Shown: piece after piece, positions 1 through 64,000 of the stretch
How positions within the stretch are numbered: the stretch's first letter is position 1
Layout of the letters: every line of letters begins with the position of its first letter
Origin: Xestospongia bergquistia
Lineage: Eukaryota > Porifera > Demospongiae > Haplosclerida > Petrosiidae
DNA length: 64,000 nucleotides
Direction of reading: 5' to 3'
Assembly (NCBI GenBank): GCA_963965975.1
Contig: OZ014411.1
Location: 12,974,501-13,038,500, forward strand
Program-made: the position numbers and the translations under genes
Notes under the pieces: model-generated
The model's database searches: none
What the model was told of the DNA's origin: nothing
Seen by the model: only the letters and a program-made list of their open reading frames with translations

Positions 1-2957
1 TCATTCAAATCAGTAAAAGGTGGTCTTATGACATGTAAATATCCAGACAATAATCTCTCCAAAGGATTACGAACAATCATAGTTTTGCGATAGTTCTTAA
101 TCTTTCGTCGTCGAGATACATTGCTAAGAGTACTATTGATAAAACTAATTTGTTTCTGTAGGTATTTATCAAAATCGATCAATTCCCAGGTCATTACATC
201 ATGTTGTAAGTCATTGTTGTCAGTAAAAACCAGACTCTTTGTCTTTGTATTGGTATGACAATTCCCTTCAACAAAACAGAAAACGACTCTTCGTTGATCA
301 CTGTATACAAGATGTCGGAATAATTCCTGTCGTTGCTCCTTTTCGGGAGGAAATGTGAATTTTCGACGATGTCTTCTATATTTAGCGCAGAACTCATGTA
401 TTCTCTTTCTCTGAAACTAGACAAAAAACATTGCATCATTATTATAGTACATGTGCATTAATCAATGACCTCATCAATATAAAATATACATCATTGGTGG
501 TTGTCAAAAAAGACCACATGTACATGTACATTAAAAAAACATGTCCCACTATGTAATTAATAGGTAATCAATGATATACCTACACTGTGTACCCACATAT
601 GGAATCTGTTATTCTAAGAAAGGCTACATGTAGTTAAATGTCTAGACAGCAGGAGTGACCATGTCATTAAAATTTGACTTTTACATTGATTCTTATGTGC
701 ATTACTATATGTCAGTTAATTTTAACTTGGCACATTGTTCAAGCCAGACAGTCGTAAGATTGTTTAGGACTATGTGTTAATTACACAGGTATGATTTTCA
801 TAGTCTTATTGTATTGTTGTTGTATGTAACTTTGGAGAGTGACCGCTAAAAATAATGTGCACACCAACAAACCAATTAATGAATATCAATGTTTTTACTG
901 TGAGCACTTTGACTTGGGCATAACTGATTGAAGAGTCAGTAATTTAACAGCTTTAGTATAATCTATGTAGTTAAATGTCTAGACAGCAGGAGTGACCATG
1001 TCATTAAAATTTGACTTTTCACATTGATCGCTATGTGCATAGGTGGTTACTATGATGTCAGTTAATTTTATTCACTACTCACAAAAGTCACATACAACAA
1101 TATAATATTAAACAGCAGACATAGTTAACATGTGGTCTGAAACAATCTTGGCACTGCCTAACATGTATAGCATACCAAGTGTTGTTATATTATGATATTA
1201 TATTTAGAGCTAAGGAAGTTATAGTGTCTAAGGAATAGAGATCCATTGATAATGTCATATCCTCAAACCCAAAACTATCCATCATCAGAGAACACCAAAC
1301 AAGGGCAATAAATAAACTATAAATATTCTTGTCATTGATTGAATTTTGTATCATTATAATATGACTTTTGAGCAATAGACTAAAACTATGAAAAGGAGAT
1401 GCTTTTAAAAATGGTACATAAAATAATTTTACATGTTGTGGTCTTGATAGAAATATAACTAAATATATGTATTATACATCATGTAACAAAAGACAATATA
1501 AATATCAATAATGCTAAATTGTATACAACTGCTAATAATAACATAACTAGTAAATTAAATTTAACAATGAAGTTTTGTTTCTTATAAAGTAACTTTTACA
1601 TTCTATAGCTAAATGTTTACAATTACATGACTCGTACTACATTAGACAGTTTTGATGTAAACACTTCAAATTTCTCATTCCCATCTTTGAAGTGGCTAAG
1701 CAATATAATCAATTCTTAAATGACTGTAATATAAATTCTGTACAAATGTACATGCACACACAAACATATGAACTAGTATTAATTACTAATCTCTGGTATT
1801 CAAATTACTTAATTACAACGCCTACAAGTTATGATATGAACATACTATATACATTACAGTAAAGTAGTATTACTAATATTACAATAAATAGTATTAATTC
1901 TTGCTACTTAAGACAGACAAATGACCACAAACTAATACACAAGTTATTTAAGGTATCTGCTTACATACTTGTAACACAATTTTGTCTACACTTCAATTCC
2001 CTTGAGTTTAAACTATAACAAATAACACATCATTACTAAATTCAAAACCAATATTTATAATGTTGTATAAAGTACAAATAACAGACATTATACCTTCTCT
2101 CTTTCTGCTTGGTTAGTGCTCTGTGATAATTTAGTTATGGGGTCACTTTCATTACTGAGAACGAACAAACCTAATGTTGTAAAATAAGAACTTAACATTA
2201 CCACATACAATGTCATAAGTATCATTTTAATACCATACATCATTAACAGATGTCCAGTTACAATAAATACATTGATGTTGTATGTTTACACTGGTATATT
2301 CTCAAACTGTCCAATGTCAACTCTGTTTAGAGATTTAGAAGTCATGGTATGTTGATTCAGGTGATTAATATTAATTTTGAAAGTTAGAATAGTTTTTTAT
2401 GTTTATATAAACGTAATTGTGGTAGCAATTAATACCACAAGTATAATTAAAGTTAAATTATTTATATTAACATTAATATATATCTTGTTTATTATTTATT
2501 GTGTGTGGTCTAACAGACTATAATACAAATTTGTGATCTCTTTAATAATCACTGTGTATCTATAGAACATACATTAGATTAAAACAAGCAACATCTATAG
2601 TGTGACTCAGTGTAAATATACACACAACAATCAAGATACACAACAATAATTGTAATAGACTAAAAAGCATGCATTTAAAAAGCATTAATTTATTTTCAAG
2701 ATTAATGAAGCCTTAAAAGTATAAAGCAATTACTTAGACAGCATTACTGAGCTCAATAGGCAGCTACCTTTCTCTAAGACAACATCTGATTGCTGTACTG
2801 CATGTCGTACAACAACAAATGTACGAGCATCATGGAGTGATTTCGTCAGATTAACATACCATACAAATGTAGATACAGAAAATAACAAGAAAAAGAAAAA
2901 CACGATTCTTCTTCTGCAGTAAAACAAAATAATACATAAATAATATATACAGTACAT
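1..2957 (-). CDS. Carbohydrate sulfotransferase (HNK-1/CHST8-14 type), partial, 3' end outside window
   Basis: Golgi type II sulfotransferase that would move sulfate from PAPS to a glycan. Proposed exons on the minus strand: 2957-2768 (63 codons, ends phase 1), 2170-2094, and 410 to beyond position 1. Exon 1 has R-R-R followed by a hydrophobic anchor of about 18 residues. Exon 2 begins with GT after an AG acceptor, restores frame and ends phase 0 at AAG/gtataa. The last exon reads R-K-R-I-H-E-F-C, then F-R-H-L-V-Y, F-C-F-V-E-G-N-C-H-T-N, and the 3'-phosphate motif IVRNPLERLLSGY. This order matches the sulfotransferase at 59916-63264. The 5'-phosphosulfate motif, usually P-K-V-G-C-T-N, has become E-G-N-C-H-T-N and lacks the lysine. 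The 3' motif has N where H is usual. A possible acceptor (ctgcag) inside exon 1 means the true start could lie further upstream. The family is secure; activity is doubtful. Confidence 0.72.
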
Positions 2958-3340
2958 GTTAATAATAGAATAAGTACTTGGCTAACCTGGCATTTCTAGA
3001 GAACATTGTAAACGTTGTCACAAGTAGTGCACACTGAAGCTAATACCTAAATGTATACAAACCAATACCGAATATCATAATTATCCGTCCGTATAGGCCT
3101 AATTTTGAATATTTCGCTGTTGCTAACCCCTCCCGTTTTTGCGAGAACTTCTATAGTATTATACGTTGTAGATTTGGCACGCAAATAATTAGTGCTATTG
3201 AATAAATTTATTATACAAACAATGACAAGATCTATATACTTATCCCTAGACCTTAAATCTGGAGAGCAAACTCTTGAGCGTATGATGCACAGTCAGTAGT
3301 TTACATGCTTTAACTTGTCAATGTGCATTTTTTTGATGTC

Positions 3341-3405
<65 letters not shown>

Positions 3406-3440
3406 CTTATGCCTAGGTCCAAACTTAAATCTATATATTT
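2371..3440. repeat. Segmental duplication, left copy (pairs with 11559-12600)
   Basis: About 1 kb holding the anchor exon of the left sulfotransferase and its 5' flank. It is repeated almost base for base between GT92 genes A1 and A2. The sulfotransferase exon is identical in translation between copies; the flanks differ by scattered substitutions and by the length of the TA tract. Confidence 0.85.
3343..3403. repeat. (TA)n microsatellite
   Basis: About 61 bases of uninterrupted TA. The duplicate at 12524-12549 has only about 26 bases, so the tract changed length after the duplication. Confidence 0.95.
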
Positions 3441-4619
3441 ACTAAAAATAAAATGTTATCCTTTTTGTTGTATTATCTTGCTGATGAAGAATTGTTTATT
3501 TTGGCGACTTTACTAAATAAAGTAGAAGATGCGTGGTCCTGGTATTCACTGTATATTAAGAGGTAATAAAAGCTAGTGATTTTTCACTAGGATTGGAGTA
3601 CTCAAATATCTGGATAGCACTAGTAAAAAAGAACTGTTACTAAAAAACGTCTTAAAAATGAAATACACTACACACTTTGATGTCATTATTGTTGTAATTA
3701 TTAAGACAATAGCATTAATCTGTAAAGGGAAGCAACACCTAAAATTATACTGCTAATTGAATGGATGGACTACACGACTGCGATGCACAAGCAAATACGA
3801 GGACGTTAGTACTATGTTCGAGTGTTTTATAAAAGCAAGTCACTGTTAATGCATATGTAGTCAAATTTCTTTTGATGTTTCACTGCTAGGTGAGTTTTCA
3901 ACTGATCAATGCTTCTTGACACTTTATTGATCCACCAATATATAATTATAGTATTAGATATTGAAATGAATGAAAACTAAGCCTTTACATACATTCATTA
4001 TGAATTAATTTCAAATGTTTTTGCAGTCCAGATATATTTCAATACTGTAATCAAGACAGTGTGAGCAAATGAAGACTACTAACACCATTGATAGCTAATA
4101 GACAGCCATAATATTTTTACGAGTAAACACGATCACATTTTAAGGTAATTTATAGCTTTATTAAATGATGTCATTTACAACGAAATTCAATGATGTCAAA
4201 ATGATGTTAATTGTTGGAAATGTTCATGTCTTTAGACACTCGTGCATTCTTGTCTTTTTCTCGTTTCACTTCATTGTTGCATGATTAGACCCATGGATAT
4301 AACATTAATTTGATTACTAAAATTATGGGTGTATTTAGTATTCTTAAATAGTTCATAGCTTCTACAGTTTTCTGACATAAATTGATGATTTTCTTACTGA
4401 AAAAACATAATGTTTATATGTACCACCTATATTAACATACTAATTATAAATATTATAATTACTTAGATTATTTCATCTCCGCGGATAGATCAATCCATGG
4501 CCAGTGTTATCAGCTTGTAAGCTTTTAGTTACAGTACTCACAGCAGTACAACCTACAATAATATAGTAATACAATATTTATATATCAAATGAGATGTTAT
4601 TGATCTCTTTTAACATGTA

Positions 4620-5230
4620 GACTGAAATTAAAATTTATATTGAAAAATCTACTCAAGTAAGTGTCTCCCTACAAGTTTATTACATAATGGATATAGTTGC
4701 ATGGAGTCAGTGAATGAAGATGCAGAAGACTTTAAATCAAATAAGCCAGCAACTCTACTAACCAACCACACTACACTAAGAACTGCTAACATAGAAATTC
4801 AGAACATAACAATTCAGAGACATCTGATAACTCCTACTATTTTACCAACATGCTCTTGTGACAAAATGCTAGTAGCACATAATGTCAACAAAAATATCCT
4901 TTATCAGCAAACTTCCTGAACTAGAACTATTAGGTGAACACTATAAAGACCTCATGTCATATATACAGCTAATAAGCACCTTCAAGCAACAATCACAGTC
5001 ATAAAAGCTATCACACAATATCCATCTACAAAGTCTTTACTAGTTAAAAGGAAAGTGTCATCAAATGAAAACTGTGAGACCAATGAATGTTTCTTTCAAC
5101 TAAGCAGAAAAGAACAACAACTACAGCAACTATGTCAAAAACAACTCAATCACAAATTAATACAGTAAAGAAAACACTTGCAAAAAGGATGCAAAAGTTT
5201 GTGGAGGCTGCTGCTTTAAAGAATTATGGA
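4620..5230 (+). pseudogene. Decayed coding-like block, repeated before A1, A2 and A3
   Basis: Broken open frames, including a 72-codon frame from 4701 and a lysine/glutamine-rich stretch after 5030. The block recurs at about 13330-14030 and, truncated, at 18935-19150, with different indels in each copy. That argues against a functional protein. It may be an old transposon or a lost upstream exon. I cannot name the family. Confidence 0.35.
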
Positions 5231-5550
5231 TGTACCTTACATGTACTATTCCAAAAATAAATGCAATAGCTGTAACTACATTTGTCAATTCCCTAATGTT
5301 GTGGATGACACTAAATAGTACAGTTGTCTGCTTGTGTCAAAATATTTTTGTTGTGTTCATCCCTTCTATAAAAAATGAAAATCCTTACCTAAACACTCTT
5401 CTTCATTATCTTTTGTTCCTTTTATCTGACTTTATAACAGTTTCTTTTGTTCTTCCAGACAAGCATAAGACAATCAATTCACTAAGTGCTCACGCGAGAG
5501 AATGCAATAAAAATCTTGAAAAGAAGGGGTTAAAAATTTGGATAACTGGC

Positions 5551-5596
5551 GTAGCCAGCCCCTCCTTCTATTGGGATAAAGGGAGGGGCTGGCTAC
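5551..5596. repeat. Perfect 15-bp inverted repeat (MITE-like hairpin) before A1
   Basis: Arms GTAGCCAGCCCCTCC (5551-5565) and GGAGGGGCTGGCTAC (5582-5596) with a 16-base loop, ending 28 bases before the A1 start codon. A similar element precedes A3. A2 lacks it. It probably lies in the 5' UTR or core promoter. Confidence 0.85.
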
Positions 5597-5624
5597 TCGA
5601 AACTATTCTAGTACTGTTTTTATA

Positions 5625-8600
5625 ATGAAAACTAGAAAGGTCAGATGTCTTTTCTTTTCAGCGTTTGTAGTTACATTTGGCTTGATTGTCCGGCTTTACT
5701 TAAGATATGATAAAGCAATGTTGTATACAGTGACTTTGCCCAAAGGTCTTGCTGATGTCCATAATCATCAGTTATCTCCAGACCATCCTGCCCCAAGACA
5801 AAATTTTTGGGTAGACTTGCAACCTAATGAAAACATGTTGGTAAGAAAATATGTAGTCCAGTATGTCCAATATATACAATTAATAATGAATTTATCAGTC
5901 TATTATTAGATGCCACCTTAATCAGATAGCATGACTCAAAGTGGTCCAAACATCAAGATGTATATATAATGAAGTGAAATCATAACTTAGAAAGTGAGGT
6001 TACATTATTGCACTATTCTGAACAAGTGCAAATATAATTAGCATACAATGTAGGCGTGTCACAGTCACTGCCCACTTGATTTATGATAATAGAGGCTTGA
6101 TCAGTAAACAGAGTTTAATTTTGGGAAGCACTTAATTAATAATAAAAGATGGATTTAAATAATAATATGCTCTTTTACGTCAGCTCTGTCAGAAATGCCA
6201 TGTACCAATGTTCATTTAAAATCAGTGTGTAGATAACCAAGAGATCTTAATGGTTCAACCCATTGAATGACCGTGCACCATATAAATAATACAATTTTAG
6301 GCTCTGAAAAATAATATTTTACACCAATAGTAATGGAGTGAATTAGTGATGTCATTATAAGCTGTCGAATATATCATCCATGTTATATCTCTTCATGTAT
6401 AACAACAATATCATGATCACATCAGAATGCCAAGATACACGATATTTGATTAGCCTTTATTTAGTTAAACTCTGATATATAGTACCATGCCTGGCCTCAG
6501 AACACAAAAACCAAGTCCTAAATTATCTAAGTTTAGACTACCATTAATTAACTATAATGCAATAATAGCTATTAGTGAAAGCTATCTATGGTGACCTAGA
6601 CTGGATTCTGATATTATATACATGATGTTATGAATGTTTCATGTATTTAGTGCATGTTTTTAGTACTTATAGTCTAAGGGACCAATTTGTCTTAGATATG
6701 GACCCAGTTTAATTCACTTCTAGACATATTCATGTTTTTTAAAGAGTAAATTAATGGTATATAACATTGTCATACTGCTCAACATGTACAGCTAATGACA
6801 GTCTCGTATCTATAATGGAGAGAGATGAGTCAAGTCAATGCAAATTATCCAAATTTCTCCTAAATTACCAATCAACACTTTATGCTGATAAAGAAATAAT
6901 ATTTTATTTATTTCTTTATAGAATCCTGGAACATATTATGTTCTAGGATTCTATTTCTCAGTCAAAGCCTGAAACTAGGGTTCAGTACTGAGTAGCATCA
7001 CAAAAACTAATAGCTGATTTTTGCACTTGAGCTAATAGTTATTTATTTGGGGATACTATAACACATTATTTAAGACATTATTTTTGTATTTGGATTCTGT
7101 ACTAAATGTAGATCTATATAAATTTGAAACCAAAGATTCCTTTCATAAGGAACAGTTACAATCTTTAATTTGTTATACCAAGTATTAGCACTCTATTAAT
7201 GTGCACATTATGTGATGATTAATTGCCCTTATAAATAATTAAAGAAATATTTTAGTTCTATTTGTGTGCATACAAAATTAGGCACTTTTTAAAATAATCA
7301 AAGATGTACTAGATCTTCTAAAATCAGACTGTGAGAAGTACTTGTTGGAGAAATAGAAGCAAGTTCATGATGATTATAATCATTAATTAATTGATGCTAA
7401 TAATTCAAATGATATTGGCATCATTATCAACTTGTCAATTTTCAACATAGTCTATTTGAAACTAGGTCCAGTATCATGTTATAGTTTTATGCGACGACTC
7501 ATTTAGAAAGTGCCATGTTCATCAGATTGGCCAAATTCCTAATTTAAGTAAGATGACCGGTACCACTAAAGGAATGATGTACCTTAAGCCTACTATTAAT
7601 TACATCTTCTAGATACAATATATTAATGTATATCAATATCTTCAGAGTCATGTCTATTTAATTTATCAATTTTTGTGATTACCATATTGTTAGTTAATTT
7701 CACTAAAATTAGTACATGGAATTAATAGTAGGCCTAAGTTAGCATATCAAATTTAAAACATATAGAGATATGACATCAATTAGTCCAACTAATGTCAATA
7801 CTACTACTAATAACATGTTATGATAACTTACTATAACTCATAAGTGTTGTTTGTACACTACCTCCAGTTGATACTAATCTTATTAGGAGATAAATTTGGA
7901 TTTAATTATTTCTATATATTTTAATGTAATATTTTTGATGATCATGCACTCACATCAACTTTGTATCTCTAACTAGTTTTTGTGTTTGATGAAGTATAAT
8001 TTGATTGATTGAAACAAACTTCAAGTTTAGCACTGAGTGAGCTATTGTAGTTAGAGATACATGTGATTTCTGATATGATCATTTGATTTTGTTCTTCTCT
8101 ATACTAGATAAGAAGGCTAGCATACTATGATGATCGATTTCAAAGTCCCACAATTGTACTGATAGCTATGCACAATGATACTGTTCAACAACTAAAATAT
8201 TATGCTCAGATTATATACAAGACAAGAAAATTATGTGTTCCTTTAAAATATTGGCAAAAGAGTGGAAGACTTAAAACAGATCGTTTTGTTCCAGAAATAT
8301 ATGTAAACTATTTATTAAGAACTGATGGAAAACTTCCAAATGAACCACCTCTCTATCTAAGAGTGACTTCAAGTAGATGGTGTGTTAATGAAGGAGAATT
8401 GTCTGATCCCATAATGGTAAAGTATGGAAAAAATGATAAACTTGTCCCATTTGGTGTATGCTTACACAAAGCATTGTTTTCTATCACTAATCCTCAGTTG
8501 TTGGTAGATTGGATTGAAATACACAAACAGTTAGGAGCTGAGATAATTACAGTCTATTTAGAAGATGTACCTGAAGTTATTACAAAGGCTGTTCAACCTT

Positions 8601-9193
8601 ATATTAAGGAGGGTCTGTTAGAGTTAATAGATTGGAACATGAAAAAAAGAACTCGAGATTTTGGACAGTCTGGTGTCATGAATGATTGTTTATATCGTAA
8701 CCTTTACCGCGTAAAATATCTTGGAATGTATGATTTAGATGAGGTGATAGTTCCTCAAAAGCATTATTCATGGCATGAAATGATAGAATTTTTAAAAAGT
8801 CATCACAATTTGGATAAGTATGCTTCATTACGTTTTAATGGTTGTTCATTTCATGTTAGTACTCGTGATAAAGTCATAGGTAACAATGTGTCACTTTGTC
8901 AAAATATGAGTTTACCAATCTACTTCAGATGGACAATGAGAGAGAAAGTTGCTGGTGATCATCCAAAATTAATGATAACACCTGCTCGTACAATATCAGT
9001 ACAAATTCATCGTGTTGAACATCAGACTACACGACGTTTGCACAAGCATTTCTCTGTACCAACAGAATTCGGTCTATGTCATCATTATGCTAAGTTTCGC
9101 AAACCACTAAGTATCTTTTATAGCAATATAATGACTCGTTATGAAAGACCAGTTTTGGAAGGAACAAAGAAACGTATGTGTCATGATTTGTAG
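5625..9193 (+). CDS. GT92 (DUF23) glycosyltransferase A1
   Basis: Family 92 glycosyltransferase, a Golgi type II membrane enzyme. Characterised members such as C. elegans GALT-1 add galactose. Exon 1 is 5625-5840 (72 codons, ends ATG-TTG before gtaagaaa). Exon 2 is 8108-9193 (361 codons plus stop, after an AG acceptor, phase 0). Total 433 residues, a normal size for the family. Residues about 6-26 form the membrane anchor, followed by a short stem with S-P-D-H-P-A-P-R. The catalytic domain begins near F-G-V-C-L-H (about 187). The DxD-type motif D-L-D-E-V-I-V-P lies at 281-288 and C-H-H-Y at 396-399. The first ATG of exon 1 is chosen because R/K-rich residues precede the anchor, as in all A copies. 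The 2267-bp intron contains only an inverted repeat near 6919. An AATAAA lies at about 9363. Confidence 0.9.
6919..6953. repeat. Quasi-palindrome in A1 intron
   Basis: 16-base arms TAGAATCCTGGAACAT and ATGTTCTAGGATTCTA (one mismatch) around ATT. The matching places in A2 (near 15700) and A3 (near 20780) have a single short sequence, so A1 gained an inverted duplication here, together with an adjacent AT-rich fold. Confidence 0.85.
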
Positions 9194-9939
9194 AAAAAAA
9201 AGTTGATAATAATTATCTCAAATAGTAATTTTTTAAACATATATTATATAGACAACTATGATTGAAGTATGTCTTGTTACATTTTGTTTCTAAAGCTATT
9301 TACTACATACAATGCATAGTATTGTTACTGTATGCATGCATGTGAGGTACAATTGTTAGTATAATAAAATATGTCATATACACTTTATTCAATGGAATAC
9401 TCAATTGATGGTTTTTTGTAATCAGAAATTGTCTATATATAGTATAATAATATTAATATAACAATATTAATATAATAATATAATTTATAATCCCACAATT
9501 GTCTAATAAAAAGTGTCAATTGAACATAGGGTGTTAGTTTTAAATACTGTACATTTAGTATTAATTTAACATAGTACAAAAGAAATGTTTGTATTTAAAA
9601 TGCTATAAAAGTAGGTTTTACTGGCAATGGGATCATGTTGATTTACAGAACAGAGAATTAATTAAAACAATCAAAACACAGAAAGTTGGAGTAGCTCTAT
9701 CTGCATACATGGCTAGGAACAATGTTCATTCTAAACAGAAACATCAACACTAGCAAAAAGGTCTTGTCTTAAGTGAACTAGGAAGATAGTTACAAAAATT
9801 GTAAAATCATGATCTTTTTACTTGATAAATAAATAATATGTATAAACAATTTTATCATGCTTTTTAGTCCAAGTGTCAGGATACAAAGTGCAAACAATTT
9901 ATACAACATTGCTGTAAGAACAAAACTCAATCATGTCTT

Positions 9940-10335
9940 CATAATGTTGACACAATATTAGATATAATGGATTTAGAATGAATGATTTCTCTAGGTTTAT
10001 GTATGCTGATTCATCATCTATAACTACATTATCATGTCAACCAGACCATAAATATGAAGGGTTTTCAGATAATGATATGTTATCCTCACTATCCACATCA
10101 TTAGGTGTGTTGATGCTCTCAGAATTATATCTACTGGATTGCATATGAAGGGTTCATATTTATTGATGTTATCGTACCATTTCTACTATATGGGTTAATC
10201 TGCCAATGAACCATCCTCATTTTCTACAGGTATATTAATGACAATCCCATTGTGTTTATTGGATATGGAGTATACAAATGAAGGATTTTGATTTGTTGAG
10301 GTTGTTGTAGATGTTTCACTATTTTTGATAACCTC
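9940..10335 (-). pseudogene. Broken tail-like coding remnant with NPxY/NPxF motifs
   Basis: Reading the minus strand gives N-P-S-F, N-P-S-Y (twice) and N-P-L-Y within acidic, Ser/Asn-rich sequence, interrupted by stops (for example after L-W-S-G) and frame changes. It resembles the cytoplasmic tail of a receptor that binds PTB adaptors. Copies lie at about 18700-18930 (cut short) and 23740-24140. The parent gene is not in the window. The receptor identity is only an inference from the motifs. Confidence 0.35.
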
Positions 10336-10508
10336 ATCATAATACATTGTTTATAATGTCAATATAATAATCAATAGCTAGTAACTGAAATCAACACTTT
10401 GGTTGGTGCTGTGTTGGGTGTAGTTAATTCATGTACTACTAATATACACTACCATATATACAAAGTTATACTCATGTATACTCAAAGTTGAAATAATATA
10501 TTATACTT

Positions 10509-10775
10509 TTAACAGTGTACATAACACACACATTTATACATACATTTTATTGGGTGCATACTTGACAAGGGACTATCTACCACTCCATACTCGGATATAT
10601 AATCTCTATTTTCATCTCTACGAAGAACATTAATTTTAAAGCTGTTTACTTCTTCCAAACCACTATTATTTTCCAATCTTCCTTGACTAGATGCCATGTT
10701 TTCTTGTGCAGAGACGTGAGTTGAAACTTTTCTAAAAGAATTTATTAATCTAATTATGAGACCACTTCTTTGCAC
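10509..10775 (-). pseudogene. Possible minus-strand exon remnant, duplicated at 24318
   Basis: Open minus-strand frame with an AG acceptor candidate near 10740. It encodes a polar stretch containing L-E-N-N-S-G-L-E-E-V-N and then D-Y-I-S-E-Y-G. The copy at 24318-24506 keeps the frame with a few substitutions. It lies 5' of the NPxY remnant on the same strand, so both may come from one receptor-tail gene. No domain is recognised. Confidence 0.35.
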
Positions 10776-11558
10776 ACATGCCTCTTAAGGCTATTGCAAA
10801 GTCCTGATGCTTTAATTTCAAACAAATCCTATTTTTTGAATACAGTTGTTTTAAAATGACATTATCACAAACAGTGCATGAAGTTCAATAAATTGGTTGG
10901 TAATATGATATGCTTTGATGAAAAAGTCATCTTGTGCCTAATGATTCTGGATTTATAAGTAAAATCAAATTCATTTAGTATATCAGAGTTGGAAATGAAG
11001 AGTGATAGAATTTTTTTAGAAATCTGCTACCCCAGCTGCTCTGACCTTCAACACTTCAATTTAATAATATTCATATTTCACACTACTTTTAATTGCATAC
11101 CAACACTATCTGGACTCAAATATAGGAAGAAAAACGACGTTTTAAAAATGAAATAGACTACATACTTTAATGTCATTATTGTTGTGGTTATTAAAACAAT
11201 AGAATTAAGTTGTAAAGAGAAGCAACTTATAAAATCATATTGCTGGTTGAATGGATAGACTACGCGACTGTAATTCACAAGCAAATACGAGGGCGTTAGC
11301 CTTGGTATATATGTTCGAGTGCTTTATAAGGCAAGTAGTCCCTTGTAGAGTACAGAGCTAAACAAGTTCGTTCATTAGATGACTACTATAGACAACAATT
11401 ACCGCGTATGCATAATACAATACATCCGGTCAATCTACATAATACTAGCAAAATTAGTATTTTTATTTTTATTTACTTATTTATTAATGTCATACACAGA
11501 AGACTGCCCAGCCACCAATGGCTTACGAGTGACAAATTAATTACAGAACAAGATATAT

Positions 11559-12600
11559 ATTAATTTTTGAAAGTTGAAATAGCTTTTTATGTTTATATAA
11601 ACATAGTTATGGTAGCAATCAATAACACAAGTACAATTAAAATTAAATTATTTATATTAACATTAATATATGTCTTGTTTATTATTTATTGTGTGCGGTC
11701 TAACAGACTATAATACAAATTTGTGATCTCTTTAATAATCACTGTGTATCTATAGAACATACATTAGATTAAAACAAGCAACATCTATAGTGTGACTCAG
11801 TGTAAATATACACACAACAATCAAGATACACAACAATAATTGTAATAGACTAAAAAGCATGCATTAAAAAAGCATTAATTTATTTTCAAGATTAGTGAAG
11901 CCTTAAAAGTATAAAGCAATTACTTAGACAGCATTACTGAGCTCAATAGGCAGCTACCTTTCTCTAAGACAACATCTGATTGCTGTACTGCATGTCGTAC
12001 AACAACAAATGTACGAGCATCATGGAGTGATTTCGTCAGATTAACATACCATACAAATGTAGATACAGAAAATAACAAGAAAAAGAAAAACACGATTCTT
12101 CTTCTGCAGTAAAACAAAATAATACATAAATAATATATACAGTACATGTTAATAATAGAATAAGTACTTGGCTAACCTGGCATTTCTAGAGAACATTGTA
12201 AACGTTGTCACAAGTAGTGTACATTGAAGCTAATCCCTAAACATTATACAAACCAATACCGAATATCATAATTATCCGTCCGTATAGGCCTAATTTTGAA
12301 TATTTCGCTGTTACTAACCCCTCCCGTTTTTGCGAGAACTTCTACGTTGTAGATTTGGTACGCGAATAATTAGTGCTATTGAATAAATTTATTATACAAA
12401 CAATGACAAGATCTATCTACTTATCCCTAGACCTTAAATCTGGAGAGCAAACTCTTGAGCGTATGATGTACAGTCAGTAGTTTACATGCTTTAACTTGTC
12501 AATGTGCATTTTTTTGATGTCGGTATATATATATATATATATATATATTACTTATGCCTAGGTCTAAACTTAAATCTATATATTTACTAAAAATAAAATG
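11559..12600. repeat. Segmental duplication, right copy (pairs with 2371-3440)
   Basis: Near-identical copy of the left sulfotransferase anchor exon and flank, inserted upstream of A2. At its right end the sequence jumps to the equivalent of 3872, so about 430 bases present before A1 are missing here. Confidence 0.85.
11958..12147 (-). pseudogene. Orphan sulfotransferase anchor exon (copy of 2768-2957)
   Basis: All 63 codons and the G/gtagct donor are identical to exon 1 of the left sulfotransferase. No catalytic exon follows on this strand before the neighbouring GT92 gene, so it cannot make a sulfotransferase locally. It is either a very young dead fragment or an alternative first exon for a minus-strand transcript. 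The absence of any coding change suggests recent duplication or conversion. Confidence 0.75.
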
Positions 12601-14426
12601 TTTTGATGTTTCACTGCTAGGTGAGTTTTCAACTTCAATTCTTCTTGACACTATTGATCCACCAATATATAATTATAGTATTAGATATTGAAATGAATGA
12701 AAACTAAGCCTTTACATACATTCATTATGAATTAATTTCAAATGTTTATGCAGTCCAGATATATTTCAATACTGTAATCAAGACTGTGTGAGCAAATGAA
12801 GACTACCAACACCATTGATAGCTAATAGACAGCCATAATATTTTTACGAGTAAACACGATCACATTTTAAGGTAATTTATAGCTTTATTGAATGATGTCA
12901 TTGACAACAAAATTCAATGATGTCAAAATGATGTTAATTGTTGGAAATGTTCATGTCTTTAGACACTCGTGCATTCTTGTCTTTTTCTCGTTTCACTTCA
13001 TTGTTACATGATTAGACACATGGATATAATATTAATTTGATTACTAATATTATGAATGTATTTAGCACTCTTAAATAGTTCACAGCTTCTACAGTTTCCT
13101 GACATAAATTGATGATTTTCTTACTGAAAAACATAATGTTTATATGTACCACCTATATTAACATACTAATTATAAATATTATAATCACTTAGATTATTTC
13201 ATCTCCGGATAGATCAATCCATGGCCAGTTTTATCAGCTTGTAAGCTTTTAGTTACAGTACTCACAACAGTACAACCTACAATAATATAGTAATACAATA
13301 TTTATATATCAAATGAGACGTTTTTAACACGTAGACTGAAGTTAAAATTTATATTGAAAAATCTACTCAAGGTAGTGTCTCCATACAAGTTTATTACATA
13401 ATGGATATAGTTGCATGGAGTCAGTGAATAAAGATGCAGAAGACTTTAAATCAGATAAGCCAGCAAACTCTACTAACCAACCACACTATACTAAGAACTG
13501 CTAACATAGAAATTCAGAACATAACAATTCAGAGAGATCTGATAACTCCTCCTATTTTACCAACATGCTCTTGTGAAAAGATGCTAGCAGCACTATAATT
13601 ATGGAATATTTACTATTGTAATTGTAGTATAAACCATCTCATTTACATCAATAAAACAATGAATGTATTCAATACTTTTTTCCTGTGTAATGTCAACAAA
13701 AATATCCTTTATCAGCAAATTTCATGAACTAGAACTATTAGGTGAACACTGTAAAGACCTCATGCCATATCTACAGCTAATAAGCACCTTCAAACAGCAA
13801 TCACAGTTATAAAAGCTATCACACAATATCCGTCTACAAATTAAGTCTTTACTAGTTAAAAGGAAAGTGTCATCAAATGAAAACTGTGAGACCAATGAAT
13901 GTTTCTTTCAACTAAGCAGAAAAGAACAACAACTACAGCAACTATGTCAAAAACAACTCAATCACAAATTAATACAGTAAAGAAAACACTTGGAAAAAAG
14001 ATGCAAAGTTTGTGGAGGCAGCTTTAAAGAAACTGTTGAATAGATATACAGTGTAAATCCTGTCTACTATGGATGTACCTTACATGTACTATTCCAAAAA
14101 TAAATGCAATAGCTGATAACTACATTTATCAATTCCCTAATGTTGTGGATGACACTAAATAGTATAGTTGTCTGCTTGTGTCAAAATATTTTTGTTGTGT
14201 TCATCCTTTCTACAAAAAATGAAAATCCTTACCTAAACACTCTTCTTCATTATCTTTTGTTCCTTCTATCTGACTTTATAACAGTTTCTTTTGTTCTTCC
14301 AGACAAGCATAAGACAATCAATCCACAAAGTGCTCACGCGAGAGAATCCAATAAAAATCTTGAAAAGAAGGGGTTAAAAATTTGGATAACTGCTACTCGA
14401 GACTATTCTAGTACTGTGTTTTTATA
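12601..14426. other. Upstream flank of A2
   Basis: Diverged copy of the region before A1, including the decayed coding block (about 13330-14030). The inverted-repeat hairpin seen before A1 and A3 is missing: the sequence runs directly through ataactgctactcg. No gene is seen. Confidence 0.7.
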
Positions 14427-17400
14427 ATGAAAACTAGAAAGGTCAGATGTCTTTTCTTTTCAGCGTTTGTAGTTACATTTGGCTTGATTGTCCTGCTTTA
14501 CTTAAGATATGATAAAGCAATATTGTATACAGTGACTTTGCCCAAAGGTCTTGCTGATGTCTATAATCATCAGTTATCTCCAGACCATCCTGCCCCAAGA
14601 CAAAATTTTTGGGTAGACTTACAACCTAATGAAAACATGTTGGTAAGAAAATATGTAGTCCAGTATGTCCAATGTATATAATTATTAATGAATTTATCAG
14701 TCTATTATTAGACGCCATGTTATTCAGATAGCATGACTCAAAGTGGTCCAAACATCAAGATGTATATATAATGAAGTGAAATCATAACTTAGAAAGTGAG
14801 GTTACATTATTGCACTAAGTGCAATAATGTAATTAGCATACAATGTAGGCGTGTCACAGTCACTGCCCACTTGATTTATGATAATAGATGCTTGATCAGT
14901 AAACAGAGTTTAATTTTGGGAAGCACTTAATTAATAATAAAAGATGGATTTAAATAATAATATGCTCTTTCTAAGTCAGCTCTGTCAGAAATGCCATGTA
15001 CCAATGTTCATTTAAAATCAGTTTGTAGATAACTAAGAGATCTTAATGGTTCAACCCATTGAATGACCATGCACCATATAAATAATACCATTTTAGGCTC
15101 TGAAGAATAATATTTTACAGCAATAATAATGGAGTGAATTAGTGATGTCATTGTAAGCTGTAGAATATATCATCCATGTTATATCTCTTCATGTATAACA
15201 ATAATATCATGATCACATCAGAATGCCAAGATATACAATATTTGATTAGACTTTATTTAGTTAAGTTCTGATATATAGTACCATGCCTGGCCTCAAAACA
15301 CAAAAACCAAGTCCTAAATTAGCTAAGTTTAGACTACCATTAATTAACTATAATGTAATAATAGTTATTAGTAAAAGCTATCTATGGTGACCTAGACTGG
15401 ATTCTGATATTATATACATGATGTTATGAATGTTTCATGTATTTAGTGCATGTTTTTAGTACTTATAGTCTAAGGGACCAATTTGTCTTATAGATATGGA
15501 CCCAGTTTAATTCACTTCTAGACATATTCAGGTTTTCTTTAAGAGTAAATTAATGGTATATAACATTGTCATACTGGTCATATCACTCAACAGCTAATGA
15601 CAGTCTCATATCTATAATGGAGAGAGATGAGTCAAGTCGATGCAAATTATCCAAATTTCTCCTAAATTACCAATCAACACTTTATGCTGATACAGAAATA
15701 TGTTCTAGAATTCTATTTCTCAGTCAAAGCCTGAAACTAGGGTTCAGTACTGAGTAACATCACAAAAACTAATAGCTGACTTTTGCACTTGAGCTCATAG
15801 TTATTTATTTGGGGATACTATAACACATTATTTAAGACATTATTTTTGTATTTGGATTCTGTACTAAATGTAGATCTATATAAATTTGAAACCAAAGATT
15901 CCTTTCATAAGGAACAGTTACAATCTTTAATTTGTTACACCAAGTATTAGCACTCTATTAACATTATGTGACGATTAATTGATCATACACCTTATGAATA
16001 ATTAGTTAAAGAAATATTTTAGTTCTATTTGTGTGCATACAAAATTAGGCACTTTTTAAAATAATCAAAGATGTACTAGATCTTCTAAAATCAGACTGTG
16101 AGAAGTATTTGTTGGAGAAATAGAAGCAAGTTCATGATGATCATAATCATTAATTAATTGATACTGATAATTCAAATGATATTGGCATCATTATCAACTT
16201 GTCAATTTTCAACATAGTCCTATTGAAACTAGGTCCAGTATCATGTTATATTTTTTATGGGATGACTCATTTAGAAAGTGCCACGTTAATCAGATTGGCT
16301 AAAATCCTAATTTTAATTAAGATGACCACTAAAGGAATGATGTACCTTAAGCCTACTATTAATTACATCTTCTAGATGTATACGATATATTAATGTATAT
16401 CAATATCTTCAGAGTCATGTCTATTTAATTTATCAATTTTTGTGATTACCATATTGTTAGTTAATTTCACTAAAATTAGTACATGCAATTAATAGTAGGC
16501 CTAAGTTAGCATATGACATCCATTAGTCCAAGTAATGTCAATACTACTACTGATAACATGTTATGATAACTTACTATAACTCATAAGTTTTGTTCATGCA
16601 CTAGCTCTAGTTAATACTAATCTTCTTATTAGGAGATAAATTTGGATTTAATTATTTCTGTATATTTTAATGTAATATTTTTGATGATCATGCACTCACA
16701 TCAACTTTGTATCTCTAACTAGTTTTTGTGTTTGATGAAGTATAATTTGATTGATTGAAACAAACTTCAAGTTTAGGACTGAGTGAGCTATTGTAGTTAG
16801 AGATATAATAAAAGCATGTGATTTCTGATATGATCATTTGATTTTGTTCTTCTCTATACTAGATAAGAAGGCTAGCATACTATGATGATCGATTTCAAAG
16901 TCCTACAATTGTACTGATAGCTATGCACAATGATACTGCTCAACAACTAAAATATTATGCTCAGATTGTATACAAGACAAGAAAATTATGTGTTCCTTTA
17001 AAATATTGGCAAAAGAGTGGAAGACTTAACACAGATCGTTTTGTTCCAGAAATATATATAAACTATTTATTAAGAACTGATGGAAAACTTCCGAATGAAC
17101 CGCCTCTCCATCTAAGAATAACTTTAAATAGAAGATGTGTTAATGAAGGTGAATTATCTGATCCCATATTGGTAAAGTATGGAAAAAATGATAAACTTGT
17201 CCCATTTGGTGTATGCTTACACAAAGCATTGTTTTCTATCACTAATCCTCAGTTGTTGGTAGATTGGATAGAAATACACAAACAATTAGGAGCTGAGATA
17301 ATTACAGCCTATTTGGAAGATGTATCTGAAGTTATTACAAAGGCTGTTCAACCTTATATTAAGGAGGGTCTGTTACAGTTAATAGATTGGAACTTGAAAA

Positions 17401-17948
17401 AAAGAACTCGAGATTTTGGACAGTCTGGTGTCATGAATGATTGTTTATATCGTAATCTTTATCGCATAAAATATCTTGGAATGTATGATTTAGATGAGGT
17501 GATAGTTCCTCAAAAGCATTATTCATGGCATGAAATGATAGAATTTTTAAAAAGTCATCACAATTTGGATAAGTATGCTTCATTACGTTTTAATGGTTGT
17601 TCATTTCATGTTAGTACTCGTGATAAAGTCATAGGTAACAATGTGTCACTTTGTCAAAATATGAGTTTACCAATCTACTTCAGATGGACAATGAGAGAGA
17701 AAGTTGCTAGTGATCATCCAAAATTAATGATAACACCTGCTCGTACAATATCAGTACAAGTTCATCGTGTTGAACATCAGACTACACGACGTTTGCACAA
17801 GCATTTCTTTGTACCAACAAAATTTGGTTTATGTCATCATTATGCCAAGTTTCGCAAACCACTAAGTATCTTTTATAGCAACATAATGGCTCGTTATGAA
17901 AGACCACTTTTGGAAGGAATAAAAAAACGTATGTGTCATGATTTGTAG
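14427..17948 (+). CDS. GT92 (DUF23) glycosyltransferase A2
   Basis: Second type A family 92 glycosyltransferase. Exon 1 is 14427-14642 (72 codons) and exon 2 is 16863-17948, joined in phase 0 for 433 residues. The anchor, stem and DLDEVIVP motif are as in A1. I count about 22 substitutions against A1 across the last 341 residues, several of them in the segment before F-G-V-C-L-H. The block from F-G-Q-S-G through I-Y-F-R-W-T-M-R differs from A1 by one residue (V to I after N-L-Y-R). The frame is intact, so it is probably functional. Its intron matches that of A1, showing that the whole gene was duplicated. Confidence 0.9.
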
Positions 17949-19514
17949 AAAAAATAATAATTGATAATAATTATATCAAATAATAATTTTTTAAACATAA
18001 ATTATATAAACAACTATGATTGAAGTATGTCTTGTTACATTTTGTTTCTAAAGCTATTAACTACATACAATGCATAGTATTGTTACTGTATGCATGCATG
18101 TGAGGTACAATTGTTAGTATAGTAAAATATGTCATATACACTTTGTTCAATGGAATACTCAATTGATGGTTTTTTGTAATCAGAAATTGTCTATATATAG
18201 TATAATAATATTAATATAACAATATTAATATAATAATATAATTTATAATCCCACAATTGTCTAATAAAAAGTGTCAATTGAACATAGGGTGTTAGTTTTA
18301 AATACTGTACATTTAGTATTAATTTAACATAGTACAAAAGAAATCTTTGTATTTAAAATGCTATAAAAGTAGGTTTTACTGGCAATGGGATCATGTTGAT
18401 TTACAGAACAGAGAATTAATTAAAACAATCAAAACACAGAAAGTTGGAGTAGCTCTATCTGCATACATGGCTAGAAGCAATGTTCATTCTAAACAGAAAC
18501 ATGAACACTAGCAAAAAGGTCTTGTCTTAAGTGAACTAGGAAGATGGTTACAAAAATTGTAAAATCATGATCTTATTACTTGATAAATAAATAATATGTA
18601 TAAACAATTTTATCATGCTTTTTAGTCCAAGTGTCAGGATACAAAGTGCAAACAATTTATACAACATTGGTGTAAGAACAAAACTCAATCATGTCTTCAT
18701 AATGTTGACACAATATTAGATATAATGGATTTAGAATGAATGATTTCTCTAGGTTTATGTATGCTGATTCATCATCTATAACTACATTATCATGTCAACC
18801 AGACCATAAATATGAAGGGTTTTCAGATAATGATATGTTATCCTCACTATCCACATCATTAGGTGTGTTGATGCTCTCAGAATTATATCTACTGGATTGC
18901 ATATGAAGGGTTCACATTTATTGATGTTATCTTGTCTTTACTAGTTAAAAGGAAAGTGTCATCAAATGAAAACTGTGAGACCAATGAAAGTTTCTTTCAG
19001 CTAAGCAGAAAAGAACAACAACTACAGCTACTATGTCTAAAATAACTCAATCACAAACTAATACAGTAAAGAAAACACTTGCAAAAAAGATGCAAAAGTT
19101 TGTGGAGGCTGCTGCTTTAAAGAAACTGTTGAATAGATATACATTGTAAATCCTGTCTATTATGGATGTACCTTACATGTACTGTTCCAAAAATTAATAC
19201 AATATATATAGCTGATAACTACATTTGACAATTCCCTAATTTTGTGGATGACACTAAATAGTATAGTTGTCTGCTTGTGTCAAAATATTTGTTTTATTGT
19301 GTTCATTTCATTGTACTAATGTAAATATCATTATATCCCTTCTACAAAAAATGAAAATCCTTACCTAAACACTCTTCTTCATTATCTTTTGTTCCTTCTA
19401 TCTGACTTTATAACAGTTTCTTTTGTTCTTCCAGACAATCAGTCAGCCCCTCCTTCTATCGGGATAGAGAGAGGGGCTGGCTACACGAGACTATTCTAGT
19501 ACTGTGTTTTTATA
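17949..19514. other. A2-A3 spacer with a duplication junction
   Basis: From 17949 to about 18930 it copies the A1 3' flank. At about 18930 it switches abruptly to sequence equivalent to position 5032 before A1, so the usual tail remnant, repeated block and upstream flank are absent. This makes A2-A3 the closest pair of A units. A second hairpin lies at 19441-19484. No gene is seen. Confidence 0.75.
19441..19484. repeat. MITE-like hairpin before A3
   Basis: Imperfect version of the hairpin before A1 (arms around CAGCCCCTC and GAGGGGCTG), ending about 30 bases before the A3 start. The left end is truncated relative to A1. Confidence 0.75.
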
Positions 19515-22500
19515 ATGAAAACTAGAAAGGTCAGATGTCTTTTCTTTTCAGCGTTTGCAGTTACATCTACCTTGATTGTCCTGCTTTACTTAAGATATAA
19601 TGAAACAGTATCATATACAGTGAGTTTGCCCCAAGATCTTCCTGCTGTCTACAATCATAAATTGAAAGAAGTATCCCCAGATCATCCTGCCCCAAGACAA
19701 AATCTTTGGGTAGACTTACAACCTAATGAAAACATGTTGGTAAGAAAATATGTAGTCCAGTATGTCCAATATATACAATTAATAATGAATTTATCAGTCT
19801 ATTATTAAATGCCACCTTAATCAGATGGTATGACTCAAAGTGGTCCAAACATCAAGATGTATATATAATGAAGTGAAATCATAACATAGAAAGTGAGGTT
19901 ACATTATTGCACTATTCTGAACAAGTGCAAATATAATTAGCATACAATGTAGGCGTGTCACAGTCACTGTCCACTTGATTTATGATAATAGAGGCTTGAT
20001 CAGTAAACAGAGTTTAATTTTGGGAAGCACCTAATTAATAATAAAAGATGGATTTAAATAATAATATGTTCTTTTTAAGTCAGAAATGCCATGTACCAAT
20101 GTTCATTTAAAATCAGTGTGTAGATGACCAAGAGATCTTAATGGTTCAACCCATTGAATGACCCGTGCACCATAAAAATAATACCATTTTAGGCTCTGAA
20201 AAATAATATTTTACAGCAATAGTAATGGAGTGAATTAGTGATGTCATTGTAAGCTGTAGAATATATCATCCATGTTATATCTCTTCATGTATAACAACAA
20301 TATCATGATCACATCAGAATGCGCCAAGATACACGATATTTGATTACCCTTTATTTAGTTAAGCTCTGATATATAGTACCATGCCTGGCCTCAGAACACA
20401 AAAACCAAGTCCTAAGTTTAGACTACCATTAATTAACTATAATGTAATAATAGCTATTAGTAAAAGCTATCTATGGTGACCTAGACTGGATTCTGATATT
20501 ATATACATGATGTTATGAATGTTTCATGTATTATGTACATGTGTTTTGGTACTTATAGTCTAAGGGACCAATTTGTCTTAATTCACTTCTAGACATATTC
20601 AGGTTTTCTTTAAGAGTAAATTAATGGTATATAACATTGATATTGTCATACTGGTCATATCACTCAACAGCTAATGACAGTCTCATATCTATAATGGAGG
20701 GAGATGAGTCAAGTCAATGCAAATTATCCAAATTTCTCCTAAATTACCAATCAACACCTTATGCTGATACAGAAATATGTTCTAGAATTTTATTTCTCAG
20801 TCAAAGCCTGAAACTAGGCTTCAGTACTGAGTAACATCACAAAAACTAATAGCAGATTTTTGCAATTGAGCTCATAGTTATTTATTTGGGGATATTGTAA
20901 CACATTATTTAAGACATGTATTTGGATTCTGTACTAAATGTAGATCTATATAAATTTGAAACCAAAGATTCCTTTCATAAGGAACAGTTACAATCTTTAA
21001 TTTTGTTACACCAAGTATTAGCACTCTATTAATGTTCACATTATGTGATGATTAATTGATCACACCCCTTATGAATAATTAGTTAATTTTAGTTCTATTT
21101 GTGTGTGTACAAAAGTAGGCACTTTTTAACATTACTTAAAATAATCAAAGATGTACTAGATCTTCTAAAATCAGACTGTGAGAAGTATTTGTTGGAGAAA
21201 TAGAAGCAAGTTCATGATGATCATAATCATTAATTAATTGATGCTAATAATTCAAATGATACTGGCATCATCATCAATTTGTCAATTTTCAACCAAGTCC
21301 TATTGAAACTAGGTCCAGTATCATGTTATAGTTTTATGGGATGACTCATTTAGAAAGTGCCATGTTCATCAGATTGGCCAAATTCCTAATTTTCATTAAG
21401 ATGACCGGTACCACTAAAGGAATGATGTACCTTAAGCCTACTATTAATTACATCTTCTAGATACGATATATTAACGTATATCAATTTCTTCAGAGTCAAG
21501 TCTATTTAATTTATCAATTTTTGTGAATACCATATTGTTAGTTAATTTCACTAAAATTAGTACATGCAATTGATAGTAGGCCTAAGTTAGCATTTCAAAT
21601 TTAAAACATATAGAGATGTGACATCAATTAGTCCAACTAATGTCAATACTACTATTGATAACAGGTTATGATAACTTGTTAAGCTTTGTTCATGCACTAG
21701 CTCTAGTTAATACTAATCTTCTTATTAGGAGATAAATTTGGATTTAATTATTTCTGTATATTTTAATGTAATATTTTTGATGATCATGCACTCACATCAA
21801 CTTTGTATCTCTAACCAGTTTTGTGTTTGACGAAGTATAATATGATTGATTGAAACAAACTTCAAGTTTAGCACTGAGTGAGCTATTGTAGTTAGAGATA
21901 TAATAAAAGCATGTGATTTCTGATATGATCATTTGATTTTGTTCTTCTCCATACTAGATAAGAAGGCTAGCATACTATGATGATCGATTTCAAAGTCCCA
22001 CAATTGTACTGATAGCTATGCACAATGATACTGTTCAACAGCTAAAATATTATGCTCAGATTATATACAAGACAAGAAAATTATGTGTTCCTTTAAAATA
22101 TTGGCAAAAGAATGGAAGACTTAACACAGATAGTTTTGTTCCAGAAATATATGTAAACTATTTATTAAGAACTAATAGAAAACTTCCAAGTGAACCACCT
22201 CTCTATCTAACAGTAACTTCAAGTAGATGGTGTGCTAATGAAGGAGAATTATCTGATCCCATATTGGTAAAGTATGGAAAAAATGATAAACTTGTCCCAT
22301 TTGGTGTATGCTTACACAAAGCATTGTTTTCTATCACTAATCCTCAGTTGTTGGTAGATTGGATAGAAATACACAAACAGTTAGGAGCGAAGATAATTAC
22401 AGTCTATTTAGAAGATGTACCTGAAGTTATTACAAAGGCTGTTCAACCTTATATTAAGGATGGTCTATTAGAGTTAATAGATTGGAACTTGAAAAAAAGA

Positions 22501-23043
22501 ACTCGAGATTTTGGACAGTCTGGTGTCATGAATGATTGCTTATATCGTAATCTTTATCGAGTAAAATATCTTGGAATGTATGATTTAGATGAGGTGATAG
22601 TTCCTCAAAAGCATTATTCATGGCATGAAATGATAGAATTTTTAAAAAGTCATCACAATTTGGATAAGTATGCTTCATTACGTTTTAATGGTTGTTCATT
22701 TCATGTTAGTACTCGTGATAAAGTCATAGGTAACAATGTGTCACTTTGTCAAAATATGAGTTTACCAATCTACTTCAGATGGACAATAAGAGAGAAAGTT
22801 GCTGCTGATCATCCGAAATTAATGATAACACCTGCTCGTACAATATCAGTACAAGTTCATAATATTGAACATCAGACTACACAACGTTTGCACAAGCATT
22901 TCTCTGTACCAACAGAATTCGGTCTATGTCATCATTATGCCAAGTCTCGCAAACCACTAAGTATCTTTTATAGCAACATAATGGCTCATTATGAAAGACC
23001 AGTTTTGGAAGGAATAAAGAAACGTATGTGTCATGATTTGTAG
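19515..23043 (+). CDS. GT92 (DUF23) glycosyltransferase A3
   Basis: Third type A family 92 glycosyltransferase. Exon 1 is 19515-19739 (75 codons, with three extra stem residues K-E-V shared with A4). Exon 2 is 21958-23043. Total 436 residues. The membrane anchor covers about residues 6-26, and DLDEVIVP and C-H-H-Y are present. The stem is closer to A4 than to A1/A2, while the catalytic exon is closer to A1/A2, hinting at exchange between copies. The 2218-bp intron includes a 65-codon open frame (20637-20834) also seen in A2 but broken in A1. It has no splice support and I treat it as intronic. Confidence 0.9.
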
Positions 23044-24317
23044 AAAAAATAGTTGATAATAATTATCTCTAATTATAATTTTAAAAAAATAGACAACTAT
23101 GATTGAAGTATGTCTTTTTACATTTTGTTTCTAAAGCTATTAACTACATACAATGCATAGTATTGTTACTGTATGCATGCATGTGAGGTACAATTGTTAG
23201 TATAATAAAATATGTCATATACACTTTATTCAATGGAATACTCAATTGATGGTCTTTTTGTAATCAGAAATTGTCTATATATATAATATATAATAATATA
23301 ATTTATAATCCCACAAATGTCTAATAAAAAGTGTCATAGGGTGTTAGTTTTAAATACTGTACAGTTAGTATTAATTTAACATAGTACAAAAGAAATGTTT
23401 GTATTTAAAATGCTATAAAAGTAGTTTTTACTGGCAATGAGATCATGTTGATTTACAGAACAGAGAATTAATTAAAACAATCAAAACACAGAAAGTTGGA
23501 GTAGCTCTATCTGCATACATGGCTAGAAGCAATGTTCATTCTAAACAGAAACATGAACACTAGCAAAAAGGTCTTGTCTTAAGTGAACTAGGAAGATGGT
23601 TACAAAAATTGTAAAATCATGATCTTATTACTTGATAAATAAATAATATATATAAACAATTTTATCATGCTTTTTAGTCCAAGTGTCAGGATACAAAGTG
23701 CAAACAATTTATACAACATTGGTGTAAGAACAAAACTCAATCATGTCTTCATAATGTTGACACAATATTAGATATAATGGATTTACAATCAATGATTTCT
23801 CTAGGTTTATGTATGCTGATTCATCATCTATAACTACATTATCATGTCAACCAGACCATAAATATGAAGGGTTTTCAGATAATGATATGTTATCCTCACT
23901 ATCCACATCATTAGGTGTGTTGATGCTCTCAGAATTATATCTACTGGATTGCATATGAAGGGTTCATATTTATTGATGTTATTGTACCATTTCTACTATA
24001 TGGGTTAATCTGCCAATGAACCATCCTCATTTTCTACAGGTATATTAATGACAATTCCATTGTGTTTATTGGATATGGAGTATACAAATGAAGGATTTTG
24101 ATTTGTTGAGGTTGTTGTAGATGTTTCACTATTTTTGATAACCATTCATAATACATTGTTTATAATGTCAATATAATAATCAATAGCTAGTAACTGAAAT
24201 CAACACTTTGGTTGGTGCTGTGTTGGGTGTAGTTAATTCATGTACTGCTAATATACACTACCATATATACAAAGTTATACTCATGTATACTCAAAGTTGA
24301 AATAATATATTATACTT

Positions 24318-24540
24318 TTAACACTGTACATAACACACACATTTATGCATACATTTTATTGGGTGCATACTTGACGAGGGACTATCTACCACTCCATACT
24401 CAGACATATAATCTCTATCTTCATCTCTACGAAGAACATTAATTTTTAAGCTATTTACTTCTTCCAAATCACTATTATTTTCCAATCTTCCTTGACTAGA
24501 TGCCATGTTTTCTTGTGCAGAGACGTGAGTTGAAACTTTT
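24318..24540 (-). pseudogene. Copy of the 10509-10775 exon remnant
   Basis: Same minus-strand frame as 10509-10775 with a handful of amino-acid changes (G to D, F to L, N to D and I to M). The shared open frame is consistent with recent duplication and is not by itself proof of function. Confidence 0.3.
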
Positions 24541-25861
24541 CCAAAAGAATTTATTAATCTAACTATGAGACCACTTCTTTGTACGCATGCCTCTTAAGGT
24601 TATTGCAAAGTCATGATGCTTTAATTTCAAACAAATCCTATTTTTTGAATACAGTTGTTTTAAAATGACATTATCACAAACAGTGCATGAAGTTCAATAA
24701 ATTGGTTGGTAATATGATATGCTTTGATGAGAAAGTCATCTTGTGCCTAACGATTCTGGATTTATAAGTAAAATCAAATTCATTCAGTATATCAGAGTTG
24801 GAAATGAAGAGTGATAGAATTTTTTAGAAATCTGCTACCCCTGCTGCTCTGGCTTCAATTTAATGATATTCATATTTCACACTACTTTTAATTGCATACC
24901 AACACTATCTGGACTCAAATATAGGAAGAAAAACGACGTTTTAAAAATGAAATAGACTACATACTTTGATGTCATTATTGTTGTGGTTATTAAAACAATA
25001 GAATTAAGTTGTAAAAAGAAGCAACTTATAAAATCATATTGCTGGTTGAATGGATAGACTATGCGACTGTAATTCACAAGCAAATACAAGGGCGTTAGCC
25101 TTGGTACTATATATGTTCAAGTGCTTTATAAGGCAAGTAGTCCCTGTAGAGTACAGAGCTAAACAAGTTCGTTCATTAGATGACTACTATAGACAACAAT
25201 TACCGCGTATGCATAATACAATACATCCGGTCAATCTACATAATACTAGCAAAGTTAGTATTTTTATTTTTATTTACTTATTTATTAATGTCATACACAG
25301 AAGACTGCCCAGCCACCAATGGCTTACGAGTGACAAATTAATTACAAAATAAGATAAAGTAATGTGATATAAATATAAATTTGCTTAAGTAATAAACTTA
25401 CAGTGAAATCAGAACTAACATATTGTGAGAAGACCTAGATTCTTATATGCACTATTAGTCATTGTGTAGTTTCTTTTGATTCTTAGTTATTGGTTTGAAT
25501 AAGTTTGTGTGCACATGATGTTTTGTGTATAAATAGTGCTGTATTTTAGTTTGCAGCCAGTATAGGAATTTGATAATTATAAAGTTATCACAGAATACTA
25601 CATTTGTGACATACTAAAACTAGCTATATCCAAGTCCTTACTAAGAAACAGCATCAGATATACACTTAATGTATTAGCATATAGTCATCATATATGCAAT
25701 CAAAATAAAATTATAATCAATGTTATGGATGCTTGATGATTATACAATGTTATAAACAATTAGAATCATTAGTCTGACAACTAATGAACTAATTAAGATG
25801 AGAAGACCATTATGTATATATGTATGTACATTGTAGATATGCTCAGCTATCCTACTAACTA

Positions 25862-26110
25862 TTACATAACTAAGAAGTGACATGAATCTGATGAAGTAAC
25901 AATTTGATATGTCCAATAGAAAATAAAATCAATTCTTAAAAAACCTGTGAAGAAATGTAAATAAATCAAAAAACAAAAAAATGCTAAAGTAAAAAGAAAG
26001 AAAAGGATGACTAACTGAACTAAAAGAGGTGAAAGAAGAGCCAATCCAATGAGACAAGGTGCTCCAACAATGAGGCCTAGGAAGGTGAACTCATAAAGAG
26101 TCAATTAATT
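25862..26110 (-). other. Hydrophobic open frame, possible membrane-protein exon
   Basis: On the minus strand, after a candidate acceptor (cctag), the frame encodes a very hydrophobic run of roughly 45 residues beginning G-L-I-V-G-A-P-C-L-I-G. Upstream on this strand a donor-like aaat/gtaagtaag lies near 26155, but joining the two in phase 0 meets a stop. No family is recognised. It could be a chance frame in T-rich DNA. Confidence 0.18.
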
Positions 26111-26487
26111 AGGAAATGAGGTTGTAAGACAGATGATATTATAAGCAGGAGATTAACTTACTTACATTTCCCAGAACTTCAATCAAAGTGAGAGCTTTAG
26201 TGGAGAACAGCCAAACGAGAATTTATACTGAAGAGATTCAGATATAATTAATTGAAAAAAATGACGAAGACAAAACATGTCCCAACTGTGAGACAAAGTG
26301 CTTCAAAGATAAGGTGGTCCAAGAAGGTACTATCACAGCAAGTCACATATTCACTTAACCCTGACATATTGACAATTAGAATGAAGAGGAAAATTTTGGA
26401 AATTTATCACTCATACCAGACTACCAGCCAATAGACAATTGGCGGATTTTTGGAAGTTTAATTGTAACATAAAATAGCCAGATATCA

Positions 26488-26712
26488 TAACAACAATAAA
26501 AACAACAACAACAATAATGATAATAGTAACAACAACAACAACAATAACGACGACAGCAGCAACAGCAATAACAATAACAATAATAATAATAATAATAATA
26601 ATAATAGATCAATAGATAGATTATATATAATTATATATATAATTTTATATATAGAACAGAATTAAAGGACAAAAGAACATACATACATACATACAGTATA
26701 CATACATACATG
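26488..26712. repeat. AAC/AAT/CAG and CATA microsatellites
   Basis: Mixed trinucleotide tract (AAC, AAT, GAC and AGC units, ending in AAT repeats near 26605), followed by CATA repeats around 26677-26712. Confidence 0.9.
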
Positions 26713-28002
26713 CTGTGATAGTACCTCGATCTTCTCCTCAACACTTAATTAAAAGGAGGTAAGGATTCATTAAGACCAGACATCTTTTCTTTATTGTATA
26801 GGTATTTATTAATGTTTCTTACACATTGAAACTGTATGGTCTTATCATTATGCTTATTTTTGTCTAATTTGTTAGTTAAAACTGACAGGCATGAGTTTAT
26901 ACTGTCACTTGATTAACATCCAGGTGTCATCCATTTAATTAGCTTAGACTATGTTTATTGAAATCAACATATTTCCTATTCTAGGTGCCATTTTATAAAT
27001 ATACCTGCATCATTACATAAGACATTCAAGACAGAGTAGCATTCTGATGCCTTGCTGTTTCTCTTCTTGTTCTATAATATCTCAATATCTGAATCACTGC
27101 TTCAACTCTATTTTCTTTTTTTCACTTATAGTGCCTAAGATGCATTATCTAGTTTTCTCCTGACATTCAACAGGAATTGATATCTCTGATACCTTTTCAA
27201 GGAAGTAAGGAATTACCTACAACCAGGTAATTTGAAGAAGTTAATAGTTCAAGTAGCTCATTATACTTTCCTGCTTATATTAAATCTTCCTACATGAATT
27301 CAAACTGTGTGATTATTCCTGATAAACAACTCATTCTTTCTAGAGGACTGAAACTGCACACTTCATGTCTACACTGCTCTTTCCCATTCAATAGTGAAAG
27401 TACTAAATTTACTAATAAAAGAGATAGTAATGGAACAGCCACACAAGAAGTATGACAATATCTAAATTAGTTCACTGGTAACTATAAATGTAGCTATATC
27501 ACCTAATGAATTGACATTTTTCTTTGGTTCATTATTGGTAGTTTTGTAATCACCATACCAACTATTCACATAGTACTCAACAGCCTTCTATGTCTTGCTG
27601 GTCAATTAAGCCATACCTCACACCTGTAGTGCAATTCTCAATAGATTTCCCATCAATTATGTCCAAAATACTAATCTGAATTCAATGCTGTACTTGTTAT
27701 ACATGGACAATGGATTCAATTTAAGTTTTTGTCAGACTCTTAAAGGTACATGTGGATGAATTCAAACAAGTTAAACTACAAGACTGTTTACATTTTTATT
27801 AGGATTTACATTACATTTAATATTGTGCTATTTTTAGTAATTTTTTTTTGTTATTGAGGACTGTTTTCTTCTTTTAGTACTTATATTTTAAGATTAATAT
27901 CAAGAAAATGTTTTATTATCCATGATAAAAGAGCAATAAAGTTCGAAGATTAGAGTAGGCCTTGTACTCCCAAACAAAGACGGATTGTAGATGACGACTA
28001 CC

Positions 28003-28012
28003 GCGCATGCGC
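28003..28012. promoter_or_regulatory. NRF-1-like palindrome in A4 promoter
   Basis: GCGCATGCGC sits about 112 bases before the A4 start codon in a locally CpG-rich patch. The sequence matches the core of animal NRF-1 sites. Blocks near 11400 and 25200 contain accgcgtatgcataatac, which looks like a decayed version. Binding is inferred from the motif alone. Confidence 0.4.
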
Positions 28013-28123
28013 AATACGTTTACTACTTATAAAAATCAAATTAGAGCCTCTACATTATTACTGCATTACGTTGAACACGTCACGACCTGTAGGTTATAGT
28101 CTGGATAACTTATTTTCTTCATC

Positions 28124-31100
28124 ATGAAGATCAAAAAGTTCAGATATGTATTCCTTACTGTGTTTGCAGTTACATCTACCTTGATTGCTCTGCATGGTTT
28201 AAAATATAATGAAACAGTATTATATACAGTGACTTTGCCCCAAGATCTTGCTGTTGTCCATGATCATAAATTGAAAGAAGTATCCCCAGATCATCCTGCC
28301 CCAAGACAAAATCTTTGGGTAGACTTACAACCTAATGAAAACATGTTGGTAAGAAAATATGTAGTTCAGTATGTCCAATATATACAATTAATAATGAATT
28401 TATCTGTCTATTATTAAACATCACTTTAATTAGACAGTGTGATTCAAAGTGGCCCAAACAACAACAAGTATGTATAATCAAGTGATGACATAACATAGAC
28501 AAATAATTATACAAGTTATTATGAATGTATGACAGTTAGTTCCTGTTATATATTAAGTGTTACAATAAATTAGTTGTCTAACTATACATGGTGATTTTAT
28601 TTGAATAAATCTCTATTAGTAATCAAACAGTATGACGTTTACTTTTTGCATCAGATGATTTCACTAAATGAAACCAATATAACAATATGTTGGTTAAATC
28701 AACCCATTGTTTAGTATACAGACCTACTAACTTACATGCAAATACTTGTTGTTTACCTTTGACCACTAATGATGAAGCCATTACTTCTTATTAGTTTATA
28801 TTAATGATAATTAATTTTGGGTCACTTTGAAGCCTTACTACATTCATACAAGTGTTGACTGCAGTGGCCCAAATCACTTTATATGGGTTTATATAAACAT
28901 ATTCCTATACTGATGTGGTCTATTAAGTCATCCTGTATAGACATGTCATCTATTACACTATTGTCTCATAGCAATGTGGTCAAACCTCCTTTAGTGTTGT
29001 GATCTATTGCATGACCAGCAATTGGGTGTGTAGGGTAATTGTTTCGTTCTCTAGTAGTAGTGGAGCATGGACCAGTATCTAGTTTGCCCTACACAGAATT
29101 TTTGATAAATGACCAGTAGCATAGTTGTACACTTCTTTGTTATGTCCTTACCTCAACTATAATGAATCGTTGGTCTATATGGTCTCAATGTTTAATAATA
29201 TATTAATTCAATTGTTTGAGGAGAAGAATTGCGCAGCATCAATTTTATACATCCTTGAGACTTTACTTCATGCAGCTGCCACTTTCCTTTACCTTATTCT
29301 AATGTACTCCAGTTCAACTACAGTAATAATAGGTATCAACTATCAACTAAATTTGCTAAGTTGCTGCCAGTTCTCCAGTTTATTAAACACAGTTAGTATT
29401 GTTTTGTTTCTTCAAACTCTCTTTCCTTTCTTCAGAATCTGTAAGTATACTAAGATGTATTGTACAACTTAAGAGATTATATATATGATAACTTACTAGC
29501 TATTTTTAAAAAAGTTTTGTTAATGCATATGTAGTCAAATTTCTTTTGATGTTTCACTGCTAAGTGAGTTTTCAACTAATCAATGCTGTCCCTCTTGACA
29601 CTTTATTGATCCATCAATATTTATAGTATTAGATATTGAAATGAATGAGAACTCTACCTTTACATACATTCATTATGAATTAATTTCAAATGTTTATGCA
29701 GTCCAGATTTACTTCAATACTGCAATTAAGACAGTGTGAGCAAATGAAGACTACCAACATCATTGACAACTAATAGACAGACACAATGTTTTTAAGAGTA
29801 AATACTTATGATCATGTTTTATAGCTTAATTGGATGATGTCAAAAAAATTCAATGATGTCAAAATGATGTTAATTGTTGGAAATGTTCATATCTTTAGGC
29901 AATCGTGTATTCTTGTCTTCTTCTTGTTTCACTTCATTGTTGCATGATTAGACACATGGATAAAATATTAATTTGATTATATACTAATATTATGAATGTA
30001 TTTAACATTCTTAAATAGTTCACAGCTTCTACAGTTTTCTGACATAAATTGATGATTTTCTTACAGTAACTGAAGAAACATAATGTTTATATGTACAACC
30101 TATATTAACATACTCAGGAGACAAGTCAGTGTTAATGCTGCAGCTGTGTCTCTCCCTACTTATGTGTCTATATATACCTCAACTCATGATCACACAGGCA
30201 TATACATTAAAAGTATATAGATTACACAGAGCCAAAATCAATACCTCATTATAGTTGAGTTACAGGACTGATAAAGTATAGGACAGTTACATTACCGGTA
30301 ATCTGGATTTCTGTATATGTAGGATAACTCAATGCAGAATTGTGTATAAATAATCTCCTCCAATACAAGAGTACAGGAGACTTACACAACATTTTTTATC
30401 TTCTCTTTACTAGATAAGAAGATTAGCATATTATGATGATCGTTCTGGTAGTCCCACAATTGTACTGATAGCTATGCACAATGATACTGTCCAACAGCTA
30501 AAATATTATGCTCAGATTGTATACAAGACAAGAAAATTATGTGTTCTTTTAAGGAAGTTAAGAAGTGGAAGACTTGATTTGAAACATAATCTTCCAGAAA
30601 TATATGTAAACTATTTATTAAGAACTGATGGAAAACTTCCAAGTGAACCACCTCTCTATCTAAGAGTGACTTCAAGTAGATGGTGTGCTAATGAAGGAGA
30701 ATTGTCTGATCCCATATTGGTAAAGTATGGAAAAAATGATAAACTTGTCCCATTTGGTGTATGCTTACACAAAGCATTGTTTTCTATCACTAATCCTCAG
30801 TTGTTGGTAGATTGGATTGAAATACACAAACAGTTAGGAGCTGAGATAATTACAGTCTATTTAGAAGATGTACCTGAAGGTATTGCAAAGGCTGTTCAAT
30901 CTTATATTAAGGATGGTCTATTAGAGTTATTAGACTGGAACTTGAAAAAAAGAACTCGAGATTTTGGACAAACAGGTGTTGTGAATGATTGTTTATATCG
31001 TAATCTTTATCGAGTGAAGTATCTTGGAATGTATGATTTAGATGAGGTGATAGTTTCTCAAAAGCATTATTCATGGCATGAAATGATAGAGTACCTGAAT

Positions 31101-31508
31101 AGTCGTTACAATTTGGATAAATATGCTTCATTAAAATTTAAAGGTTGTCCATTTCATGTTAGTATTCGTGATAAAGTGATAGGTAACAATGTGTCACTTT
31201 GTCAAAATGCAAGTTTGCCTGTCTACTTCACAAGGACAATGAGAGATAAAGATGCTGTAGATCATCCAAAATTAATGATAAAGCCCGCACTTATAATATC
31301 AGCACATATTCATCATATTGATTATGCTTGGACTACATGGTTTTCGTTTCATATCAATGTACCTGCAAAACTTGCTATATGTCATCATTACAACATTTAT
31401 CGCAGACCAAAAGATACATTTTACAGCAACATAATGGCTCGTTATGAAAGACCACTTTTGGAAGGAATAAAGAAACGTATTTGTCATGTTTCTATGAAAA
31501 AAGAATAA
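28124..31508 (+). CDS. GT92 (DUF23) glycosyltransferase A4
   Basis: Fourth type A family 92 glycosyltransferase. Exon 1 is 28124-28348 (75 codons) and exon 2 is 30414-31508 (364 codons plus stop). Total 439 residues. The anchor is followed by the same K-E-V-S-P-D-H-P stem as A3. The first half of the catalytic domain is nearly identical to A1-A3. The region after Y-A-S-L-K-F is much more diverged, and the C-terminus ends in H-V-S-M-K-K-E. The metal-motif segment is D-L-D-E-V-I-V-S: the usual P is replaced by S. Both acidic residues remain, so activity is plausible. The 2065-bp intron keeps A-like sequence at 28349-28480 and 29520-30110 only. Confidence 0.88.
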
Positions 31509-32649
31509 TTTATATGTCATTTAAGGAATTTCAAATATATTGTTTAGAAACTTCTGAATGAAATAAACAATTTATAAACTTTTAGTCTAAATCATATGCA
31601 TCTAAGTCTAGTTTTTGAAGCTATTATCTGCAATATCAACATTATAGTATTATTACTTTGTACATGCATGTGAGGTACAAGTATATATAAATTAGAGAAT
31701 GCTAAGCATTCCTATATATGGGAGCTTTTTTCTCATTGCATTCAACTGGCAGAAAATATGTATTTAATTTTTATTATATAAACTTTTGAAATTTCAATCA
31801 GATTATTGGCTGTATATTGTTTATTAAGGATTGGAGAACTAGTTGCAGGTATACACTTAGTATAGTCTGGTGTTTTTAGACTAGGAGGAATTGTCTGAGG
31901 ACAAGTGTACTTGTACAGCCTGCAAACTCTCTCTCACTCCCTATGTATTTTTATGATTCAGCCATGATCTTATGTTTAACATAGAGTTTATTTAATATAT
32001 CACATTATTTGTGTAATTGGATTTATACTACATGCAGATACAAAACCAAAGTTTCTTTTGTAGGGAACAGTTTACAATCTTTAATTTGTTACATCAAGCA
32101 TTAGTACTATAATATCCATTATTACACATATTACGTGATGATTAAGCGTTCATACCCTTATAAATAATTATTTTATAATCAGCCATAATCTTTTAACATT
32201 TTATAGAACTTTGGGTCTTCAGTGATAATGAGAGAGAAGAGAGAGATATAGAAAGAAAGAAATAGACAGAGAGAAATGAAGCTAGAACATGGAGACTTAA
32301 TGAATGTGCTATCTGATGTAATACAGCATCATATACCATGAGCATATTCACAGGTTGATATGAAAATGTGTAACAGCAATTGATACATGTCATTGATAAG
32401 TGAATATGGATCCATAGACAATTAATGAATGAGTGGATGGATATAATGAGCACATGCTGTTATGTATTTGACAAAAATGGATAAATGTAATGGATTGATG
32501 AGAGCAGGCCTACTGAGAGGGGGCAACCAAGAATATTTTCCCAGGGCCCCAACATTTTAGAGTGGACAACTTCTTGTTGTCAACTTATTTATCAATAGAT
32601 GAATCAGAGTAATAATCAATAATGGCTATTTAATTCAGGAAATACACAC

Positions 32650-32653
<4 letters not shown>

Positions 32654-32707
<54 letters not shown>
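32654..32707. repeat. (TA)n microsatellite
   Basis: About 54 bases of alternating TA after a short ACAC run. Confidence 0.95.
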
Positions 32708-32709
<2 letters not shown>

Positions 32710-32908
32710 TTTCAATAAACAGATTAAGTTAGGTGTTTTTCTGGCCTTTTGATGAGCAAAGATGTCAATAATGTGAGCAAAATTAACTCCTTTAGAAAGG
32801 TCACTCTCATTACCTCGGTCTGTCAGTCAATCTTGTGTCATGGTTGTATATAAGTAATTTTTAATTAATTTTAATTTACTAAATGATCTCTTTTAACTTG
32901 TAGCAGGA

Positions 32909-33170
32909 ATGGTACAAAAATATGTAAGGCAATACAGCAGTTACAAAAAAGAGGCTGTATCTTTCATTTATGAATGTTATTTAGGAGATTTAGAGGAGGC
33001 AAAGACTGTTTCCCAAAATTTGCCAAATGAATTGCTTTTCTCATGTGCATGGTCAAATGCCAACATTATCAACAATGTAACTGGCTGGGTTCAGAGTTAC
33101 AGATGTCTACCCATTTAACACACAAGCCTTTTTAGCCCCTGTTCCAACTGATTTGACATCAAAATCCTTA
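32909..33170 (+). pseudogene. Probable pogo-like transposase C-terminal fragment
   Basis: A 69-codon frame (M-V-Q-K-Y-V-R-Q-Y...) continues after a one-base frame change into D-V-Y-P-F-N-T-Q-A-F and P-V-P-T-D-L. The V/I-Y-P-F-N-P-like signature is typical of the end of pogo/Tigger-type transposases. Stops follow. Identification rests on this short motif only. Confidence 0.35.
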
Positions 33171-33384
33171 CTGACTCAACTGTCTTGAAATTTATTCCTT
33201 TTATTCCAGCCTCAAGCTGTTGTCATTTTGACGCAATGTCATATAGATCTCCATGGTCACAATGTTATGATAATTATTCGTATGTGTCTTAACCACCTTG
33301 GCCTTTACATGGACACCTTTACTTTCTAAGCTCTCCATGATTGCCTATCAATCCTGTAACTTTCTGGGTTTATCTACTGGTGGT

Positions 33385-33409
33385 GGGGGGGAAGCTTCCC
33401 CCCCCCCCC
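33385..33409. repeat. G7-AAGCTT-C12 palindrome
   Basis: Homopolymeric G run, a HindIII-like centre, then a C run, followed shortly by another C7 tract. C tracts also occur at 39070-39094 and 48391-48402. It is prone to slippage and to sequencing or assembly error. Confidence 0.85.
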
Positions 33410-33486
33410 AACTCAGTAAGTTCCCCCCCACAAATTTACAGTGATTGACATTGTATTAATGAAAAAAAAAATGTATCAAGTATTTA

Positions 33487-33992
33487 AATTAACAGAGTGG
33501 CTTCCATTTATATGGTTGTGAGGTTCTCCATACTGTGGCCAAACTATAGGGATCTCTTCAAGGTAAAACTATTGACCTTGCCAGAGTACCTGGAATGGTT
33601 GAGGGCACCATTAAACGACTAAAAAAGTTGAAAGAGAAGAGTGACACTTCAACATGGTTCAAGGATCATATGAACATTTTCACTGACACTTCGTTACATG
33701 GATCAAGAAAGATTGTTGTTAAAATGAGCAGAAAGTGTCATTCCTTCAAAGAGTTTATCGACCATACATTCAAAGTGTCATTGATCATATTAATGCAAGA
33801 GTTGAATCCACTGACTTCATCTCGTTTATATCTGTATTTGATCTATGTCACCTTCCAAGCAGGATGGGAGAAGAAATATTAGAGCATGCAATGAGAATAT
33901 GTATTGAAGGACCTGAACGTTTAACAGACGAAACACTGGAAGAAATTATCGAAAATTACAAAAAAGTCAAGAAAAGAAAAATAGCACTGTAA
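33487..33992 (+). pseudogene. hAT transposase remnant 1 (internally deleted)
   Basis: Carries the M-V-E-G-T-I-K-R-L-K segment and the C-terminal M-G-E-E-I-L-E-H-A-M end of an hAT transposase. About 300 bases encoding the dimerisation core, present in the copy at 40316-41168, are missing between C-H-L-P and S-R-M-G. A one-base deletion near 33723 also breaks the frame. It lies about 500 bases before the B1 start. Confidence 0.7.
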
Positions 33993-34497
33993 TTAATAAT
34001 TATTATTTATTCTCTTTAGTTATTTGCAACATGTTATTCAATAAAGCTAAAAGTGCATTAAGTAAAAGTGATCCATGGAGGGACATGGTAGCTGAACGGA
34101 GCAAAGAAGAATTCAGGTGACACCTCAGCCAGTCTATGGTTTGACTGTATGGCTTATCATACTTGAGAGCAATCATACTATAGCTTCCAGTCTCTTATAC
34201 ATAACCTTTGCTGACTGTGCCATCCCACTTGAAGTGGTAAAAACAATTGGCGTGAAGCAGCCGTGCTCTATTTCTCGTATTCTCTGGTCATAGGCCCTTC
34301 TTTCTTCCTGTTTATTTCTTATGCAACAAATTTCCAGGGGGAGATTTTGATAGGTTTGTACGAAGGGATTGAAGAAATAGGATGTCCGTCCTCGGCTTCC
34401 GTACCACCCACTATTACGTAATACATTCCATTCGTTGTCAGGCTCCTCTTATCACGTGACATTGTCACTTGTAATATTTCCTCAGGTAGTTTCTGTG

Positions 34498-37400
34498 ATG
34501 CTCATACTGAAAAGACTTTATTTGTTAGTGATTACTTTCTTTGCAACGGTGGTGATAATATATCTGTTCCTCCCTCTTATGAACTCACATGTCGAACATT
34601 TATCCTATATCGCTCTTATGAAAGTAAGTTAAGTTAGTCTCATATCTAGACCTGCAACAGTAAGTCTCGGTACGAGACTGAAATTATACACAATCATATA
34701 AAAGGACACTACACTAACTTATATGATTCATTGAGTGATAACAAGCACATTATATATTACCTCACTAATTAATATGGAAAAAATAATTTCACAAATAATT
34801 AAATAATTAATATTAGAAATCAAGACATCCTGAATAAAATGTGAAAAGCCCATAAAAGTCAACATGTCTTAAATATAAAATGTATGTAAATTGCTAAAAA
34901 TGTCATCAAGAAATGATTCTGTAATTATTTTGATTTGTTTTTATATCTACATTTTGCTTGTGTGGATGTGGACTGTAAATGCTTGACATCCTTTCCTACA
35001 ACATCTCCATGAAAAGCTTCCTTTACGAGATACTAACCTACTTCCACTGCCTTATTTTAGGCACTATATTGATTAAGCAAGCAATGTTTGTTTTACATCC
35101 AATACATCTATTTTCTTCATCTTTGAGAACATCTCTGTAAAGAACGAAAAGTGTATATCTTATACTAGCCATTCTGGAAGATATTACAGAAGTGACCTCT
35201 ATATATTACACTATTTATATTGTGATGTTTAAATACTTGAAAGGTCCATTATTTCTCTATAAAGGCAATTTCTTTGATTCTGTCTCATTTTTCTATTTTT
35301 TGATACTTACACTTCCTATAGTCACGTGCATAATTTAAGGTCTACTTATTAATTATTAATTAATTAGTAGACCCTAAACTTCAATGTACCTGTGGCTTGA
35401 CTTTGACAAAATTATTTGTCTGTGTAAGACCTTTACATAGACCATTGCTAAGTACAGAAATTCTTTTCAAGAGATACTAAAGCACATGCTATAAGTTTAA
35501 TGGGAAAAGGCACTATGAGCTTAACTTAGTACCATTAACAACTATGCAATTCTATAATAATAAAAACTCAATGCATAATTTGAATGCCTGATATTGTTGC
35601 CACAACATTTCAGTTTAACAGCAACCCAATTTTCCCATCTTAGTGAGGTCTGTCAACATTGTTGCTTGTAATAATTTCATAATTAAATAATTAATAAATA
35701 TTAAGAAATCCAGATCCTTTGACCAAAATGTGAAAGGCCCAGCAAAATTATCACATCTTCAAAAAGTAAAACTCATATAAATCACTAATTTTTTTCATCA
35801 AGAAATCATTTTGTAACTGTTTTAAGTCCTTTAATGTCAGCCATTTTGTCATGTGTGAGGTTCGGCCTGCTAATAACATGGTGTTTCATTTGAAAGTTTG
35901 ATTTCTGGCTTCAAGTTAAATTCACTAAGCAGCCGGTTTTATTAAGAGATGAATTTTAGTACCTTTACCCTATCCTAGCATCAAAGTCTCTTTTGAATTA
36001 ATCTTTGGCTACCAAGAAGGTTTTTGTATGAGATTAAGTCCCAAACTTTGCACAAGGTTATAGTCAATAATAATTTTATAGTTTGTCTATTGAAGCAAAC
36101 TATTTACTACACATGTAATTTTTTTGCAATACTGTATCTGTTTTAATTGCTAAATAAGTTATGAACATGATATGGATTTATCTAAAGTTTCGTGAGAGAA
36201 TTATCATTGTAATGTTTTGCTATAGTGTGGGTTAAACATTTTTATGCCCTTCATTTTAATTTTAGGAATTAAAAAGATAATGAATACTAACTATAGCCTT
36301 TTGGGCTACACAGAACTTAGTAATACAATACAATTAGTAAACTTCAGATACAAGACAGTTATATTATTTTTGATTTATACAGGACTCGCCTCTTCATCAC
36401 CCTGCTAATCTAGATGATTTATGGATCGTGGTTAATAAACATTTATTGGTAAGACTAGCTATAATGGCTTTCAGAAAAGTTTATTATAATTTTAAAATCA
36501 TATTAGATTAGACGAATGGGCTACTTTGACACAAGGGTCAGATCACACTTATCTGTCGTATTTATTAGTATGCATGATGACAGACAAGTAAAAAAGCCTA
36601 ATCTTTATGCACAGATCATATACAAACACAAGTTACCAGTATGTGTTGAACTAGAGTATTGGACTCAGAGTGGCCACTTAGATGAGCGTTACTTTAAAGA
36701 GTTATGGGTAGCATATGTATTAAGAAATAAACATGCCATCTTATCAATTGAAGCTCCAGTGATGGCAAAGATATCAACTAATGAATCATGTAATACATCT
36801 ATGCCTATAATACCTATACAAGATAGAGTAGGAGATAAAAATCTAACATATGGTGTGTGTCTTCATCAACCACTTTATAATATGAAGGATCCACAGCCGT
36901 TAGTTGACTGGGTTGAGCTAAACTTAGCTTTAGGTGCAGAGATTATTACTGTTTATCTACAGAATGTTTCAGAGTCATTTTACACAATAATGTTGCCATA
37001 TATTGAGAAAGGTGCAGTTGAAGTTATTGACTGGAAATTAAAGCCACCTTTAATAGATGGATATACTAAATGCTGGGGTCAGGTTGGAATAATAAATGAA
37101 TGTATATATCGTAATATATACAGAGTGAAGTACCTGGCACTAATAGACATAGATGAATTTATTGTTCCTCAACAGACACTTACAGTAACAAAAATGTTGT
37201 ATGAATTAGAAATTATAAAGCCAAACGCATCATCATTCACATTTTTAAATACGCTATTCTTTAAAGATGGAGTCAGTCTTCCTGAAGTCAACTTATCGGT
37301 AAAATGTCAAAGTATGAGTTGGCCTAGATATTTCACATTTACTCTACAATGTGCTAATCCAGAAATTGAAGCAAAAACTATGACTTGGCATAAAATAGTT

Positions 37401-37637
37401 GTTAAACCTAAGGCAGTTATAGGTGCTTGGGTTCATAATCCAACAGAAGTTCTACCAGGTTATGATAAAACATATCATGCTCCTGTGAATGTAGGTTTAA
37501 CATATCATTATCGTGCACCTAATTCTAAAAGAGTCAAAAGTTGTGTGAGCAAAAAGAAACCACAAAAGAAACGTGTTTTTACTATTAGTCGCTATTTTAA
37601 TCAAACATTGATGGGAATACTGAAAATATTTTGTTAA
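34498..37637 (+). CDS. GT92 (DUF23) glycosyltransferase B1
   Basis: Type B family 92 glycosyltransferase. Exon 1 is 34498-34623 (42 codons with a membrane anchor at about residues 6-26, ending at AAA/gtaagtt). Exon 2 is 36383-36448 (22 codons, D-S-P-L-H-H-P-A...). Exon 3 is 36507-37637 (376 codons plus stop), starting I-R-R-M-G-Y-F-D. All joints are phase 0, giving 440 residues. Exon 2 aligns with the S-P-D-H-P-A-P stem of type A, which supports the model. The catalytic domain begins near Y-G-V-C-L-H (about 179). D-I-D-E-F-I-V-P is at 278-285 and Y-H-Y-R at 397-400. A basic K/R-rich patch lies near the C-terminus. Intron 2 is only 58 bp; intron 1 is 1759 bp. A further stem exon inside intron 1 cannot be excluded. 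Confidence 0.88.
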
Positions 37638-38052
37638 TCCTTTTCATTTCATTATGATAATAATCATGATAATTATAACATTTTCTTTATTTTTTGATAT
37701 AATTATGTATATAAACATATAGTACAGTATATGAGAGTTAATAATAATTAAAGCAGCTTCTTTTATCCTGAGGACAAAGTAGGAGGTAGTTGTTTGTACT
37801 GATATGTACATGTGTGGTCAATGGGTAAGTTTTGTTATGTAATTTAATTGGTGTATAGATTATACACTGAGGTTGAGGTAGATGAGTGATTTATACACTG
37901 ATGGCTGCAAGCCAAAGGTGGCAGTTTAGTCTACATTATTAATTTGTACGTGATTACCAAGTGTAACTATCGAAAGGTACATGATTTATGAGGTAGTATG
38001 ATAATTACTGAAGTGTGCACAATTGATGAGGTAGTACATAAAAGGAAGTAGT

Positions 38053-39007
38053 GAAGATTTACAGAAAGCAATTGAGGATGTATCAGATGGCAAGTTATCA
38101 ACTAGAACAGCATCAGCTAAATACAATATACCCAGAATCACAAAACATGACAACACAACTCTAAAAGTCAAAGAAATATCCAGAACATGTACAGGTTCCT
38201 CCTCAGAATTAACTGAAACTGAAGAGCATAACTGGTTATTGGGCTATACAAATGACTGAAATAGGGTGTGGTCAATCTAGAAAGCAAAATACAATGATGG
38301 TGAATAAACAACGTGATTGTACTGGTAGGACTAATCCCTTTATTACCAATAATCAGCCAGGATGGAATGGTGGTATGCTTTTTGTGGAGATGCTTTGAGG
38401 TGAATTTATGAACACAACAAGCCTTACAGACGTGTAGAGAACCTGCATGCACAGCAGAAGTCATGTATAATTGGTACAATGACTATTAACAGTTTCTCTT
38501 TCTAAATGACATCTACGATAATTCAGCTAGAATTTGGAACTGTGATGAAAGCAGCTTTTTACTGTGCCCTAAGTCTGGGAATGAAGATGTTGACATCTTG
38601 TGGACCCAAAGATGTTTACGATGCTACTAGTAGTAGCAAAACACAAATATTGACATTTTAGTTTGTATTAATGCAGCAATTCCACCAATGCATATTTTTC
38701 CAGGGTAAGATTTACATATAACCCAATGGAAGATTGTGTGGATATATATAGAGCATACCTTCATAAGTTATCTAACAAGTGGATCACCCAAGAATTGTTC
38801 TATGAATGGCTTATTCATAAGTATAATACCTCTGATTGTCTTGTTTGTCTTCTTGTAGATGGTCACATATCACATGTGCACATTGACCTAGAAACACCAA
38901 ACTTCTGTAAAGAAAATGATACTATGTTTTATTGCCTTCCAGCTCATATAACACAGCCATTAGATGTCCTCCTTAAAAGCAAGTACCATTGTCAATGCTT
39001 TCAATAA
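38053..39007 (+). pseudogene. pogo/Tigger-type transposase remnant 1
   Basis: The longest of three copies. It starts with a helix-turn-helix-like segment (D-L-Q-K-A-I-E-D-V...S-T-R-T-A-S-A-K-Y-N-I-P). It continues with W-N-C-D-E-S-S-F (first acidic residue), L-V-D-G-H-I-S-H (second) and L-P-A-H-I-T-Q-P-L-D-V, the order found in DDE_1 endonucleases of the pogo/Tigger/jerky group. Several stops and frame changes separate the parts, so it is dead. Confidence 0.75.
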
Positions 39008-39069
39008 AGCAGACATTTACCAACAAAGTAGTATGATTAGTATTTCATAGAGAGGGGGACACTGGGATT

Positions 39070-39094
39070 CCCCCCACCCCCCCCCCCCCCCCCC
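39070..39094. repeat. Poly-C tract
   Basis: C6-A-C18 immediately after the transposase remnant. The duplicate at 48391-48402 is C12. Confidence 0.9.
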
Positions 39095-39721
39095 ATAAAA
39101 AATATGTTAGTTAAAGCTTGATGTTGGGTTGCAGTTTCAACTATTTATCATAAATTAATCAATGAGTATAATTTACAATTTAATTCTATGGTTCTTGTCC
39201 CTGAAAAAACACCTTAAATTTCTAATAACTTGTTAATATCAAATATACGGTGTCATAGTATAGGTTACAAGTCTGCTGGCCCTAACTCCCTCCCCTCCCC
39301 CCAGAAAAAAATTATCTATGAACCCCTGATAATGTTGATAAGCACAAGTTGCTATCATCACAAATCAGTAAGCCTACAAATGGGAGACTTTGACAAAAGA
39401 ACAGTCCATTGCCAAACAGCTAGCACTAACAGTATTTGAAAGATATTTTATTTAACGTAAGGAAAAAACTCAAATAAAAAAGCACTCATTTACCTCTGTC
39501 AGATCTCACAAACAAAATAATATCAAAGAGCTCAATATGAGTTTGCTCTAGGGGTATCACTGCTATAGGGTGTATTGTTATTAATTGGCCTTCATTCTCT
39601 TATCTGGGTGTGATGTGTAAAGGTAATATTTGAGATGAGTGCAAATGGAACAATCTTGAATGAGAGGGTAGCCAAGAACAATGTATTGAGGTGCATGCAT
39701 GACAGAAATTTTCTTGCTTAA

Positions 39722-39960
39722 ACATTAGCACCAAGTGTAAAAAGAATTGCAGCTATGTGTGAGCAAAGAAGGTTCACACAGGCCTGCCATACAGTCACAG
39801 TGCACACATATCACCATACCATCCATTTTAGCAGCAACCCATGCCTTAACAGGAGGCACTGATAGCCTCTGAGAGTGCTTGATCTTTGCTGTGTGTGACC
39901 AAGAGCTTGTCATGGAATAGCAGAAACTTTGATGTTAGAGACCCAACCATAAACAAATTG
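39722..39960 (-). pseudogene. SWIM zinc-finger protein fragment 1
   Basis: Minus-strand frame with K-I-K-H-S-Q-R-L-S-V-P-P-V-K-A-W, then V-H-C-D-C-M-A-G-L-C-E. This resembles the C-x-C-M-A-G-L-G-E SWIM-type domain found next to YqaJ-like nucleases in many animal repetitive genes. A four-base insertion near 39890 breaks the frame relative to 49039-49305. The final Cys/His ligands are altered. Probably a transposon-derived relic. Confidence 0.55.
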
Positions 39961-40315
39961 TTTGTACCCTTCTGAGCTTTTGTAAGCTCTAGGTTCTTGC
40001 ATAGTATAAGGGCTAGGAGTAGTTATCAAATAGTTGAAAATACCTGACTTCTGGCCAGTTCTAGATCTGCCAATCTAAACTCTCAGTGCAGCCTGAGGTA
40101 CATTGCGATATAGGGTCTGTAATCCCTCCTAGCAAAGCTAACTTCTCCTTATAAGGAGATTTAATAGACTCTTCTAAGCTGTAAAAGTAGCTTGACAACG
40201 ATATTTGCTTAGCCACACTCAAAAGTCAAAACCATACACGTACATGAGTTGAATTGACACTCAATAATCAATATGGCTACGTAGAAACGGTTGGTAATTT
40301 TGCGGTGACTCTATT

Positions 40316-41168
40316 TTAAATTAACTGAGTGGCTTGTATGGTGTGATGTCATCCATACTGTGGCCAAACTATAGGGATCTCTTCAAGGTAAAACTATTGA
40401 CCTTGCCAGTGTACCTGGAATGGTTGAGGGCACCATTAAACGACTAAAAGAGTTGAAAGAGAAGAGTGACACTTCAACATGGTTCAAGGATCATATGAAC
40501 GTTTTCACTGACACTTCATTACATGGATCAAGAAAGATTGTTGTTAAAAATGAGGAGAAAGTGTCATTCTTTCAAAGAGTTTATTGACCATACATTCAAA
40601 GTGTCATTGATCATATTAATGCAAGAGTTGAATCCACTCACTTCATTTTGTCTATGTCTGTATTTGATCCACGTCACCTTCCAAGAAAGAAGAAGACTTA
40701 TCTACCTATGGTATGGAAAAGATAAAGGTGCTAACAAGTTTTTATGGTACACACCAGAAGCTGAAATTCGATGGTAAGGAAGCAGTTTCTCAACTTGATG
40801 TAGACCCAGTTGAGGCTGAGTCAGAATGGAAACTGTTTAGAAGAATAATTTTTAAACAGTATAGCCAGAGATCTTTACATGATGTCCTTTCAACATTGAC
40901 TGGGAAAGACGACATAAAAGCTGGATTTCCAAATTTATCAAAATTGGCAGCAATACTGGAAATATTACCTGTAACAACAGCTACAGTTGAGCGATCCTTT
41001 AGTAGTATGACATTAATAAAAACAAGATTGAGAAGCAGGATGGGAGAAGAAATATTAGAGCATGCAATGAGAATATTTACTGAAGGACCTGAATGTTTAC
41101 CAGATGAAACACTGGAAGAAATTATCGAAAATTACAAAAAAGTCAAGAAAAGAAAAATAGCACTGTAA
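40316..41168 (+). pseudogene. hAT transposase remnant 2
   Basis: Best preserved C-terminal half. A 151-codon frame (40713-41168) includes F-P-N-L-S-K-L-A-A-I-L, then T-A-T-V-E-R-S-F-S-S-M and R-L-R-S-R-M-G-E-E, the classic hAT dimerisation domain. Upstream (40420-40700) the M-V-E-G-T-I-K-R-L-K segment is in another frame, so at least one frameshift kills it. There is no N-terminal zinc finger or first catalytic part. Confidence 0.8.
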
Positions 41169-41615
41169 TTAATAATTATTATTTATTCTCTTAATTAGTT
41201 ATTCCCAACATGTTATTCAATAAAGCTAAAAGTGCATTGGAAGTCAACTTCTCCCCTCCCAAAAAAATTCTAGATAGAACCCTGACTTTTAATTAAGATG
41301 TTTGCTTGAGTGTTTTTACTATTTTGATTGCTAAACATTGCATTTCCTAATCTATGATAGGTATTGGAAGAACAGTATTCTAATGTGTGTTAGCGTGTTT
41401 GATAATATTATCAGGAATGAAGACACATGCTTATTAAATTGTGTAACGCTTTGTGCGCAGTCAGGTAGAATATTATACATGTGCAACACACCTATTTTTT
41501 GTAAATTGATTATTAGGTATAGTTTGATGTCATGTTGGACAGTGGCAAGTGAGAAGAGAAAGAGGAGTGATTATGTGACTTTACATTTCTATAATTTTTA
41601 TTAGATTGTGTAATT

Positions 41616-42110
41616 TTAGACATGACCAGGACTCAGCCAGAAGACATGCGCTTGCTGTTGCATTGACGAGGCACTTGATAAAAGACATTTAGACACAGCA
41701 GGTTATGTTGTGTGGCTGAAATAACGCATGCAAAGTTTAGAGTCTGGCAAGTAACAAATTATTAAAATGCATGCACGTTAATTTTATATAGCTACACAAA
41801 TGAATATTCATAAGCACACACAAATGAGTAATAGGTAAAATGAATATGGAATATCTCACAGGTTAGTTGTGACCCTGTACTTTTATATTATTAATCTTTA
41901 TTAGATATGATTAAAGCTGATATAGTAGGATGTGATGCTGAACAGTGGCAAAAGAGACAAATAGAGGAAGTTTGGACATGACTTTATATTTTTATGATAT
42001 TTATTACATTTATATATTTTTAGATATGATTAGAACTCAAGAAGATTCTCAAGAATGTGTTGACAAAACACTAGGAAAAGATTTACAGAAAAGTTAGTTG
42101 AATGTCTATA
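41616..42110 (+). other. Decayed exon-like repeats
   Basis: Three AG-preceded segments begin D-M-T-R-T-Q, D-M-I-K-A-D and D-M-I-R-T-Q-E-D-S-Q, about 200-280 bases apart. The first and third continue with related C-(I/V)-D-x-x-L-x-K text, interrupted by stops. They recur at 50880-51390. They look like tandemly duplicated exons of an unknown gene in decay. Confidence 0.3.
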
Positions 42111-43783
42111 TAATTCTTATACACACGAACAATTTGATAATTTAGATTGTACTCTTTCATTTACAGATGATGAAATAACAATATTTTCTAGACATCTGGA
42201 GGAAAATTTCTGATCTGAGATATTAACAATGGAAATTAACTTGTTCAACAACAGTCACAAGTACAACCTTATAACCACGATATCAAAAATTTTAAGCGAA
42301 ACTTAACCAATAATTTAAAAAAGAATTGCACTCCAGATTAGTTTATTTTAAATTTCCAATCTCAATACATGATAATAGTTAGTCTATTTTTGGCAAATAA
42401 AACGTTAGCTTGTCTGTCTTAAAACTGGTGAAGTAAAATGGAGACATGCTGACAGACTGCTTGTTATGCTTTTTATATAATAGTTGAAAATTAATTATGA
42501 TTTATTAATTTTTTGTTTCTGTGTAGGTCTGACTAGACCAAAAATCATGTCCTTAAGACATTAGGTTAGTTGTGAATGTAATTAAGATATAATTCACATA
42601 AATTGTTTTGATGTAACTGATACTCACTTCTCAAGAGGTGATATTGATGAGAACCTGGGAAAACAGCTATATGCTGTTTACATAATTAATTGTGCTATTC
42701 CAATTTAAACACAAAAAATTGCTTGGGCTTGGCATCAATAGTTTAAGACGCTTCCACAAACCACATGCTGTCTTAATCTCTTAGGTATATTTTATTTAAT
42801 CATGCAATATTGTAATTGACCTGTGTAAGGATACAAAGGTATGGTACTGAAAGTAGTATTTCCACATTGATTTCATGCATACATGTAAATACCGCAGTGT
42901 GATATAGATATTTCCTCCCTTCCAGCAGGGGGAGGCGAAGGCTACATGAGATTAATTTCCAGCCAAACTTTATTGGAATGAGCCTGGGGAAGCTGCAATT
43001 TATTTTATAACTGGTTAAGTCTGTAGACCAATTCATACCTTAATTAGTGGACATAAAAAACTAGCAAATGAGTGGCTGTGTGACAAGTGACGAGAATTTG
43101 TTATTTAATAAAACGTGGAGAGTACCATGAGCCATCTCTTAGAATCAAGTGTCAGCAAGATGTTTCCAGTTTGCAATTGGTTGGGTTCCTGATTTTGGTT
43201 GTTTATTGTAATGTCTGCCCTCACCAACTAGGTTATTAAATGGAATTCTCAAATTACATGAAGATTCATGGAAGCTTAAGAAAAAAGAATTTTTAAGCAT
43301 CAATATCTATTAATTTTTTTACAACAACAATACAGCAAATGGCAAAGAATGAAAGCTGATGTGATAAGTACTAGTGATAAAAGGGTAAAAGTCATTTTGA
43401 TTTAATATTTGAAATAACAATGCTTACTGGGGGAGTTTATAATTGAGTGACCATTCTTCCCTAATAGAGGGCAAGATCAATTGAGGCTTTACTGTTTGCT
43501 GGGTTAGCTGGACGTCCAGTGGCCGATCGTGATCCACGGAGGCACATAATAGCTGAACAGACCTAGGAAAAACTCAGGTGACACCTTAGCAAGTCTGTGG
43601 TTTGACTGTATGGCTTGTCATGCTTGAGAGCAATCATAGCTAAGCTGCCAGTCTCTTGTACATAACGTTTGCTCAGCTTCCGTACACCATGTGAGCTGCG
43701 TAATGCATTCCATTCGTTGTCAGGCTGTAGAGTCTCCGTTTATCACGTGACATTTTCACTTGTAATAATTATTTCCTCAAGTG

Positions 43784-46700
43784 ATGCTCGTACTGAAAAG
43801 ACTTTATTTGTTAGCACTTACTTTCGTCGCAATGGTTGTGACAATGTATCTGTTATTCCCTGTTATGAACTCATACGAAAAACATTTATCCTATACCGAT
43901 CCTATAAAAGTAAGTTAAGTTAGTATCATACCTAGGCTAGACCTCCACAGTGAGTAGGTCTCGGTACGAGACTGAAGTTATACACAATTATATATGGGAC
44001 ACTACTCTAGCTTTTATGATTCATTGAGTGATAAGAAGCACATTATATATTACCTCACTAATTAATATGGAAAAATATTTTACAAATATTAGAAATCAAG
44101 ACATCCTGACAAAAATGTGAAAAACCAAGAGAATCAGGATGTCTTAAATATAAAATGTATGTAAATTGTTAAAAGTTTTCATCAAGAAATGATTCTATAA
44201 CTATTTTGATTTATCAACATTTTGTCTTGTGTGGATGTGGACTGTAAATGCCTGACATCCTTTCCTAGGACATCTCTATGAAAAGCTTCCTTTACAAGAT
44301 ACTAATCTACTTCCACTGCCTTATTTTAGGCACTGCATTGATGAAGCAACCAATGTTTGTGTTGCATCTTATACATGTAGTTTCTTCATCTTAACTTTGA
44401 GAACATCTCTGTAAAGAATGAAAAATGTAGATCTTATACTAGTTATTCTGGAAGATATTACAGAACTGACCTCTATACATTACACTATTTATACTGTGAC
44501 ATTTAAATACTTGAAAGGACCATTATTACTCTATAAAGGCAATTTCTTCTGTTTTTATCCAAGTCATGTGCATAATTAATGAGTGGCACCTAAACTGCAA
44601 CATACCTGTGACTTTAACTTTGACAAAATTATTTGTCTGTGTAAGACCTTTACATAGACTATTGCTAAGTAAGGAAATTCTTTTCCAAAGGTACTAAAGC
44701 ACATGCTATAACTTTAATGGTAAAAGACTCTATGAACTTAACTTAATACCATTAACAACTATACAACTCTATAATAATAACTCAATGCATAATTTGACCA
44801 CCAATATGTCAATGCTAATCACTTGCTGAGTATGAGATGGCTTCCATAGTTGAAGCTCTTATCTCTTATTGACACTACTGCTTGACATCTTTTCATAGGA
44901 CATCTCCTATGAAGTACTAATCTATATCCACTGCCAAGTTTTAGACACTGCATTGATAAGGTAAGCAAACTCTTGCATTGCATCAATACATGTTGTTTCT
45001 TCATCTTTGAGAATATCTCTGTGAAGAGTGAGAAATGGATATCTGATACTACCCATTCTGGAAAATATCACTGAACTGAGCTCTTTACATTATGCTATTT
45101 ATACTATGACATTTCAATACCTGAAAGGACCATTATTACTCCAAAAAAGCAATTTCTTTGATTCTGTCTCGTTAATGTGTTAACATCGTTTTGACAATAC
45201 TACACCTCCTGATCACATATGTTTCAGTAGTCACGTGCATAATTAATAATTAGTGTTCAACATACCCTTGACTTGACTTTGACGAAATTATTTGTCTGTG
45301 TAAGACATTTACAGACACCATTGCTAAGTAGGAAAACTCAAGAGGTACTAAAACACATGCTATAAGTTTAATGGTAGAAGACACTATGACCTTAATGCCA
45401 TTAACTACACAACTCTATAATAATACTTCAATGCATAATTTGATTGCCTGATATTGTTGCTGCCACAATATTTCAGTTTAATGACAACCCAATTTTCCAT
45501 CTCTTTAGTGAGGTCTGTCAATTTTGTCACTTGTCATAATTATATAATTAATAATTATTAAATAATCCAGAACTTCTGAAAAAAATGTGAAAAGCCCAGT
45601 AGAATTCGCACATGTTAAAAGGCAAAAAATAATAATTATGCAAATCGCTAATTTTTCATCAAGAAATCATTTTTTAACTGCTCTAGTCCTTTAATATCAG
45701 CCATTTTGTCACATGTGAAGTGCAGCCTGTTAATAATTTTTTTTCTTTGAAATTTTGATTTCTGGCTTGAAGCTAAATTAACAATGTAGCCTGTTTTACT
45801 ATAAGAGATGTTTTTAATACCTTTGTCCTATCCCAGCATTGAAGTCTTTTTTGAATGAGTCTTTGTGTACCAAGAAATCTTTTGTATGATATTATAAGTT
45901 CCAAACTTTGCACAAACTTATAGTCAATGATAGTTTAATAGTTTGTTCGTTGAAGCAAATTATTTACTGCACATATAATGTTTTGCAATATTGTATCTGT
46001 TTTAATTGCTAAAAAAGTTGTGAACATGGTATAGATTTATCTGATTATTAAAATTTTATTTTGTGAGAGAATGGACATTGTAGATTATATAATGTTTTGC
46101 TGTAATGAGTGTCGAAGATCTTTATGGCCTTCATTTTAATTTTAGGAATTAAAACGATAATGAATACTAACTATAACCTTTTGAGCTACACAGAACTTAG
46201 TGATCCAATACATGCAATTAGTAAACTTCAGAATAGCTCATACAAAACAGTTATATTAATTTTTTTTTACAGGATTCTCCTCTTCATCACCCTGCCTATC
46301 TAGATGATTTATGGATCGTGGTTAATAAACATTTATTGGTAAGACTATAATAGCTTTCAGAAAAATTTATTATTATTTTAAAATCATATTAGATTAGACG
46401 AATGGGCTACTTTGACACAAGGGTCAGCTCACACTTATCTGTCGTATTTATTAGTATGCATGATGACAGACAAGCAAAAAAGCCTAATCTTTATGCACAG
46501 ATCATATACAAAGACAAGTTATCAGTATGTGTTGAACTAGAGTATTGGACTCAGAGTGGCCACTTAGATGAGCGTTACTTTAAAGAGTTATGGGTAGCAT
46601 ATGTATTAAGAAATAAACATGCCATCTTATCAATTGAAGCTCCAGTGATGGCAAAGATATCAACTAATGAATCATGTAATACATCTATGCCTATAATACC

Positions 46701-47523
46701 TATACAAGATAACACAAGAGATAAAAATCTAACATATGGTGTGTGTCTTCATCAACCTCTTTATAATATGAAGGATCCACAGCCGTTAGTTGACTGGGTT
46801 GAGCTAAACTTAGCTTTAGGTGCAGAGATTATTACTGTTTATCTACAAGATGTTTCAGAGTCATTTTACATAATAATGTTGCCATATATTGAGAAAGGTG
46901 CAGTTGAAGTTATTGACTGGAAATTAAAGCCACCTTTAATAGATGGATATACTAAATGCTGGGGTCAGGTTGGAATAATAAATGAATGTATATATCGTAA
47001 TATATACAGAGTGAAGTACCTGGCACTAATAGACATAGATGAATTTATTGTTCCTCAACAGACACTTACAGTAACAAAAATGTTGCATGAATTAGAAATT
47101 ATAAAGCCAAAAGCATCATCATTCACATTTTTAAATACATTATTCTTTAAAGATGGAGTCAGTCTTCCTGAAGTCAACTTATCAGTAAAATGTCAAAATA
47201 TGAGTTGGCCTAGATATTTCACATTTACTCTACAATGTGCTAATCCAGAAATTGAAGCAAAAACTGCAATTTGGCATAAAATAGTTGTTAAACCTAAGGC
47301 AGTTATAGGTGCTTGGGTTCATAATCCAACAAAAGTTCTACCAGGTTATGATAAAACACATCATGCTCCTGTGAATGTAGGTTTAACATATCATTATCGT
47401 GCACCTAATTCTAAAAGAGTCAAAAATTGTGTGAGCAAAAAGAAACCACAAAAGAAACGTGTTTTTACTATTAGTCGCTATTTTAATCAAACATTGATGG
47501 GAATATTGAAAATATTTTGTTAA
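43784..47523 (+). CDS. GT92 (DUF23) glycosyltransferase B2
   Basis: Second type B family 92 enzyme. Exon 1 is 43784-43909 (42 codons). It begins M-L-V-L-K-R-L-Y and carries the membrane anchor. It is short and lies in a frame that is closed upstream, so it is easy to miss. Exon 2 is 46273-46338 and exon 3 is 46393-47523; intron 2 is 54 bp. Total 440 residues. D-I-D-E-F-I-V-P and Y-H-Y-R are present. It is very close to B3: I count five substitutions across the 373 residues from M-G-Y-F-D. An open stretch at 46109-46272 before exon 2 is conserved in B3, but its splice phase does not fit exon 1. Confidence 0.88.
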
Positions 47524-47710
47524 TCCTTTTCATTTCATTATGATAATAATCATGATAATTATAACATTTTATTTATTTTTTGATATATGTATATAAACAT
47601 ATAATACAGTATATGAGAATTAATAATAATTAAAGCAACCTCTTTTATCCTGAGGACAAAGTAGGAGGTAGTTGTTTGTACTGATATGTACATGTGTGGT
47701 CAATGGGTAA

Positions 47711-48320
47711 TTGAGGTGAATTTATGAACACAACAAGCCTTACAGACGTGTAGAGAACCTGCATGCACAGCAGAAGTCATGTATAATTGGTACAATGACT
47801 ATTAACAGTTTCTCTTTCTAAATGACATCTACGATAATTCAGCTAGAATTTGGAACTGTGATGAAAGCAGCTTTTTACTGTGCCCTAAGTCTGGGAATGA
47901 AGATGTTGACATCTTGTGGACCCAAAGATGTTTACGATGCTACTAGTAGTAGCAAAACACAAATATTGACATTTTAGTTTGTATTAATGCAGCAATTCTA
48001 CCAATGCATATTTTTCCAGGGTAAGATTTGCATATAACCCAATGGAAGATTGTGTGGATATATAGAGGATACCTTCATAAGTTATCTAACAAGTGGATCA
48101 CCCAAGAATTGTTCTATGAATGGCTTACTAAACATTTCATAAGTATAATACCTCTGATTGTCTTGTTTGTCTTCTTGTAGATGGTCATGTGCACATTGAC
48201 CTAGAAACACCAAACTTCTGTAAAGAAAATGATACTATGTTTTATTGCCTTCCAGCTCATATAACACAGCCATTAGATGTCCTCCTTAAAAGCAAGTACC
48301 ATTGTCAATGCTTTCAATAA
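47711..48320 (+). pseudogene. pogo/Tigger-type transposase remnant 2
   Basis: Copy of 38400-39007 lacking the helix-turn-helix part. It keeps W-N-C-D-E-S-S-F and the P-L-D-V end. Relative to copy 1 it has a short insertion near 48125 and a small deletion in the D-G-H motif area, so it is more degraded. Confidence 0.7.
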
Positions 48321-49038
48321 AGCAGACATTTACACATTTACCAACAAAATAGTATGATTAATGTTTCATAGAGAGGGGGACACTGGGATTCCCCCCCCCC
48401 CCAAAAAAAAATATGTTAGTTAAAGCTTGATGTTGGGTTGTAGTTTCAACTATTTATCATAAATTAATCAATGAGTATAATTTACAATTTAATTCTATGG
48501 TTCTTGTCCCTGAAAAAACACCTTAAATTTCTAATAACTTGTTAATGTCAAATATACAGTGTCATAGTATAGGTTACAAGTCTGCTGGCCCTGACTCCCT
48601 TCCCTCCCCCCAGAAAAAAAATTATCTATGAACCCCTGATAATGTTGATGAGCACAGGTTGCTATCATCACAAATCAGTAAGCCTACAAATGAGAGACTT
48701 TGACAAAAGAACAGTCCATTGCCAAATAGCTAGCACTAACAGTATTTGAAAGATATTTTATTTAACATAAGGAAAAAAATTCAAGTAAAAAAGCACTCAT
48801 TTACCTCTGTCAGATCTCACAAACAAGAGACAGTAATATCAAAGAGCTCAATATGAGTTTGCTCTAGGGGGTATCACTGCTATAGGGTGTATTATTATTA
48901 ATTGGCCTTCATTCTCTTATCTGGGTGTGACGTGTAAAGGTAATATTTGAGATGGGTGCAAATGGAACAATCTTGAATGAGAGGGTAGTCAAGAACAATG
49001 TATTGAGGTGCACGCATGACAGAGATTTTCTTGCTTGA

Positions 49039-49305
49039 ACATTAGCACCAAGTGTAAAAAAAATTGCAGCTATGTGTGAGCAAAGAAGCTTCACACAGGC
49101 CTGCCATACAGTCACAGTGCACACATATCACCATACCATCCATTTTAGCAGTAACCCATGCCTTAACAGGAGGTACTGATAGCCTCTGAGAGTGCTTGAT
49201 CTTTGCTGTGACCAAGAGCTTGTCATGGAATAGCAGAAACTTTGATGTTAGAGACCCAACCATAAACAAATTGTTTGTAGTATAAGGGCTAGGAGTGGTT
49301 ATCAA
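49039..49305 (-). pseudogene. SWIM zinc-finger protein fragment 2
   Basis: Same element as 39722-39960 but with an unbroken 87-codon frame through T-A-K-I-K-H-S-Q-R-L and V-H-C-D-C-M-A-G-L-C-E. The last metal ligands are changed and no nuclease domain adjoins, so function is unlikely. Confidence 0.55.
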
Positions 49306-49596
49306 ATAGTTGAAAATACCTGACTTCTGGCCAGTTCTAGATCTGCCAATCTAAACTCTTAGAGTCTTGATCCAGCTTGAGGTACATTGCGATATAGGGT
49401 CTGTAATCCCTCCTAGCAAAGCTAACTTCTCCTTATAACGAGATTTAACAGACTCTTCTAAGCTGTAAAAGTAGCTTGACAACGATATTTGCTTAGCCAA
49501 ACTCAAAACCATACACATACACAAGTTGAATTGACACTCAATAATCAATATGGCTACGTAGAAACGGTTGGTAATTTTGCGGTGACTCTATTTTAA

Positions 49597-50442
49597 ATTA
49601 ACTGAGTGGCTTGTATGGTGTGATGTCATCCATACTGTGGCCAAACTATAGGGATCTCTTCAAGGTAAAACTATTGACCTTGCCAGTGTACCTGGAATGG
49701 TTGAGGGCACCATTAAACGACTAAAAGAGTTGAAAGAGAAGAGTGACACTTCAACATGGTTCAAGGATCATATGAACGTTTTCACTGACACTTCGTTACA
49801 TGGATCAAAAAAGATTGTTGTTAAAAATGAGGAGAAAGTGTCATTCCTTCAAAGAGTTTATCGACCATACATTCAAAGTGTCATTGATCATATTAATGCA
49901 AGAGTTGAATCCACTCACTTCATCTTGTCTATGTCTGTATTTGATCCATGTCACCTTCCAAGAAAGAAGACTTATCCACCTATGGTATGGAAAAGATAAA
50001 GGTGCTAACAAGCTTTTATGGTACACCCCAGAAGCTGAAATTCAATGGTAAGGAAGCAGTTTCTCAACTTGATGTAGACCCAGTTGAGGCTGAGTCAGAA
50101 TGGAAACTGTTTAGAAGAATCATTTTTAAACAGTATAGCCAGAGATCTTTACATGATGTCCTTTCAACATTGACTGGGAAAGATGACATAAAAGCTGGAT
50201 TTCCAAATTTATCAAAATTGGCAGCAATACTGGAAATATTACCTGTAACAACAGCTACAGTTGAGTGAGCCTTTAGTAGCATGAAATTAATAAAAACAAG
50301 ATTGAGAAGCAGTATGGGAGAAGAAATATTAGAGCATGCAATGAGAATATGTATTGAAGGACCTGAACGTTTACCAGATGAAACACTGGAAGAAATTATC
50401 GAAAATTACAAAAAAGTCAAGAAAAGAAAAATAGCACTGTAA
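49597..50442 (+). pseudogene. hAT transposase remnant 3
   Basis: Copy of 40316-41168. It has the same frameshift region around 49960 and an additional stop: T-V-E-stop-A-F-S-S-M, where copy 2 reads T-V-E-R-S-F-S-S-M. The C-terminal M-G-E-E-I-L-E-H-A-M end is intact. Confidence 0.78.
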
Positions 50443-50879
50443 TTAATAATTATTATTTATTCTCTTTAGTTATTTGCAACATGTTATTCAATAAAGCTAA
50501 AAGTGCATTGGAAGTCAACTTCTCCCCTCCCAAAAAAAATTCTAGATAGAACCCTGACTTTTAATTAAGATGTTTGCTTGAATGTTTTTACTATTTTGAT
50601 TGCTAAACATTTACCCTGCATTTCCTAATCTATGATAGGTATTGGAAGAACAGTATTCTAATGTGTGTTAGTGTGTTTGATAATATCATCAGGAGTGAAA
50701 ACATATGCTTATTAAATTGTGTAATGCTTTGTGCGCAGTCAGATCAGGTAGAATATTATACATGTGTAACACACCTATTTTTTGTAAAAATAATTATTAG
50801 GTATAGTTTGATGTCATGCTGGACAGTGGCAAGTGAGAAGAGAAAGAGGAGTGATGTATGTGACTTTACATTTCTATAA

Positions 50880-51390
50880 TTTTATTAGATTGTGTAGTTT
50901 TAGACATGACCAGGACTCAGCCAGAAGACACTTGCTGATGCATTGACGAGGCACTTGATAAAAGACATTTAGACACAGGTTATGTTGTGTGGCCGAAATA
51001 ATGCACAGAAAGTTTAGAGTCTGGCAAGTAACAAATTATTAAAATGCATGCAGATTAATTTTATATAGCTACACTAAATGAATGTTCATAAGTTACAGAA
51101 ATGAATAATCATAAGCTACACAAATGAGTAATAGGTAAAATGGAACATCTCACAGGTTAGTTGTGACCCTGTACTTTTATAATATTAATCTTTATTAGAT
51201 ATGATGAAAACTGATATAGTAGGATGTGATGCTGAACAGTGGCAAAAGAGACAAATAGAGGAAGTTTGGACATGATTTTATATTTTTATGATATTTATTA
51301 CATTTATATATTTTTAGATATGATTAGAACTCAAGAAGATTCTCAAGAATGTGTTCACAAAACACTAGGAAAAGATTTACTGAAAAATTA
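50880..51390 (+). other. Decayed exon-like repeats, second copy
   Basis: Copy of 41616-42110 with the D-M-T-R-T-Q and D-M-I-R-T-Q-E-D-S-Q segments. Different small indels relative to the first copy point to absence of coding constraint. Confidence 0.3.
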
Positions 51391-53071
51391 GTTGAATGTC
51401 TATATAATTCTTATACACACAAACAATTTGATAATTTAGATTGTACTCTTTCATTTACAGATGATGAAATAACAATATTTTCTAGACATCTGGAGGAAAG
51501 TTTCTGATCTGAGATATTAACAATGGTAATTAACTTGTTCAACAACAGTCACAAGTACAACCTTATAACCACGATATCAAAAATTTTAAGCGAAACTTAA
51601 CCAATAATTTAAAAAAGGATTAAACCCCAGGTTAGTTTATTTTAAAATTTCCAATGTCAATACATGATAATAGTTAGTCTATTTTTGGCAAATAAAACAT
51701 TAGCTTGTCTGTCTTAAAACTGGTGAAGTAAAATGGAGACATGCTGACAGACTGCTTGTTATGCTTTTTATATAATAGTTGAAAATTAATTATGATTTAT
51801 TAATTTTTTGTTTCTGTGTAGGTCTGACTAGACCAAAAATCATGTCCTTAAGACATTAGGTTAGTTGTGAATGTAATTAAGATATAATTCACATAAATTG
51901 TTCTGATGTAACTGATACTCACTTCTCAAGAGGTGATATTGATGAGAACCTGGGAAAACAGCTATATGCTGTTTACATAATTAATTGTGCTATTCCAATT
52001 TAAACACAAAAAATTGATTGGGCTTGGCATCAATAGCTTAAGACGCTTCCACAAACCACATGCTGTCTTAATCTCTTAGGTATATTTTATTTAATCATGT
52101 AATAATGTAATTGACCTGTGTAAGGATACAAAGGTATGGTACTGAGAGTATTTCCACATTGATTTCATGCATACATGTAAATACTGCAGTGTGATATAGA
52201 TATTCCTCCCTTCCAGCAGGGGGGAGGGGAAGGCTACATGAGATTAATTTCCAGCCAAACTTTATTGGAGTGAGCCTGGGGAAGCTGCAATTTATTTTAT
52301 AACTGGTTAAGTCTGTAGACCAATTCATACCTTAATTAGTGGATATAAAAAACTAGCAAATGAGTAGCTGTGTGACAAGTGACGAGAATTTGTTACTTAA
52401 TAAAACGTGGAGAGTACCACAAGCCATCTCTTAGAATCAAGTGTCAGCAAGATGTTTCCAGTTTGGTTGGGTTCCTGATTTTGGTTGTTTATTGTAATGT
52501 CTGCCCTCGGCTTCAGTACCAACTTGGTCGTTAAATGGAATTCTCAAATTACATGAAGATTCATGGAAGCTTAAGAAAAAAGAACTTTTAAGCATCAATA
52601 TCTATTTTTTACAACAACAATACAGCAAATGGCAAAGAATGAAAGCTCATGTGATAAGTGATAAAAGGGTAAAAGTCATTTTGATTTAATATTTGAAATA
52701 ACAATGCTTACTGGGGGAGTTTATAATTGAGTGACCATTCTTCCCTCATAGAGGGCAAGATCAATTGAGGCTTTACTGTTTTCTGGGTTAGCTGGACGTC
52801 CAGTGGCAGATCATGATCCACGGAGGCACATAATAGCTGAACAGACCTAGGAAAAACTCAGGTGACACCTTAGCAAGTCTGTGGTTTGACTGTGTGGCTT
52901 GTCATGCTTGAGAGCAATCATAGCTAAGCTGCCAGTCTCTTGTACATAACGTTTGCTCGGCTTCCGTACTACCCACTACCATGTGAGCTGCGTAATGCAT
53001 TCCATTCGTTGTCTGGCTGTAGAGTCTCCGTTTATCACGTGACATTGTCACTTGTAATATTTCCTCAAGTG

Positions 53072-56000
53072 ATGCTCATACTGAAAAGACTTTATTTGTT
53101 AGCACTTACTTTCGTCGCAATGATTGTGACAATGTATCTGTTATTCCCTGTTATGAACTCATACGAAAAACATTTATCCTATACCAATCTTATAAAAGTA
53201 AGTTAAGTTAGTATCATACCTAGACCTCCACAGTGAGTAGGTATCGGTACGAGACTGAAGTTATACACAATTATATATGGGACACTACTCTAGCTTTTAT
53301 GATTCATTGAGTGATAAGAAGCACATTATATATTACCTCACTAATTAATATGGAAAAATATTTTACAAATATTAGAAATCAAGACATCCTGACAAAAATG
53401 TGAAAAACCAAGAGAATCAGGATGTCTTAAATATAAAATGTATGTAAATTGTTAAAAGTTTTCATCAAGAAATGATTCTATAACTATTTTTTTGATTTAT
53501 CAACATTTTGTCTTGTGTGGATGTGGACTGTAAATGCCTGACATCCTTTCCTAGGACATCTCTATGAAAAGCTTCCTTTACAAGATACTAATCTACTTCC
53601 ACTGCCTTATTTTAGGCACTGCATTGATGAAGCAACCAATGTTTGTGTTGCATCTTATACATGTAGTTTCTTCATCTTAACTTTGAGAACATCTCTGTAA
53701 AGAATGAAAAATGTAGATCTTATACTAGTTATTCTGGAAGATATTACAGAACTGACTTCTATACATTACACTATTTATATTGTGACGTTTAAATACTTGA
53801 AAGGACCATTATTACTCTATAAAGGCAATTTCTTCTGTTTTTATCCAAGTCATGTGCATAATTAATAAGTAGTACCTAAACTGCAACATACCTGTGACTT
53901 TAACTTTGACAAAATTATTTGTCTGTGTAAGACCTTTACATAGACTATTGCTCAGTAAGGAAATTCTTTTCCAGAGGTACTAAAGCACATGCTATAAGTT
54001 TAATGGTAAAAGACTCTATGAACTTAACTTAATACCATTAACAACTATACAACTCTATAATAATAACTCAATGCATAATTTGACCACCAATATGTCAATG
54101 CTAATCACTTGCTAAGTATGAGATGGCTTCCATAGTTGAAGCTCTTATCTCTTATTGACACTACTGCTTGACATCCTTTCATAGGACATCTCCTATGAAG
54201 TACTAATCTACATCCACTGCCACGTTTTAGACACTGAATTGATAAGGTAAGCAAACTCTTGCATTGCATCCAATACATGTTGTTTCTTCATCTTTGAGAA
54301 TATTTCTGTGAAGAGTGAGAAATGGATATCTGATACTACCCATTCTGGAAAATATCACTGAACTGAGCTCTTTACATTATGCTATTTATACTATGATATT
54401 TCAATACCTGAAAGGACCATTATTACTCCAAAAAAAGCAATTTCTTTGATTCTGTCTCGTTAATGTGTTAACATCGTTTTGACAATACTACACCTCCTGA
54501 TCACATATGTTTCAGTAGTCACGTGCATAATTAATAATTAGTGTTCAACATACCCTTGACTTGACTTTGACGAAATTATTTGTCTGTGTAAGACATTTAC
54601 AGACACCATTGCTAAGTAGGAAAACTCAAGAGGTACTAAAACACATGCTATAAGTTTAATGGTAGAAGACACTATGACCTTAATGCCATTAACTACACAA
54701 CTCTATAATAATACTTCAATGCATAATTTGATTGCCTGATATTGTTGCTGCCACAATATTTCAGTTTAATGACAACCCAATTTTCCATCTCTTTAGTGAG
54801 GTCTGTCAATTTTGTCACTTGTCATATAATTATATAATTAATAATTATTAAATAATCCAGAACTTCTGAAAAAAATGTGAAAAGCCCAGTAGAATTCGCA
54901 CATGTTAAAAGGCAAAAAATATGCAAATCACTAATTTTTCATCAAGAAATCATTTTTTAACTGCTCTAGTCCTTTAATATCAGCCATTTTGTCACATGTG
55001 AAGTGCGGCCTGTTAATAATATTCTCTTCCTTTGAAATTTTGATTTCTGGCTTGAAGCTAAATTAACAATGTAGCCTGTTTTACTATAAGAGATGTTTTT
55101 AATACCTTTGTCCTATCCCAGCATTGAAGTCTTTTTTGAATGAGTCTTTGTGTACCAAGAAATCTTTTGTATGATATTATAGTTCCAAACTTTGCACAAA
55201 CTTATAGTCAATGATAGTTTAATAGTTTGTTCGTTGAAGCAAATTATTTACTGCACATATAATGTTTTGCAATATTGTATCTGTTTTAATTGCTAAAAAA
55301 GTTATGAACATGGTATAGATTTATCTGATTATTAAAATTTTATTTTGTGAGAGAATGGACATTGTAGATTATATAATGTTTTGCTGTAATGAGTGTCGAA
55401 GATCTTTATGGCCTTCGTTTTAATTTTAGGAATTAAAACAATAATGAATACTAACTATAACCTTTTGAGCTACACAGAACTTAGTGATCCAATACATGCA
55501 ATTAGTAAACTTCAGAATAGCTCATACAAAACAGTTATATTAATTTTTTTTTACAGGATTCTCCTCTTCATCACCCTGCCTATCTAGATGATTTATGGAT
55601 CGTGGTTAATAAACATTTATTGGTAAGACTATAATAGCTTTCAGAAAAATTTATTATTATTTTAAAATCATATTAGATTAGACGAATGGGCTACTTTGAC
55701 ACAAGGGTCAGCTCACACTTATCTGTCGTATTTATTAGTATGCATGATGACAGACAAGCAAAAAAGCCTAATCTTTATGCACAGATCATATACAAAGACA
55801 AGTTATCAGTATGTGTTGAACTAGAGTATTGGACTCAGAGTGGCCACTTAGATGAGCGTTACTTTAAAGAGTTATGGGTAGCATATGTATTAAGAAATAA
55901 ACATGCCATCTTATCAATTGAAGCTCCAGTGATGGCAAAGATATCAACTAATGAATCATGTAATACATCTATGCCTATAATACCTATACAAGATAACACA

Positions 56001-56807
56001 AGAGATAAAAATCTAACATATGGTGTGTGTCTTCATCAACCTCTTTATAATATGAAGGATCCACAGCCGTTAGTTGACTGGGTTGAGCTAAACTTAGCTT
56101 TAGGTGCAGAGATTATTACTGTTTATCTACAGAATGTTTCAGAGTCATTTTACACAACAATGTTGCCATATATTGAGAAAGGTGCAGTTGAAGTTATTGA
56201 CTGGAAATTAAAGCCACCTTTAATAGATGGATATACTAAATGCTGGGGTCAGGTTGGAATAATAAATGAATGTATATATCGTAATATATACAGAGTGAAG
56301 TACCTGGCACTAATAGACATAGATGAATTTATTGTTCCTCAACAGACACTTACAGTAACAAAAATGTTGCATGAATTAGAAATTATAAAGCCAAAAGCAT
56401 CATCATTCACATTTTTAAATACATTATTCTTTAAAGATGGAGTCAGTCTTCCTGAAGTCAACTTATCAGTAAAATGTCAAAATATGAGTTGGCCTAGATA
56501 TTTCACATTTACTCTACAATGTGCTAATCCAGAAATTGAAGCAAAAACTGCAATTTGGCATAAAATAGTTGTTAAACCTAAGGCAGTTATAGGTGCTTGG
56601 GTTCATAATCCAACAAAAGTTCTACCAGGTTATGATCAAACATATCATGCTCCTGTGAATGTAGGTTTAACATATCATTATCGTGCACCTAATTCTAAAA
56701 GAGTCAAAAATTGTGTGAGCAAAAAGAAACCACAAAAGAAACGTGTTTTTACTATTAGTCGCTATTTTAATCAAACATTGATGGGAATATTGAAAATATT
56801 TTGTTAA
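53072..56807 (+). CDS. GT92 (DUF23) glycosyltransferase B3
   Basis: Third type B family 92 enzyme. Exon 1 is 53072-53197 (42 codons, anchor M-L-I-L-K-R-L-Y-L-L...), exon 2 is 55557-55622 (22 codons) and exon 3 is 55677-56807. All joints are phase 0 and the total is 440 residues. Intron 1 (2359 bp) and intron 2 (54 bp) closely match B2. D-I-D-E-F-I-V-P, Y-G-V-C-L-H and Y-H-Y-R are intact, as is the basic C-terminal stretch S-K-K-K-P-Q-K-K-R. Near-identity with B2 in introns as well as exons indicates a very recent duplication. Confidence 0.88.
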
Positions 56808-57770
56808 TCCTTTTCATTTCATTATGATAATAATCATGATAATTATAACATTTTCTTTATTTTTTGATAAGGAAGATTGTGTATATAAACATATAATACA
56901 GTATCTGATAGTTAATAATAATTAAACCAACCTCCTTTATCCTGAGGACGAAGTAGGAGGTATAGTTAAATGTACATGTGTGGTCAAATGGGTAAGTTTT
57001 GTTGCATAATTTAATTTGTGTATAGATTATACACTGAGGTCGAGGTAAATAAGTGATTTATACACTGATGCCAGAAGCGGCACTTTTTATTAATTATGCA
57101 CGTGATTACCAAGTGTTACTATCAGAAATATACCATAATTACTGAAGCACCATAATCAACGAGGTATATAGTGCCTGGAATGTAGTAGTGAAGATTTACA
57201 GAAAGCAATTGAGGATGTATCAGATGGCAGGCTATAAACTAGAGTAGCATCAATTTATCCAGAATAATGACAATACAACTCTAAAAGTCATAAAAATATC
57301 CAGACCAGGTCCTCCCCAGTATTAACTGAGCATTAAGTGGTAAAGTGGACTATACAAATCAAATGGCTGAAATAGGGTATTAGTACTGTAGAAAGCAATT
57401 TTACTGTGCCCCAGGTCTGGGAAGGAAGTTGTCAATGTCTTGTCGAGCCAAAAATGTTTACTATGCTACTACTAGTAGCAAAACACAAATATTGAGATTA
57501 TAGTTTGTAATAGTGCAGCAGGCAGTGTGCGAAAAATTAAAATATTGTACTGTCTGGAAACTACCTCCACTGTCCGTTAGCTGACGACAGTCATTTAGAA
57601 TCTGCCATTAAAAATAAACAAAGAAGTTAAAGTGAGTATTGTATCGATTATGTAAAGCAGGAATAGAAGAGACATCAAGTTTTGCGAAGGTCTAACCGCC
57701 TCTCAACTATCCGGATACCGCCCAGGATACTCTAGATTAACCGCAAATCACCGCCCATATCCTGAATATC
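56808..57770. other. B3-A5 spacer
   Basis: Holds the B3 3' flank and a short Tigger scrap (57190-57520). From about 57520 the sequence is unique and probably contains the A5 promoter, including several ACCGC words between 57690 and 57755. The SWIM and hAT parts of the B unit do not recur here, so this is the right edge of the B repeat. Confidence 0.65.
57190..57520 (+). pseudogene. pogo/Tigger-type transposase remnant 3 (short)
   Basis: Keeps the D-L-Q-K-A-I-E-D-V helix-turn-helix segment and a short piece around C-P-R-S-G, with the rest deleted. Same orientation as the other two copies. Confidence 0.55.
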
Positions 57771-59669
57771 ATGAGGAAGCTTAAATATATTTCTGTTGGT
57801 GTAGGCATTCTATTTGCCTTATCTTTGTTGACTGTCATGTTGAAAAATAATGAAAACTTGGTGAGTCTGCCTAAACATCATCATTTACCTAGCCAAGCAA
57901 GAATGAGCAGAAATGATCATTGGGTTGATTCACTGCCACCCACTGAAAATATGTTGGTAAGATATAATAAATAACATATGTTTGAATAAACTGTTAGTGG
58001 TAGGTAATACCAGCTGTTTCTAGTTTGATACAATACCAAAACTTCAGTTGTATTGATGGTATTGAGTGGTACTGAGGAGCCTGAGTCTATGGCCAACATG
58101 GACTGAAATATAAAAGTACATTTTCATTGTTGAAATCAGAAACATATATCTGAAATTGATGCAGATGTTCACGCAAGACATTTAACCTATAGTATATGAA
58201 AAAAGAAACAATTATTATTTAACATGAAGCATGGTAAAAATTTGCTCCATCTTTTTTGCCACATGAAGTATAACTATAGCCATGTATCATTATACAATTT
58301 CAGCAATCTCTATAATTTGTAATGTTTCAATCAATGTCAGGTACAACATTGTCTTCTATGATGATAAATTTTGATTTAGAATTATAAAAAATTTGTAGTT
58401 AGCTAAATGTGATTTGAAAGGTTGTACACCAAAATTTCTTAATCCCAGTTCCAATTTATTCTTCAGTATATATGTCTACTGTATTTTATAGCAATTGCTT
58501 AATTAATTAAGTACCAGAAATATGTCTTCATATATTTTAATTCATATCATGGCTAACAATATTTGATCTTTCTATTTTTTGGGTAGATAAGAAGGATAGC
58601 ATACTACGATGATCGTCTTGGAGATTCAGCAATTATACTGATAGCTATGCACAATGAAACAGTACAAAAGCTAGACTATTATGCTCAGGTTGTATACGAA
58701 ACAAACAAAATATGTATTCCTTTAGAATATTGGCAAAAGAGTGGAAGACTTAACTTGGAACATATTGTTCCAGAAATATATGTGAACTATTTATTAAGAA
58801 CTAATGGAAAACTTCCAAGTGAACCACCTCTCTATCTAAGAGTGACTTCAAGTAGATTGTGCACTAATGAAGGAGAAATGTCTGATCCTATATTCGTAAA
58901 GTATGGAAAAAAGGATAAACTTGTCCCATTTGGTGTATGCTTACACAAAGCATTATTTTCTATCACTAATCCTCAGTTGTTGGTAGATTGGATAGAAATA
59001 CACAAACAGTTAGGAGCTAAGATAATTACAGTCTATTTAGAAGATGTACCTGAAGTTATTACAAAGGCTGTTCAACATTATATTAAGGAGGGTCTGTTAG
59101 AGTTACTACACTGGAACTTGAAAAAAAAAACTCGAGGTTTTGGACAATCTGGTGTCATGAATGATTGCTTATATCGTAATCTTTATCGAGTAAAATATCT
59201 TGGAATGTATGATTTAGATGAGGTGATAGTTCCTCAAAAGCATTATTCATGGCATGAAATGATAGAGTACCTGAATAGTCGTTACAATTTGAATGAGTAT
59301 GCTTCACTAATTTTTAAAGGTTGTTCATTTCATGTTAGTACTGGTGATAAAGTTATAGGTAATAATATGCCACTTTGTCAAAATGCAAGTTTACCAATCT
59401 ACTTCAGATGGACAATGAGAGATGAAGTTGCTGGTGATCATGCAAAATTAATAATAGCACCTGCTCGTACAATATCAGTACAAGTTCATAATATTGAACG
59501 TCAAACTATACGACAATTGCAGAAGCATTTCTTTGTACCGACAGAATTTGGTTTATGTCATCATTATTCAAAATTTCGCAGGCCACAAAATGCGTTTTAT
59601 AGCAACGTAATGGCTCGTTATAAAGAACAAGTTTTGGAAGGAATAAAGAAGATCATGTGTCTTCTATAG
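57771..59669 (+). CDS. GT92 (DUF23) glycosyltransferase A5
   Basis: Last type A family 92 glycosyltransferase, separated from A1-A4 by the B genes. Exon 1 is 57771-57956 (62 codons, beginning M-R-K-L-K-Y-I-S, with anchor and a distinct histidine-rich stem). Exon 2 is 58587-59669 (360 codons plus stop). Total 422 residues. The intron is only 630 bp against about 2.1-2.3 kb in A1-A4. The stem still ends T-E-N-M-L before the donor, and exon 2 begins I-R-R-I-A-Y-Y-D-D, so the splice model is well supported. D-L-D-E-V-I-V-P is intact. The middle of the catalytic exon is almost identical in DNA to A1-A4 although exon 1 is very different. Confidence 0.9.
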
Positions 59670-59915
59670 CTGTATTAAATGATTTTTGTTGTATACATAT
59701 ATAAGTCACTAGAATTGGCTATTTTGGTTTGGATATTTCTTTTTCTACTCAATGGTCTTACATTCAGATTAATTGTTCATCTGGCATAATACTCATGAGT
59801 TAAGCTATAGTAGTTAACTGTACACATGCATTGCTGTGTACAGTTAAATATACACAGAGCACATTACAGTAGCTGTATTGTAATTAGGTTCTTTCTTCAA
59901 TGAATCATTTTTATA
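59670..59915. other. Convergent 3' spacer between A5 and sulfotransferase
   Basis: 246 bases between two converging stop codons. It must contain both 3' ends. It holds a short imperfect repeat around tgtacacatgcattgctgtgtaca (59819-59842). No gene. Confidence 0.7.
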
Positions 59916-62900
59916 TTAAGGGGTAATTTCAAGGAGTTTATAAGTCCAAGCTTTTTCAGATGGATATAAAGAATGATAGAAGTCAAATTCTATAGAAAAT
60001 TTGAAATACAAGGACTGTTTTAACTGCTTAGAAACCTGTGAATAATAATCAGTCATTATATCTGATGTTGTCTTTCCTGGTGGATGATAAGAAGTCTGTA
60101 AAAGCTCCAGACTTGGAGAAAACTGTTCAAGAATCTGTGCGGCATCCTTAGAGAAATTCTTGAAATTCCCATAGAAATGATAATCCATACGACATGGTTC
60201 ACAATTGTAATATTGTGGCATAAAGTGTTCATTAATAGTAGTAATGTTTTCATTTGTTATCCATTTAAGAAATGTTGTAAAGGATATGTATGATTCTGAT
60301 CTATTACTCTGTTTCCATACTTCAAACTCATTGTGACAGTATTTTTTAAAGATTTCTTGTTTAAGTCGTTCAAAATAATTGACAGGATGAATCACTTTTA
60401 AAACAGGTCCCTTTATTTTATCAATATATGCAGACAGAAGACGTTCTAATGGATGTCGAACAATTGTATATCTGTTGAATCTGAGAATACGAAATAACTT
60501 CTCATCTTCAGACAGTTCTTCATTAAGAAATGTAACCTTCTTCAAAGCCAGTTCCATCCTTCTCTCCATTATGCTTTTCTTCTTTTGTAGCCTAATAACA
60601 TATTTAGATAAAACATCCTTTCCAATGAGTAAAGTAGCTCTCATATTTGTACATCCAACCTATACAGTAAATAAGTAACAAACTATAATACTATGATATC
60701 AATATGTATGTATGTAAAGTCATGTTATCACAAATGATGTGCCAAGCTAAATGTAAATATTTTGTACACTATTTTCTATGCTTGCTCTAGTAGTGACTCA
60801 TATATATAATGGTACATATTAACTAAATGCTAAATATTTTTTTTCAGATATATTAGGACACTTTGACATGTTATTATTAAATACGAACAACTCTACAATA
60901 AACCAAGACTATAATTGAAAAAATCTAAAGTGTAAGAATAATAATCCTCTGCTCAACCTACATATACATTTACTAATTAATATTAAAGACTAAGAAATCA
61001 TTGGAGTTTGGTACTACTAAAATGAAGTTTTGACCATGCATTGACACATACTAGTCTTATAGTAAATTCGCTAGTTATATTGGCATTCAGTGAACATGAA
61101 TTAATAGCATTCATGGTCATCAATCTTCATATACAACAATTATGAACATAAATGTACAGTGTATGTTATACTAGTTACAAAAGGACTGCCAGGCATAATT
61201 TAATTGCAGACAAAGTGAAATCTTATATTTCATAACATTAGTTTTACCTTGGGCATAAAACAGAACAAATTCATACTGTCATCATCATATATGATGTGAC
61301 GGAAAACTTCATTTCGATAATATCCTTCTGGTGGTAGTGTATGATTTAAGTCTGACAAACCATGTCTATGACAAAAAGCAGCTACTTGAGACCTTTGCCA
61401 CTAAAAATTTAACAGCACGATAAAGAAGAGACAATATTTAATGTATACATGATCCTAAACATGACCCTTCTAGCTCCTCCCATAAATCCGCTTCTGGGAT
61501 ATGATTCAAAAAATAGCTAACATTGGAATCCATTAAGTCCGATTAGCCTACCTACAAATTTAAACTGATTATCCGTTTAATTTAGTAGACATAATTAACA
61601 AGTTAACAGGTAGTACATGTTTGATGGTTCAGTTCTTTGTATCATAAAATGTATGACACAGATTTTACTAGTCAATCTGACCTTGCCTCTTGTATTCATA
61701 TCAGGGTCTTCAGATGGATCCATGGAATGTTCTTTCTTAATGTTTACTTCATTGTCATTATTACCAGCCATTACTAATAGCTTTGGTGAAACAGATTCTA
61801 TGAAATAATAAAGCATTGTTCTTGTATAAAGGTAATTGTAAATACAATTAAGACAGAGAAATAATCAAAAATAATGTCATAAATTTTAGTACTTCTTTCT
61901 GCCACTTGAAAGTTTTCTGTCTGGAATGCATTTTGTGCCAGGTGGTTCAAAGATTGCTTTGGACCACGAATGTTAATATTGTACACATACGTGTGTATGT
62001 GTACAATATTAACATTTAATTCTATTGTTATATACAATTTCTGATAGCTATGAATGAACTTAATCACCTTATATAATTGCCAATACTTATCACAATCAAT
62101 AAAATACCATGAACACATGGATATCGGACAAGACTGATCAAAGCTAACACATCTTCTAAACTAAGGTCTCCAAACTTTTATTAACTTTAAAGTCTAAAAG
62201 GTCTAGTCTTCTAGAACTATAATCATCAATACAACAATTATAATGTTGATGTTATAGTTTTCTCATAAAGGCATTTATCATAAATTTCATTATATACTTC
62301 TAGTACATTATTCTGATGACAGCAATAAGTAAGTCAGTTGACCATGCCATTTTGACTGTCCTATTCAGATATTGTTTTTAGTTGCTCCTTGAGGTTCTTT
62401 TGAAAGTAACTTTACAGGTGACATTTGATTTTTGGGTACCAAAAATCAAATAAAGTGACTATTTAATCCACTATGCTTTAATATAATCAGTTTAATCTAC
62501 ATGCTTTACTAAGTTGTTATAAGGTATACACAATATTTGTTCAATGAAAAGAGACTGTCTAGTTTGTGAAGCAAACTGATATGTTATTTGAAACTATTCA
62601 GCAACAATGCTAAGAAAGTTTTAACGAAAACAATAAGAAATTGTATATACAGGACAACACTATTTCAATGCTTACCATAGTACATGTGTCATATCCATTG
62701 CTTATTATAATTTTACTATCTACAGTCAATTACATTTTGAAATCAAGTAATCTGATTGGCTATACCAATATCTAACAATTTATATGTACATGTATGTAGG
62801 TATTGCATTTTCACTAAATCCATCTTCCTTTTAGCAAGGGTCTAGTTCATAAGACACATGTTTGATCAACATGTTAGTGATATATTGCACAAGAAAGTCA

Positions 62901-63264
62901 ATAGCACATAATGCTACTGAAATAACAAGGAAGCAAACACTAATAATAATATGAACATAAATCTCAACACAGTGGACATGAGAAAGTACCAACAAGGAAA
63001 GCACTCAGTGCCATATAAATACTTATATATATTGTGGCAATGGGATAATTTGGTTGGAACATAAGTTAGTTCACAGATACCACACACACTAGTATTCATA
63101 AACAACTGACTTTTAGTGGTGATAGTCACATCATCCTCGTGTCTTAGAGAGTGGTTATCTGTACCAGAATCATCTTTGATTATCATTAAAAGTAAGATAC
63201 ATACTACAAAGAACCCAATCACAATGAACAGGACCTTCTTTTTCGTTCTTCTTATCAACATCAT
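59916..63264 (-). CDS. Carbohydrate sulfotransferase (HNK-1/CHST8-14 type)
   Basis: Golgi PAPS-dependent sulfotransferase (Sulfotransfer_2). Rebuilt minus-strand exons: 63264-63081 (61 codons plus one base, G/gtatct donor), 61797-61682, 61400-61248, and 60659-59916. Phases 1, 0 and 0 agree at every joint, giving 398 residues, normal for the family. The type II anchor spans about residues 11-29 after R-R-T-K-K-K. The 5'-phosphosulfate motif P-K-V-G-C-T-N is at 150-156, split by the last intron. The 3'-phosphate motif V-R-H-P-L-E-R-L-L-S-A-Y is at 218-229. D-Y-H-F-Y-G-N-F lies towards the C-terminus. The two leading ATGs are adjacent; I take the first. It converges on A5. The sugar acceptor cannot be told from sequence. 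Confidence 0.85.
61972..62013. repeat. Perfect 19-bp inverted repeat in sulfotransferase intron 1
   Basis: Arms GTTAATATTGTACACATAC and its exact complement around GTGT. A strong DNA or RNA hairpin of unknown role. Confidence 0.95.
62423..62451. repeat. 13-bp inverted repeat in sulfotransferase intron 1
   Basis: Arms ATTTGATTTTTGG and CCAAAAATCAAAT separated by GTA. Confidence 0.9.
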
Positions 63265-63317
63265 AATGCCTCTATTATGATACAACCACACCCCTCTCCA
63301 CCCCTTCAGAAAACCTC
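63265..63317. promoter_or_regulatory. Probable bidirectional promoter/5' leader
   Basis: Only 53 bases separate the sulfotransferase start codon (minus strand) from a plausible plus-strand start at 63318. The interval has CCACACCCC and CCACCCC words typical of Sp/KLF-type sites. Transcription start sites may lie inside the opposing genes. Confidence 0.4.
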
Positions 63318-64000
63318 ATGGCTGATAGCAAAGGTTAGTAACATCAAATAGTGTGTTGGTAATGACATAAGTAGTGGTGATATTTTATAATCAGGATACA
63401 CAGTATCGTATCCAATCATAACACTAGACCTTGATCTATAGTAAGTTTGTTATAATTATTTTTGCTATTTTTTGTTGGCCACGTTTTTGTCATATTTAGT
63501 TGATTAAGATTTGATTGTGAGGTATTTTATAGATGAATACATACGCGTACTGTAAGTCTTACATGTAGATTTTTCAAAGATACGTATTATTACTGTTACC
63601 TACTAGTGCTATTGAATCGATTGGTAATATACATTTACATTTGATAGAGCTTTTGTAAACAGATACTTTCTTATTCCTTTAGTAGCAGGAGACAGCAGTG
63701 ATGGACAAGATTATTTGACATCTGTTGTAGGTAATAATTATATCCTTTATATAATATTTATAGGTGTAATTATTTCCATGGTACATCCCACTATCACAAT
63801 AAAAGAAAAAAAGAGATTGGATAAGGAAACTTGAATAACCCTATCATTTATATTATTGATACAGTGTAGATGTGGTAAGTCTTCATTGAAGTGTGAGCCT
63901 ATGATCATTCAGCTTAATAAGCCTTTTTTACATCAAAAGGTCCATTTGAAGTTTTAGATCACATCATTGACTAAAGCACTTCACTAGAGATACAAAGAAT
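63318..64000 (+). CDS. Start of an unidentified plus-strand gene, continues off window
   Basis: Exon 1 is 63318-63333: M-A-D-S-K plus one base, then a good donor (G/gttagt). Exon 2 is 63683-63730 after a tttag acceptor. It continues in frame as V-A-G-D-S-S-D-G-Q-D-Y-L-T-S-V-V and ends phase 1 before gtaata. Two short exons with matching phase are suggestive but weak. I could not place a third exon in the last 270 bases: the next acceptor at about 63866 runs into a stop. No family is recognised. Confidence 0.3.

Follow-up and report, generated by a model that had tools for sequence, protein, structure and literature searches.

Tandem clusters built from a single family of glycogenes, such as the UGT and FUT clusters, exist in animals. 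Carbohydrate sulfotransferases of PF03567 form the family that includes the chondroitin and HNK-1 sulfotransferases. The animal GT92 proteins (PF01697), such as GALT-1 and SRF-2 of C. elegans, make up a large gene family. One study describes GALT-1 as a manganese-dependent galactosyltransferase, puts the number of additional C. elegans GT92 genes at 60 or more, and gives GALT-1 and three Arabidopsis galactan synthases as GT92 proteins with known galactose transfer (PMC10151413).

The window, as we call the whole stretch of 64,000 nucleotides that was analysed, corresponds to positions 12974501-13038500 of chromosome C1 (OZ014411.1) in the 146 Mb genome of the sponge Xestospongia bergquistia, which is assembled in 21 contigs. 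It contains ten genes: eight belong to GT92 and all read plus, and the other two are Sulfotransfer_2 genes (PF03567), one at each end, both on the minus strand. The array shares with the UGT and FUT clusters the tandem growth of one enzyme family, but it has a second, unrelated enzyme family at both ends. As in other animals, the GT92 genes carry the same domain and belong to a large family; here this family occupies at least 34 near full-length places, many of them in tandem on one chromosome. Both flanking genes match the carbohydrate sulfotransferase profile and retain the 3′-PAPS motif, whereas the one on the left lacks the Pro-Lys of the 5′-PAPS motif. We consider it likely that the GT92 array, located between two older and much diverged sulfotransferase paralogues, was expanded through unequal crossing-over together with gene conversion. 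The GT92 genes would have multiplied inside an inherited neighbourhood, and their adjacency to the sulfotransferases would most simply be inherited too.

Read as stop-to-stop frames, the main exons of the eight GT92 genes begin at positions 8108, 16863, 21958, 30414, 36507, 46393, 55677, and 58587. All eight scored above the curated cut-off for Glyco_transf_92 in the Pfam genome search, and a direct domain scan of four of them found this domain at E values of 8e-26 to 5e-33. Together with the open spliced models described below, these scores bear out the claim of an earlier note that eight tandem GT92 genes read on the plus strand. The genes are of two kinds. Five of them, named A, consist of two exons, the first an anchor exon that carries the ATG and the second catalytic, and encode proteins of 422-439 amino acids: A1 (5625..9193; exons 5625-5840 and 8108-9193; 433 amino acids), A2 (14427..17948; exons 14427-14642 and 16863-17948; 433 amino acids), A3 (19515..23043; exons 19515-19739 and 21958-23043; 436 amino acids), A4 (28124..31508; exons 28124-28348 and 30414-31508; 439 amino acids), and A5 (57771..59669; exons 57771-57956 and 58587-59669; 422 amino acids). 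The other three, named B, have an anchor exon, a 66-base exon, and a catalytic exon, and each encodes 440 amino acids: B1 (34498..37637; exons 34498-34623, 36383-36448, and 36507-37637), B2 (43784..47523; exons 43784-43909, 46273-46338, and 46393-47523), and B3 (53072..56807; exons 53072-53197, 55557-55622, and 55677-56807). The B anchor exons were taken from a hydropathy list on the basis of their presence in all three copies and of their splice sites. In all eight models, predicted by splice consensus, the introns are GT-AG and phase 0, and the frame is open up to a single terminal stop.

Simple hydrophobicity counts located, in each of the eight predicted proteins, a hydrophobic segment close to the N-terminus that is preceded by basic residues, which is the arrangement of a type II membrane anchor. 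DxD-type motifs bind metal, and a DxDE motif is present in all eight proteins, as DLDE in A and DIDE in B, with D209, D211, and E212 invariant. Since the GT92 members of known activity transfer galactose, galactose transfer in the Golgi is the best guess for both A and B; the proteins would most likely be type II galactosyltransferases of the Golgi, attaching galactose to glycans that are secreted or displayed on the surface. When a profile of the eight main exons was searched against PDB at E values up to 1, the sole match was 8d3t, a plant galactan synthase and GT92 member; the match spans profile positions 156-324 and is not significant (E 0.096). A single-sequence PDB search with B2 at E values up to 0.1 gave no match, and neither did an NCBIfam search with three proteins of the window.

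Searches for other features gave little. A hAT transposase remnant, consisting of the dimerisation region, is located inside a B unit (40668..41168, plus strand; Dimer_Tnp_hAT, E 6.6e-9). Rfam and tRNA searches gave no match, and among ten frames from flanks and units that were compared with Pfam, one had weak methyltransferase matches, below the cut-offs. Four of 76 cysteine-protease matches were read, and all four have an ordinary CGSCWAF active site. Prokaryote and viral contigs were searched for relatives, and none was confirmed.

The GT92 family is clustered throughout the genome, with many of its members in tandem arrays on C1. At least 37 GT92 matches were found, and 28 of the 34 near full-length ones are on C1; genome search counts for families of this size are lower bounds. 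Eight GT92 genes in a row are far beyond chance, although this has to be set against such general clustering of the family. Another array, of six copies, is located at C1:22.7 Mb, and one of its copies is broken by a stop. A midpoint-rooted tree was built with 33 of the 37 matches, some of them long rows, leaving out three fragments and the match at C1:22737567. In this tree the window genes form two clades, A with five genes and B with three, both with support of 100/100. Among the 33 matches, members of clade A are found at the window locus only. Clade B is sister to six genes on the same chromosome, located at C1:3.4 Mb (about 9.5 Mb from the window) and at C1:24.4 Mb (about 11.4 Mb from it), and the nine genes group together with support of 100/99. 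The origin of the eight genes in one tandem burst is ruled out by the existence of two clades.

Self-comparison of the window identified tandem units within each clade. Three GT92-A units occupy 2363..25356 (about 2363-11551, 11552-18933, and 18934-25356, with boundaries inferred from the comparison), and these units, of A1 to A3, differ by 3.3-4.5% mismatches over the aligned bases. Two GT92-B units of 9.3 kb abut at 38395..56995 (38395-47710 and 47711-56995) and differ by 1.9% mismatches. Besides this unit structure there are signs of exchange between more distant copies. Across the 52 synonymous sites of alignment columns 81-160, A1 does not differ from A4 at all, while in the same columns it has 6.5 synonymous differences from A2 and 4.0 from A3, which are its close sisters. 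Outside these columns, 44 of 170 synonymous sites differ between A1 and A4. The absence of synonymous differences between A1 and A4 in columns 81-160 is discordant with the remainder of the genes and points to a gene-conversion-like tract between them.

The dN/dS ratio was 0.34-0.61 across the ten A pairs, with an overall value below 1 in each. For the three B pairs it was 0.80-1.31 with very few changes; these genes are too alike to judge, and therefore purifying selection on B cannot be claimed. A4 carries a divergent C-terminal patch in columns 281-320, where its comparison with each other A copy gave pN values of 0.32-0.38, about the same as pS (0.32-0.36), versus pN of 0.03-0.07 and pS of 0.13-0.37 in columns 201-240. 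Since pN is near or above pS in other stretches as well, as in columns 41-80 of several A pairs, relaxed constraint explains the A4 patch as well as diversifying selection does. A structure prediction for A1 made with the eight main exons of the window reached a pLDDT of 37.1, too poor to locate the patch.

Both flanking genes score above the PF03567 cut-off of 22 bits and cover nearly the whole profile, which confirms the earlier note in its placing of a minus-strand sulfotransferase at either end. That note described the two as inward-reading. Since both are on the minus strand, this is true of the right one only; the left one points outward from the array. The right gene (59916..63264, minus strand; 82.3 bits) has its ATG at 63264, exon 2 at about 61400-61245, and exon 3 at 60659-59916. 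It is convergent with A5, and 246 bases separate the stop codons of the two genes. The donor of its anchor exon is uncertain, with several junctions preserving the frame. Exon 2 ends in FCFMPK and exon 3 starts with VGCTNM, so that the 5′-PAPS motif, which matches the donor-binding motif of the relatives, is split by an intron. The single stop inside the Sulfotransfer_2 match is a TAG at the acceptor of this intron. The 3′-PAPS motif, IVRHPLERLLSAY, is present as well, and the right gene probably encodes an active carbohydrate sulfotransferase.

The left gene enters the window with the 5′ part of its catalytic exon (1..416, minus strand; 80.4 bits). Its catalytic frame, open for 295 residues, reaches C1:12974032, which is 469 bases beyond the window. 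The 3′-PAPS region, IVRNPLERLLSGY, is retained, while the 5′-PAPS region reads FCFVEGNCHTN as opposed to FCFMPKVGCTN in the right gene, so that the usual Pro-Lys is missing. Among six other genes aligned, four retain this motif (VPKTGCT, VKKAGCT twice, and MPKVGCT, where the left gene reads VEGNCHT) and two have lost it, one on C5 and the other at C1:26.99 Mb. The lysine of the 5′-PAPS motif matters in the Sulfotransfer_2 family. C. elegans CHST-1, as described in one report, has no lysine at this position and yet transfers sulfate (PMC5050403), and therefore inactivity of the left enzyme cannot be assumed; judging from its motifs, it may be weakened, altered, or fine. A PDB search with the left sulfotransferase gave no match, and a search with a sulfotransferase profile gave none either.

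An exon-like stretch that includes a hydrophobic segment (2769..2912, minus strand) precedes the left catalytic exon and is located within the first A unit. With an acceptor CTGCAG and a donor AAAG|GTAGCT, it is a candidate anchor or stem exon of the left sulfotransferase. An orphan copy of this stretch is located in the second GT92-A unit (11959..12102, minus strand), within a run of 324 bases that is identical between the first two A units; the whole stretch has 31 mismatches in 1058 aligned bases. A tblastn search of 144 kb with both sulfotransferases found no catalytic sulfotransferase exon beside the orphan copy. If the exon is assigned rightly, it was copied without its catalytic exon, which would place an A duplication breakpoint inside the left sulfotransferase gene, as a mechanical duplication would do.

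The two sulfotransferases share 32% identity and are mutual best matches among the seven compared. These seven, out of ten Sulfotransfer_2 matches in the genome, were aligned and included in a tree; the three left out are two on C14 and one on C10. In the seven-row tree the left and right genes grouped with support of 85/92, on long branches, and their sisterhood was recovered in 82% of 200 bootstrap trees, with 76 of 500 label shuffles performing as well, which amounts to moderate support. They are probably one old sister pair. Since A2 to A5 are 79-94% identical to A1, the sulfotransferases, at 32%, are probably much older than the A copies. Duplication of a whole unit of GT92 and sulfotransferase genes was discarded as the origin of the bracket: the divergence between the sulfotransferases far exceeds that among the GT92 copies, and the tblastn search found no further catalytic exon in the 144 kb.

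How unusual the adjacency is was estimated from the genome-wide distribution of both families. Apart from the two Sulfotransfer_2 matches at the ends of the array, the other eight either share no contig with a GT92 match or are separated from any by 352 kb or more. Of 17 GT92 groups (one of them made of a fragment only), the window group alone has a Sulfotransfer_2 match within 60 kb, so that at this distance the linkage does not recur within the genome; the flanks of other groups, read by eye, were those of part of the groups on C1. Searches for other sulfotransferases gave 21 matches to Sulfotransfer_1, seven to Sulfotransfer_3, and one, below the cut-off, to Gal-3-O-sulfotransferase; two Sulfotransfer_1 matches are 56 and 112 kb from a GT92 pair on C9. 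With chance placement taken as uniform over the genome, which ignores gene density, the probability that one or more of seven random loci lie no farther than 10 kb from a GT92 gene is 0.024, and that two or more do is 0.0004. Collapsing the pair and keeping it on C1 gave P 0.025, and treating it as one long locus gave P 0.029, both at 10 kb. The two sulfotransferases are probably sisters, and therefore the larger value, about 0.03, is the fair one and not 0.0004. Within 60 kb the value for Sulfotransfer_2 is 0.09; counting all the sulfotransferase families searched gives 0.08 for 10 kb and 0.04 for 60 kb. All these values are post hoc and uncorrected, and many other enzyme families would have looked as striking.

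Adjacency is the sole link between the GT92 genes and the sulfotransferases. The earlier note had suggested that the locus builds and sulfates one glycan. The enzyme classes do fit such a proposal, and a joint pathway is possible. A true glycan gene cluster, in which GT92-A and B would galactosylate and the flanking sulfotransferases would sulfate, with linkage kept by joint regulation, seems to us unlikely. The complementary enzyme classes, the convergent arrangement of A5 and the right sulfotransferase, and an adjacency P of about 0.03 (0.0004 if independent) speak for it. So does clade A, which could have evolved with the sulfotransferases at the one locus where it is found; this, and the position of two of only ten Sulfotransfer_2 matches at the ends, count against an account in terms of the array alone. 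However, the P value is post hoc and rises to 0.08 with all sulfotransferase families at 10 kb, no other GT92 group has a Sulfotransfer_2 neighbour within 60 kb, the other eight Sulfotransfer_2 genes are remote from GT92, the left donor motif is altered, and the clade that includes the B genes is dispersed elsewhere on C1. We find quite improbable a further form of this proposal, a mixed cluster for glycan synthesis: a GT92 subfamily specific to the locus would have diversified there, flanked by two dedicated sulfotransferases, of which one has its donor site remodelled, and the products would be variable sulfated galactosyl glycans of the cell surface. On the likelier reading, that of an array grown between older neighbours, the GT92 proteins and the sulfotransferases would need no common substrate, and the right sulfotransferase would probably be active and the left one perhaps weakened or altered.

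Independently of the sulfotransferases, the array could change fast, through copy number, conversion, and local diversification, and supply surface glycans that are specific to individuals, a possibility that we rate as less likely than not. The young copies, the A1-A4 tract, the A4 patch with pN about equal to pS, and the six-copy array at C1:22.7 Mb with its stop-broken member are all consistent with it. One genome, however, is silent on variation between individuals, the overall dN/dS is below 1 in every A pair, relaxed constraint explains the high pN equally well, and the poor structure model does not place the patch. The exact abutment of the B2 and B3 units, only 1.9% apart, also raises the question of whether part of the array, above all these two, is an assembly artefact in which two haplotypes were set end to end; some marine invertebrates are heterozygous at about this level. 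We regard this as very improbable. There is not one N in 144 kb, the units abut in gap-free sequence, and divergence is higher for the A units and for B1. Moreover, the 3′ flank of B1 matches that of B3 over about 600-650 bases with 75% identity, while the match of the B2 flank stops at base 187-191, which is the end of the B2 unit, as expected from a crossover rather than from two whole haplotypes.

The earlier note had also speculated on a link to sulfated sponge aggregation or recognition glycans. Calx-beta domains are a mark of aggregation-factor genes, and the 59 listed matches to Calx-beta are on C3, C4, C5, C6, C8, C12, C13, and C15, with none on C1. Physical linkage to Calx-beta genes is not supported by these matches. 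A paper on glyconectin glycans leaves it to later studies to isolate their glycosyltransferases and sulfotransferases (PMC8271808), and the window locus is not tied to that question.

Even if the two kinds of enzyme do not cooperate, the locus is a clear example of a GT92 array that expanded through tandem duplication and conversion, with older neighbours on either side; its use would lie mostly in annotation and in the warning it gives against inferring a pathway from adjacency. If they do cooperate, it would be a rare case in animals of steps in one glycan pathway being clustered and would provide a genetic handle on the makers of sulfated recognition glycans.

Pairwise comparison of the tandem GT92 units of clade A (A units) showed that two of them share a run of 324 identical bases, at window positions 2706-3029 and 11896-12219, within a stretch of 1.06 kb that accumulates 31 mismatches across its whole length. 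This run may reflect either recent conversion or constraint. A 91-residue open frame on the minus strand is also retained in two A units (10509-10784 and 24318-24593), and its first copy had no Pfam match at E 0.01.

A remnant of a hAT transposon was identified by a Pfam match at 40668-41168 in the B region, the part of the window that includes the three clade B GT92 genes. Candidate transposon remnants in this region are located at about 33500-34000, 38000-39000, 40300-41170 and 49600-50400; apart from the hAT remnant, they were assigned on visual inspection of frames that recur. To the right of the window, at about window coordinates 74000-102500, there are open frames that, on visual inspection only, look like transposases and gypsy-type retroelements.

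Elsewhere in the genome, another GT92 array occupies positions 22709992-22749184 of contig C1, and one of its six copies has an internal stop. The densely packed cathepsin-like exon matches at C9:1502757-1523415 are probably a tandem cysteine-protease family. Two more Sulfotransfer_2 genes, at C1:26991466 and C5:620301, each lack the normal 5'-PAPS donor-binding motif, indicating that altered donor motifs are recurrent in this genome.
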